In this document: positions 1 to 47,873 of the stretch, piece by piece
How positions within the stretch are numbered: the stretch's first letter is position 1
Layout of the letters: every line of letters begins with the position of its first letter
From: an uncultured Anaerolineae bacterium
GTDB lineage: Bacteria > Chloroflexota > Anaerolineae > Anaerolineales > Villigracilaceae
DNA: 47,873 bases
NCBI GenBank assembly: GCA_903846015.1
Contig: CAIMZS010000535.1
Span: 1 to 47,873, forward strand
Direction of reading: 5' to 3'
Position numbers and translations under genes: made by a program
Notes under the pieces: generated by a model
The model's database searches: none
Told to the model about the DNA's origin: nothing
Seen by the model: only the letters and a program-made list of their open reading frames with translations

Positions 1-355
1 CCTGTCGCTCCAGATTGAAGATATAAACAGCCCGATCCTTGCAATGGGAAAGATTAAACTGCAAAGCCGGATAAGTAGGAATAAAGGGTTTGCCAAGTTG
101 GCTGTAACCAAATTGAATATCAAACGGCTGCATTCCGAGATAACTGGCAACTAGAACTCTTAAAATTGCACGTCCGAGTACATAGTGACGATGGTCTTTC
201 TCGAAATGGAAACGCCCGGAACGCTCCTTTTCATCACTTGAGAGCAATGAATAATATTGTCCAATGGTTTGATCTGATGGGAGAGTGATAGACCAAATAT
301 GCACATCTTCATCCATCAAATGAAATTTAATGGATGAAGATGTGTTTTCGCGCAT
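1..355 (-). CDS. 4'-phosphopantetheinyl transferase (Sfp-type), 3' part missing
   Basis: The reverse strand encodes the first 118 residues of an Sfp/AcpT-type phosphopantetheinyl transferase; the rest lies beyond the left edge. These enzymes move phosphopantetheine from CoA onto the serine of carrier domains. I see the family pattern in order: a long N-terminal stretch with HIWSI, an R-F-x-F-x-K-D-x-x-x-Y segment, GRAILR, LGKPF and FNLSHCKD. The metal-binding and WxxKEA-type motifs would be in the missing part. The ATG at 353-355 has a GGAGG ribosome site five bases upstream, which fixes the start. It is the last gene of the minus-strand arm, 112 nt after the ABC transporter. Three carrier domains are encoded in the divergent PKS-NRPS genes, so these are its likely substrates (inference). 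Confidence 0.88.
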   Translation of the reverse strand, partial: MRENTSSSIKFHLMDEDVHIWSITLPSDQTIGQYYSLLSSDEKERSGRFHFEKDHRHYVLGRAILRVLVASYLGMQPFDIQFGYSQLGKPFIPTYPALQFNLSHCKDRAVYIFNLERQ

Positions 356-363
356 GATATCCT

Positions 364-381
364 CCGAAAGGAGTCTTTCGG
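364..381 (-). promoter_or_regulatory. Hairpin touching the PPTase ribosome-binding site
   Basis: A perfect 7-bp inverted repeat (CCGAAAG / CTTTCGG, 4-nt loop) lies directly upstream of the PPTase start. Its 3' arm shares the GG of the GGAGG Shine-Dalgarno sequence. It could limit ribosome access or act as a weak processing site. No T-run follows, so it is not a standard terminator. Confidence 0.4.
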
Positions 382-467
382 TCACAAAGCGCGTAATTCG
401 CTCCGTATTGTCCACATCGCTATCATATGATCCCATCCAATGCCGGCAAGAACAGGCTGGTAGATGA

Positions 468-3400
468 TTAGGCCTCTCTGCGTTTTTGCATAATGACTGT
501 ACCAATAAACAAGACCAGGGAGATCAAGCTTTGAGCACACCAGGTGGTGTACAAAGTATACAAATAAGTCTGACGGTCATTTTTATTGATGAAAGTCCAT
601 CCATACTCATCCTTATAACGCCGAATGGTAGACTCGGCTGAACCAACTGCGATCGCCCGTTTGACTTTTAATTCGGTCAAGTCTTTTTGATAGGTCTCGA
701 TGGCTGTCTTGTAAAGATCCTGCTCTTTTTTCCAGTCATCAATTTTGGTCTGATAGTCATCCCGAATTTTGGCTACTTTATCATTGTAAACATTTAGATC
801 GCCCAGGTATTTCTGCAACAGAAGAATATTGTTTGGATCCGCTGGCTTGTCTGGGGCTGGCGGGAATTTCGGCTGTTCTGGCTGCGGCCCTGGCTCAGAT
901 GGTTTAACCGGATCTTTCGTGTCAATCGCTACATCATAATATTTCCCAAGCCCAGGGAAGTTGCAGCTGGATTCACGCAAAGCATTTTCACCCATGCAGG
1001 TACAGTTTTTATTCTTCTCATCCAGTGTGAGTTTATCCTGCTTATCCTTGGGCAAACTCCAACACGAATCGGCGGCTACGTCGGATCCAGCTCCGCCGAT
1101 TGCTACGGACGCTTGGAAGGCCCAACGGCTTGAAGCAACCGCTGTTGTAGCACTGGGCAGCGGCACAAGTGCGCCACTGAGAACCATTTGCGGAATGATG
1201 AACATGATCAAAAGCAAAGGCGCGGAATTAGCGTTGGGAGCCAGGGCTGATGCAAAAAAGCCCATCATTGTACCAGCGACGATCAGTAAGAACACAGTAA
1301 TGAAGAAGAATAATTTTTCTTCATTACCACCCGGCACATCAAAAGCCAGGTACCGGATGACAGTATAACAACCCGCCTGATAAACCGCCAGCAGCAAAGC
1401 TATCCATACCTTTGAGAGGATATAGGATGAGAGTTGGAGATTAACCATCCTCTCTCGTTTGTATATATCCCGTTCTTTTACAAGCTCGCGCATAAACGCC
1501 AAACCACCGACCAGAATAGTGGTATTGGTCAACACGATCAGTGTAATGATCAAATCATTGAAGCTGCCATTTTTAAAGGCGAGCGGATTACGTCCAGCCC
1601 CGCTTGCAAGCATAAAATCGAGCGAGGCCATCAGAGGCGCAGTCACAAGCAGCAGAGCAAGACTGAATCGATCGCGGATAAGGATCTTTATATTTCGACT
1701 GGATAAGATAAAAAACTGACGCAAGGCAGAGACTTGCTTTTGCTGATTCGGCAGATTGCGGGCAGTCTTGGTAGCCTGTTTGCCCAGGTTGGCAGATTTC
1801 CCATCACTCAGCGGTTCGGAAATATACTTGCCATAAGCAGGGTTTTCTCGGAAGCGCTTCGCCCAATCCGATGCCTTCCCGAGTTGTTCGTGATCAAGCA
1901 AAGTATAGATGTAGTCAAACTCCATCGGGCTTGAACGCCGGTCACGATCCGTGCGGTATTTGTCAAAATAAGCCAGCGCTTCTTCGGGCGGTCCAAACCA
2001 AGCGAGGTACCCACCTCTAGCAAGAAACACAACTTTATCAGCCAGCATGACATTTTTAGTGGCGTGGGTGATCATTACGATTGTGCGGCCCTGATCGGCA
2101 AGACGGCGCATCAAGCGCATCAACTCAGTCTCCATACCCGGATCAAGACCAGAAGTAGGCTCATCCAGGAAGAAAAGCCCTGGCTTTGTGAGCAATTCCA
2201 CACCAATCGAGACTCGTTTCTGCTGTCCGCCACTCAATTGGCTAATTTGTGTATCGCGGCGATGCGTCAGGTCCAGGTCATCCATGACCTCGTCAATGCG
2301 CTTCAGACGTTCCTGGCGGGTTGTATCAGCAGGCATACGCAGCTGGGCGGCATAATCCAATGCTTGAAAAACAGAAAGCTCCATATGGATGATGTCTTTT
2401 TGTGGGACGTATCCGATAGTGGAGCGAATGGCGTCGAACTCTTTATAGACATCGATGCTGCCGTTCACAATAACACTGCCATGAGTGGCAGGGCGGTACC
2501 CCGTAATCGCGTCGACCAGGGTTGATTTTCCGCCACCGCTTTGCCCAACCACAACGATAAACTCTTTTGGCTTAAATATCAGGGATGTATCCTGAATGAT
2601 ATTCAGCTTTTTAGTTACCCATTTATTAAGACCAAAAACTTCAACCTTTACCCCACCTTCACTCTGGTCTGTTTTGGCAAACTCATGTTCATCGACCACA
2701 AAACGATATGGACCAATTTGGATGGCGTCGCCCGGGTGCACCCATACTTCCCCGCTGATGCTTTTCCCGTTGACAAAAGTACCGTTGCTGCTGCGCAGGT
2801 CCCGTACCCGGTAACGTTGCCCCACTTTTTCGATCTCGGCGTGAAAGCTGGATACGGTCGGGGCAGGCAGGACGATTATATTATCTGCATGACGGCCAAT
2901 GGTCATCAATTTATTCTCGGTAAATTGGATTTTTTGTTGAGCCGGGTTAGCATCGCCCTGGGGGGAAAGAAAATCGAGCGAGGCCATTTCGCCAGGATCC
3001 CAACCACCAATACGGATTTTCATGCCATGCCGCAGACGTGTAGGTTCCATCACTGGAACTCCATCCAACAGCAGCGCATTGCTGATATTGGGGATTGGGT
3101 TCAGATAATAATCAGCACCTCGTTTTTCCAATTCAGCGTGAAAGCGCGAGACAAAGCGGTTATTTAATACAACATCATTCTCAGGTAAACGCCCAATTCG
3201 CAGCCTCGTTCCAGTCAGTGTATAAATCTTTGGTTCCTGCCCAGATTCGTTGACAACCAACTGAGGGGGGATTTGAGCAAATGCTGCAGCAGCATCCATC
3301 ATAACAGTCTGATTTTTTGAGCCTTGGGTCTTCAAGACAGTGGCTTCGACAGGGGGCTTCGAAACAACATTCTCCGGTGTCTCTTTCGGTTCAGCAAGGG

Positions 3401-3815
3401 AAGGTGTTTTTGTAACCATGGGTCCGGCTGACGTGTTCAAAACAGTGGGGTCAGCGGTCGGCTGCGAATCCCGAGTATTCTGAAAAACGGTGGCTTCGCT
3501 CTTCGGTTCTGGCAATACAACAAGTTTAAGTTCTATGTCCAATCCCAGGCGAATCAAATCGCCATCGACAATCGGTTTTGGCGCTTGAATAAGAACATTA
3601 TTAAGATACGTCCCGTTGCTACTACCCAGATCTTCAATAATATAGCCGGATTCTTCATGTGATATGCGGGCATGCCGGCGCGAAATACCCTCGATACTTA
3701 TAACAACATCCGCAGGAGGAATGCGCCCCATAACCAGGGGCAGACTGGTCAGCGGGATTTTTTCACCTGTGCGCAGCCCTGTGGTGATAATGAGGTGATC
3801 CTGTTCCTTATTCAC
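468..3815 (-). CDS. Triple-FHA ABC transporter (ATPase and permease in one chain)
   Basis: This 1115-residue protein has three forkhead-associated domains (about 25-95, 198-272 and 302-372), an ABCG-like ATPase (about 390-620) and an ABC-2 type membrane region (about 710-1110). FHA1 and FHA3 keep the SSNGT phosphothreonine-binding motif; FHA2 lacks it. Walker A is GQSGGGKST (424-432), the signature LSGGQQKR (527-534) and Walker B LFFLDEP. Before the last membrane helix is a long loop of about 150 residues with four or more cysteines, a proline-rich stretch and a charged helical stretch. The GTG start at 3813-3815 is supported by GGAGG five bases upstream; a nearby ATG ends after three codons. 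FHA domains suggest control by a Ser/Thr kinase, but none is in the window. Context suggests export of the neighbouring pathway's product, which is inference. Confidence 0.9.
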   Translation of the reverse strand: MNKEQDHLIITTGLRTGEKIPLTSLPLVMGRIPPADVVISIEGISRRHARISHEESGYIIEDLGSSNGTYLNNVLIQAPKPIVDGDLIRLGLDIELKLVVLPEPKSEATVFQNTRDSQPTADPTVLNTSAGPMVTKTPSLAEPKETPENVVSKPPVEATVLKTQGSKNQTVMMDAAAAFAQIPPQLVVNESGQEPKIYTLTGTRLRIGRLPENDVVLNNRFVSRFHAELEKRGADYYLNPIPNISNALLLDGVPVMEPTRLRHGMKIRIGGWDPGEMASLDFLSPQGDANPAQQKIQFTENKLMTIGRHADNIIVLPAPTVSSFHAEIEKVGQRYRVRDLRSSNGTFVNGKSISGEVWVHPGDAIQIGPYRFVVDEHEFAKTDQSEGGVKVEVFGLNKWVTKKLNIIQDTSLIFKPKEFIVVVGQSGGGKSTLVDAITGYRPATHGSVIVNGSIDVYKEFDAIRSTIGYVPQKDIIHMELSVFQALDYAAQLRMPADTTRQERLKRIDEVMDDLDLTHRRDTQISQLSGGQQKRVSIGVELLTKPGLFFLDEPTSGLDPGMETELMRLMRRLADQGRTIVMITHATKNVMLADKVVFLARGGYLAWFGPPEEALAYFDKYRTDRDRRSSPMEFDYIYTLLDHEQLGKASDWAKRFRENPAYGKYISEPLSDGKSANLGKQATKTARNLPNQQKQVSALRQFFILSSRNIKILIRDRFSLALLLVTAPLMASLDFMLASGAGRNPLAFKNGSFNDLIITLIVLTNTTILVGGLAFMRELVKERDIYKRERMVNLQLSSYILSKVWIALLLAVYQAGCYTVIRYLAFDVPGGNEEKLFFFITVFLLIVAGTMMGFFASALAPNANSAPLLLIMFIIPQMVLSGALVPLPSATTAVASSRWAFQASVAIGGAGSDVAADSCWSLPKDKQDKLTLDEKNKNCTCMGENALRESSCNFPGLGKYYDVAIDTKDPVKPSEPGPQPEQPKFPPAPDKPADPNNILLLQKYLGDLNVYNDKVAKIRDDYQTKIDDWKKEQDLYKTAIETYQKDLTELKVKRAIAVGSAESTIRRYKDEYGWTFINKNDRQTYLYTLYTTWCAQSLISLVLFIGTVIMQKRREA

Positions 3816-3915
3816 TCATGCCTCCATAAAATAAATCAAAAAAAGAAATATCAATCTGGTCTTCCGTATTTATTGCAATTCTACAAAAGACCTCGCGGGC
3901 TGGACGATGTCAGAT

Positions 3916-5931
3916 TCAACCGCTTTTACCAACATCGCGGTCTCTCAATCGGAACAAGATATGCCTTACATTAAATACCAATGCAAAAGCCAGAAATAAT
4001 TGATAAAACCTGTTTTGCATCACCGTGGATAAAATACTAACAAAGGACAGATCCCCGCCCCAAAAATAGCGACCGATATTGACCAGCCCCATACTGAGCA
4101 GCGTTACCAATAAAACTCGTCCAGCCATGCGGCTAAGCACACTTGCTGAAAAAACCCATTTTCCCACAGTCGAACCCAGGTTAACAAGCGGGCGTCCAAG
4201 CGTGGTCTGGGTGCGGATCATCAAATCGTTAAAGGTCTTCCCAATTTCTTCCACATTCAGGAAGAAATTATCACCAGCATTGTCTTTCAGTTTTTTGCGC
4301 CACTTGAGTTTGACCAGCTCAGCCCTATCTTTCATAAATTCAGTATATTCTTGATAACGATCCAGTTGGTTATCCAGCCGCAAGACAATCGAGTCGTACA
4401 AGAGGGTTGCGCGAATCATTCGCAGCATATGCAAGTTCATCGGCAAGTTAAATTTCTGAGCCACTCCAATCAAAACAAACCACTGACGCGCCGAGGTACG
4501 CTCCCAATATTGGGTATATTTTGCAGGTGTATTAAAGGTGTGCAGCACACGCATGTACTCGCCCTGAGCGTGCTTAACCAGCAGCGGCAAATCAACGGGA
4601 GGTAAAGGTTCCATTAAGCTTAGAGATGCCCTGGTCATGGCTTCAACATCTTGATTCTTCATGTTGAGAACCATTTGTTCCAGGGCAATAAGCTGCTGAT
4701 TGTTGAAACTGCCACAGCTCCCAAAATCAATAAAGGTTATTTCATTATTTGGACGGATCAGAATATTCGCCGGGTGTGGATCCGCATGGAAAAATACATG
4801 CTCATCCATACTCCAAAAAGCCGCCCACATAATGCGCCTGGCAAGTACGGCAGGGTCAATATTGAGCTGACGCAACAACGCCAACCCTTGCGGTTTTTTT
4901 TCTTCCACCAGGGCAATGACTTCCCACAACCATAACCCGGAAACAAATTCTTGCACAAGAACTTCGTCCCCAGAGAGTTCAAAAAACACTTTGGGCGCGG
5001 TAAAAAAATCTCGCCCAGATTTATGGACATTCCGGCGGAATATATCTTGAAAACGACCTTCACGCCTGAAATCCAACTCTTCCATGAGGATTTCACGCAA
5101 TTCTGTGCGTACGTTGCGCGTGAATCCGGGACGTACAAGGGTCAGAAACTCTGCCAGTTCAGTTACCCAATCCAACACCTGGAGATCCGCACGGAACAAT
5201 TCCGCGATTCCGGGCCGCCTGATCTTCACAACCACTTTTTTCCTATCATCTGCTGATGTCACCCCAGCACTTATCTGAGACTCGGTGAGCTTTAGAGTGG
5301 CCTGGTAAACACAGGCCATAGAAGCTGACCCAATCGGAGTGGGATCAAACACATCAAACACTTCCTGCCATGGTCGATGGATGGTTCGCTCAATCGCTTT
5401 CAAGGCTTCATCAGTAGGAAAAGGAGGCATTCGATCCAACATTTTTGACAATTCAACACAATAAGCCCACGGCACCAGATCAATACGCATGGCCAACTGT
5501 TGGCCCAGTTTAACAAAGGTTCCACCAGCCCTTTCTAGTGCCTGACGCAAGCGAACAGCTCGCCTTTCAACGCTGTCACGCCTTAGAAGTTGATCAACAA
5601 AATTACCTACCAAGATACTGAGAAAAACATTGAACCATGTAAACATACGGCCAAAACTTCGCCAGAAATTTGGCCTGGATACGGCAGGTTCCACATAGGG
5701 CAGTTGCAACTGCGCCTCATACTGGTTGTCAAGTTGTTTACGGCGGGGAATACTCTGCAGAATGGATTCTAAAGGCAGCGGGGAAGCAACCTGATTAATA
5801 CTGGCAACAGACTCTTTCCGATGTTGCAACCAGGCATTGACACCATTCATTACCGATTGTCTTGCCTGGACAGTTTTTTTCTTAAAAGGTTCAGGATGAT
5901 GCAGGGAGGAACTGCGTAGATTTGTAGTCAT
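3916..5931 (-). CDS. AarF/ABC1/UbiB-family kinase, catalytic residues intact
   Basis: This 671-residue protein is an atypical kinase of the ABC1/UbiB family. The family KxGQ motif is KLGQ (141-144). The ATP-site lysine is in VVVKIRRPG (K236), the catalytic loop is HADPHPAN (382-389) and the metal motif is DFG (402-404). The alanine-rich loop is GSASMACVY, with Cys where many members have Gln. Two hydrophobic segments near the C-terminus (about 590-655) suggest a membrane anchor. Known members act on isoprenoid-lipid metabolism such as ubiquinone, mostly as ATPases. It starts 8 nt after the stop of the second AarF homologue, so the two are almost certainly co-transcribed. The next gene down is the FHA-ABC transporter. 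Its substrate is unknown; ubiquinone genes are not visible nearby. Confidence 0.92.
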   Translation of the reverse strand: MTTNLRSSSLHHPEPFKKKTVQARQSVMNGVNAWLQHRKESVASINQVASPLPLESILQSIPRRKQLDNQYEAQLQLPYVEPAVSRPNFWRSFGRMFTWFNVFLSILVGNFVDQLLRRDSVERRAVRLRQALERAGGTFVKLGQQLAMRIDLVPWAYCVELSKMLDRMPPFPTDEALKAIERTIHRPWQEVFDVFDPTPIGSASMACVYQATLKLTESQISAGVTSADDRKKVVVKIRRPGIAELFRADLQVLDWVTELAEFLTLVRPGFTRNVRTELREILMEELDFRREGRFQDIFRRNVHKSGRDFFTAPKVFFELSGDEVLVQEFVSGLWLWEVIALVEEKKPQGLALLRQLNIDPAVLARRIMWAAFWSMDEHVFFHADPHPANILIRPNNEITFIDFGSCGSFNNQQLIALEQMVLNMKNQDVEAMTRASLSLMEPLPPVDLPLLVKHAQGEYMRVLHTFNTPAKYTQYWERTSARQWFVLIGVAQKFNLPMNLHMLRMIRATLLYDSIVLRLDNQLDRYQEYTEFMKDRAELVKLKWRKKLKDNAGDNFFLNVEEIGKTFNDLMIRTQTTLGRPLVNLGSTVGKWVFSASVLSRMAGRVLLVTLLSMGLVNIGRYFWGGDLSFVSILSTVMQNRFYQLFLAFALVFNVRHILFRLRDRDVGKSG

Positions 5932-5939
5932 CGCTACCC

Positions 5940-7877
5940 CTATACTTCCTTATCATCCAGACGAAACAACACGGTCCGACCGCTAACAAAAATCAATACC
6001 AAAATAACACTATGATAAATGGGGTTCGTCACTGCGAGGAAAAAAACATCATGGAGGTTAAATGGTTGTTGTGTGCCGATAAAAGAAAACAAAGCTGTGA
6101 CTACAACTGCTGCAGCGGTCACAAACAGCGATTGGGTTAAAAATCGAATTAAGGTATATGCTGTAAATGACCATTTGCTCATTAAAACGTTGAAATTTAC
6201 AGATGGTAACGCAAACATGTGGGTCGTTCGATTCAGCAAACCTTCAACCGTCTGGGCAACTCGATCCAGGCGGATAATAAGCTGCTCATTTGATTTCCCA
6301 TCAAGGTGCTCCAGGATGTTATTTGTTACACGACGGCGAGCCTGTTCAGCTTTGTAGTGATCAAATTTTCGATACTGGCTAACAAAGTCAATTTCAGGAT
6401 CCAACCTTACAGCCATAGATTCGAGCAAAAGGGTTGCACGTAATAGACGCAGCACTTCTATATCAATGTTGATCCCGTATTTACGAGCCAGATTGATGAT
6501 CCCGAGCCACTGGGTAACTGAAGTTCTATTCTGCCATGGCTGACTGTTGGGCGTCGCTTCCAGCGCATACAGAAGCTGCCAATTATAGTTTTCCAATTCT
6601 TGAGTCAATTCAATTAAATCGATGGGCGGCAAAGGCTCCATCAGGATCAAAGATGCACGCGCCATGTTCTGCGGGTCACGTTGTTCGGCATAATATAAGA
6701 TCTGACGCATAGCCTGTTGACGCGTGCGGCTGAGAGTACCAGTGGCCACAAAATTTATAAAAAAAAGTTTGCTGTCACGGCCAATAATGATGTTATTGGA
6801 GGTTGGGTTGGCATGAAAGAAAAGGTTTTCCTCGCGAGACCAGTAATTTATCCACAATAAACGTTTGGCGACCTTTTTGGGGTCGATATTCATGGCGCGA
6901 GCCTGCTCAAGCACGGCCTCATTTCCCAGTTCTATGGCAGCCAGTAATTCCCACAACCACATTCCGCTGGCGAAGTCGTTAACAACCACTTCCTCCCCTG
7001 AATACTCAAGATAAATCCTGGGCGCAGAAAAGAAACCCTTGCGAGATTCTTCCGCCTTGCGACGAAAGACATCCTGGCGGCGAGCTTCCTGGACAAAATC
7101 CAATTCTTCAATCAATAAGCTGCGAAATTCTTCGCGCAAGCCCTTGGTAAACCCGGGCCGAAAAATCGTGATAAATTCGGCAAAGGATAGCAACCAATCA
7201 AAGGCTTCCAGATCAGCCATAAATTGTTCACCCACTCCAGGACGGCGCACTTTGACAGCTACCTTCTCCCCGTTATACAAGATGGCCTGGTATGTACAGG
7301 CAACTGAAGTAGACAGGATAGGCTGGGGATCAAAGCGTGAAAATACGGCTGATAGTGGTTTTTTAATTGCACGTTCAACAATTCCAATGGCTTGTGCTAC
7401 CGGGAAAGGCGGCACGTGATCAGCCATACAGGATAATTCATTACTGAATATCATTGGGATCAGATCAACGCGCATCGACAGATGAATACCAAGCTTAACA
7501 AATGACCCCCCATTACGCTCAAAAGCATGCCTGAGACGTGCAGCGCGTCTTTTGATTGTATCTCTACGTGTCAACACATCCCAAAAAGTATTGAAATAAT
7601 AATAAAACACCAATTGAATACAGGAAAAAAAACGCCTGGCAGCAGCGATATGACTCGCATTAAAGGAAACAAATCGCATTTGAGGCAAGTCTGTGTCATC
7701 AGCCGAAACCTTGATAAACTGCCGGCGTGGTAAATCAGCGATTATTCCACGGCGATCATTAATCTCAATGGATTCTCCGAAGGACTCCCCGGTTCTTCGT
7801 TTTACCCCCGGCTTTTTTGAGGAAGACCCTGGTTCTTGTCGAATTGGGGTTGATGAATTGGGAGCAAGGTTTTGCAT
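5940..7877 (-). CDS. AarF/UbiB-family pseudokinase
   Basis: This 645-residue paralogue aligns end to end with the neighbouring AarF protein, including the C-terminal hydrophobic pair, but its catalytic positions have changed. KxGQ is KLGI (128-131), HADPHPAN is HANPTSNN (355-362) and DFG is NFV (375-377). The ATP-site lysine (VAVKV, K209) and the EELDF segment remain. I checked the codons at 6743-6800 on the reverse strand: both aspartates needed for metal and phosphotransfer are asparagine. A reading frame of this length without stops suggests a selected protein, not a decaying gene. It probably partners or regulates the intact kinase encoded 8 nt downstream. The ATG at 7875-7877 has only a weak ribosome site, so the start is less certain. 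Confidence 0.88.
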   Translation of the reverse strand: MQNLAPNSSTPIRQEPGSSSKKPGVKRRTGESFGESIEINDRRGIIADLPRRQFIKVSADDTDLPQMRFVSFNASHIAAARRFFSCIQLVFYYYFNTFWDVLTRRDTIKRRAARLRHAFERNGGSFVKLGIHLSMRVDLIPMIFSNELSCMADHVPPFPVAQAIGIVERAIKKPLSAVFSRFDPQPILSTSVACTYQAILYNGEKVAVKVRRPGVGEQFMADLEAFDWLLSFAEFITIFRPGFTKGLREEFRSLLIEELDFVQEARRQDVFRRKAEESRKGFFSAPRIYLEYSGEEVVVNDFASGMWLWELLAAIELGNEAVLEQARAMNIDPKKVAKRLLWINYWSREENLFFHANPTSNNIIIGRDSKLFFINFVATGTLSRTRQQAMRQILYYAEQRDPQNMARASLILMEPLPPIDLIELTQELENYNWQLLYALEATPNSQPWQNRTSVTQWLGIINLARKYGINIDIEVLRLLRATLLLESMAVRLDPEIDFVSQYRKFDHYKAEQARRRVTNNILEHLDGKSNEQLIIRLDRVAQTVEGLLNRTTHMFALPSVNFNVLMSKWSFTAYTLIRFLTQSLFVTAAAVVVTALFSFIGTQQPFNLHDVFFLAVTNPIYHSVILVLIFVSGRTVLFRLDDKEV

Positions 7878-7943
7878 CGGGTAATTGCGTCCTGGCTGTT
7901 GGGAAATATCTATCCCGGCTTCAACTCGGGAATAGTTATTTTT

Positions 7944-8411
7944 CTAAATCCGCCACAAACGGATAAACTTGGATACCCGCTTCAGAGTTTTGCGTAAACC
8001 TTTACGGTAAGACCCTGTATTTATCGACTCGGCCAGATCGATAGGGATGTCACTGGCCTCTTTCATTGAGGCGCTAGCGGCCTTGGCTGAATTATGGATG
8101 AAATCCTCAATTGCGCCATCCGTCTTTTCTTTTGCGGATTGCTGGCGTTCACGCTCGTAAACTTCCGCCCCTTTTGATAACGACCTGGCAGCTTTATGGC
8201 CGATGCGAATTGCATTCTCTTCAAGCCGTTGGATTTCTTCCAAACCACGTGAATATTTGATCTTACGTTCATCACTGCCGTTTTTTTCGGAAGAAGCATC
8301 ATCTTTTTTCTTTCGTCTTTTAAATTCCAAGACGATCGGTTTTAGCTGTGTCTCTGCATCGGCGGATGAACGGCTTAATAAGCGCACTTTGCTTTTTTCA
8401 TCGTCAGTCAT
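7944..8411 (-). CDS. Small charged helical protein of unknown function
   Basis: I do not recognise this 155-residue protein. It is rich in Lys, Arg, Glu and Ala, with a basic stretch near residues 30-40. A long predicted helical region (about 55-125) has a heptad-like spacing reminiscent of phasins or other amphipathic helical proteins. The C-terminus is strongly basic (KGLRKTLKRVSKFIRLWRI). There is no signal peptide or membrane helix. ATG at 8409-8411 is preceded by GAGGG. It lies between the 85-residue gene (18-nt gap) and the AarF pseudokinase (67-nt gap), so it is part of the same transcription unit and may serve the same membrane-associated process. Confidence 0.7.
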   Translation of the reverse strand: MTDDEKSKVRLLSRSSADAETQLKPIVLEFKRRKKKDDASSEKNGSDERKIKYSRGLEEIQRLEENAIRIGHKAARSLSKGAEVYERERQQSAKEKTDGAIEDFIHNSAKAASASMKEASDIPIDLAESINTGSYRKGLRKTLKRVSKFIRLWRI

Positions 8412-8428
8412 GTCAACCCTCGATTTCG

Positions 8429-8686
8429 CTATTTAAAAGGAAATAATAATTTTTCTAGATCAAGACGCTTGGTTTTTTTCTGGTAGATTAGCACGACGGG
8501 GATGATTACTTTCCCGTCCGCTTCGGCACCGAGCATCTCCTTTGCTTCTTCAACAACATCAAGGACTTCATCCCAAAGCTTTCCTTTTCCCTTTTTCAGA
8601 TCCTTAAGGTTGCCGGGCTTCTGTGAACCCAAATCGATAATAATGGGCTGAGTCATTTCTGTAGAGATTTCTTCATTTTCTTCCAC
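8429..8686 (-). CDS. Small conserved-looking protein of unknown function
   Basis: This 85-residue protein begins with GTG at 8684-8686, supported by GAGGA 8-9 bases upstream; the next in-frame ATG has no ribosome site. It has the pattern IIIDLG, a lysine- and glycine-rich LKKGKGKLWDEV segment, then IIPVVLIYQKK and a C-terminal LFPF. I recall a widespread small family with this layout (a DUF, possibly DUF6200-like) but am not sure of the name. No function is known to me. It is the first gene of the minus-strand arm, so the divergent promoter region at 8687-9015 should control it. Confidence 0.7.
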   Translation of the reverse strand: MEENEEISTEMTQPIIIDLGSQKPGNLKDLKKGKGKLWDEVLDVVEEAKEMLGAEADGKVIIPVVLIYQKKTKRLDLEKLLFPFK

Positions 8687-9015
8687 TATATTTATCCTCG
8701 CTTTCTATCACAATGAGAAACAAAATCATAATATATGGTACCCAGTTCTGCCGGGCACAGAACCTGAACGGTGCTAAAAAACCACTCAAAATAGAATTTT
8801 GATAACGAAATTTTACCAACGAGCAGCGCCGTTATTATAATTTTTTTCGTCGACTGCCACCCATGCATAACTAATTGGGATTGACAAAGCAGAATGTTAG
8901 ATATATGATTTATTGTACTCTAAATATGTGACTAATGTCAATTAACTTATTTTGGCTTTTGCGGTAATACATCGTAATTACTTATCTGGCAGATATCACC
9001 GAATCGGAGAAAAGT
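8687..9015. promoter_or_regulatory. Divergent intergenic region between the two arms of the locus
   Basis: This 329-nt AT-rich gap separates the minus-strand AarF/ABC arm from the plus-strand PKS genes. It holds a strong plus-strand promoter (8881-8909). For the minus strand I see a TATAAT at 8834-8839, but no convincing -35 box at 16-18 nt, so that promoter remains unplaced. The PKS leader would be about 100 nt long. I see no gene or RNA structure in it. Confidence 0.6.
8881..8909 (+). promoter_or_regulatory. Near-consensus sigma-70 promoter for the PKS operon
   Basis: TTGACA (8881-8886), a 17-nt spacer and TATGAT (8904-8909) match the housekeeping promoter consensus at 11 of 12 positions. 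Transcription would begin near 8916, giving a leader of about 100 nt before the PKS ATG at 9016. No operator is obvious in the leader. Confidence 0.8.
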
Positions 9016-12000
9016 ATGGCTTTTACAAGGCAGGAAAACACTTTCGCCAACACAGAACCCATTGCCTTGATTGGCATCGGATGCAGACTTCCAGGAAATA
9101 TCACTTCCACAGATGATCTATTGGAAGCATTACGCGGGAAGCGAGACCTTATTACAGATGTGCCGAGCAACCGTTGGAATACAGATGCTTTTTATGACCC
9201 TGACCCATTGGCACCCGGAAAATCCTATGTCCGCAAGGGTGGCTTTGTTGAAAACATAGAAAGTTTCGACCCCGCTTTCTTCGGCATTTCAGACGCAGAA
9301 GCGTCGCGCATGGATCCGCAGCAGCGTCTCATTCTCCAAACCATCTGGCATGCCATCGAAGATGCCGGACAACCCGCCAGCGAGCTTGCCCAAAGCAATA
9401 CCGGTATGTTCCTGGCAATGATGAACACCAATGGTTATTCCCAACTCAAAGCAATTTATGAAGGGGCCGTGGGCATAACAGGTTATGATGCCATGGGCGA
9501 TGCAATGAGCATCGCCGCCGGACGAGTCTCGCATTTTCTCGGATTGGAAGGCCCATGCCTGTCTCTTGATACCGCCTGTTCCAGTTCGTTGGTGGCCCTG
9601 CATCTGGCACGTCAGGCCATCCTATCAGGGGACTGTGACACGGCCATTGTAGTCGGTGTAAACGTCATGCTTCACCCGGGACTTCACATCGCATTCTCGA
9701 AAGTAGGCTTGATGTCGCGTATTGGACGCTGCGCCACTTTTGACGCCTCGGCAGATGGATATATTCGCGGGGAAGGCTGCGTGGCGGTCATTTTGCGCAG
9801 GCAGTCTCTCGCAATCGCAAGGGGTGATCATATTCATGCGAGCATCGTAGGCACAGCGATAAACCAGGATGGACATACACCCGCCCTGACAGCACCAAAC
9901 GGACGCGCGCAGGAAAAAGTGATCCGCAGCGCACTGGCGCGCATGGGTATCAGCCCAAACGATATTCGTTACCTCGAAGCGCACGGCACCGGAACTCCGG
10001 TTGGCGACCCGATCGAAATGAGTGCCATCGTAAATGTTTTCGGCCCTGGTCGCCCATCCAGCGAACCACTCTATGTCGGCTCCGTCAAAAGTAATTTTGG
10101 GCATATCGAAGCAGGCGCTGGTCTATTGGGACTTGCCAAAGCCGCCCTGTCACTTGAATATGAAGAAATACTACCTAATATCCACTTTACGCAGTTAAAC
10201 CCGGCCATCAATCTGGGGCGGGCTCCCATTCAAGTTGCCACCAGGCGAGTCCCCTGGCAGCGAAGCGAAACCCCACGCCTGGCGGGAATTAACTCTTTTG
10301 GTTACAGCGGTACAAATGCACACGCTATTTTGCAGGAGGCGCCTGTTTCAAGCACTTCTCACTCACCGGAAATTGATGAAGCTGGAATAATGGATGCCGA
10401 GACCGGTATGCTATTGATTTCGGCCAAATCTGCGGGATCGTTGGAAGAACTGGTTGACAAATGGATTGATTTCCTCGATAAAGATAACACCCCATCACTT
10501 CGTGACATTGCCTATTCTGCCGCCCTTAATCGCAGTCAGCTAACTTTTCGTCTGGCAATTGTCGGGAAAGGCAAGCTTGAAATCAAGAATAAACTTCAAT
10601 CCTGGCGAATGGGGCGAACACCGCAAGGGCTGGCTTCTGGGCAGACGGTTTCCAGGATAAAACCGAAAATTGCCTTCATGTTCACCGGCCAGGGCGCCCA
10701 ATATGCGCAGATGGGCCTGGCGCTATATACGCAAGAACCTCGCTTTGCCAGGACAATCAACGATTTGGCGGCCTTGATGGACCCGGAAATGGGGGCACCC
10801 CTTTTGGAGGTCTTATTTGGATCAACAGGAAAATCGTCGGCTGAATATCTCGAAAATACGCGCTACGTTCAGCCAGCTTTGTTTGCCATTGAATACGCCC
10901 TGGCCGATTTACTGGGATCATGGGGGATCAAACCCGATTTTGTCATTGGGCACAGCGTTGGAGAAATCGTCGCTGCGGTGATCGCGGGCGTGCTAGATCT
11001 TGACGATGCCGCACGTTTCGTTATAGCGCGGGGTCGCCTGATGGGAGATCTGCCATCAGGAGGAAAGATGCTCGCCATCAGCGCATCGGTTGACCAGGTG
11101 AACAAGTGGCTGGTGGGACGCGAAGCAGAGGTTTCTATCGCGGCAGTCAATGGTCCCAGGGCGGTTGTAATCTCCGGGTTGGCTGAAGCCGTTATGGCAA
11201 TCGACGAACTTGCGCAATCTGCAGGCCGCCAAACCAAAGAACTTCAGGTTTCTCATGCCTTTCACTCACCTTTGATGGACTCAATCCTGGGCGAACTGAC
11301 TGAAGTGGCATCATCAATGCATATTCACCCAGCCAAGATCCCGATCGCATCCAACACGACCGGCGAATTTTATGCTGTTGATGGGCAGCCTGAACGAATC
11401 CCATCAGCTTCTTATTGGAGCAGGCATGTACGCCAGGCAGTTCTCTTTCATCAGGGAATGCACAACATCATTGATGCTGGCTGCTCGCTGATAGTAGAAA
11501 TTGGGCCTCACCCCGCCTTAATGCCTGCCGTGGTAACCGCCTTTGAGGCGCCATTCCTTCACACCATATCCACGCTCAAAAAAGATAAGAATGACGTCAC
11601 CAACATGCTTGCCAGCCTGGCAGAACTGCATGTCAATGGCGCTTCCATCAAACTCGACACGCTCTTCAGCAGCCCCACCTACCAACGCATCAGGATGCCG
11701 CTTTACCCATTCCGACGTGAAAAGTATTGGCTGATCCCCAACGGTTCCCTGGACGTGGGTCCGGTCGATAACTCATCCACCCTGCATCTTGATTCTTCTA
11801 CTCCCATTCCAGAACTACCGAAACTTCACCCCATACTGGGGAAAGTAATTACACATACATCCAAAAAGACTGTATTTGAAACCAGCATTAAGACCGCCAG
11901 TCCCTGGGCTGATCATCGTGTGCTTGAATCAACCATCTTTCCCGGAATGGCTTACCTGGAAATGGCAGCGCGTGGTTTCGCCGCGGCTTCAGGCACAGAC

Positions 12001-13089
12001 TGGTGCCCCGTGGAAATTAAAGATATAGTCTTTGAACTTCCATTGAAACTTTCGTACAAAGAAGAGAAAAAAGTTGTACTGTCCCTTGATTTTGGTAGCA
12101 GCGGCAGAGGTGTAGCCAATTTCAAGATTAGCTGTGAAAACAGCAATCATTGCAAAGGACGCATCATAGCACTCAAGAATTCTTTGGAAATCAAAGTTGA
12201 TCTCAAGACTGAACTAACCGAAAAGACCACCGAAATGAAGATTGGTCCATTTTACGGAGAAATGCGCGTTGGCGGACTGGACTTTGGTGCGCGCTTCGCC
12301 AACGTTCGCGAATTATGGCTTGGGAGACCCGGTTCAGGCGAGGCCTTTAGCCGCGTGGCTCTCAGCCCAGCAGTCCCAGATGATGATCCTTACAACAACG
12401 CAATCTTGATGGATAGCTGCCAACACGCAATTGGTGCAGCCACCCATGTACTGGGCGAAAAAAGCATCGCCCCATCAGGCTCAACCGCTGGGGCAGTTGT
12501 ACCATCTTCAATCCAGTCCATCACGCTACGCGCGCTACTACCCCGTGAAACATGGAGCCATGTACGCATTACTACTCAAAAGGATAGCAGCCGCACAATT
12601 TTTGCAACCATCCACGTGTTTGACAAGGATGGAAAAGTACTGATGGAAATAGAAAACCAGGAACTACGCTATATAACTTTGCTGTCGACTGACAAGGGTA
12701 CCAGCGCGTCCACAAAATCAACTACCAAAGATTCCGAAAACCAGTTCTTCAAATCACGCCAGGATCTGGTTGGCATCCTACGACCCTTGGCACACAAAGA
12801 ACGCGTATCACTGATCTCAAAATGGCTCACATCCGAGATCAAGGAAACCCTGGGGCATGCAGCAGAAGGTTTGAGCCTGGACAGGCTGCCTCCATCAACG
12901 GCGTTTCTTGAAATTGGCCTTGATTCACTGCTCGTAACTGAACTACAACGGCGCATACAAGAAAAACTCCTGTTCCGTTTCAAACCCATGCAAGGACTGG
13001 ATTACCAATCGATCGAATCCCTGGCAGAATACATCATCAGCGATGTGCTATTGGCAGATTTGCAAACGGAAGCTGCCGCCGCGGATTAA
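9016..13089 (+). CDS. Type I polyketide synthase, KS-AT-DH-ACP
   Basis: This 1357-residue single-module PKS starts at an ATG preceded by GGAG six bases away. Domains: ketosynthase (about 15-440) with the full triad C188 (TACSS), H323 (EAHGTGT) and H363 (KSNFGH); acyltransferase (about 550-850) with active S647 in GHSVGE and the HAFH signature (747-750), which predicts malonyl-CoA; dehydratase (about 935-1225) with H967 in an HxxxGxxxxP-like motif whose Gly is Glu, and D1133 in DxxxH; ACP (about 1270-1345) with S1304 in GLDSL. There is no ketoreductase, enoylreductase or thioesterase: only about 40 residues separate DH and ACP. A DH needs a hydroxyl substrate, so the KR must come from elsewhere; the SDR at 19481-20227 is the obvious candidate. 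Whether the enzyme is iterative cannot be told from sequence. Confidence 0.95.
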   Translation: MAFTRQENTFANTEPIALIGIGCRLPGNITSTDDLLEALRGKRDLITDVPSNRWNTDAFYDPDPLAPGKSYVRKGGFVENIESFDPAFFGISDAEASRMDPQQRLILQTIWHAIEDAGQPASELAQSNTGMFLAMMNTNGYSQLKAIYEGAVGITGYDAMGDAMSIAAGRVSHFLGLEGPCLSLDTACSSSLVALHLARQAILSGDCDTAIVVGVNVMLHPGLHIAFSKVGLMSRIGRCATFDASADGYIRGEGCVAVILRRQSLAIARGDHIHASIVGTAINQDGHTPALTAPNGRAQEKVIRSALARMGISPNDIRYLEAHGTGTPVGDPIEMSAIVNVFGPGRPSSEPLYVGSVKSNFGHIEAGAGLLGLAKAALSLEYEEILPNIHFTQLNPAINLGRAPIQVATRRVPWQRSETPRLAGINSFGYSGTNAHAILQEAPVSSTSHSPEIDEAGIMDAETGMLLISAKSAGSLEELVDKWIDFLDKDNTPSLRDIAYSAALNRSQLTFRLAIVGKGKLEIKNKLQSWRMGRTPQGLASGQTVSRIKPKIAFMFTGQGAQYAQMGLALYTQEPRFARTINDLAALMDPEMGAPLLEVLFGSTGKSSAEYLENTRYVQPALFAIEYALADLLGSWGIKPDFVIGHSVGEIVAAVIAGVLDLDDAARFVIARGRLMGDLPSGGKMLAISASVDQVNKWLVGREAEVSIAAVNGPRAVVISGLAEAVMAIDELAQSAGRQTKELQVSHAFHSPLMDSILGELTEVASSMHIHPAKIPIASNTTGEFYAVDGQPERIPSASYWSRHVRQAVLFHQGMHNIIDAGCSLIVEIGPHPALMPAVVTAFEAPFLHTISTLKKDKNDVTNMLASLAELHVNGASIKLDTLFSSPTYQRIRMPLYPFRREKYWLIPNGSLDVGPVDNSSTLHLDSSTPIPELPKLHPILGKVITHTSKKTVFETSIKTASPWADHRVLESTIFPGMAYLEMAARGFAAASGTDWCPVEIKDIVFELPLKLSYKEEKKVVLSLDFGSSGRGVANFKISCENSNHCKGRIIALKNSLEIKVDLKTELTEKTTEMKIGPFYGEMRVGGLDFGARFANVRELWLGRPGSGEAFSRVALSPAVPDDDPYNNAILMDSCQHAIGAATHVLGEKSIAPSGSTAGAVVPSSIQSITLRALLPRETWSHVRITTQKDSSRTIFATIHVFDKDGKVLMEIENQELRYITLLSTDKGTSASTKSTTKDSENQFFKSRQDLVGILRPLAHKERVSLISKWLTSEIKETLGHAAEGLSLDRLPPSTAFLEIGLDSLLVTELQRRIQEKLLFRFKPMQGLDYQSIESLAEYIISDVLLADLQTEAAAAD

Positions 13090-13160
13090 CCGATATCAAC
13101 TATTCATGATTTGCTCCCAATCTCCGCGTAGGAAGGCTTTTGCTTTATTCTGCGTAATCT

Positions 13161-13190
13161 GCGATAGCGCCCGTTCTAGCATGGCCGGTC
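13161..13190 (+). repeat. 30-nt dispersed repeat, copy 1 (upstream of the radical SAM gene)
   Basis: This stretch, centred on GCCCGTTCTAGCA, matches 31182-31211 at 24 of 30 positions. Both copies sit in a short gap about 35-75 nt before a plus-strand gene. It could be a dispersed element or a shared regulatory site. The rest of the 146-nt gap between PKS and radical SAM gene shows nothing else. Confidence 0.5.
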
Positions 13191-13235
13191 GCTCTTGACC
13201 ATCAAATTAAAATTTAAAATCAAAGGTAGGTTAGC

Positions 13236-14648
13236 ATGAACAACTTTATTTCTGCTGCCGATGGATTGGATTTTGCGCGCGACTATATTGAAAACCACCT
13301 GGACAAACGCCAGGTAAATAAGATACAACACGCCTTTCCCTCCCCACGTTTTTGGAACGAGACTGAAATTCCAGTTCAACAAATGCTGGAGGATCGCCAG
13401 AAATTGCACGCGCAAGGGCTCGGGGCGCCGATTAATTTATACATGGGTGTACCTTATTGCATCCAGACCGACCCAGGAAAATGTGGTTACTGCCTTTTCC
13501 CAGTGGAAGCTTTCACGGGCAACGTTGATCTGGAAAGATATTTTGAATATCTCAAACGTGAAGCAGCCATGTACAAGGAAGGATTGAAAGGGCTGCCGCT
13601 GGGCGCTGTTTTCTTTGGTGGTGGCACATCCAACCTCTATAAAGCTGAAAAATTTCACGAACTGATGGATCTGGTGCGTTCGCTTTTTCCTGAAATCAAA
13701 CCCTATGTCGACATTACTCTGGAAGGTATTCCGCAGCTCTTTACCCGGGAAAAGATCCAGGCAATCAAAGAATCGGGCATGAATCGCATCAGCATGGGAG
13801 TACAGCAGGTCAATGAGCGGCTCAATAGTTTCAGCGGCCGAAAACAAAAAACCCAGCATGTTATCCAAACGCTCGAATGGGCTAAGGAATTCGGCCTAGC
13901 TGCCAACATCGACTTGATCTTTGGCTGGCCCCAACAAACAGTTCAGACCATGGTAGAGGATCTGGAAACAGTGGTTGGCTGGGGAGTATACGACATCACC
14001 CATTATGAACTAAATGTCGGCGGCCCGACAGATTTTGCGCTTAACCGTTATCACGAACTTCCCAGCACCTTGAGTAACCTGGAAATGTACAAAGTCGCCC
14101 GTGATTTGCTAAAAAGCCATGGCTATGAACAGATCACTGCCTATAACTGGAGAAAACCTGGAAATCCTTTCAGCCGGCCATACGAGGAAGGTGTAACCCA
14201 CCGTTTTGACAATATGGATACGCTTGGATTGGGCTATGCTGCACTCACTTTCTTTAGCGATGTTGCTCTGGATGAAGGACATTCCTGGTCCTTTATTAAC
14301 TGGCGCAACCTGAATGAATACAAAGCCAGGATTGACGATGGAAAATTTCCCACTGAAGCCGGCTTCAAGCATGCCCGTGAAGATTTCATGATCTCACTGA
14401 TCTGGCGCAACTTATTCGGCATGGAACTCGACCGCGAAGATTTCAATTCATCTTTTGATGTTGATATTTATGAACATTTTGAAGGCGTTTGGAAAGCGCT
14501 TGAGGAATTCGACTTTATCGAGGTCACCCCGCATAAGATCAGGTTGAAGGGCGATGGTCCGTTCTATACACCGCTGATCCAGACCCTGCTGGCCGAAAAA
14601 CGCTACCAACAGTTGCGCGAAAAAATGGTTGTTGAAGCGCAGGCCTAG
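13236..14648 (+). CDS. HemN-like radical SAM protein with CX7CX2C cluster motif
   Basis: This 470-residue protein resembles the HemN/coproporphyrinogen dehydrogenase class of radical SAM enzymes. It has an N-terminal extension, the cluster-binding region (70-90), a GGGT SAM-contact motif in FFGGGTSNL, and a HemN-type C-terminal domain (about 330-465). Canonical HemN proteins have CX3CX2C. Here the codons read C75-IQTDPGK-C83-GY-C86, that is CX7CX2C, a four-residue insertion in the cluster loop. Three cysteines remain, so a 4Fe-4S cluster is still plausible. HemN-like enzymes in biosynthetic clusters can methylate or form cyclopropanes, using two SAM molecules. Position between PKS and NRPS in the same direction suggests a tailoring step, not haem synthesis. 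ATG at 13236 follows an AAAGGTAGG ribosome site. Confidence 0.88.
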   Translation: MNNFISAADGLDFARDYIENHLDKRQVNKIQHAFPSPRFWNETEIPVQQMLEDRQKLHAQGLGAPINLYMGVPYCIQTDPGKCGYCLFPVEAFTGNVDLERYFEYLKREAAMYKEGLKGLPLGAVFFGGGTSNLYKAEKFHELMDLVRSLFPEIKPYVDITLEGIPQLFTREKIQAIKESGMNRISMGVQQVNERLNSFSGRKQKTQHVIQTLEWAKEFGLAANIDLIFGWPQQTVQTMVEDLETVVGWGVYDITHYELNVGGPTDFALNRYHELPSTLSNLEMYKVARDLLKSHGYEQITAYNWRKPGNPFSRPYEEGVTHRFDNMDTLGLGYAALTFFSDVALDEGHSWSFINWRNLNEYKARIDDGKFPTEAGFKHAREDFMISLIWRNLFGMELDREDFNSSFDVDIYEHFEGVWKALEEFDFIEVTPHKIRLKGDGPFYTPLIQTLLAEKRYQQLREKMVVEAQA

Positions 14649-14748
14649 TTAAAAAGCATCCCGTTTCACCGTCCTGGTTACCCGGGAGCGTCAAACCCTA
14701 CCGCTCGCAAAATGGATTTTTTCCTGTATCTACAAGGTAATTTCCCCC

Positions 14749-14763
14749 ATGTATAAAAACTGA
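14749..14763 (+). other. Four-codon mini-ORF abutting the NRPS frame
   Basis: ATG-TAT-AAA-AAC-TGA lies in the NRPS reading frame, with AAGG about 10-13 nt upstream, the best ribosome site in this gap. The TGA is followed immediately by the in-frame TTG at 14764. Either this is a minimal leader with reinitiation, or a former start cut off by a nonsense codon. The rest of the 127-nt gap holds nothing I can name. Confidence 0.4.
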
Positions 14764-14775
14764 TTGAATACTCCC

Positions 14776-17700
14776 ATGACCCAATCTGACCCAAACACCA
14801 GCTTCAACCAGATCCAGAAAGAGTTAAAGGAAATGATTCTTGAGACCTTTGGCAATGATGATTCGAACATATCCCTGCCAAACGACATCCCAATTCTTGA
14901 ACTGGGTATCAGCTCTCTTGCCCTGGTAGAAGGCATGAGGCGCGTATATGACCGGTTTGGTGTGCTGATTTCAATCAGGCGCATTATTGAAGGACAGGTC
15001 ACACTTGGCGGCCTGGCATTATATATTGACAAAGAAATCCACAAAGAGCACACTCAAAAAAACAAGGGTGGTGCCCCGCGCGGCAAATGGATTGTCGAAC
15101 GGGAAATCCCCCTGGCTGCATCCCAGCAGCACAGCGCCTTTTTAAGCCGGTATTCAGGTGAGGCAGGTGCTGCCTTTAATGAAAGCGTGCTTGTTAAACT
15201 GTCAGGTGTTTTGGATGGGCCCGCCCTGCAGGCTGCCGTGGAAGAAGCCGGCAATAGGTATGAGGCCCTGCGGACAGCCCTGCATTCTGATTCAAACTCG
15301 CTCCAGATCGGCAGCGGGGAGGCTCTTGATGTGCAGGTTGAGGCTGTTCCAAAAGGTAAGCTGGGGCAGTGGATGAAAGCTGCGGTCGGTGTGCCTTTTG
15401 AACCTGGGAAACGACTCTTTAGGGCAGAACTACTGCGAATTAATGAAGATGAGCATATCCTGGCTTTGACCGGTCACTTACTGGTGATCGATCAGGAATC
15501 GCTAGGAATCGTATTGGAAGATATTGCCAGGCTTTATTCGGCTTTTACCAGGGACAAGCCTGCCACGCTCATGGCTCCCTGCCTGCAGTGGACGGATTAC
15601 GTGTCCTTGGGAGATACCCTCGAAGCCAGGCAGTCGCTGAAAGATGCATATAAATTCTGGGAAGAATCAAGCAGCGGGTTGCCTCAATTGGAACTTCCCG
15701 CCAGCCACCCCCGTCCCCCGGTAAAAAAATATTCGAGCGCCAGGTTTTCTACCCGTCTTGATGCGCCTGCCGCTGAATTAATCCGAGATTGGGCCGTCTC
15801 CAACAAAACCACCCCGAGTACAATTATCCTGGCAGCTTTCAACATCTTCTTGCATCGTTTAACTACTGCCAGCGAGATCGTAACCGGTGTGCAGAGTGAA
15901 CCACTCTACCTTGATACCGGAATCCCGTCAGTTGCCGTCACGCGCAATATGCTGCCCCTACGCTCTTCATTTGAACCAGGTAGGAGTTTTTCAGACACAA
16001 TTCATGAAATGGGCCGTCTGCAGGATCTGGCAAATAAACACAGGCTGCTGTCCCTGGCCGAAATGATCCCGTTACTCAAACTGCAGCGAGACCAGAGCCG
16101 TTCGCCCATATTCACGGTTGCCTTCCGCACCATCAACAGGCCTGCCGCACCTCAATTTGAGGGGTTGCACACGAGCCACATGCTGCCTCCCAGCCCGGGT
16201 GCGCGCTACGATCTTGAATTGATCAGCATCGAAGACCAGGAAGGCATAAACCTGGTGTTTGATTACAGCACGGAACTTTTTGAACAAGAGACCATTTCTC
16301 GCTGGGCAAATTGCCTAAAAGCATTGCTACGCTCTGCCCTGGATAACCCATCAACAACCTGTGGGCTTCTTCCGGTCATGCCGGGAGATGAATTGGAAAT
16401 AGTTTTACGCGAATGGAACAAAACCGAAACAGCTGTTGATCAAAGCCAGACGATCCTGGATCTGATCATTAAGCAGGCACATACCAGGAACGGCCAAACA
16501 GCGGTCCGGTATGGGAACACTTCGATCAATTACGATCAACTACTTGAACAAACTGAAGGCATCGCTGTTTTACTGTTTAATAATGGAGTAAAAAAAGGGG
16601 ACCGGGTGGGAATTTTCCTCAAACGCTCCACCGGGCTCATCCCTGCCATTCTGGCAGTATGGCGGCTCGCAGCCATGTACGTGCCCATCGATACAGCCTT
16701 CCCGGGGAAGCGCATTGCGTTCATGCTGAGTGATGCGAGTGTTCAAACTGTGATCACCAGCCGCGATCTTTTACCCATGCTCGAAAAAGAATCCGGCAGC
16801 TGCAAAATTATTTATCTGGAAGATGTGCGGGACCATAACACTATCCTGCCGGATGGAATACAACCTGCAGAGAACGAAGACAGCGCATACATCATGTTCA
16901 CTTCAGGTTCGACAGGAAAGCCAAAAGGAGTGGAAGTGCGGCACCGGGCGCTGCTTAACTTCCTGATGGCCCTCCAGGAGTATATCCAAATTACGCCTCG
17001 AAGCAAGATGCTGGCCCTCACAACCATATCTTTCGATATTTCCACCGCCGAATTATTTCCACCCCTGATTTTGGGGGGGGAGGTGGAAGTGGCTGAGGAT
17101 GGCCTTGCAGCTGACGGTATCCAGTTGGCAGAGCGTATTACCACCACCAGGCCCACCCATGTGCAGGCCACCCCATCAAGCTGGAAAAGCCTGCTGGAAA
17201 CTGGATGGCTCGGTTGGGAAAATTTGTGCCTGATGTCTGCCGGAGAGGCCTTGAACCGGGAACTTTCGGAACAATTACTAAAAAACGACACGCGATTACT
17301 GAATTTGTACGGACCTACTGAAACAACGGTTTATTCCACAGCTTGCCAGGTAACAAGCGAGCCGGGCAAAGCAGTGCGCATAGGACGACCGCTCTTCAAC
17401 ACGCGCCTTTATGTGCTCGATTCCCGGATGCAGCCCATGCCTATTGGTGCTGCAGGGGATCTATACATCGGCGGGGAAGGGGTCTCACCCGGTTACTGGA
17501 ACATGCCGGAATTAACTGCCGAGCGTTTCCTGCCGGATCCATTTCACCCAGGCGAACGAATATACAGGACTGGGGACCTGGCATATTTTATGCCGGACGG
17601 CAGCCTGATTTGCCTGGGCCGGGCCGACGAACAGGTAAAAATCCACGGGGTGAGAGTTGAACTCGGAGAAATTGAAACTGCCCTGCTCGGGCTTGCCGAG

Positions 17701-19488
17701 GTTCGAGATGCAGTAGTCACACCGTGGCGGGATTTGCACGGTGATTTACAACTGGTGGCCCATATCATCCCAAGCCAATCGGAAGCTCCGGATGCAGGTA
17801 ACCTGCGCGAACAGCTCCGCGAAAAACTACCGGAAGTGATGGTGCCGCCGTACTTTTTATTCACAGGCTCATTTCCGCATACCGCAAACGGCAAGATCCA
17901 TCGCGCCGCACTACCAACGCCTACCACTGCCAACCAGAATCAGCGGCCTCAAAATGTTCTTCCTCCAGCGACCCAAACGGAAAAGGCGCTGGCAGAGGCA
18001 TGGGCGGATGTTATCGGCATCGATGTCCATATGATTGGGCGAGATTCAGACTTCATGGATTTGGGCGGGCACTCCCTTTTGATGACCCGCATGATGCTCG
18101 AAGTGCGTAAAATATTCCAGACCGTTTTCAATATGCGCGAATTCTTTGACGCACTGACCATAAGAAAATTCGCCGCCCTAGTCGATGAACGCCGCGCAAA
18201 AGCAAGCAGTGTGATACAGACCGGGCAGCCCGCGCAGACTGAGCGCGATGCCGAATGGGCCCGCCAACGGATGGCCTTTCTTTCTCGGGAAGCGCAGCTG
18301 CCCCATTACCTTGCCCCCGCACGCGGGCTCAGCTTCAAACCGGCGGAGCAAATCGAAACTGTATTTTTGACCGGTGCCACCGGTTTTCTGGGTGCTTACA
18401 TTGTCAAGGAGATCTTGAAAAATACCCAGGCAAATCTTTATTGCCTGGTTCGCCCCAAACGCGGCGAAAACAGCAAGCAGCGTATTGAAAGACAGATGCG
18501 CAATTTCGATATTTGGCCTGGTGATGAAGCCTGGCAGTCAACCTGGGATGCGCGCATACAGGTGGTCGATGGCGATATCACCCTACCGCGCCTGGGCATG
18601 AGTGACCATCGTTATGAGACGCTGGCCCGCCAGGTGGACGCCATCTTCCACGGCGCAGCCCACGTCAATTTCATCTATCCCTATGAAGCCCTGCGTGCCA
18701 CCAATGTGCTCGGCGTTCATGAAATCATCCAATTTGCCTTTCATGCCCGAATCAAGCCCGTGCACCACCTCTCCACTGCTGCCATCTGGCCAATGGGTGC
18801 AAAGTACACTTTTTATGAAAAAGACCCGATCGACCACAACGGGCTTCTTAATCTAGGCTATGATGAAGCCAAATGGGTCGGTGAAAAATGTCTGCGCAAT
18901 GCAGCCGAACGCGGCCTGCCTGTGGCGCGCTATCGTCCGGGGGAGGTCGGCGGCGATAGTATCACGGGGCACTGCGTCACCGATCATTTTCTGATCGCCT
19001 GTATCAAGGGTTTTCTCCAATTCGGCGCTTTCCCGGAGCTGGATATCGAAGTGGATGTGGCCCCAGTGGATTACGTGGCCAAATCAATGGTTTACCTGGC
19101 TTTCCACCGCAAGCCTTTTGGCCGTGCTTTCCACCTGACAAACCCCTCACGCAGGCATATGAAGGATGCGCTGGCGTTCCTGCGCAATCTTGGTTATCAG
19201 TTTGATGTGCTGCCCTTTAGTGACCTGCGCAACAGGTTGGTCAGCAGTCCAAATTTTGCATCGAACGCCCTGTTTGCCTATCAGGCCGCCCTGGAAGACA
19301 TGGATCAGGTCAGCATGCAGCTGCCCAACTACGACACCCGTGAAACCCGGCGTGAGCTGGAAGGTTCCGGTATCGTCTGCGCCCCTGCTGATGAAAAACT
19401 GTTCGAAACGTATTTGCATTATTTGCGCGGCATTGGTTTTATGCCGGAGCCCGAAAATTTTGCTTCTGGAGTGGGTGGACATGCTTAA
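14776..19488 (+). CDS. NRPS: carrier-C-A-PCP-thioester reductase
   Basis: A 1570-residue NRPS counting from ATG 14776; an in-frame TTG at 14764 is an alternative, and neither has a clear ribosome site. Order: carrier domain (about 5-85, S47 in LGISSL), condensation (about 100-525), adenylation (about 540-1030; TSGSTGKPKG near 709-718, FDIS, NLYGPTET, YRTGD, GRADEQVKIHG, NGKIHR), PCP (about 1055-1130, S1100 in LGGHS) and reductase (about 1190-1500; GATGFLG from 1200, Y1362 and K1366). The condensation motif HHxxxDG is HLLVIDQ (H234 to Q240): the second His is Leu and Gly is Gln. My hand-read A-domain code is D-I-A-Q-M-A-L-V-Y-K, which matches no substrate I know. The reductase would release the chain as an aldehyde or alcohol. 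The stop overlaps the next gene by 8 nt. Confidence 0.95.
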   Translation: MTQSDPNTSFNQIQKELKEMILETFGNDDSNISLPNDIPILELGISSLALVEGMRRVYDRFGVLISIRRIIEGQVTLGGLALYIDKEIHKEHTQKNKGGAPRGKWIVEREIPLAASQQHSAFLSRYSGEAGAAFNESVLVKLSGVLDGPALQAAVEEAGNRYEALRTALHSDSNSLQIGSGEALDVQVEAVPKGKLGQWMKAAVGVPFEPGKRLFRAELLRINEDEHILALTGHLLVIDQESLGIVLEDIARLYSAFTRDKPATLMAPCLQWTDYVSLGDTLEARQSLKDAYKFWEESSSGLPQLELPASHPRPPVKKYSSARFSTRLDAPAAELIRDWAVSNKTTPSTIILAAFNIFLHRLTTASEIVTGVQSEPLYLDTGIPSVAVTRNMLPLRSSFEPGRSFSDTIHEMGRLQDLANKHRLLSLAEMIPLLKLQRDQSRSPIFTVAFRTINRPAAPQFEGLHTSHMLPPSPGARYDLELISIEDQEGINLVFDYSTELFEQETISRWANCLKALLRSALDNPSTTCGLLPVMPGDELEIVLREWNKTETAVDQSQTILDLIIKQAHTRNGQTAVRYGNTSINYDQLLEQTEGIAVLLFNNGVKKGDRVGIFLKRSTGLIPAILAVWRLAAMYVPIDTAFPGKRIAFMLSDASVQTVITSRDLLPMLEKESGSCKIIYLEDVRDHNTILPDGIQPAENEDSAYIMFTSGSTGKPKGVEVRHRALLNFLMALQEYIQITPRSKMLALTTISFDISTAELFPPLILGGEVEVAEDGLAADGIQLAERITTTRPTHVQATPSSWKSLLETGWLGWENLCLMSAGEALNRELSEQLLKNDTRLLNLYGPTETTVYSTACQVTSEPGKAVRIGRPLFNTRLYVLDSRMQPMPIGAAGDLYIGGEGVSPGYWNMPELTAERFLPDPFHPGERIYRTGDLAYFMPDGSLICLGRADEQVKIHGVRVELGEIETALLGLAEVRDAVVTPWRDLHGDLQLVAHIIPSQSEAPDAGNLREQLREKLPEVMVPPYFLFTGSFPHTANGKIHRAALPTPTTANQNQRPQNVLPPATQTEKALAEAWADVIGIDVHMIGRDSDFMDLGGHSLLMTRMMLEVRKIFQTVFNMREFFDALTIRKFAALVDERRAKASSVIQTGQPAQTERDAEWARQRMAFLSREAQLPHYLAPARGLSFKPAEQIETVFLTGATGFLGAYIVKEILKNTQANLYCLVRPKRGENSKQRIERQMRNFDIWPGDEAWQSTWDARIQVVDGDITLPRLGMSDHRYETLARQVDAIFHGAAHVNFIYPYEALRATNVLGVHEIIQFAFHARIKPVHHLSTAAIWPMGAKYTFYEKDPIDHNGLLNLGYDEAKWVGEKCLRNAAERGLPVARYRPGEVGGDSITGHCVTDHFLIACIKGFLQFGAFPELDIEVDVAPVDYVAKSMVYLAFHRKPFGRAFHLTNPSRRHMKDALAFLRNLGYQFDVLPFSDLRNRLVSSPNFASNALFAYQAALEDMDQVSMQLPNYDTRETRRELEGSGIVCAPADEKLFETYLHYLRGIGFMPEPENFASGVGGHA

Positions 19489-20227
19489 AGGGAAAAAGAT
19501 CTTGGTCACCGGCGGGAGCCGGGGGATTGGAACTGCCATTGTGCGCAGAGCCATGCAGGAAGGTGCAGATGTCGCCTTTACGTACCTGCACAGCATGGAT
19601 GAAGCACACTTGCTTGCATCCGAATTGTCAGCGAGTTATTCTTCCCAACGTTGTCTGTCGATTGAATGTGACGTGACTGATATGCAGGCCATGGAAACAG
19701 CGGTTAAGAACTTGATCAGCGAGTTCGGCGCCATTGATGGGCTGGTCAACAACGCCGGCATCACACGCGACGTGGTCTTTGCGCGCATGAGCCGTGCCCA
19801 GTGGGATGGGGTTTTGAACACCAACCTGGGCAGCGTCTACAATGCCACCAAGCCGCTCATTTTACAAATGGTGAAGCAGCGCGGCGGTTCGATCGTGAAC
19901 ATCACTTCGGTGGCTGCCATTTATGGCAACAACGGGCAAACCAACTATTCCGCCTCCAAGGCCGGGATCATTGGTTTTACCAAGTCGCTATCCGCAGAGG
20001 TTTCGCCGCAAAACATCCGCGTCAATGCGGTTGCGCCTGGTTATATCAATACCGATATGCTCGGTGTGCTCGACCCCGATACGCTCGCTTATATAAAATC
20101 GCGCATTTCCATGCGGCGCCTGGGGAACGTCGACGATATTGCGCCGATGGTTTGTTTCCTGCTGTCAGACAACGCCGGCTACATCACCGGGCAGATCATC
20201 CAGATCGACGGGGGCATTACCCTGTAA
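19481..20227 (+). CDS. SDR ketoreductase, FabG-like (likely trans-acting KR)
   Basis: This 248-residue short-chain dehydrogenase resembles 3-oxoacyl-ACP reductase FabG. It has the NADP-binding TGGSRGIG near the N-terminus, NNAGIT, catalytic S143 in NITSV, Y156 and K160 in YSASK, and the usual C-terminal IDGGITL. The reading frame is open much further upstream, but that part lies inside the NRPS reductase in another frame. The ATG at 19481, which overlaps the NRPS stop by 8 nt, gives the normal FabG length and begins right at the Rossmann fold. The overlap points to translational coupling. Because the PKS has DH but no KR, the simplest role is reduction of the beta-keto intermediate in trans. 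A role in fatty-acid synthesis cannot be excluded. Confidence 0.92.
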   Translation: MLKGKKILVTGGSRGIGTAIVRRAMQEGADVAFTYLHSMDEAHLLASELSASYSSQRCLSIECDVTDMQAMETAVKNLISEFGAIDGLVNNAGITRDVVFARMSRAQWDGVLNTNLGSVYNATKPLILQMVKQRGGSIVNITSVAAIYGNNGQTNYSASKAGIIGFTKSLSAEVSPQNIRVNAVAPGYINTDMLGVLDPDTLAYIKSRISMRRLGNVDDIAPMVCFLLSDNAGYITGQIIQIDGGITL

Positions 20228-20293
20228 CCAGTTTTTTACATTTACGAATCACACCCTGATCAATATCCAATTCTGACCGAAGGAGAGCCGATA

Positions 20294-21286
20294 ATGACTG
20301 GAATTATCTTTTCAATTTTGATCTTGGTATTTTTGGTCGGGTCAAGTTCGCTCTATTTTCTACTGCGAACGCCCGGCAAGCGATACACTGGGCCAGGCTC
20401 AGTTTCTGACCTCTATGACGCCTGGACTGTCGATAAAAAAATGAAATTCTATTGGGGAAACCACCTGCACGCCGGGCATTACGGTCTGCCATCTCATCAC
20501 AAGGATTTCATTCGTGCCAAATTTGATATGATTGATGAGATGGTGCACTGGGGCATTGCTGAGCCAGATCCAATGCTCTTCAACCGGCTGGAAAAACCTA
20601 TTCCTGGTGCTGAGCCCGTAAAAATCCTGGATATTGGCTGTGGATTGGGAGGCAGCGTCTCATACCTTGCAAAACGCTGGTCAAAAAGCGCTCATATTAC
20701 TGGCATCACCATCTCCAACGCCCAGGCTCGTTTCGCTATCGACTTGGCTCGTTCGGGCGACCAAAAAAATGTGGCCTTTATGCTTTGCGATGCCATGAAT
20801 CAAGCCTTCGCCCCCGAGAGTTTTGATATTATCTGGACACTCGAATCCGAAATGCATATGCCGGATAAAGAACGCTTCGTAAATGAGATCGTGCGGCTTC
20901 TCAAACCTGGCGGAAGGGTGGTAACTGGCACCTGGAATCTGCGTGATACACGTTCCGTACCATTGACTCCATCAGAAAAGGAAAAGGTTCAATACATGTT
21001 GGATGAGTGGTGCGCTACCAAGTTCGATGGCATCCAGGAAATCGTGGAACGTTTTGAGCGACACGGCTTGATTGATGTGCTTGGGGAAGATTGGACCGAG
21101 GCAACGCTCCCGAGCTGGAGGGAAGCTGTTTTGGTTGCCGTGCGTGATGTGCGCGGACTGGCAGGGAACAGCCTGGATTTGGCGTTGTCACATATTCGTG
21201 ATGCCTATACGATTTTGCTGCATGACTCGGCCTTCCGCAAGGGATTATGTGAGTACGGATTATTTCGTGGGCAAAAGCCAGGCTGA
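20294..21286 (+). CDS. Membrane-anchored SAM-dependent methyltransferase
   Basis: A 330-residue class I methyltransferase that begins with one hydrophobic segment (about 3-25, then LLRTPG), so it is probably tethered to the membrane. The catalytic part has the motif I sequence ILDIGCGLGGS, followed by ITGITISNAQ and a motif IV-like FDIIWTLESEMHM. The region before motif I (LYDAW, YWGNHLHAGHYG) resembles tocopherol/ubiquinone-type methyltransferases and small-molecule O-, N- or C-methyltransferases. ATG at 20294 has AGGAGA eight bases upstream. It follows the ketoreductase by 66 nt and is flanked by that gene and its decayed copy. I infer a tailoring methylation of the PKS-NRPS product; the target atom cannot be predicted. 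Confidence 0.88.
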   Translation: MTGIIFSILILVFLVGSSSLYFLLRTPGKRYTGPGSVSDLYDAWTVDKKMKFYWGNHLHAGHYGLPSHHKDFIRAKFDMIDEMVHWGIAEPDPMLFNRLEKPIPGAEPVKILDIGCGLGGSVSYLAKRWSKSAHITGITISNAQARFAIDLARSGDQKNVAFMLCDAMNQAFAPESFDIIWTLESEMHMPDKERFVNEIVRLLKPGGRVVTGTWNLRDTRSVPLTPSEKEKVQYMLDEWCATKFDGIQEIVERFERHGLIDVLGEDWTEATLPSWREAVLVAVRDVRGLAGNSLDLALSHIRDAYTILLHDSAFRKGLCEYGLFRGQKPG

Positions 21287-21388
21287 CTGGGGGTCCACTT
21301 CTTGGCGGAGTAATCTCGCACCAGTATCCGTTTACCGGATGCGATTGGATGTGCCATGCGTAAATCCATAGTTGGTTCTTCGCTGCCG

Positions 21389-21879
21389 GATGGGCTGGCT
21401 AACAACGCCGGCATCACCCGCGACGTGGTCTTTGCACGCATGAGCTGCGCCCAGTGAGATGGGGTTTTAAACACCAACCTGGGCAGCGTCTGCAATGCCA
21501 CCAATCCGCTCATTTTACAAATGGTAAAGCAGCGCGGCGGTTCGATCGTGAACATCACATCCGTGGCTGCCATTTATGGCAACAACGGGCAAAACAACTA
21601 TTCCGCATCAAAGGCCGGGATCATTGGTTTTGCAAGTCGCTTTCCGCCGATGTGTCGCCGCAAAACATACGTGTCAATGCGGTTGCGCCTGGTTATATCA
21701 ATACCGATATGCTCGGTGTGCTCAACCCCGATACGCTCGCATATATAAAATCGCGCATTTCCATGCGTTGCCTGGGGAAGGTGGACGATATTGCGCCGAT
21801 GGTTTGTTTCCTGCTGTCAGACAATGCCGACTACATCACCGGGCGAGTCATCCAGATCGACGGGGGCATTACCCTGTAG
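21389..21879 (+). pseudogene. Decayed partial copy of the FabG-like ketoreductase
   Basis: These 491 nt align with 19736-20227, the last two-thirds of the intact ketoreductase, with about 36 base differences by my hand count (roughly 93% identity). The copy lacks the N-terminal Rossmann fold. A TGG became TGA at 21455-21457, and one base is lost near 21632, in the ACCAAG/GCAAG segment, so the frame breaks just after the catalytic region. Several changes are synonymous, and the last codons and stop remain recognisable. The 100 nt before it (21287-21388) match nothing I know. With the intact copy it forms direct repeats around the methyltransferase gene. Confidence 0.9.
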
Positions 21880-21911
21880 AACCAATATATAAGATCACCA
21901 GATATCTGCAG

Positions 21912-23771
21912 TTAGCCTTTCCGCTCGGCTGGATAATCCCGCACCAACCCTCTCCTCGCCCACATGGCGGGCTTATTTACATAAATCCATTTGCGTATTT
22001 GGATGGCGAGGGTATAGTATAGAAAACCTCTGCCCCAATGCAGTATACGGTAAGGGAATTCATAAATCAGCCATTCTCGCAGCCCTTGTGGAGCAAATAT
22101 CCCGGTGAAATTATCGCGCATTGACTCCAGAGGGCGGGGTGCGGTTTCCGGTTCGAGCGTGCCGGAGTTTTCCCACTTTTCAGGATCAAGCTGCATGCGC
22201 CAGGCATTCACCCAGGGGCGGGATTTTAGAGATGGATGATCAGGATAACATTCTGAAACAGCCTGCCAAAATAATACGAGCGCCACTTCCTCAATCCGGT
22301 CCAGATTTTTACGCGCGACTTGAAGGGCCTGGACAGGGCTGCGCCTGGATGCCAGGTCGAGATGCAGCAGCATCATCAAGTGCATACGGGTCAGGTCACC
22401 GCGCACATGCATGGGGCGCGGTGAACCCTTTTCGGACCAATCTGCGAACAACTGCTGAACCCGATCATTCAATAATCGAAAGCGTTCGCCCAGGCTGAAA
22501 ACTTCTGGAGTCGGGTGGGTTAATAAGCCCTGTACATAGAGCTGGTACGTCCAGGCCCAATAGATGGCAGTATCCCAGGTCAGCTTGGATGTGAAGATCT
22601 GCGCATGCCCAAACGTACGGTACATCCCCTGGTAGAAACCCAGGCAGATTTGGTAAAGATTCTCGATCACCAGCCGGTTATAGTCATTGACGGCTGTCTC
22701 AGTCAGCGTGCCTGTGCGATCACGGCGGATCATTTCCACAGTCAGCGTGTTGGCAATTGCGATAAAGTCTGAACCTGTGCTGTAGAGTGGATCCAAAAAG
22801 AAACCAGCTTCGCCCACACAACTCCAGCGCTGGTGTGAAAACACCTGGGCCGAGGCATAACTGTAGCGCTTCAGACTTAAAAAATCCATGGGCGGTTCAT
22901 TTCGAATAAACTCCCACATCTTGGGTTCATTCGCCTGAAGCCATTCAAGCGCCTGGGAATAGGATTTGCCATAGGTATTGTGCGGGTGAATATCATCATC
23001 CGTGACTATGCCAATGCTGGTGGCTCCTGATCCGAGTGGAATTAACCAGACCCAATATCCTCGCCCCATCAGGTGGTTTGTGGAAAAATAGCGGTCTTCC
23101 ACCGAGCCAATCCGCCAGGCCTGGCCGCCCTGTATTCCCATCGTATCGATATCGATCCGGCCTTGATAGCGCCACCAGGCTGCGCTGGCCCGGTGTTCGT
23201 GCTGCCGTTTTAACCCGAGCTTGGTTTGCAGCAATCGCCTTCGTCCCAGCGCATCGGTCACCCACCGTCCAGTCACCACAAATTCTTCATTGTCGCTCTT
23301 TCGCCGGCATCTTATTACATGCGCTGCATCCCCTTCGGCCAGTTCAATATCATCCACACTGCTGCCCTCGAAAAGCGTTACCCCCATCGCCTTTACCATA
23401 TCCCGCAGATCATTTTCCAAACGGCCACGGTCGATCTGGTAAGATGGTACCGGGGGAAACAGTTCTATGCCGGTCTCCGGTCTCGCAGTCAGCGGCTCCT
23501 GCCCCTGGCCCATGAAAAATCGCAATCCCAGCTTGGGCAGATGCCTGGTGTGGAAATACTTCTCCAACTGCAAAACCTGCCCAAAATAGTAGGTTCCCAG
23601 TTCGATCGACGACTCGCCAACTTTGAAGGCCGCTTCAGGCAGGGGAGATGTTAAACGGTCGATTACGGCTACGGATAGATCAGGTAATTCCAGCCGCAGC
23701 TGTCGCGCCAGGGTCAGCCCGGCCAGGCCACCGCCGCAGATCACAACGTCAAAATAAGTTTGGGTTTGCAT
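21912..23771 (-). CDS. Flavin-dependent halogenase-like FAD monooxygenase
   Basis: A 619-residue FAD protein, convergent with the PKS operon. It has the N-terminal dinucleotide fold VVICGGGLAGL (GGGLAG about 13-18), KVGESS, a LPKLGLRFFMG segment that could carry the halogenase lysine, and W240-V-W242-L-I-P245, the WxWxIP motif typical of flavin-dependent halogenases. The C-terminal 200 residues are helical and not typical of the short bacterial halogenases. ATG at 23769-23771 follows GGAG. No flavin reductase gene is nearby, so reduced FAD would come from a general reductase. Some family members with this motif are not halogenases, so chlorination or bromination of the product is a good guess but not proven. 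Confidence 0.82.
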   Translation of the reverse strand: MQTQTYFDVVICGGGLAGLTLARQLRLELPDLSVAVIDRLTSPLPEAAFKVGESSIELGTYYFGQVLQLEKYFHTRHLPKLGLRFFMGQGQEPLTARPETGIELFPPVPSYQIDRGRLENDLRDMVKAMGVTLFEGSSVDDIELAEGDAAHVIRCRRKSDNEEFVVTGRWVTDALGRRRLLQTKLGLKRQHEHRASAAWWRYQGRIDIDTMGIQGGQAWRIGSVEDRYFSTNHLMGRGYWVWLIPLGSGATSIGIVTDDDIHPHNTYGKSYSQALEWLQANEPKMWEFIRNEPPMDFLSLKRYSYASAQVFSHQRWSCVGEAGFFLDPLYSTGSDFIAIANTLTVEMIRRDRTGTLTETAVNDYNRLVIENLYQICLGFYQGMYRTFGHAQIFTSKLTWDTAIYWAWTYQLYVQGLLTHPTPEVFSLGERFRLLNDRVQQLFADWSEKGSPRPMHVRGDLTRMHLMMLLHLDLASRRSPVQALQVARKNLDRIEEVALVLFWQAVSECYPDHPSLKSRPWVNAWRMQLDPEKWENSGTLEPETAPRPLESMRDNFTGIFAPQGLREWLIYEFPYRILHWGRGFLYYTLAIQIRKWIYVNKPAMWARRGLVRDYPAERKG

Positions 23772-23944
23772 TTTTTCTCCAATACGTGACTAGGCTAATT
23801 CTGCAACACGCTGAGCATCCCGCGGTAACCCTGCGCGATCCTGGGTAATCTGCCCTGTGAAATAACCCGTTCCGCAGAATCTCGTCGAAATTGGCGGCGG
23901 CTTTCCCGAAACGATTGATTCTGGATATAACCCATCATAATTCT

Positions 23945-23973
23945 ATGATAATTGTACCGAAAATAATAGTCAA
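23945..23973 (-). promoter_or_regulatory. Sigma-70 promoter for the halogenase-like gene
   Basis: On the reverse strand: TTGACT (23968-23973), a 17-nt spacer, then TATCAT (23945-23950). Ten of 12 positions match consensus. The transcript would start near 23938, leaving a leader of about 165 nt before the ATG at 23771. The 267-nt gap (23772-24038) shows no other feature. Confidence 0.7.
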
Positions 23974-24038
23974 GGGTTCTACACACCCCGTAAGCCGTTT
24001 TAGGTTAACCCATTCTTGCACAAAGATCATCAAATACT

Positions 24039-25280
24039 CTAAGCGCCTGGATTCCGCATCAGCCAACGCATAAGCGGGCCGCTTAGCATGGATGTTACCA
24101 GAGCCATGACCACCAGAGCGACAAAAACGCGCTGGTCAATAACCTGATACTCCAGTGCAACAGATGCAAAGATGATCTCCATCGCGCCACGGGCATTTAA
24201 ACCACTGCCAACGGCTAAAGCTTCACGCAGCTTTAGACCTCCCAGCCAGGCGCCCAAACCAGCCCCAAGGATTTTGCCAATACTGGCGATCAAGATCACA
24301 ACAACAACCAACACCAGGTCAAAATCCCTGGCAAAGTTTGCTTTTAAGCCGACAGAGACAAAATACAAAGGAGCAAAAAAATTGGCACCAAACTGTTGGA
24401 TGGTTCCATAGACAGGGTTGTTCTTTTTGGAGCCCAAGCCATGACCTACTGTGACCCCTACCAGGAATGCTCCCAAAACTGGATGAATGCCCACTCCCTC
24501 TGCTAATGCCGCCGCTGCCAAAATACAGGCAGCGATGATACTGATATGACATCCTTCCCGATCAACAACCCGTTGCTGCCAGCTTAACAGGGGTCGGATC
24601 AACCAGCGTCCTATCCCCAAAAACAAAACCAAAACCACGAGAACCAGACCAAACACTCCCCATGGATTCTTGTTGGGATTTCCAGGGTTCAACGCACTGA
24701 GACTTGCCGCAAAAAGCGACCATCCAACCAGATCACCTATGACTGCGGCAGTGATAACGATACTACCCACCTGCGTATCAAGCAGGTCAAGGTCCTTTAA
24801 TATTCGTGCGATCACGGGCAGTGCTGAAATGGAAAGCGCAGTTCCCATAAAGATGGGCAGAATAAGCCCCTTTTCCTGCGTGCCCCAAATAGCTGGCCAT
24901 GCTTGCACTGCGCCGAATCCCATCCCGAAGGGAATCAGGATTCCCAAAAAGCTGGCAAGGATAATTCCCCTACCACGTTCGTTCACTCGCTCAAGGTTTA
25001 TTTCCAATCCAACTGAAAACAGGAAAAATAACATGCCAAGGGATATCACTGCTTCGCGTGCCGCATTGACAGTGGACGGATTTGGAAACAACCATGCATA
25101 GGCATCTGGCGCGAGTATGCCGAAGATGGTGGGTCCCAAAACAATACCTCCTAAAAGTTCTCCCATGACAGTTGGGTGGCGAAGCCTGCGCATGATATAT
25201 CCGCCCATTATCGCCATAGCAAGAATTAAACCAATTTGGAGAAAAAACAAAATCCACTCGTGCTGACTCAATAGATTCAT
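24039..25280 (-). CDS. CPA2-family cation/proton antiporter
   Basis: This 413-residue membrane protein has about 12-13 hydrophobic segments and the layout of monovalent cation/proton antiporters of the CPA2 (Kef/GerN-like) family. Visible marks are HPTVMGELLGGIVLGP in the first repeat, ITAAVIGDLVGW, the GVGIHPVLGAFLVGV segment and GLNARGAMEII near the C-terminus. It stops right after the membrane part, so it has no RCK/TrkA nucleotide-binding domain. It is likely to expel K+ or Na+ in exchange for H+. The start at 25278-25280 lacks a good ribosome site. It lies downstream of the dikinase on the same strand, 217 nt away, and near KdpDE and a KimA-like permease, which fits a role in potassium balance. 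Confidence 0.9.
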   Translation of the reverse strand: MNLLSQHEWILFFLQIGLILAMAIMGGYIMRRLRHPTVMGELLGGIVLGPTIFGILAPDAYAWLFPNPSTVNAAREAVISLGMLFFLFSVGLEINLERVNERGRGIILASFLGILIPFGMGFGAVQAWPAIWGTQEKGLILPIFMGTALSISALPVIARILKDLDLLDTQVGSIVITAAVIGDLVGWSLFAASLSALNPGNPNKNPWGVFGLVLVVLVLFLGIGRWLIRPLLSWQQRVVDREGCHISIIAACILAAAALAEGVGIHPVLGAFLVGVTVGHGLGSKKNNPVYGTIQQFGANFFAPLYFVSVGLKANFARDFDLVLVVVVILIASIGKILGAGLGAWLGGLKLREALAVGSGLNARGAMEIIFASVALEYQVIDQRVFVALVVMALVTSMLSGPLMRWLMRNPGA

Positions 25281-25479
25281 TTTTGCAATCCGGGCATACG
25301 CTCACATTGAAAATGTGGTATCACACACCGGTCGACGGAGGCCATGACCGGATGCATTGACCATGTAAACCAGGAAAACTGATAGAACGGGTCCGGCTAC
25401 CCCGTGCTCGTGCTCTAACCATGCTTATCCATCGAGGTAGAACCTGGTGCGTGCTGGCTTGGAGGTAATCCGGTTAACC

Positions 25480-25505
25480 TTGATCAAATCATACGGTTCA
25501 TATAA
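25480..25505 (+). repeat. 26-nt repeat, copy A
   Basis: Core GATCAAATCATACGGTTCAT, matching copy C (32157-32182) at 22 of 26 positions. It overlaps the stop codon of the dikinase and lies about 200 nt upstream of the antiporter start, in reverse orientation to it. Apart from this and the imperfect CCGGTC/GACCGG inverted repeat near 25328-25353, the gap 25281-25497 shows nothing. Confidence 0.55.
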
Positions 25506-28278
25506 TCGCAATCTTTCCAGTCGTTCCATCCAGCCTGATTCTCTGCCCGTCTTTCAAACGAGTGGTGGCCTGGTGTACTCCCACCACCGCTGGAATGCCA
25601 TATTCACGCGCAACCACCGAGCCATGGGTCATCATGCCGCCCACTTCGGTGATCAAGCCCACGGCTGTCATGAATAATGGCGTCCAAGCCGGATCGGTGC
25701 CTGAACAAACCAGAATCTCACCAGGCGCGAGCTGGGCGCTTCGCGGGTCAATAATTACATGAACAATCCCTACCACCACACCTGGGGAGACCGGGCTGCC
25801 AGAAATGATGCTCCCGCTGTCCGTTGCAGCGCCCAAGCCTTCGTAATATGAGCGCCCATCGCTGACCAACACGCGCGGCACCTGTTTGCGGCGTAGTTCG
25901 CGCTCATAAGCTGCGCGTCTTTCAATAATGAGTGGTTTCCAATCCACTGCGAGAGCTGCATCAGTACCTGAATTCGCCAATAATTCCAACTCAAACATTC
26001 TGAGAAATACCAAATCATCGGCCTGCTCAATCGTACCAGCTTCGACAAATTCCCGGCCTACTTCCAACATGGCTTTTCGCGCAATCCCCATGTTGCGAAT
26101 TGCAAAAAACTTTGGACTCTCGCGGGCGCCCATCAGCAGCCTGATCCTGCGTGCTGCAGCGCGCACCAATTTTTCTTTCAACCAACCTACAGGTTGATTA
26201 CGCACTTGAACGGAAAGATTCTCGATCGCATTGCGCGCAGCGACTTCACCTTTGGCAAAAAGGACATCCGGAGCAAGCTCAAAATCAATTTTCAAGTAAC
26301 TTTGCAGGGTGACCAACACCGATACCGGTTCCTCGCGCCAACGCGGCTGCCCAAAATCAATCTCGCCAATACCTCGCATGCCGTACCGTTCCATGAAATT
26401 CGCAACTGCTGATTGCGCTACGAGAGGCAGCAAGCCATTCCGGTAAAGAGATACAAGTTCAGCAGCTTGCTTGTGGTTGAACAATGCCGCAGATGGTTCA
26501 TCAGCCCTAATCGCCTTTGCAGTTTGCCACAACGCCAGATCCATCTCCGTGGTCACATTGTCCGGCAATCCGCGCGTGACTTCCAGCGCATCGATTGGCG
26601 AAATGTGATTCAAAAAATTCAGCGCCGCCATGCTAGGCCCCAATATCGGGATAAATTTCGGCAGCAAAAAAGCAAAGGCGCTGGCAATTCGATCTTTCAT
26701 AAAGATGATAACATTCTTCAATCGCCCAAATCGGTTGGGGGCCGGGGCTATAACTTCCGTGCTCAAGTATTCTTCGATGGCTTTATTAAAGCGAGCGCGA
26801 GCCTGTTCGGGCCGGAGCATATTACGTGCCAGCCGAGCCAGTACCGGCAGAGCAAAATATGCCAACCCCTGGATGGTGCTGAACTTGAGCCTGCCCTTGC
26901 CAGCACCCAAACGCGGGTCTGTTTTCAACGAGAGTATGATCTGACCAACGCTCGGCTCGATAAACCCAAGCAAACCATTGACAATCCGGATTCCAATCGG
27001 GTGATGGACGACATCACTGATTTTTATCCACAAGCGTTCGCCTGCGCTCACGATGACACTCGCATTTTCTTGCTGCATCATTCCTATGTTCTCTTGAGAA
27101 TAACCCTTCATACCCAATCCCAGTTCTTCAACGGGTATTGAGTAAGGGGTGCTTTGGAACATTTGCCCAGCCCCTGCAACCAAATACTGGATGGCATCAC
27201 GTCCCAATGGTGTCATTGGCCCCAACAACCCTTGAACCGCGCCAAACGAAAACCAGACGATGATGGGATCAAAGGAGATTGCAGGTAATGGGAACAAAGA
27301 TGTAACAGCCCGTGACTGTAATATAAACAGTTCACCTGCCATGAACGCCCATTCGATATCCTGAGGAAGCTCAAATTCATTTTGAATGGACTGCCCAGCG
27401 GCCACAAGCTGGCGAATTTCATTATCAGAAAGGGTTTGACGCCCAGCGAGCGAGCCGGTGGGATAGATGTGTTCCGAGACAGTTACCACCCCACCACCAG
27501 CCCTGGCACGGGTAGACATTTCCTTTTTCCCAATCGTGGTATTTTTTATCACACCGCTTAATGAATCAACGACAAAATGATCTGGCTCCACCTGCCCAGA
27601 AACAAGCGCTTCCCCCAGCCCAAAGGTGGCGTCGATAACCGACTCGCTCAATAACCCCGTCAAAGGATTGACAGTGAATAGCACTCCCGAGACATCACTC
27701 ATTACCATGACCTGCACAATAACCGCCAATGCGGCATCATCATGGAAAATTTTATTACGGATCCGGTAGCCAATCGCCCGCGCAGTCCAAAGGCTGCTCC
27801 AACATCGGACAACCGATGCCATGATCTGCGCATCTCCAACAACATTCAGAAAGGTATCCTGTTGACCAGCAAAAGACATGTCGGGCAAATCTTCAGCAGT
27901 GGCTGATGAGCGGATCGCAACTGGTACCTGGGCGACTATTCCTAATGATTGGTTGAGGTTAGCATATGCGATTTGAACAGACCTGGTAAGATCGTCTGAC
28001 ACTTTCCCCATCGAAAAAGCTGTTCGTATTCTGGCGGAGATATCTTCTAATTTATTAATGTCATCCGAAAGACCGCAAGTTTGGGAAGATAAATTATCTA
28101 AAGCCGTTTGGATAACCGCTTCCAAAGCGTTTTCCTTCACAAAATCACAATACGCCGAAGTAGAAATGATAAATCCGGGCGGAACGTTAAACCCACCACG
28201 CGAGAGTCGCGCCAAATTTGCGCCCTTGCCTCCAGCTGTTTCCAAATTTGCTTCAGGTGAAGTAAAAGAAATAATCAT
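25498..28278 (-). CDS. Rifampin-phosphotransferase-like dikinase (PEP synthase N-domain and C-terminal swivelling His domain)
   Basis: A 926-residue protein with an N-terminal PEP-synthase/PPDK-type ATP-grasp domain (about 1-325: GGKGANLARL, VAIRSSATAEDLP, VMVMSDVSGVLFTVNP, GLGEALVSG, DIEWAF, LQSRAV), a long unique middle region (about 345-800) and a C-terminal mobile phosphohistidine domain with H885 in GGMMTHGSVVAREYGIPAVVG-like context. PEP synthase itself has the His domain in the middle and a C-terminal PEP barrel. That barrel is missing here, so the order is that of rifampin phosphotransferase and of PigC-like ligases. These enzymes split ATP into AMP and phosphate via a phospho-His and act on a substrate held by the middle domain. 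That substrate is unknown here. I prefer the ATG at 28276-28278 to an in-frame TTG at 28296; neither has a clear ribosome site. Confidence 0.85.
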   Translation of the reverse strand: MIISFTSPEANLETAGGKGANLARLSRGGFNVPPGFIISTSAYCDFVKENALEAVIQTALDNLSSQTCGLSDDINKLEDISARIRTAFSMGKVSDDLTRSVQIAYANLNQSLGIVAQVPVAIRSSATAEDLPDMSFAGQQDTFLNVVGDAQIMASVVRCWSSLWTARAIGYRIRNKIFHDDAALAVIVQVMVMSDVSGVLFTVNPLTGLLSESVIDATFGLGEALVSGQVEPDHFVVDSLSGVIKNTTIGKKEMSTRARAGGGVVTVSEHIYPTGSLAGRQTLSDNEIRQLVAAGQSIQNEFELPQDIEWAFMAGELFILQSRAVTSLFPLPAISFDPIIVWFSFGAVQGLLGPMTPLGRDAIQYLVAGAGQMFQSTPYSIPVEELGLGMKGYSQENIGMMQQENASVIVSAGERLWIKISDVVHHPIGIRIVNGLLGFIEPSVGQIILSLKTDPRLGAGKGRLKFSTIQGLAYFALPVLARLARNMLRPEQARARFNKAIEEYLSTEVIAPAPNRFGRLKNVIIFMKDRIASAFAFLLPKFIPILGPSMAALNFLNHISPIDALEVTRGLPDNVTTEMDLALWQTAKAIRADEPSAALFNHKQAAELVSLYRNGLLPLVAQSAVANFMERYGMRGIGEIDFGQPRWREEPVSVLVTLQSYLKIDFELAPDVLFAKGEVAARNAIENLSVQVRNQPVGWLKEKLVRAAARRIRLLMGARESPKFFAIRNMGIARKAMLEVGREFVEAGTIEQADDLVFLRMFELELLANSGTDAALAVDWKPLIIERRAAYERELRRKQVPRVLVSDGRSYYEGLGAATDSGSIISGSPVSPGVVVGIVHVIIDPRSAQLAPGEILVCSGTDPAWTPLFMTAVGLITEVGGMMTHGSVVAREYGIPAVVGVHQATTRLKDGQRIRLDGTTGKIAII

Positions 28279-28331
28279 GACATGATTATTGCACAAAATT
28301 CAGCCATTGGAGTGACAGATTTTCTTTTTTG

Positions 28332-28379
28332 GTGCGTAGGGGCGGCGTAGGGGCGGCGCGACGCTCCGCCCCTACGCAC
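28332..28379. repeat. REP-like GC-rich palindrome
   Basis: A perfect 14-bp inverted repeat (GTGCGTAGGGGCGG at 28332-28345, its complement at 28366-28379). The left arm's GTAGGGGCGGC unit is repeated in tandem. This type of palindrome is common in intergenic DNA of many bacteria. It lies between the divergent dikinase and kdpD genes and does not look like a terminator, because no T-run follows. Confidence 0.75.
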
Positions 28380-28397
28380 GGGTCAAACCAAATAATC

Positions 28398-28423
28398 ATG
28401 GTCAAATCATGTGGTTCAGACAA
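28398..28423 (+). repeat. 26-nt repeat, copy B (before kdpD)
   Basis: Core GGTCAAATCATGTGGTTCAG, 22 of 26 positions equal to copy C. The similarity extends a few bases upstream (AATAATC). It lies 28 nt before the preferred kdpD start. Its first codon is an ATG in frame with kdpD, so if translation starts there the repeat would encode MVKSCGS. Confidence 0.6.
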
Positions 28424-28451
28424 TCAGCACGTAATGGTATACAATAAAACA

Positions 28452-31130
28452 ATGGTTTTACCCCCACACCCCAATTCCGATCAAGCACTCAGCCACGCAG
28501 GTTCTGATGACAAAACCAGCCTGCGCGGTAAGTTCAAAATATTCTTTGGCTACGCATCCGGAGTAGGCAAGACCTACGCCATGCTTGAGGCAGCCCACCA
28601 ACGTCACAATGAGGGTGTGGATGTGGCCATTGGTTACCTCGAAACCCATCAACGCAGCGAAACTGAAGCGCTCGCGACAGAATTGGAAATCATCCCACGC
28701 AAATCAATTGTATACCAGGGCGTATCCATCCAAGAAATGGATGTGGATGCCATCCTTACTCGCCACCCTAAACTTGCCCTGGTGGATGAACTGGCCCATT
28801 CCAATGCACCCGGCTCTCGACATCCCAAGCGCTACCAAGATGTAAAAGAACTGCTTGAGGCGGGGATTGATGTGTACACAACACTCAACATCCAGCACCT
28901 TGAAAGTCTTAATGACGTAATCACACAAATTACCGGGGTACTGGTAGATGAAACCATTCCAGACAAAGTATTGGATGATGCCAGTGAACTTGAACTGATC
29001 GACCTACCACCCGACGAGCTTCTGACTCGATTGACCGAGGATAAGGTCTTCGTGCCGGAGCAGGCAGCCCGCACGATAGACAAATTCTTTCGGAAAGGAA
29101 ACCTGACGGCCCTGCGGGAAATGACACTGCGCCGAACAGCCGAACGCGTGGACGGCCAGATGCGCGCTTATATGCAATCAAGCGCCATCGATAAAGTCTG
29201 GGCTGCTTCTGAGCGCATTGTTGTCTGTGTCAGCCCCAGCGAACTGGGTGAGCGCCTTGTCCGTTCCGCGCGGCGACTGGCCGATGAACTCAATGCTGAA
29301 TGGATGGCCATCTATGTAGAGACGCCATCACACCTGGCTTTGCCACAAGAAAAACGCGAACAGGTCACAGACACATTGAAATTGGCAGAAGAACTGGGAG
29401 CACGCATCCATGTTATCCCCGCCGACGGTTCGGTTAGTTCCATCGCCCATACCATCATGGATTTCGCTCGCAAGCACAATGTCACCAAGATCATGGCAGG
29501 CAAACCAATCCGCCCACGCTGGTTTAATTTGCTAAGGGGCGGATCGCTGGTCGATGAACTTATCTACCACAGCGGCGATATCGATGTATATGTCATCACA
29601 AGCAATGAACCGGCACGCATCCCGCCTGAAGAAAACCCTCTGCGCGCGCACAGCACACCAAGAAAATATCTGTTGGGCATTTTCCTGGTGGCAATCGCTA
29701 CCGCGCTTTGCTACCTGATTGAGTTGGATATTTCGCCTACGAACCTGGTGATGGTTTACCTTCTGGCGGTTATGATCGCCGCCATCTATCTAGGACGCGG
29801 GCCCGCCATCCTGGCTTCTGCGTTGGGCGTGGTCGCCTTCGATTTTTTCTTTGTTCCACCTTACTACACCCTGGCTGTTTCCGACACTGAGTACTTTATC
29901 ACCTTCGGAGGGTTATTTTTGGTTGGGGTCGTCATCAGCGCACTGGCAGTGCGCGCCCGTGAACAAGCAGAATCTGCCCAACGCCGGGAGGCCGCTACTG
30001 CCATGCTTTACTCCCTCAGCCGGGACCTGGCCGCCGCGGAAGGGCTGGATACGGTATTATCAGCCGTACGAACACATTTGGAAGCAGATTTTAGCAAGGA
30101 TGTGGTCATCTACCTACCGCAAGGAGATATTCTACAGCCATTCATCGATACAAGCACTGCCCAGCATTTACCAGGAGAAGCAGAATTGAGCCTGGCTATG
30201 TGGTCTTATCGCCATAATGAACCCGCCGGATTAGGAACCAATACCCTGCCATCTGCTGAGCCGCGCTTTATACCACTGAGGACTTCCCACCATACTGCTG
30301 GCGTCCTCAGCCTTAAACCAATCGATCCGACCCGCCAGTTGACCACCGATCAGCGCCGCATGCTCGAATCTTTTGCGAACCAGACGGCGCAGGCAGTAGA
30401 ACGCGTTCACCTGGCCGAACAGACCCGCCAAATCAAGCTGATGCAAGAAGCCGAAAAACTACAAAATGCCCTGCTCAACTCCATTTCTCATGATCTACGC
30501 ACCCCATTGGTTTCCATCACGGGCGCATTGACTACACTGGAAGCGCAGGATGAAACCCTGGGCATGGATGCTCGAAGGAGTCTGATCGAAACCGCGCGAG
30601 AAGAGGCCGACCGGCTTAACCGCTTAGTGGGCAACTTGCTGGATATGACCAGACTCGAAGCTGGCGCATTGAGGGTCAAGCGAGAACCCGCCGATGTGCA
30701 GGATATTATTGGTTCCGCCATCGGGCAAATGGACGAACGATTAGCCGGACGAAACATAAAAATCGATGTTCCTGATCCGATCGATCTTCCACTTATCCAC
30801 CTGGATTTCGTGTTGATTGTCCACGTCATCACCAATTTACTTGATAACGCCATTAAATATTCTGCTCAGGGTTCGCCACTTGAATTGCAAGCACAAATAG
30901 CAGGTTCTGAAATTTTCATCAGTGTACTTGACCGCGGCCTGGGTATTCCAGAGGACGATTTGGGGCGCGTTTTCGACAAATTTTACCGTGTCCAGCGCCC
31001 GGATCAGGTAACTGGCACTGGCCTGGGACTGGCAATCTGCAAGGGGATTGTTGAAGCCCACGGCGGACGGATCTGGGCAGCCAACCGGCCAGATGGGGGC
31101 ACTCACTTTACAATCGCCCTACCGTTCTAA
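28452..31130 (+). CDS. kdpD: KdpD sensor histidine kinase
   Basis: This 892-residue protein matches KdpD in length and domain order. It has the N-terminal KdpD domain with Walker A GYASGVGKT and LALVDELAHSN, a universal-stress-protein-like domain (about 215-330), four close membrane helices (about 400-495), a GAF-like region, then HisKA with H680 in SISHDLRTP and an HATPase with NLLDNAIKYS, DRGLGIPEDD and GTGLGLAICKG. The open frame extends further upstream, through the palindrome at 28332, so I chose ATG 28452 (protein begins MVLPPHPNS). ATGs at 28398 and 28434 are alternatives and none has a clear ribosome site. KdpD senses K+ limitation and osmotic stress. No kdpFABC pump genes are in the window. 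Confidence 0.95.
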   Translation: MVLPPHPNSDQALSHAGSDDKTSLRGKFKIFFGYASGVGKTYAMLEAAHQRHNEGVDVAIGYLETHQRSETEALATELEIIPRKSIVYQGVSIQEMDVDAILTRHPKLALVDELAHSNAPGSRHPKRYQDVKELLEAGIDVYTTLNIQHLESLNDVITQITGVLVDETIPDKVLDDASELELIDLPPDELLTRLTEDKVFVPEQAARTIDKFFRKGNLTALREMTLRRTAERVDGQMRAYMQSSAIDKVWAASERIVVCVSPSELGERLVRSARRLADELNAEWMAIYVETPSHLALPQEKREQVTDTLKLAEELGARIHVIPADGSVSSIAHTIMDFARKHNVTKIMAGKPIRPRWFNLLRGGSLVDELIYHSGDIDVYVITSNEPARIPPEENPLRAHSTPRKYLLGIFLVAIATALCYLIELDISPTNLVMVYLLAVMIAAIYLGRGPAILASALGVVAFDFFFVPPYYTLAVSDTEYFITFGGLFLVGVVISALAVRAREQAESAQRREAATAMLYSLSRDLAAAEGLDTVLSAVRTHLEADFSKDVVIYLPQGDILQPFIDTSTAQHLPGEAELSLAMWSYRHNEPAGLGTNTLPSAEPRFIPLRTSHHTAGVLSLKPIDPTRQLTTDQRRMLESFANQTAQAVERVHLAEQTRQIKLMQEAEKLQNALLNSISHDLRTPLVSITGALTTLEAQDETLGMDARRSLIETAREEADRLNRLVGNLLDMTRLEAGALRVKREPADVQDIIGSAIGQMDERLAGRNIKIDVPDPIDLPLIHLDFVLIVHVITNLLDNAIKYSAQGSPLELQAQIAGSEIFISVLDRGLGIPEDDLGRVFDKFYRVQRPDQVTGTGLGLAICKGIVEAHGGRIWAANRPDGGTHFTIALPF

Positions 31131-31181
31131 TGAGGTGTAAACAAACCACTCTTCCGCTTGCTTTAAGCATGCTCAAATTAT

Positions 31182-31211
31182 GCGGTAGTGCCCGTTCTAG
31201 CAGGACCAGTT
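31182..31211 (+). repeat. 30-nt dispersed repeat, copy 2 (upstream of kdpE)
   Basis: Matches 13161-13190 at 24 of 30 positions, with the shared core GCCCGTTCTAGCA. It occupies the 117-nt gap between kdpD and kdpE. A TTGCTTTA string upstream of both copies suggests that the similarity may extend to about 55 nt. Confidence 0.5.
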
Positions 31212-31247
31212 CAGACTATCAGTGTCAATCTGAAAATGGATAACATC

Positions 31248-31934
31248 ATGACTGAAAACTTACCTCGTATCCTGGTTGTTGATGACGAGCGCCCCATCCG
31301 GCGTTTTCTGAATGCTTCCTTGAGTGACAAATATACCATTTACGAAGCATCCAACGGCGAAGAAGCCATCCGTGCCGTCACTTCAGAACGTCCAGATCTG
31401 GTAATCCTTGATCTAGGACTCCCCGATCTGGACGGGGTAGAGGTGACCCGCCGCTTGCGCGAATGGACGCAGATTCCTATCATCGTCGTTTCAGTACGCG
31501 AACAGGAAAATGACAAAATTGCCGCACTGGATGCCGGGGCGGATGACTATCTGACCAAACCCTTTGGTGCCGGGGAACTACTGGCACGCATCCGTGTAGC
31601 GCTGCGGCGTTCAGGGCAAAGTGAAAACGAACCTATCTTTACCAGCGGGAACCTGATAGTGGATTTAACCTTACGAATTGTGACAGTTAATCGCCAGCCA
31701 GTAACACTCACCCCCACCGAATACGATTTGCTCAAAACATTCATCAAACATTCCGGAAAAGTATTGACACATCACCAACTATTACGGACCGTATGGGGCA
31801 ATGGCTACGAAAGCGATACGCATATATTACAGGTCAACATCAGCAACCTGCGCCGAAAGATCGAGCCAGATCCAACACGGCCAACACACATCGTCACAGA
31901 ACCAGGGGTGGGATACAGACTGAAGATTAGTTAG
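31248..31934 (+). CDS. kdpE: KdpE response regulator (OmpR family)
   Basis: A 228-residue response regulator. The receiver domain (about 6-118) has the acidic pair VVDDE, phosphorylation site D55 in VILDLGLPDLDG, and KPFGAGEL with the conserved lysine. A winged-helix DNA-binding domain (about 130-225) ends with SNLRRKIEPDP and VGYRLKIS, as in KdpE. Both ATG 31236 and ATG 31248 are possible; the second starts five residues before the receiver strand and gives the usual KdpE length. It follows kdpD by 117 nt and is followed by a clear terminator. In the absence of kdpFABC here, its likely local target is the operon with the KimA-like permease (inference). Confidence 0.95.
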   Translation: MTENLPRILVVDDERPIRRFLNASLSDKYTIYEASNGEEAIRAVTSERPDLVILDLGLPDLDGVEVTRRLREWTQIPIIVVSVREQENDKIAALDAGADDYLTKPFGAGELLARIRVALRRSGQSENEPIFTSGNLIVDLTLRIVTVNRQPVTLTPTEYDLLKTFIKHSGKVLTHHQLLRTVWGNGYESDTHILQVNISNLRRKIEPDPTRPTHIVTEPGVGYRLKIS

Positions 31935-31983
31935 TTCTTGACACTTTCTTGACATCCTGCACGATTCTCTTGTGCAAAATTTG

Positions 31984-32018
31984 ACACGCCCGCCAGTAAA
32001 ATGACGGGCGTGTTCTTA
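31984..32018 (+). terminator. Rho-independent terminator after kdpE
   Basis: The stem ACACGCCCG / CGGGCGTGT encloses an AGTAAAAT-containing loop and is followed by TCTT. It lies 50 nt after the kdpE stop. It isolates kdpDE from the next plus-strand gene. The remaining gap to 32202 contains two repeats but no gene; three TTGACA strings (31938, 31949, 31981) have no partner -10 box. Confidence 0.75.
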
Positions 32019-32122
32019 AAGTAATCACCTACTCACACTTGATCCAAGCAGTTTGCGATGGCAGTTATTAAGCAGATTCACTCCTTCTGCAGGTCTCTTG
32101 ATCTTGTTCATCTTTCGATGCA

Positions 32123-32143
32123 GGCCCCGGTTCTTGTGGGATT
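32123..32143 (-). repeat. Inverted copy of the dispersed repeat
   Basis: The reverse strand reads TCCCACAAGAACCGGGGCC, nearly identical to 41427-41445. It lies just before repeat copy C, in the gap after the kdpE terminator. Confidence 0.45.
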
Positions 32144-32156
32144 ATTCTAGATAATC

Positions 32157-32182
32157 ATGGTCAGATCATGCGGTTCATATAA
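32157..32182 (+). repeat. 26-nt repeat, copy C (before the 362-residue gene)
   Basis: Core GGTCAGATCATGCGGTTCAT. It lies 21-46 nt before the next gene. Its ATG opens a 17-codon reading frame (begins MVRSCGSYKK) that ends at 32210, overlapping the start codon of the gene at 32203. This could be a leader peptide with coupled translation or chance. Copies A and B are at 25480 and 28398. Confidence 0.6.
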
Positions 32183-32202
32183 AAAGAAATCGAGGCAAAT
32201 TT

Positions 32203-33291
32203 ATGAGTAACATCCCAACCCCTGCCGCTCACCTGATACAGGATTATGAACAGCAGAAAAATCTTTTTGAAAACCAACCAACCATTATCCAGCATTTCTT
32301 AGAAAGCCAGGCCAGGCAAATCGCCGATGGGCTGACATCCGGGACAAACCAAATCCGTTTTACACTGCCAGATAGGGTCATCATCCCAATAAGGCAAATA
32401 GAACAGCAAGCCACGGTAACGATTCCAGAAGCGGAGCGTGAGCAAAGACTCGGAGATTTGTGGGCATCCATAACCCGGCACGAAGTACGCGATGCAATCT
32501 TGCATCGTTTACAGGAATTGGAGCAAACTCCCGACCAGGCAATTTCCACCAGCGCCAGCCTGCTGCGCTATTCAGCAGCGGCACACCTGGTATTCAACGT
32601 GCTTCCAGCTGGTCGCTCTGTAACTTATCGTCCATTAGAAGATGAGGCCATTCCTTCCATCCCGGTGGGCGATGATTCGCTAGAATCTGCCATAACCCAA
32701 TCCAGCGATGCAATCGCGGAACAGGGATCAGCCGATGAAGGGCGCGGCGAACTTCAATCCCCATTTGTGCCAGCAGCACGAAAGTTTTACCTGCCACAGT
32801 GGGTAGCCTTCGACAATAACAATAAGTTGTTGGTAGGCTCAGAAAAAGAGGCTGAGGCACATATTCAATCCATGCAAAAATATGTGCAGATTTTACACCG
32901 AGCCAGTTCGCTGGCTTCATACATGGTAGCTTGTGATGAATACCAACGCAAACGTTACGGCATTTTAGGACAATTGATTAACCAGGGCCGCGCATTGGCA
33001 AATTTTAAAACCAATGCCATCATCAATAAAATCAAGGATCGAGCAAAGAAAGGAAGCCTGAATCGTGGCTTGAGCATCTCGTTGCCCTATTTCGACGACC
33101 AAAGCCTGGAGATGGCCGAGACTGAATTTGAGATCATACCCGCAGGACGAATAATGTTTATTCCAGCGTTTGTGGTACGCGCAGCCCGCGGCAAACAGGC
33201 ACAGGTCAATCAAGATACGCGGCTCAATTCATCCACACGAAAACATTTGCTCGCACAATTAAAAACCCTCGAAACAGCTTTCCAGGCCTAA
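32203..33291 (+). CDS. Protein of unknown function between kdpE and the KimA-like permease
   Basis: I do not recognise this 362-residue protein. It seems soluble, with no signal peptide or membrane helix. The N-terminal third is helical and Gln/Glu-rich. The middle (about 155-190) is acidic and low in complexity, probably a linker. The C-terminal half has a helical stretch with many Lys and Arg (about 225-300), then mixed beta-like sequence (EIIPAGRIMFIPAFVVR). ATG at 32203 follows GAGG seven bases upstream. The permease follows after 85 nt on the same strand, so they may be co-transcribed, and a role in controlling the permease is possible. A hairpin (33300-33349) fills the gap. Confidence 0.75.
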   Translation: MSNIPTPAAHLIQDYEQQKNLFENQPTIIQHFLESQARQIADGLTSGTNQIRFTLPDRVIIPIRQIEQQATVTIPEAEREQRLGDLWASITRHEVRDAILHRLQELEQTPDQAISTSASLLRYSAAAHLVFNVLPAGRSVTYRPLEDEAIPSIPVGDDSLESAITQSSDAIAEQGSADEGRGELQSPFVPAARKFYLPQWVAFDNNNKLLVGSEKEAEAHIQSMQKYVQILHRASSLASYMVACDEYQRKRYGILGQLINQGRALANFKTNAIINKIKDRAKKGSLNRGLSISLPYFDDQSLEMAETEFEIIPAGRIMFIPAFVVRAARGKQAQVNQDTRLNSSTRKHLLAQLKTLETAFQA

Positions 33292-33299
33292 AACATCCC

Positions 33300-33349
33300 A
33301 TCTTCAAGTGATAGCACGGCGATAAATCGCCCTGCTATCACTTGAAGAT
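33300..33349 (+). terminator. Long hairpin between the unknown gene and the permease
   Basis: ATCTTCAAGTGATAGCA (33300-33316) is perfectly complementary to 33333-33349, and the inner GGCGA/TCGCC adds a further stem around a TAAA loop. No T-run follows; the sequence continues ACCCTG. It may be a weak terminator, an RNA-stability element that sets different levels for the two genes, or an REP-type repeat. Confidence 0.6.
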
Positions 33350-33376
33350 CACCCTGAACTAACCAAAGGATATTCC

Positions 33377-35158
33377 ATGATTTTTTCAATCGGTCTCCTT
33401 ATTGTCATCGTTTTCATCGCCTTTAAAGTCGCCCCAGTGGAAAAGCAAGAACATGCCAGTGTGCATGGCGCGGGGCAGATTGGGCTATTGGCAGCACTGG
33501 CACTATTTGGAGTTGACTACTTCACATCTTATTTTTACGCCACCGGTGAACTGATGAGCGCGCTGCATCCCTACGGGCTTCAACAATATGGCTGGATAGC
33601 AGTGATCGTAATTGCCTTTGCCAATGCGGTCTTTGGAATTCTATACATGTATTCCCTGGGAATTTTTAACGAAGGGGGAGGTTCTTATACTGCCTCGATG
33701 CGCTACCTTTCACCGGGATTGAGCCTGGTAGTGGCCGTTGTATTGCTTCAGGATTACATCTTTACCATCGTTGTCTCAAGCCTATCGGGCGTTGACCAAC
33801 TGCTTTCAATATTCAGCCTTTACAGTATTGACTGGCTGATCCGGGTGGCAATTGGCATCTTTCTGATGGGCATCACCTGGTATCTGACCATTCGAGGGCG
33901 AGGAGAATCGGCGCGGGTGGTGTTCACCATGCTGAGTATCTTTGTGTTTATGACAATCGTGATGGCAATTGGACTGATCCTCGCGAAAACACGCGGAGTT
34001 CCTGCAGTAATCTACCCTGAGAATGTTCAGCCGGCATCATTCTGGCAGGCAGCTTTCCACATGCTGACCGCTTCCATGAAGGGGCTGGTGGCACTCTCCG
34101 GGTTGGAAGCCATGTCTAATGGTATCCAATTCGTCATCGATGATGATGCCGAATTGGTTAAATGGGGCAAAAAACAATACCCCAAACTTCAAGGCCTGTG
34201 GGATTTCTACAGCGGCAAGGCCGGCATTGGACGCCTGGTACAAACATCCTTCCTGTTTTACGGCGGGCTGACTACATCCTTCCTGGCATATTTTGCCTTC
34301 CACTTCAATGTTTTTGACGGCACATTAGGACGCTCCCTGGTTGCCAACCTGGCATTTATCGGTTTCGACCAGATTCCTGGCGGAAACATCCTATACTGGG
34401 CCTATCAAATCCTGGCCGTTGGTTTGCTGGCGGCCGCATCGATGACAGCCTTCCAAGATTTGCAAGCCACTGAATGGCGTGACGTGGCGATGGGCGAAAT
34501 CCCCGAAGTGATCGTCTATCGCGATCCGCGCGGAACCTTTACCCGTTCAGTAACCATTGCCTTCGTTGTAACCATCATCATCACCTTCCTGATCAAGGGC
34601 AACACATCTGCCGGCGTGCCGTACTACGGCATTGGCGTATTCATGCCTATTATGATGATGGGATTTGCCATTCGTAAACACATCCTGGCGACCTTCACGG
34701 GCAAAGCCCGCCGGTGGGGCAGCCTGGCGGCAGGTTTTGCCGCAGTCCTCTCCGGTTTCGTTTTTGTCGGACAGATTGTTGGCAAATGGCAGGAAGGTGG
34801 CTGGGTGGTGCTCATTTCTTTCAGTATTCTGATCATCGTTGCCAACCTGGTGCTGATCTCACCCACTGGCGCGCGTGACCCTGTGACAATACACCGTATT
34901 GTGCGAGATAAAGCCCGCGTACAGGGTGCGATGGCTTCGATCGTCGAATGGCAGTCACTGCGTATGCAAGAATATCGTTATTCGGTACTGGTGGTTTTCG
35001 CCCGCTTCTTTGAGATGTTCGGCGTTCGAAGGATGGACCGTCTGACAATTCCCACTCCGGCAGGTGATTACAACCATGCCTTACATGTTGATCACCCCGA
35101 GGCACCCTCGCTCTTGCAGCAATATCTCGACCCCAAAGATGGACCAGAACAAAAATAA
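33377..35158 (+). CDS. KimA-like potassium permease (APC superfamily)
   Basis: This 593-residue integral membrane protein has about 12 hydrophobic segments and a short hydrophilic C-terminal part, the size and layout of KimA/YdaO-type K+/H+ symporters of the APC superfamily. Marks include LFGVDYFTSYFYATGEL in the first helix, NEGGGSYTASMRYL, and LVALSGLEAMSNGIQFV. The KimA family takes up potassium and is often controlled by c-di-AMP. Amino-acid transport is the alternative, but kdpDE and an antiporter nearby favour potassium. ATG at 33377 has AAAGGA about seven bases upstream. A strong terminator follows at 35294. It might stand in for the absent KdpFABC pump as the target of KdpDE (inference). 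Confidence 0.8.
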   Translation: MIFSIGLLIVIVFIAFKVAPVEKQEHASVHGAGQIGLLAALALFGVDYFTSYFYATGELMSALHPYGLQQYGWIAVIVIAFANAVFGILYMYSLGIFNEGGGSYTASMRYLSPGLSLVVAVVLLQDYIFTIVVSSLSGVDQLLSIFSLYSIDWLIRVAIGIFLMGITWYLTIRGRGESARVVFTMLSIFVFMTIVMAIGLILAKTRGVPAVIYPENVQPASFWQAAFHMLTASMKGLVALSGLEAMSNGIQFVIDDDAELVKWGKKQYPKLQGLWDFYSGKAGIGRLVQTSFLFYGGLTTSFLAYFAFHFNVFDGTLGRSLVANLAFIGFDQIPGGNILYWAYQILAVGLLAAASMTAFQDLQATEWRDVAMGEIPEVIVYRDPRGTFTRSVTIAFVVTIIITFLIKGNTSAGVPYYGIGVFMPIMMMGFAIRKHILATFTGKARRWGSLAAGFAAVLSGFVFVGQIVGKWQEGGWVVLISFSILIIVANLVLISPTGARDPVTIHRIVRDKARVQGAMASIVEWQSLRMQEYRYSVLVVFARFFEMFGVRRMDRLTIPTPAGDYNHALHVDHPEAPSLLQQYLDPKDGPEQK

Positions 35159-35176
35159 TACAATCAGATGGGATGA

Positions 35177-35236
35177 TCCCAGTTTCCGCACAAAGTATCA
35201 AGCAGCATCCCGTGCCCACGCAGAAACAGGGACCGT
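35177..35236. repeat. CGCAGGAACCGGGAC-type repeats, inverted pair
   Basis: TCCCAGTTTCCGCA (35177-35190) faces GCCCACGCAGAAACAGGGAC (from 35214). Both resemble the dispersed repeat found in several gaps to the right. They lie in the space after the KimA-like gene, before its terminator. Confidence 0.45.
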
Positions 35237-35293
35237 CCGATGCAGAGACAGAGAATTTTTGAAACCCCCAGCAAGATTGGTGTTTACTGATTT

Positions 35294-35336
35294 GTATAGA
35301 TTGAGTGCTCCTGCGGAACACTCAATCTATACTTTT
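35294..35336 (+). terminator. Strong terminator after the KimA-like gene
   Basis: GTATAGATTGAGTG (35294-35307) pairs perfectly with 35319-35332, with an inner TCC/GGA extension and a small TGC loop, followed by TTTT. It separates the plus-strand permease from the convergent phosphorylase gene. On the reverse strand no T-run follows, so it probably works in one direction. Confidence 0.85.
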
Positions 35337-35348
35337 AAAAGGATATGC

Positions 35349-36191
35349 CTAAAGACCCAAGCAAGCATCCATTGCCAACCAAAATAAACTTTCCCGAATA
35401 TCAGTTCGATTCATCCAGCTGCGCTCATCCCATACCTCGCCACTCAGGTCATCACCAGCATAAAGCAACTGTCCAAGAACAACGTTACGGAATTGCGCCA
35501 CAGCCATTAAGGATGCGGACTCCATCTCGACGGTAAAACAACCTTCGGCACGCCGGGCATTAATCGTGGGCTGGGTCTCACGGTAAGGCGCATCTGTAGT
35601 CCAGGTTTTGGCTTTATGATATGGAATATGCCTGGTTTGAAGCAAAGACTCAAGTACTTGTATGGCAATTGGGTTGGCTGTTACCTCACGCGCAGGTGGC
35701 AGGTAGTGATAAGAAACACCTTCATCGCGCACTGCCGCCGAAACCAGAATCAACTTGCCAACATCCAGGCCCTTTTCCAAGGCGCCGGCCCCACCCACCA
35801 CGATAAATTTTCGACAGCCAAAAGCGATTGCTTCTTCCAGCAAACCCGCTGCCATGGCTGCACCCACACCCGGGTGGAAGAAGGCCACGCGCTTGCCCCC
35901 GTGCTCTAATTCATAAATCAGATGCGGGCCATCCTCCCATTTATTAGTAGCCACAACTTTGGCCTGCCTTTCCGAAAGGCCCTTCTGCAAAGGAGCCTGT
36001 AAATAAGCGGCATCCGGCTCAATATGCATGGCAGTTTGTGGGGTGGGATCGGCGACTACTTTGTCAATCACTTCTTTGAAAAAACATATTACGCAAACCT
36101 GGGGCATATCACGCGCTTCGAACATGCGTGAAGGTTCCAGTTTTGATTCAGAGTCATATTCATGTTCCAGAATAGGGTAGGACAAATTCAT
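35349..36191 (-). CDS. Nucleoside phosphorylase (uridine/purine type)
   Basis: A 280-residue member of the PNP/UDP family of nucleoside phosphorylases, which split a nucleoside with phosphate into base and ribose-1-phosphate. Visible parts are FHPGVGAAMAAGLLEEAI, the glycine-rich VVGGAGAL, a WTTDAPYRET segment, and the VEMESASLMAVA motif that contacts the ribose in this family. A conserved acidic region with YAGDDLSGEVWDER lies near the C-terminus. The upstream GGAGTG gives a plausible ribosome site for the ATG at 36189-36191. It is the last gene of the right arm and 79 nt from mannose-6-phosphate isomerase. The exact base specificity cannot be read, though uridine phosphorylase-like sequences look closest. 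Confidence 0.85.
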   Translation of the reverse strand: MNLSYPILEHEYDSESKLEPSRMFEARDMPQVCVICFFKEVIDKVVADPTPQTAMHIEPDAAYLQAPLQKGLSERQAKVVATNKWEDGPHLIYELEHGGKRVAFFHPGVGAAMAAGLLEEAIAFGCRKFIVVGGAGALEKGLDVGKLILVSAAVRDEGVSYHYLPPAREVTANPIAIQVLESLLQTRHIPYHKAKTWTTDAPYRETQPTINARRAEGCFTVEMESASLMAVAQFRNVVLGQLLYAGDDLSGEVWDERSWMNRTDIRESLFWLAMDACLGL

Positions 36192-36270
36192 CAGGTTTTC
36201 ACTCCGTTATTCCTGCCATCCCAAATCCAACGCGGGATGACTTTTGAATGCGCGCAATCGATTCTAATAT

Positions 36271-37251
36271 CTACAACCCGGTCTCAGTATTCGGAACACT
36301 TGCCAATAATGCCCGATATCCCACCAGTGGGGACTGGGGGTTTGGTGCGATTTGATATGCTCCGCAGGCTGCCGGAATGACGATCGTCTCAAACCGGCCC
36401 AATTTCCAGATCCCCTCATTTGCGATTGTGATCTGAGCATCTCCATCGATGACCGTAATGGCATGAAACGTCTGGCCCTGGGTGTCAAAGGCCAGAGACC
36501 GAGATTTTGCAGCAATTCCCTCAAGGGTGAAATAAGAACATTGCGTTAATATCCGGCATTCGCCATCTGCCAGCGTTGAAAGAGGCGTAACCGGCGCAGT
36601 CGCCTTCGGATTCGCGACAGCCAGTGATTTTTCGATATGAAGCTTGCGTTTCTCTGTCTGAGGGCGACCCCAATCATATACTCGGTATGTTAAATCAGAT
36701 GTCTGCTGGACTTCATAGATCAACAACCCGGGCCCCAAAGCATGGATTGTTCCAGGTTGCATAAAAATTGTTTCTCCACCGTTTACATCCAGATATTGAG
36801 AAAGTGAAAGAATTGTTCCTGCTTTAATGGCATCAGACATGACTTCAGCATTCACGCCTGATTTCATGCCAGCAATTAACTGCGCCCCAGGGGCAGCGCT
36901 CAAGACATGCCAGGCTTCAGTCTTTCCAAAAAAGCCAGGGCCTTCCAGCCGGACGGCCTGTTCATCGTTGGGGTGAACCTGCAAAGACAACCATTGAGCA
37001 CAATCAAGCAGCTTGATTAAAAGGGGAAATCGCCCCGAACCAGTCTGCCGCATAACGCGTTCTCCCAACAGCTTCTCGCCAAATTCTGCCGCGAGTTCGC
37101 CCAAAGTGCGGCCCATGTGTGCACCAGATGCAACCCGATCGTTCTCATAAACAGCCCATACCTCGGCAGTGGGGGAAAACCCCGGGCGCAGCTGATCGCC
37201 GCCCCAGATATAATCACGGTATTCAGGAATCAATTGCAAGGGTTGGTTCAT
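36271..37251 (-). CDS. manA: Mannose-6-phosphate isomerase, class I
   Basis: This 326-residue type I phosphomannose isomerase interconverts fructose-6-phosphate and mannose-6-phosphate, the first step toward GDP-mannose. The cupin metal site is visible: LQVHPND, GKTEAWHVL and PGTIHALG, followed by YEVQQTSDLTYRVYDWGR, a standard signature of bacterial short-type ManA. The length is that of the compact Bacillus/Thermotoga-like form. ATG at 37249-37251 has AGAGGTAG upstream. With the guanylyltransferase gene further upstream it supplies GDP-mannose for the surface glycan that the flippase and glycosyltransferase genes suggest. Confidence 0.93.
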   Translation of the reverse strand: MNQPLQLIPEYRDYIWGGDQLRPGFSPTAEVWAVYENDRVASGAHMGRTLGELAAEFGEKLLGERVMRQTGSGRFPLLIKLLDCAQWLSLQVHPNDEQAVRLEGPGFFGKTEAWHVLSAAPGAQLIAGMKSGVNAEVMSDAIKAGTILSLSQYLDVNGGETIFMQPGTIHALGPGLLIYEVQQTSDLTYRVYDWGRPQTEKRKLHIEKSLAVANPKATAPVTPLSTLADGECRILTQCSYFTLEGIAAKSRSLAFDTQGQTFHAITVIDGDAQITIANEGIWKLGRFETIVIPAACGAYQIAPNPQSPLVGYRALLASVPNTETGL

Positions 37252-37289
37252 TATCTACCTCTTTTAAATAACTGTTATCTTCAAGCCGC

Positions 37290-40175
37290 TCATTTCAGCC
37301 ATTTCCCAAGCACCTGGCCCAATTTATCCATAGGAACAGGTTTGCTGAGATAGTCATCCATTCCTGCAGCCAGGTAAATTTCGCGATCCCCACGCATGGC
37401 GTTTGCGGTCACCGCAATAATAGGGATATGACGCATGGTACCGGTTTCCTGCTCACGGATACGGTGTGTGGCGGTTAAACCATCCACATCAGGCATGTTT
37501 ACATCCATCAAGATCAGGCAAAACTCACCGGGGTTTTCCCTGACCAGGTTGATCGTTTCTGCTCCGGTAGCAACTTGACGCGCACTCAACCCGAGACTAC
37601 GCAGCTGATAAACAAGCACACCCTGGCTGATATCATCATCATCAACAACAAGAACGGGTCTTTGGTTCTTGAAGAGCTGGAAAGACTGAGCGTAATTCGG
37701 GTTTTTTTGTGGCTCAGCGGCAGTGCGAATCGATTTAAGGGGAAGTGAAAACCAGAAGGTGGAACCCTCTTGCTCTCTTGAAATCAAGCCCACTTCCCCA
37801 TGCATTAAATCGACCAGGCGACGCGAAATAGCCAGTCCCAACCCGGTGCCGCCATATTTACGGGTGAGGCTGTAATCAGCCTGGGTGAAAGGTTCAAACA
37901 AACGATCCTGGGTAGCTTCCGAAATACCTATACCGCTGTCTTTAACAGTGAAAGTGACCAATACAAAACCCTTCTTACTAAGAACGGTTCCGTTTAAATC
38001 TACTTCAATGCCGCCACGTTCAGTAAATTTGACAGCGTTGCTTAATAAATTGGTAAGCACCTGACGAATACGCACTGGATCACCCAGCAAGGTGGCGGGG
38101 ATGATGGGTGCAACGGTTAGTCTGATACCGATGCCCTTCTGCGCGGCATTTGCATGGAAGAGTTCGATCACTTCACGAGCAAGTTTTTCTGGAGAGAAAG
38201 GCTTCGAATTGATAATGATTTTGCCAGCTTCGATTTTTGAAAAATCGATGATGTCGTTCAAGACGGTGAGCAGAGTCTTGGCCGAAGCGCCAACAACACT
38301 GGCGAATTCCCGCTGTTCAGAATCAAGTTGAGTCTCGAGCAGCAGTTCATTCATCCCGAGAATAGCGTTCATAGGTGTACGGATTTCGTGACTCATCGTA
38401 GCCAGGAAGACGCTTTTGAGATGCGACGCTTCCAGAGCACGGTCGCGCGCTTCGGCCAGGTCTTTGTTTTTGGTTTCAATTTCGGCTGCGTAAGACAGCA
38501 GACGGCGCGAAGCTTCGACCCGTTCAATTTCAGCGCCTACCCACTGCGCCATCAAATTGATGAAATCCTTATCACTGTCACTAAAGGAACGTTTGCGCAG
38601 TTGCAGGCTGGCAAATGAGAGCGTGCCATAAATCTTTCCGGCCACCAATACCGGCGTTCCTAAATAAGCTTCTATTTTGAAAGCCTGGTAACAAGGATGC
38701 CCGGCCCAATCACTGACGCCGATGTGCTCGCAAGCAATTGGACCGCCCGCTCGCAATGTTTCGAGACCGTAAGTTTGCTTCACATCCCAGCTATCGCCGG
38801 TGTGTATGGAATTATCGGGCGTGTCGGCAGCAACCACATGAAATTGATCATTTTCGATTAAAGATAATTGTGCTACTGGTAAATCAAAACGCCGGGCACC
38901 CATTTTCAAGAAAGCCTGTAGTTTGTTTTCAAACAAATCTTGCCGGGATGCGATGTCATATAAGGCGCGAATGGATTCCTCGCTCTCACGTAATACAGCT
39001 GCCATACGGCTGCGCTCAGCCAGATCGTTCTGGAGCTGCATTTCCACCTGTTTGCGTGAAGTAATATCCTGGAGAATCCCGATCGAACCCTGAAATTGCC
39101 CGTCGACCTCTTTCACGCTGACTGATGTATCCGAGAGCCAGCGTGTTTCGCCAGACTTTGTCAAGATGCTGTAATCACAACGCCAGATATCTTCACTTCC
39201 CCCCATGCGCACAAGTATACTGGCATCTTTGGCCGGCATACCTGCAAATTTACCGCCCATGGTCGATTCCTGGATCAACAGCCTGAATTTATCCGGTGTC
39301 AGTTCATCCCGACTGAACCCAGTCATGCGCTCTATTTCTTCACCCAAAAAGGTATAACTATTTGAAGAATAGTCAAAGCTGTAAGGCACGGCATCAGCAG
39401 CGCTGATGGCCATGCGATATCGAGACTCACTCTCCTTGAGTGCTGCCTCTGAGTGCTTTAATTGAGTAATATCCGTGCCAACTCCAATTAGCAAATCTGT
39501 TGGGCCCTTGGCATCGGCCAACATAAAGATACGCCAGCTCCCGTCCTTGTGGCGCAGCCGGTGTTCGTACGGATTCCCATCCACTGCAATTAATCCAGCG
39601 GCGGCTTGCATTACATAAGCGCGCTCCACCTCAATATCACCGCCCGAAACACGTTCCGTTTCCCACCAACCATCACCCAGCAATTCACCAGGGTCATATC
39701 CCAGCAGGTTGTTTACCGAAGGGCTGACATACACGATTTTCCCGGCGCTGTTGGAAACCAACACCAGATTGCCAACAGCGCCCAAGACCCCGGAAAAAAG
39801 ATCGGATTGGGCTTGCACAACCTTGTTCCCAGAAAGGTCGCGCATTGAGACGATTGCCAAGATTTTTCCATCAAGTTTCCCCTGGCCTATCGCGGCTTCG
39901 AGTGGAAATTCAGTTCCATCCTTGCGCTTGCCTGCCAGTTGGCGAAATTTCCCCATCCGGCGCTGCTCTTCACCATCAGATAGAAATTTTTCAAAAAGGC
40001 TTTTATGCCCGGATTGAAAGCGTTTTGGCAGTAAAAACTCGAGGGGCTGCCCCACCAACTCTTCAGACTTATAGCCAAATATAATCTCAGCCGCCGGGTT
40101 GGCCTGGACAATATTTCCTTGCTCATCAAATAACAGGACAGCATCCGAACTAAGTGAAAGTAAAAGATTAAGCAT
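37290..40175 (-). CDS. Hybrid sensor histidine kinase (PAS-PAS-PAS-GAF-HisKA-HATPase-REC)
   Basis: A 961-residue hybrid kinase. Three PAS domains (about 1-120, 125-245 and 250-380), then a GAF domain (about 410-570), a linking helix, HisKA with FLATMSHEIRTPMNAI, HATPase with NLLSNAVKF, DSGIGI and GTGLGLAISRR, and a C-terminal receiver with VVDDDDISQG and LMDVNMPDVDG. There is no membrane segment, so it is cytoplasmic. It has no HPt domain, so phosphate would pass to a separate HPt protein not in this window. It sits between manA and manC on the same strand, which suggests control of glycan production. The single-domain response regulator at 42941-43303 could be part of the same pathway. Confidence 0.93.
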   Translation of the reverse strand: MLNLLLSLSSDAVLLFDEQGNIVQANPAAEIIFGYKSEELVGQPLEFLLPKRFQSGHKSLFEKFLSDGEEQRRMGKFRQLAGKRKDGTEFPLEAAIGQGKLDGKILAIVSMRDLSGNKVVQAQSDLFSGVLGAVGNLVLVSNSAGKIVYVSPSVNNLLGYDPGELLGDGWWETERVSGGDIEVERAYVMQAAAGLIAVDGNPYEHRLRHKDGSWRIFMLADAKGPTDLLIGVGTDITQLKHSEAALKESESRYRMAISAADAVPYSFDYSSNSYTFLGEEIERMTGFSRDELTPDKFRLLIQESTMGGKFAGMPAKDASILVRMGGSEDIWRCDYSILTKSGETRWLSDTSVSVKEVDGQFQGSIGILQDITSRKQVEMQLQNDLAERSRMAAVLRESEESIRALYDIASRQDLFENKLQAFLKMGARRFDLPVAQLSLIENDQFHVVAADTPDNSIHTGDSWDVKQTYGLETLRAGGPIACEHIGVSDWAGHPCYQAFKIEAYLGTPVLVAGKIYGTLSFASLQLRKRSFSDSDKDFINLMAQWVGAEIERVEASRRLLSYAAEIETKNKDLAEARDRALEASHLKSVFLATMSHEIRTPMNAILGMNELLLETQLDSEQREFASVVGASAKTLLTVLNDIIDFSKIEAGKIIINSKPFSPEKLAREVIELFHANAAQKGIGIRLTVAPIIPATLLGDPVRIRQVLTNLLSNAVKFTERGGIEVDLNGTVLSKKGFVLVTFTVKDSGIGISEATQDRLFEPFTQADYSLTRKYGGTGLGLAISRRLVDLMHGEVGLISREQEGSTFWFSLPLKSIRTAAEPQKNPNYAQSFQLFKNQRPVLVVDDDDISQGVLVYQLRSLGLSARQVATGAETINLVRENPGEFCLILMDVNMPDVDGLTATHRIREQETGTMRHIPIIAVTANAMRGDREIYLAAGMDDYLSKPVPMDKLGQVLGKWLK

Positions 40176-40228
40176 TCCTCAGGATCCTTCGACTATCGTC
40201 CCGGGTTCTCATTCCCGGAGGTTTTGGA

Positions 40229-41347
40229 TTATAAATAACGATCTTGATGGTGCTTCTTTAAGTGAGCTACCACCGCCCGCACTTGCTGGGATTGATCCGT
40301 TTTGCAGATTAAGAGAGCATCGTCCATATCCACAATGACCATGTCGTCGATGCCAATCGTGACAATCAGGCGCTCATTTCCATTTCCGAAAACCAGTGAA
40401 TTATGAGATTCAAGCGCAAGGTGGTGCCCATTTATTGCAATATTCCCGTTCATATCAGGCAGGAGAACTTCAAAGAGCGAATCCCAGGAACCGACGTCAT
40501 TCCAACCCAACCCGCTGGCGGGTAAGACTGCCACTCGTGAGGCATTTTCCATGATGCCGTAATCTATTGTTTCCACCTTCAAATCCATCCAAACTGACTG
40601 AATAACTGATTCCCGCTCCGACCTTGACTCGAGTCCAGTTCCGGGACGGGGAGTAGCATCTGCACCTGCGATACGCTGGAGAACAGAATAAAGCCCCGGC
40701 ATTTGCCGCGCGAACTCTGCCATAATTCGCTCTGTTTTCCAAACAAACATACCGCTATTCCACGAATGATCACCGCTGCGGATCATTTGCTGAGCAGATT
40801 TTTCATCGGGTTTTTCGGTGAAGCGTTTAACGGTGTAAATCGGGTAATTAAACTTTTCTTCGATGGGTGCACCCTGCTGAATATAGCCGTAGGCCGTCGA
40901 AGGATATGTGGGAGAAATACCAAGCGTGACAAGATAATCCATTCTGGCAACATCAAATGCGGCAAGCATCAGGTAGTCAAAAAGATCAATGTTACGGATA
41001 TGATGGTCAGACGGCAAAATAGCCATCACAGCTTGTGGATCACGCTGATGCAAAATCGCGGCCGCCAATCCTACGACAGAGGCTGTTCCACGTGGGCCTG
41101 GCTCTATCAAATAATTTTCAACAGGGATAGAAGGCACCTGAATTCGAATTTCGTCGACCTGATCCGCAACTGTCACGATCAAAATCTGTTCAGGAGGAAA
41201 AAGATTGGCAAGACGAGCAACAGTGCTTTGCAAGAGGGTTTCTTCGCCCAACAGCGGGAGAAGCTGCTTTGGTTTATTCTGACGCGAAAGTGGCCACAAT
41301 CTTGTGCCACCCCCACCTGCCATGATCACAGCATAGTTATGTTCCAT
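40229..41347 (-). CDS. manC: Mannose-1-phosphate guanylyltransferase
   Basis: A 372-residue nucleotidyltransferase that makes GDP-mannose from mannose-1-phosphate and GTP. The N-terminal signature is VIMAGGGGTRLWPLSR, followed by LPSDHHI and RFTEKPDEKSA, with WNSGMFVWK and DVGSWDSL in the middle. It lacks the C-terminal isomerase domain of bifunctional enzymes, in line with the separate manA. The open frame extends 84 nt further upstream, but the ATG at 41345-41347 has a perfect GGAGG six bases before it and begins right at the nucleotide fold, so I chose it. No phosphomannomutase gene is visible in the window. Confidence 0.94.
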   Translation of the reverse strand: MEHNYAVIMAGGGGTRLWPLSRQNKPKQLLPLLGEETLLQSTVARLANLFPPEQILIVTVADQVDEIRIQVPSIPVENYLIEPGPRGTASVVGLAAAILHQRDPQAVMAILPSDHHIRNIDLFDYLMLAAFDVARMDYLVTLGISPTYPSTAYGYIQQGAPIEEKFNYPIYTVKRFTEKPDEKSAQQMIRSGDHSWNSGMFVWKTERIMAEFARQMPGLYSVLQRIAGADATPRPGTGLESRSERESVIQSVWMDLKVETIDYGIMENASRVAVLPASGLGWNDVGSWDSLFEVLLPDMNGNIAINGHHLALESHNSLVFGNGNERLIVTIGIDDMVIVDMDDALLICKTDQSQQVRAVVAHLKKHHQDRYL

Positions 41348-41643
41348 CAGATCCTCCAGTGAAATAAAGCGTCCAACAACAATGCCATCCAAACCGCATG
41401 GTTTGATGATGGATATCCGGATTAACCCCACAAGAACCGGGGTTTACCTCAAAGAATTAGATGATTATATAGTTTTTCAGATAATGATTTTGCATCGTAG
41501 CGGCAACTTTCATTGCTTTTCCTCGCTAACGACTGAAGTCGTTACTACAAATCCAAATTCTTTTTCTGAAGAGCTATAGCAAGATCAGGTGCGCTGGTAT
41601 TCTCAGGCTCCGCGCAGGAAACATTTGTACTAAAAACCAGCGC
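41348..41643. other. Non-coding gap with several short repeats
   Basis: This 296-nt gap between manC and the flippase gene holds no supported gene. It contains a copy of the dispersed repeat with palindromic ends (CCCCACAAGAACCGGGGTT, 41427-41445), an 8-bp palindrome (41527-41544) and a fragment CTCCGCGCAGGAAACA near 41609. Confidence 0.6.
41527..41544. repeat. Palindrome TAACGACT-GA-AGTCGTTA
   Basis: A perfect 8-bp inverted repeat with a 2-nt centre, flanked by GCTAACGACTGAAGTCGTTA-type sequence that resembles short mobile palindromes found in many bacterial intergenic regions. Only one copy occurs in the window. Confidence 0.6.
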
Positions 41644-42891
41644 CTAAATCAGATTCCTTTTACTAAACAAATCGTAGCCAAGCAGTAGTATGAACAAGAC
41701 CATCATCACACAAACTTGTACCCAAACTACCTGTGCAAGCGTTGAATGGAACAGGATAATACCAATTACCTGCGCAGCACCTGCGGCAATTACCAAACCA
41801 GTGCTTTTTCCGGCGCCCAGAGAAAGACGATAGTTCACAACGACATTCGCAAGAGCGTAGAGCGAGGTTGCCAGGGCATACAGCCATAATAAAGAAGCCA
41901 CACCCAGGTATTGTTTGCCAAATAAGATACCCACAATCCACTCGGGGAAAGCAAATGTGAGCACAACAACAGGAACTGAGATAGCCGCTACAATTCCAAG
42001 AGAAAGCCACAACAGATAGCCGTGCGGTTCTCCTTTTTTATGTTTTTGGGCCACAATCGGAAACATGGTTGTCACAACAGACCATGTTGCAAAAAAGACG
42101 ATGCGCCCAATCAACGCCAGGGCAGCGTATTGACCAGCCATTTCGGCAGGGAAAAATCGTCTCACCAGCAGCACATCGCTATTGTTAATTAAAATCTGTC
42201 CCAACTGCGAGACCAGTACCGGTAGAGCAAACAAAATAAGAGCAGTCTGCATTTCCTTATCTGGCAAAGCGGCGGCAGGCAACCTGGCTACTGCCAGTTT
42301 GGCGGTTAACCAGGTTGCGAAGAAAGATAGGCTGATGCCAAGTACCGCCCCGTTAACTGACAGCCCCAATGTCACCAGGCCCACGCCAATTAAAAAGCGA
42401 GTCCACATCTCCACCTGGTAGGTAACGGCCAAAACCCCAAAGCGAGTTTGCCCTTGCAAGATGCCACGCTCAACGCCTTGCAGAAGGCTAAAAGGCAGCG
42501 CCACCCCAAAAATGATGAAAGGGATGGCCGATGTGGTTTTGAAGAAGGACTGCCAAAGCGGCGATCCCAGTGCAAACACCGCCACAAGAATCAAGCCAAA
42601 CCCGATGCCAAGTCGCTCCACCCAGCGCCTTATACCGGCCAAAGCAACCAAATCTCCATCGGCGGTATGAATGGCGGCATAACGGGCAGCCGTCATTTGC
42701 AACGGCACCGTGATAAATGTGACCGCTAATAGGAGTGTGACGATAAGTGAGAGATCAGCAAACAGAGCCGGGCCAAGCCAGCGGCCAAGAATAAGGTTAT
42801 ACACATAATTGCCCGCATTGACTACCGTCATGCTGACCATCAAGAGGATGCTGGCAGATGCAAGTGAACGTTTCATTCGTGACATTCCCAT
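41644..42891 (-). CDS. Polysaccharide flippase (Wzx/MVF-like)
   Basis: This 415-residue protein has about 12 hydrophobic segments with few charged residues, typical of the Wzx/polysaccharide-export flippases of the MOP superfamily. The N-terminal NAGNYVYNLILGRWLGP is the characteristic opening of this family. It would turn lipid-linked glycan units across the membrane. Three closely spaced ATG codons (protein begins MGMSRMKRS) make the exact start uncertain; I give the first. It lies between manC and the response-regulator gene in the same direction, and with the glycosyltransferase at 46668 it indicates an exopolysaccharide or O-antigen-like locus. No Wzy polymerase is in the window. Confidence 0.88.
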   Translation of the reverse strand: MGMSRMKRSLASASILLMVSMTVVNAGNYVYNLILGRWLGPALFADLSLIVTLLLAVTFITVPLQMTAARYAAIHTADGDLVALAGIRRWVERLGIGFGLILVAVFALGSPLWQSFFKTTSAIPFIIFGVALPFSLLQGVERGILQGQTRFGVLAVTYQVEMWTRFLIGVGLVTLGLSVNGAVLGISLSFFATWLTAKLAVARLPAAALPDKEMQTALILFALPVLVSQLGQILINNSDVLLVRRFFPAEMAGQYAALALIGRIVFFATWSVVTTMFPIVAQKHKKGEPHGYLLWLSLGIVAAISVPVVVLTFAFPEWIVGILFGKQYLGVASLLWLYALATSLYALANVVVNYRLSLGAGKSTGLVIAAGAAQVIGIILFHSTLAQVVWVQVCVMMVLFILLLGYDLFSKRNLI

Positions 42892-42892
42892 G

Positions 42893-42933
42893 CCCCGTGC
42901 AGGAATCGGGACTGTGTCGCAGAAATCGGGAGC
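42893..42933 (+). repeat. Two tandem copies of the dispersed repeat
   Basis: CCCCGTGCAGGAATCGGGAC (42893-42912) is followed by the shorter CGCAGAAATCGGGAGC (42918-42933). They fill the 49-nt gap between the response regulator and the flippase, at the flippase start. Confidence 0.5.
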
Positions 42934-42940
42934 ATTGTGG

Positions 42941-43303
42941 TTAGCCCAGTGCAGCCACGACCGTTCTGAGCAAGATCTGCGAGCTGGATGGTTTGGTCAG
43001 GAAGCCCTGAATGTTAACTTGCTCACCCAAGGCAAGTTCCTGGTCATCACCGCTCGCAGTCAGAATAATCACCGGTAAGCTGGATAAGCGCTGATCGGCT
43101 CGGATAAGCCGCAGCAAGCTGATGCCATCCATTACCGGCATGGAAATATCAAGAATGGCAAGCTCCACCGTAGTTTGGCGCAAAATCTCCAATCCGACCT
43201 CGCCATTGGAAGCCACAAGCACGGTATAACCTGCCTTGCGCAGTGTATAGCTAAGGATGCGCTGGTTATTTGGATCATCATCGACGATAAGAATAGTGGT
43301 CAT
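42941..43303 (-). CDS. Single-domain response regulator (CheY-like)
   Basis: A 120-residue receiver domain with no output domain. It has VDDDP near the N-terminus, phosphorylation site D52 in LDISMPVMDG, LTASG and FLTKPSSS with the switch lysine. ATG at 43301-43303 begins four residues before the first strand; the open frame runs 48 nt further upstream but that part looks unrelated, and no strong ribosome site helps to decide. A stand-alone receiver often takes phosphate from a hybrid kinase or controls a phosphatase by binding. Here the likely partners are the hybrid kinase at 37290 and the adjoining partner-switching proteins. Confidence 0.9.
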   Translation of the reverse strand: MTTILIVDDDPNNQRILSYTLRKAGYTVLVASNGEVGLEILRQTTVELAILDISMPVMDGISLLRLIRADQRLSSLPVIILTASGDDQELALGEQVNIQGFLTKPSSSQILLRTVVAALG

Positions 43304-43365
43304 GGGCGCACCCACAGAGTCCTTTAGATAAGATCCCAATCCCATGTCCATGCAGGGAGCTGGAC

Positions 43366-43383
43366 TAGCACAGGGACCGGGTT
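43366..43383 (+). repeat. Fragment of the dispersed repeat
   Basis: AGCACAGGGACCGGGTTT resembles the GCAGGAACCGGGAC family. It lies in the 102-nt gap between the response regulator and the first STAS gene. Confidence 0.3.
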
Positions 43384-43405
43384 TCGGTTTTGGAATATTG
43401 AAATT

Positions 43406-43750
43406 TCAAAAACCTTTGGGAATAATTTGAGATGGGTCAATAGATGTGAATACCTGGTCAAACTTAGTCAATTTCAAGATACGCGCGGCGACTTCTTCCC
43501 GTGGCCAGATCAAGCGTACGTCACCGCCTGCCTGGCGTGTCCGTTTGAGGGCACTGATCAACACTGCCAGTCCCGCAGAGTCTATCATGCTTACAGCAGC
43601 CAGATCAAAAACAAGATGGCTGACGCCTTGTTCGATGAATTCATCACAGGTTTTACGCAAAGCAGGGGCTTCAAATGCATCAAGACGACCGGAAAGGGCA
43701 ATCGAAACGATTCTGATCGTATAGTCTGTAGGGATAATTTGTAGAGACAT
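43406..43750 (-). CDS. STAS-domain anti-sigma factor antagonist
   Basis: A 114-residue SpoIIAA/RsbV-type STAS protein. The phosphorylatable serine aligned with RsbV Ser56 is S58 in SMIDSAGLAV, and the flanking LVFDL and GGDVRLI strands fit the fold. ATG at 43748-43750 has AAGGAG four bases away, so the longer open frame upstream is not used. Known role: the dephosphorylated form binds the RsbW-type kinase and frees its target. It lies 163 nt downstream of the kinase gene. A second STAS gene is at 46177, so the module has two antagonists. Confidence 0.93.
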   Translation of the reverse strand: MSLQIIPTDYTIRIVSIALSGRLDAFEAPALRKTCDEFIEQGVSHLVFDLAAVSMIDSAGLAVLISALKRTRQAGGDVRLIWPREEVAARILKLTKFDQVFTSIDPSQIIPKGF

Positions 43751-43913
43751 AAAACTCCTTCTGAACCGCAGATTATGATGATTTCGGAGATTTTTGAGCA
43801 AGAGCATCTGAGCGTTGACACAGGATTGAAAAGAGGGTGTTACGGCGCAGATGTTTAGCTCACCCAAATATAGTTCTGATCTCCATTGTGCGCATCCCAG
43901 TTACTTGTGCGGG

Positions 43914-44345
43914 TTAGTGGTTAGCAACCCGTTTCCGCAACGTCCAAACATTTTGCCCGGCTCCGAAGGGTGTCACGGGAATGTTCTGATATTCGATATT
44001 ATCAACCAGCGACTGGATGATAGCCATGCCATAGCCGCTTTCGGCCAGATCGACAGGTTCAGGCATAGAAATGGAATCAAGATCCAGTTGGGCGGATTTT
44101 CCGAAATCGACAGTTTGAATAATTAGCATCCCTGCTTCGAGCGTCAGTGTAATCTCGATGGATTGATCTGTATACTTATTATAGGCGTGGTCAACCAGGT
44201 TAACCAGCAGTTCATGCAGGGCAAGTTCGCAACATCCAACAATATCGTCGGGAATGTGAGCAGCGATCAACACAGCGCGAAGCGCTTCGTCAGCGATACG
44301 CACTTCTTCATAAGTGGAAGCGATGATAATGGTCTCGGATGTCAT
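43914..44345 (-). CDS. RsbW/SpoIIAB-like serine kinase (anti-sigma regulatory factor)
   Basis: A 143-residue GHKL-type ATPase of the RsbW family. The N-box is ELALHELLVNLVDHAY, followed by TVDFGKSA in the G1 position and ESGYGMAIIQSLVD as the G2 box, so the ATP site seems complete. Such kinases phosphorylate STAS antagonists and bind a sigma factor or other target. No sigma factor gene is present in the window, so the target is unknown and may be outside it or a different kind of protein. The ATG at 44343-44345 is 2 nt after the stop of the phosphatase gene, a clear sign of coupled translation. Confidence 0.9.
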   Translation of the reverse strand: MTSETIIIASTYEEVRIADEALRAVLIAAHIPDDIVGCCELALHELLVNLVDHAYNKYTDQSIEITLTLEAGMLIIQTVDFGKSAQLDLDSISMPEPVDLAESGYGMAIIQSLVDNIEYQNIPVTPFGAGQNVWTLRKRVANH

Positions 44346-44347
44346 AG

Positions 44348-45967
44348 TTAATGTATTTTGATAATAATGATGGTACGGTCATCATCCTGTGGATGTCCAT
44401 CGGCAAAAGTGTTTGTGATTGCAAAAAGCGTTTCAGCTATTTCTTTGGCGCTTGACTGACGCGAGCTGGCAAATACCTCTTTTAAACGTTCATAGCCGAA
44501 CATCTCGCCATGGATGTCGCGAGACTCAGGAAACCCATCAGAAGCAACAATAAAAATATCGCCGGAAGAAAGAGCCAGGGTGCAGGAAGAATACGTATAT
44601 TCCTCAAAAATCCCAATAGGGATATCCTGCGCTTCAAGCAGGATTGGCTCACCTTTGAATGGAACGTACAGGATTGGACTCTGCCCGGCATTACAGTAAG
44701 ACAGGGTCAAAGTGTCGCGATTCAAAATTCCGATGAAGGCAGTGGTAAACATCCCCACGATAGAAAAATCATCCAACATGTCATCATTCAATCTTTTCAT
44801 CAACTGATGCGGTGCTGTGAAAGGCATGTTGCGCGCGGCAGAACGAGCGACTGTGCGTGTCATACTCATCAACAAGGCAGCGGATAACCCTTTGCCAGTC
44901 ACATCTCCAAGCAGAAACACAAGCGATTGATCAGGTAACGAGTCGTTGGGGCGCTTATCTTGAATCTCGTGCGAAAAGCCAACGCCCTCCTGCACATCAG
45001 AAGAAGCATTTGAACGAGCCAGTAACAATAAATCAAAAAAATCGCCGCCGACTTCAAGCGCCGGGCTTGATATGGCATACAAGTCAATATCCGGGAGAAC
45101 TGGCAGCTTTTGCGGCAAGAGTGCCATCTGCACCTGGCGGGCGAGGCTCATTTCAGTCTCGAGACGGGTGCGAGCAAGGGCATCCTGCACAAGCATTGCA
45201 TTCTCCAGTTGTGCGCCGGTTTGTTCAGCCAGGGCCCTGGCAAGTTTGATGTCGGGAGAAGTAAAATCATCTGTTTTTTCGAAGAAACCCAGAGCAGCAA
45301 AAACATTATCGCGTACCAGAATGGAAACCATCATAACATTTCGCAGACCTACCGGCAAAGTGCTGGAATCATGGAAGGTGTGCTGCTGAGGATTGCGGCG
45401 ATAAAGCATGCATGCAACTTCGATCTGTGTATCGGGCAGTGGCTTCTGACAATGCTGACGAATGAGTGCGGGCTGGCCTGATTGGGTCAAAATGACAAAA
45501 GTGCTGTTAACTTTTAGCAGCCGGCTGGCTTCACTTGCCAGCAGCTCAAGCAAGGCGGGAATTTCAAGGGTACGGCGTGTGACCTTACTGAGATCATAAA
45601 GAGCAACAAGGCGATCCTGTGTTTCCACCAAAGCGGCAGTGAGGCTCTCAAGATCAGATTCGCTTTTCAGCAGGTTGGAAAACAACTCAATGATCATTTC
45701 AGCAACGGGCTGCCAGGATTTCCAGGATAAATCATCGGCATGATTTGCCACCCCATAAGATACAGGGTCTGACCCAAAAACATGAATTGCAAGCCCATCT
45801 TTCGAAGAAGCTATCAGAACTGGTCGGATGGGAGCAATATCAGCGGGATATTTATCAAGTACGGTTTCACCATCAAGCAGGAGTACACAGCTTGCGCCAA
45901 TGCGTAAAAAAACATCAGCGAGGCTGTGAAATTTAGGTTTGTGAGAAGCAAATATATCGGCAAACAT
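44348..45967 (-). CDS. RsbU/SpoIIE-type PP2C phosphatase with GAF domain
   Basis: A 539-residue protein with an unassigned N-terminal region (about 1-110), a GAF sensor (about 125-270), a linker helix and a SpoIIE/PP2C phosphatase (about 285-535). The metal aspartates are in EVGGDFFD, LLGDVTGKGLSAAL, IVASDGFPES and DDDRTIIIIK. An inserted loop (about 320-350) separates two phosphatase strands. It would dephosphorylate the STAS proteins in response to a signal sensed by the GAF or N-terminal part. The ATG at 45965-45967 has no obvious ribosome site. It is followed by the kinase gene within 2 nt. Confidence 0.92.
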   Translation of the reverse strand: MFADIFASHKPKFHSLADVFLRIGASCVLLLDGETVLDKYPADIAPIRPVLIASSKDGLAIHVFGSDPVSYGVANHADDLSWKSWQPVAEMIIELFSNLLKSESDLESLTAALVETQDRLVALYDLSKVTRRTLEIPALLELLASEASRLLKVNSTFVILTQSGQPALIRQHCQKPLPDTQIEVACMLYRRNPQQHTFHDSSTLPVGLRNVMMVSILVRDNVFAALGFFEKTDDFTSPDIKLARALAEQTGAQLENAMLVQDALARTRLETEMSLARQVQMALLPQKLPVLPDIDLYAISSPALEVGGDFFDLLLLARSNASSDVQEGVGFSHEIQDKRPNDSLPDQSLVFLLGDVTGKGLSAALLMSMTRTVARSAARNMPFTAPHQLMKRLNDDMLDDFSIVGMFTTAFIGILNRDTLTLSYCNAGQSPILYVPFKGEPILLEAQDIPIGIFEEYTYSSCTLALSSGDIFIVASDGFPESRDIHGEMFGYERLKEVFASSRQSSAKEIAETLFAITNTFADGHPQDDDRTIIIIKIH

Positions 45968-46021
45968 TTTAGGTTTTATTAGTTTTATTAGATGAAGGCC
46001 AAGAGCGACAACAGATTGACG

Positions 46022-46042
46022 CCCCGCGCAGGAACCGGGACT
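46022..46042 (+). repeat. Dispersed repeat, type copy
   Basis: CCCCGCGCAGGAACCGGGAC (46022-46041) is the clearest copy of the family seen at 32123 (inverted), 35214, 41427, 42893 and 43366. It lies in the 209-nt gap between the phosphatase and the second STAS gene; nothing else was found there. Confidence 0.5.
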
Positions 46043-46176
46043 ATCCAGATTACAGGATGATGATCATTAGAACTGGCGCAAGAGCCTTTTCATGCCGGGT
46101 CATAGAATATCACAGAAACTGGGAAACCATCCGAACAGGTTATCCAGCCCATGCCTGTGCTTTTCAGAAAAGCACA

Positions 46177-46509
46177 TTATTCAGGTTGGATAGCTTCCTG
46201 CTCGGTTGCATAGATGCCAAAGGCTTTATCCAACCTGGTCAGCTCAAAAATGACTCGCACTGGTTGTTGGAGAGCACAGAGTGTAAGATCTCCGCCTTTT
46301 TCCCGGCAATGCTTAAGCCCCTGTACCAGGGTGGAGAGCGCCGAGGAGTCGATAAAGTTAACCTCTGCCAGGTTGACGACCAGGTGTGTATTACCGATAC
46401 CGATTTGCTCGTTGAGCCAGTCACGTACCTGAACAACCTCATGGGCGTCAAATCGGCCTTTGAGCCTCAAGATGAAGGTGTCTCCGTGAGATGATTTTTT
46501 GATTTCCAT
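46177..46509 (-). CDS. Second STAS-domain anti-sigma factor antagonist
   Basis: A 110-residue STAS protein with the phosphorylation serine at S55 in FIDSSALSTL, the LVVNLAEV strand before it and GGDLTLCAL after it. ATG at 46507-46509 has AAGGAAA upstream. It differs clearly from the other STAS protein (43406-43750), so the two may have separate inputs or outputs in the partner-switching circuit. It lies upstream of the phosphatase and kinase genes on the same strand, 209 nt away. Confidence 0.92.
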   Translation of the reverse strand: MEIKKSSHGDTFILRLKGRFDAHEVVQVRDWLNEQIGIGNTHLVVNLAEVNFIDSSALSTLVQGLKHCREKGGDLTLCALQQPVRVIFELTRLDKAFGIYATEQEAIQPE

Positions 46510-46667
46510 GAGAGATTTCCTTTTCGAGTAACATCATAAGAAATACTATCGCAGTAGAGTACCTATCCATCGCGCGCAGATTGGAACGTCGCAGAGATCA
46601 CGTTCATCGGGAGCCCACGCGAAATGGGAGTGATTCCAGTCATTTTATGTCCATGCGCAGAACGGAA

Positions 46668-47864
46668 TCATTTGAGTAATTCCTGAAAATGGAAAATGTA
46701 CCAATCGACCACGTCACTGATGGGCAAACCATTCGCCGCCAAAAAATTTCGAGAGCCGATTTCTAGCTGACGTTCCGGGAAGTCGATTACTCGACAAATG
46801 GCATCCGCAAGACTCCTGGCATCTGTTGGCTCGAAAAATTCGCCGTCATAACCTTCTTCCCGCACAAGCTCAGCCAGATCACCTAAGTTAGGCAGCACCA
46901 CTGACTTGCCAAATCCACCTGCCTGGTGCAGCACGCCCGAACTACCCGTGGTGCTCGTATATGGAAAAACCACAACCCAGGCTTCTCCAAAGATACGCGG
47001 CACATCTTCTTCCGAAACATACCCGGTGAAATGGATATTCGGGACATGAGAAAACTGGGTTTTGACGCCATCCAGATAACCTTTCATGTTCGGGCTATCC
47101 GTTCCGGCAATCACCAATCTGGCACCTGGGTGAGCAGGCAGGAGCATTTCAAAGGCTTCTGCCAAAATTTCCACTTTTTTGTAGGTTCCGAATTTTCCAA
47201 AAGTCATAATGTTTGGGGCGCCTTCTGGCACAGGGGAAATACGATTCTCCAAAGAGCCTTTCCCTACCGGATCTTCAAATGAACCGTGGGGCGCCAAAAT
47301 GACATTTTTTGCGTGATATTTATTTTCCAGAATCTCAACATACTTTGGGATGGTCACGGCCACCAGGTCGGCTGCCAGGATAAAGCGTGTAACAATATTT
47401 CCAAAGAGACGAATCACACTTTCGATGAGCGTATTTCCGCCAAAACCGGCCGATTTCAGGTTGACCGTTTCCATGATATTGTGGAGCAGCACCACGGTCT
47501 TGAATCCAGAATTTTTCACCAACCAGGGTGTCAACAACCCAAGTGTTGCCGGAATTTTCTTATCCGCAAACGATGCGAATTGGATATTAAAGAGCACGAT
47601 ATCGGGATTAACCTGGCGAACAGCATTTCGGATGCGCAAGATATTATTCCATGCTCCAAAATTCCAACATGGAATAAAATGCACAGGGATGGAGCCAGGT
47701 TCCTGCTCGGATGGATAAGACTGCCCTTCCGGGAGTTCATCCACCAGTAAAAAAAGTTCCGCGGCGCTTTCCGGTTTCAGGCGCAAGAAGCGCACAAAGT
47801 GATAGGCATACTCGTTAAGCGAGCCTTTCGATGGCGGGTGTGTTGTGACTATGGCAATACGCAT
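46668..47864 (-). CDS. Glycosyltransferase family 4 (GT-B)
   Basis: A 398-residue GT-B glycosyltransferase. The N-terminal Rossmann part begins MRIAIVTTHPPSKGSLNEYA, a typical acceptor-side opening, and includes VVLLHNIMET. The C-terminal half has NIMTFGKFGTYKK, RLVIAGTDSP, IHFTGYVSEEDV and a PYTSTTGSSGVLHQAG segment that stands where the EX7E nucleotide-sugar motif usually lies. It would add a sugar to the polysaccharide of this locus; mannose is possible given manA and manC, but not shown. Only nine bases upstream are visible, so its promoter and upstream neighbours are unknown. Confidence 0.88.
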   Translation of the reverse strand: MRIAIVTTHPPSKGSLNEYAYHFVRFLRLKPESAAELFLLVDELPEGQSYPSEQEPGSIPVHFIPCWNFGAWNNILRIRNAVRQVNPDIVLFNIQFASFADKKIPATLGLLTPWLVKNSGFKTVVLLHNIMETVNLKSAGFGGNTLIESVIRLFGNIVTRFILAADLVAVTIPKYVEILENKYHAKNVILAPHGSFEDPVGKGSLENRISPVPEGAPNIMTFGKFGTYKKVEILAEAFEMLLPAHPGARLVIAGTDSPNMKGYLDGVKTQFSHVPNIHFTGYVSEEDVPRIFGEAWVVVFPYTSTTGSSGVLHQAGGFGKSVVLPNLGDLAELVREEGYDGEFFEPTDARSLADAICRVIDFPERQLEIGSRNFLAANGLPISDVVDWYIFHFQELLK

Positions 47865-47873
47865 GCTTTACTC

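Follow-up and report, generated by a model that had tools for sequence, protein, structure and literature searches.

We analysed a window of 47,873 bp (bases 1-47873 of contig C535, the window start being the contig start) and found a gene cluster which, judged from its gene content and motifs, probably represents a polycyclopropanating iterative polyketide synthase (POP-iPKS) locus of a new architectural class. According to the available text of Yin et al. 2026 (PMC13389473), POP-iPKS products include jawsamycin and fuelimycin, and POP-iPKS pathways are the only ones known to yield biomolecules with more than two cyclopropanes. A first-pass annotation had read the locus as a source of a hybrid PKS-NRPS product released by reduction, had counted a divergent left arm as part of it, and had known of no described cluster with this gene set. 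The hybrid nature and the reductive release agree with the predicted domains and the arm stands, but the core of PKS, radical SAM protein and ketoreductase (KR) was missed as a known one: it matches the jawsamycin/fuelimycin polycyclopropane family. The match to a characterised product family is confined to this already known core, while the NRPS-reductase module, the Chloroflexota and Bacteroidota hosts and the accompanying arm are new. Every gene named in the annotation was recovered where it had been placed; overlooked were an N-terminal carrier domain on the NRPS, a small conserved gene at 7944-8411 and, besides the KR gene itself, a decayed partial copy of it.

The core begins with an iterative-type PKS (9016-13089, + strand; Jaw4/Pfl1-like), in which a domain search matched KS, AT, DH and carrier domains and none of KR, ER or TE. 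This is the multidomain KS-AT-DH-ACP architecture free of KR and ER that marks a POP-iPKS, and the active-site motifs of KS, AT, DH and ACP are retained. Counting against the POP reading, the Gly of the DH motif HxxxG is replaced by Glu or Asp in the window PKS and its nearest kin. The stand-alone KR of such clusters is likewise present: a FabG-like, Jaw6/Pfl3-like protein (19481-20227, + strand; longer ORF 19166-20227) with Ser-Tyr-Lys and an NAD(P) motif. Its decayed part-copy (21389-21878, + strand) is 92.9% identical to 19736-20226 over 491 bases (blastn). No thioesterase family was matched by domain search in the window cluster, where an NRPS-reductase gene takes its place; this does not disqualify the locus as a POP-iPKS cluster, since a thioesterase is not common to all members.

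The third component of the core is a stand-alone HemN-like radical SAM protein (13236-14648, + strand), a putative, Jaw5/Pfl2-like cyclopropanase as judged from motif, homology and AF2 model. It carries Cx7CxxC at C75, C83 and C86, a spacing given as invariant among POP cyclopropanases in the accessible part of PMC13389473 and kept, besides the window protein, in all 17 homologous loci. Other HemN-like ORFs of the examined loci (L002, and L039 and L030, which are probably one gene) have CxxxCxxC instead, as does E. coli HemN. The PKS gene adjoins the radical SAM gene in 17/17 homologous loci and the KR gene follows it in 16, the exception (L006) lying at a contig end. Identity of the window protein to eight Actinobacterial homologues is 58-63%. 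The Streptomyces klenkii genome encodes a single strong homologue (L014; 60-62% identical to the window protein), and the available text of PMC13389473 describes the S. klenkii cyclopropanase as functional in a chimeric strain. From species name and copy number we infer that L014 is this tested kleCP, and it was through L014 that kinship with POP cyclopropanases was judged. The best structural match of the AF2 model was HemN (1olt), with model confidence below 50 at residues 79-87, which span the second and third cysteines. Rooting of the radical SAM tree was tried with two HemN/HemW-like rows, whose branches reached about 10 changes per column; the tree was flagged for joined long branches and used solely for the split between NRPS-type and Actinobacterial sequences.

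HemN-like cyclopropanation, as proposed here, is also known from the CC-1065 pathway, for which the accessible part of PMC6050322 presents C10P and C10Q as an established pair of radical SAM protein and obligate methyltransferase partner. This pair does not work in PKS-coupled iteration. Both gene types occur in the window, and the radical SAM protein together with the methyltransferase at 20294-21286 could in the same manner form a single ring. The motif given in that text for two-component enzymes is CxxxCxxC, whereas the window protein has Cx7CxxC, and the radical SAM gene is found in all clusters while the methyltransferase is out of view in 4/8. With the wrong cysteine motif and an optional methyltransferase, we rejected the two-component model as highly improbable.

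Between the cyclopropanase and KR genes lies an NRPS gene (14764-19488, + strand) with the order carrier-C-A-PCP-thioester reductase. The terminal reductase matched TIGR01746 above its cut-off (277.8 bits vs 213.35) and has the NAD(P) motif and YxxxK expected of a thioester reductase; active-site motifs are also retained in the carriers and the A domain. The C domain shows [GS]Hx4[DE] in place of HHxxxDG in 10/10 sequences showing the motif, and this degeneration makes the amide-forming step doubtful. The residue aligned with PheA 239 differs among the sequences (A, V, N or I); here and for the other specificity positions we assume the PheA numbering. Read by eye against these positions, the A-domain code of the window is roughly D-I-A-A-M-A-L-V-Y-K, and in the alignment it resembles, to some extent, linear gramicidin synthase in its second A domain; the substrate was left unassigned. 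The POP core might be correctly recognised while the NRPS forms no amide, its C domain being inactive or merely passing on the chain, so that a plain polycyclopropanated aldehyde, alcohol or ester would be released. The degenerate C motif and the variable PheA 239-aligned residue speak for this alternative, which we nonetheless regard as unlikely: the sequences retain the second His of the C motif, A3, the A10 Lys (masked in one row), the PCP Ser and the reductase motifs, as if the whole module were used.

Downstream of the KR gene, the window holds a SAM-dependent methyltransferase (20294-21286, + strand; PF08241, 2.6e-19) and a halogenase-like flavoprotein (21912-23771, - strand; PF04820, 43.9 bits, cut-off 21). 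The latter contains YWVWLIP, and WxWxIP, which we take to be the motif of flavin-dependent halogenases, is present in 4/4 aligned sequences; family and motif together place it among halogenase-like proteins. Its solved relatives are mostly halogenases, the families it matched also include monooxygenases and reductases, and the match to a CmlS-type model (6.6e-18) stays far under that model's cut-off. Among eight clusters, the methyltransferase is in view in four (none in view in L003, L004, L009 and L010) and the halogenase-like gene likewise in four; a P450 is another optional gene. The annotation had considered a halogenated and methylated product possible. Both gene types are indeed there, but as methyltransferase, flavoprotein and P450 are optional, such a product is a weak inference, and halogenation in particular, which cannot be told from sequence, was demoted. 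The same genes would fit a conventional polyene from a PKS-NRPS hybrid that bears halogen and methyl groups, with the HemN-like protein catalysing C-methylation or another single radical step; the available part of PMC6050322 indeed lists methyl or methylene transferases (NosN, TbtI, ChuW) among HemN-like enzymes. We consider this quite unlikely, as the cysteine motif, partner genes and domain order fit the POP family and each of the two tailoring genes can be seen in just half of those eight clusters.

How could the POP-iPKS cluster work? In iterative rounds, the KS-AT-DH-ACP synthase would add malonyl units to the chain; each beta-keto group would be reduced by the stand-alone KR, and the DH would remove water to give an enoyl-ACP. 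The radical SAM cyclopropanase would act on the double bonds, repeated rounds leading to several consecutive rings, and double bonds would remain wherever extension outpaces cyclopropanation. The unsaturated product suggested earlier is hence likely true only in part, because the cyclopropanase is expected to take double bonds as its substrate. The finished chain would pass to the N-terminal carrier of the NRPS, the C domain would couple it to the PCP-held amino acid, and the reductase domain would release an N-acyl amino aldehyde or alcohol, followed by lineage-specific tailoring through the optional P450, methyltransferase or flavoprotein. A PPTase would activate the carriers. Our best reading is that iteration builds a polycyclopropanated acyl chain, which is coupled to an amino acid, set free as an aldehyde or alcohol, and presumably serves as a specialised lipid that is exported or deposited.

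The divergent arm, all on the - strand, comprises a small basic, helical protein of unassigned function (7944-8411), two ABC1/UbiB (AarF) proteins, a (3916-5931; PF03109, 5.3e-51) and b (5940-7877; PF03109, 1.3e-40), and an FHA-ABC transporter with FHA domains, ATPase and ABC-2 membrane part (468-3815; PF00498, PF00005, PF01061). It is adjoined by the N-terminal part of a PPTase cut by the contig start (2-505, - strand; PF22624, 7.5e-14); PPTase-like ORFs also adjoin arm or core in L004, L006, L007, L009 and L010, one Pfam-confirmed (L035). The small protein had no Pfam match, and its AF2 model is helical with a pTM of 0.25, too weak to base a fold on.

Together with nine NRPS-type relatives, the window locus forms a set of nine Chloroflexota loci and one Bacteroidota locus (a Labilibaculum MAG), not all of them independent, L007 and L008 being near-copies. 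The arm accompanies the core in all nine Chloroflexota clusters, also where it has shifted to the opposite side, so that its inclusion in the locus was borne out and relatives consistently devoid of it were not what we found. Since eight other Chloroflexota loci have the same core and arm, the gene set is not due to chance. ABC1/UbiB protein a (51-73% identity), protein b (two ORFs in L004) and the small protein (38-61% identity) are each present in 8/8 of these. The FHA-ABC transporter was matched at E<=1e-100 in 8/9 genomes searched, the Labilibaculum MAG being the exception, and a search of that genome did not find the arm. Identities of radical SAM protein, PKS, KR and NRPS co-vary across loci (Spearman 0.85-0.89; L008 omitted as a near-copy of L007, L010 and L004 missing from some sets), while two arm genes track the PKS poorly (rho -0.19, 15 pairs). 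The combination of AarF, PPTase and reductase genes is a reason to weigh a heterocyst-glycolipid or PUFA-type cluster. Weighed on gene content, this candidate was rejected: the order of domains and the homology of the radical SAM protein indicate a different family, and 'ABC1 kinase' did not occur among the literature matches listed for the idea.

We suggest that the ABC1/UbiB pair, the small helical protein and the FHA-ABC transporter may handle and export a very hydrophobic lipid. More tentatively, the loci might constitute a non-actinobacterial POP-iPKS class passed between phyla, whose polycyclopropanated N-acyl amino aldehyde or alcohol is a structural lipid of uncultured Chloroflexota, laid down in envelope or granules by this dedicated system, and not a Streptomyces-style antibiotic; we hold this to be conceivable, with the balance tilting against it. 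The discussion in PMC13389473, in its accessible part, singles out divergent cyclopropanases from beyond Streptomyces for characterisation; the laboratory host of that study was Streptomyces coelicolor M1152. The NRPS-type clusters offer such candidates with a built-in reductive release step, as well as a genetic handle on the role of paired ABC1/UbiB proteins for a specialised lipid. Titles and abstracts among the literature matches listed, subscription journals lying outside the scope, describe no Chloroflexota POP cluster.

Several known systems come closest to the window cluster. Jawsamycin (alias FR-900848) is an antifungal of Streptomyces; PMC7341893 lists AB920328 and MT553334 as accessions of its cluster. 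Its Jaw4/Jaw5/Jaw6 set, as described in the available text of PMC13389473, comprises a KS-AT-DH-ACP iPKS, a Cx7CxxC HemN-like cyclopropanase and a stand-alone KR, as in the window, a likeness at the level of published description. Jawsamycin is a polyketide-nucleoside hybrid made without a thioesterase gene, whereas the window has an NRPS-reductase gene between cyclopropanase and KR, an ABC1/FHA-ABC arm and a Chloroflexota host. The fuelimycin (pfl1-4) and Log1-4 clusters of Streptomyces share the core trio according to the same partial source, but there a stand-alone thioesterase releases the product as a free fatty acid, and no such enzyme was recognised in the window cluster. On the NRPS side, MxcG, AusA and linear gramicidin synthetase have the C-A-PCP-R layout of the window protein; MxcG and AusA were its best full-length NCBIfam models, with scores far below their cut-offs, and the A domains of linear gramicidin synthase the best solved relatives of its A domain. 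From all three, the window NRPS is set apart by its extra N-terminal carrier, its degenerate C motif and its probable feeding by an iPKS.

Every gene named in the first-pass annotation was borne out by Pfam and NCBIfam scans of the window, bases 1-47873 of a contig in a 6.5 Mb draft genome (completeness 97.41%, contamination 5.85%). The right-hand run consists of a PKS with the domains KS-AT-DH-ACP (9016-13089), a HemN-like radical SAM protein (13236-14648), an NRPS of the layout carrier-C-A-PCP-reductase (14764-19488), a FabG-like ketoreductase (KR; 19481-20227) and a methyltransferase (20294-21286). On the far side of the methyltransferase from the intact KR lies a degenerate partial copy of this gene (21389-21878; 92.9% identity over 491 bases), a remnant of a recent duplication or insertion. 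A halogenase-like flavoprotein is encoded on the opposite strand (21912-23771) and adjoins a Na+/H+ exchanger gene (24039-25280), as it does in the Chloroflexota cluster L003 (20223-21395), there in a different relative order. Separated from the PKS by 604 bases, the divergent left-hand run encodes a small protein of 155 aa with no assigned function (7944-8411), two ABC1/UbiB proteins (ABC1b, 5940-7877; ABC1a, 3916-5931; both minus strand), an FHA-ABC transporter (468-3815, minus strand) and the initial part of a PPTase, whose gene is truncated by the contig start. We refer to the small protein, both ABC1 proteins and FHA-ABC as the arm.

By homology, motif and domain order, the core of the cluster is a putative polycyclopropanating iterative PKS (POP-iPKS) with a predicted product. 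POP-iPKSs are described as a KS-AT-DH-ACP synthase acting with a stand-alone KR and a cyclopropanase (Yin et al. 2026, PMC13389473), and the trio in the window shares the gene set and domain order of that description. The cyclopropanases are stated there to carry an invariant Cx7CxxC motif (C68, C76 and C79 in Jaw5 of the jawsamycin pathway); Jaw5, compared through its published description only, has this motif in common with the window protein, in which the cysteines are C75, C83 and C86. The motif is kept in 17/17 homologous loci, while a small control set of HemN-like ORFs (L002 from the same genome; L039/L030, probably one gene of another genome) has CxxxCxxC, and a 4-residue insertion shows up on alignment to E. 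coli HemN (1olt). HemN 1olt is also the best structural match (TM 0.72) of the AF2 model, which has a mean pLDDT of 83 and a pTM of 0.85, with pLDDT below 50 at residues 79-87, spanning the second and third cysteines. PMC13389473 reports that a cyclopropanase from S. klenkii was functional in a fuelimycin chimera. The S. klenkii genome holds exactly one radical SAM match at E<=1e-60, the locus L014, which is 60-62% identical to the window protein and is presumably the gene used in that study.

Scanning genome_contigs with the radical SAM protein, a short-peptide scan in which only close relatives are detectable, yielded 17 loci: eight from Chloroflexota (L003-L010; 74-87% identity in the best segment), eight from Actinomycetota (L011-L015, L017-L019; 60-63%) and one from a Labilibaculum MAG of the Bacteroidota (L016; 60%), whose G+C content is 36% compared with 52-60% across the eight Chloroflexota loci. 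These relatives place the cluster among the Chloroflexota. In all 17 loci the radical SAM gene is preceded by a PKS gene of this type, which is truncated at a contig end in L006 and L010 at least, and a KR follows in 16, the contig ending first in L006. The Actinomycetota order is PKS-radical SAM-KR; in Chloroflexota and the Labilibaculum MAG the NRPS gene sits between the radical SAM gene and the KR. In L016 (152-12985) an epimerase-type SDR and a convergent PPTase follow. Downstream of the KR, L014 carries genes for a TauD-type oxygenase and a class III aminotransferase, which we take to be consistent with a jawsamycin-type nucleoside. Other Actinomycetota loci hold acyl-CoA thioesterase-type genes (L012, L015, L018), an MMPL exporter (L012) or an alpha/beta hydrolase (L011), compatible with acid release. 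Conservation within the cluster is highest for the radical SAM protein, with 87% identity to both L003 and L004, whereas the PKS reaches 69% and 66%.

The arm genes occur together in all eight other Chloroflexota clusters. They were seen with the core in L003, L004 (ABC1b as two ORFs), L005, L007, L008 and L009; the L006 arm lies on a second contig, L036, divergent to a PKS end, and that of L010 is complete on L037 (746-12259), right of the core and not left. The window, L004, L006, L007, L009 and L010 each have a PPTase-like ORF next to the arm or the core. In L003 and L005 a search with the 168-aa PPTase fragment of the window found none over roughly 12 kb past the arm, and the L008 contig ends too soon. 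The Labilibaculum genome gave no FHA-ABC match at 1e-100 and no ABC1b match at 1e-10 (though the L016 contig begins 152 bases ahead of the PKS), so the arm accompanies the Chloroflexota form and is not required by the core as such; it presumably takes part in lipid handling. Within the class, the small protein (2/298 genomes, E<=1e-4) and ABC1b (2/249, E<=1e-100) were found in the own genome and in G610. In the latter (L047, 1785-11751), a PapA-like acyltransferase, an AMP-binding enzyme and a cNMP-ABC/FtsX exporter are followed by a relative of the small protein (24%) and one ABC1 protein; the 13.9 kb contig gave no radical SAM match. This is another lipid-like setting, in which the same lipid-handling pair possibly serves another lipid. 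Further FHA-ABC paralogues (54-55%) lie off-cluster in two Chloroflexota genomes (L038, L039, L040), in unrelated-looking neighbourhoods. In the POP-like cluster L017 (Actinacidiphila; 12222-14442) an ABC1 gene lies soon after the KR gene, preceded by that of a small acidic protein, unrelated and rich in Asp, Ala and Gly; this recalls the Chloroflexota arm.

The region right of the KR is visible for some kb in eight of the nine Chloroflexota clusters, window included and L006 excluded. A methyltransferase is in view in four of them (window, L005, L007, L008), as is a halogenase-like gene (window, L003, L004, L010), and in L003, L007 and L009 a P450 gene separates the NRPS from the KR; L008 has an ORF of the same size at the corresponding position. 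These look like tailoring genes, and halogenation and methylation are not among the core features. Solved structures matching the flavoprotein were mostly halogenases, with weak scores of 12-67 bits (best 67.4 bits).

The radical SAM gene is rare: a search across the phylum found it in 1/400 genomes at E<=1e-90 (the own genome), one across the class in 2/396 at 1e-60 (the own genome and G717) and one across a Bacteroidota sample in 1/296 at 1e-50 (that of L016). None of the 20 same-family genomes among those listed in the class search had it at 1e-60. The position of the G717 match is almost that of L010. Such patchy presence across three phyla suggests that the gene may have spread by horizontal transfer. 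In the radical SAM tree, whose root is unreliable and in which L016 is a long branch flagged by a warning, NRPS-type and Actinobacterial sequences split with a support of 94/100. Pairwise identities of radical SAM protein, PKS, KR and NRPS co-vary across loci (Spearman 0.85-0.89), and between arm and core genes the lowest value is -0.19 (PKS with ABC1a and PKS with the small protein, from 15 pairs each) and the highest 0.91 (KR with ABC1b), all bare coefficients without significance values, with L008 left out and some loci missing per gene.

The window and those homologues that cover them carry the catalytic motifs of the PKS (KS Cys-His-His, AT GHSxG and AFH, DH His and Asp, ACP Ser), with the Gly of DH HxxxG replaced in L016 by Asn and in most Chloroflexota, as in the window, by Glu or Asp. 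The KR retains the SDR-type Ser-Tyr-Lys. In the NRPS, the carrier Ser, A3, the A10 Lys and the motifs of PCP and reductase are conserved, with one stretch of L004 masked. In place of the expected HHxxxDG, the C domain has [GS]Hx4[DE] in the window as in all nine further loci showing the motif, which makes the joining of chain and amino acid the weakest part of the mechanism. We regard it as rather probable that an iteratively polycyclopropanated acyl chain would receive an amino acid from the NRPS, be released reductively as aldehyde or alcohol and be handled and exported by the arm, with confidence in the later steps lowered by the C-domain motif and by the comparison with Jaw5 through description only. 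That the product is a polycyclopropanated N-acyl amino aldehyde or alcohol, a structural lipid of Chloroflexota deposited via the arm and passed between phyla, is a tentative proposal that, for the same reasons, we would hold somewhat doubtful.

The initial statement that no described cluster has this gene set holds for the whole set within the literature searched; it does not hold for the core, which matches the POP-iPKS as described in PMC13389473. New relative to the described POP clusters are the NRPS-reductase gene, the arm and the hosts.
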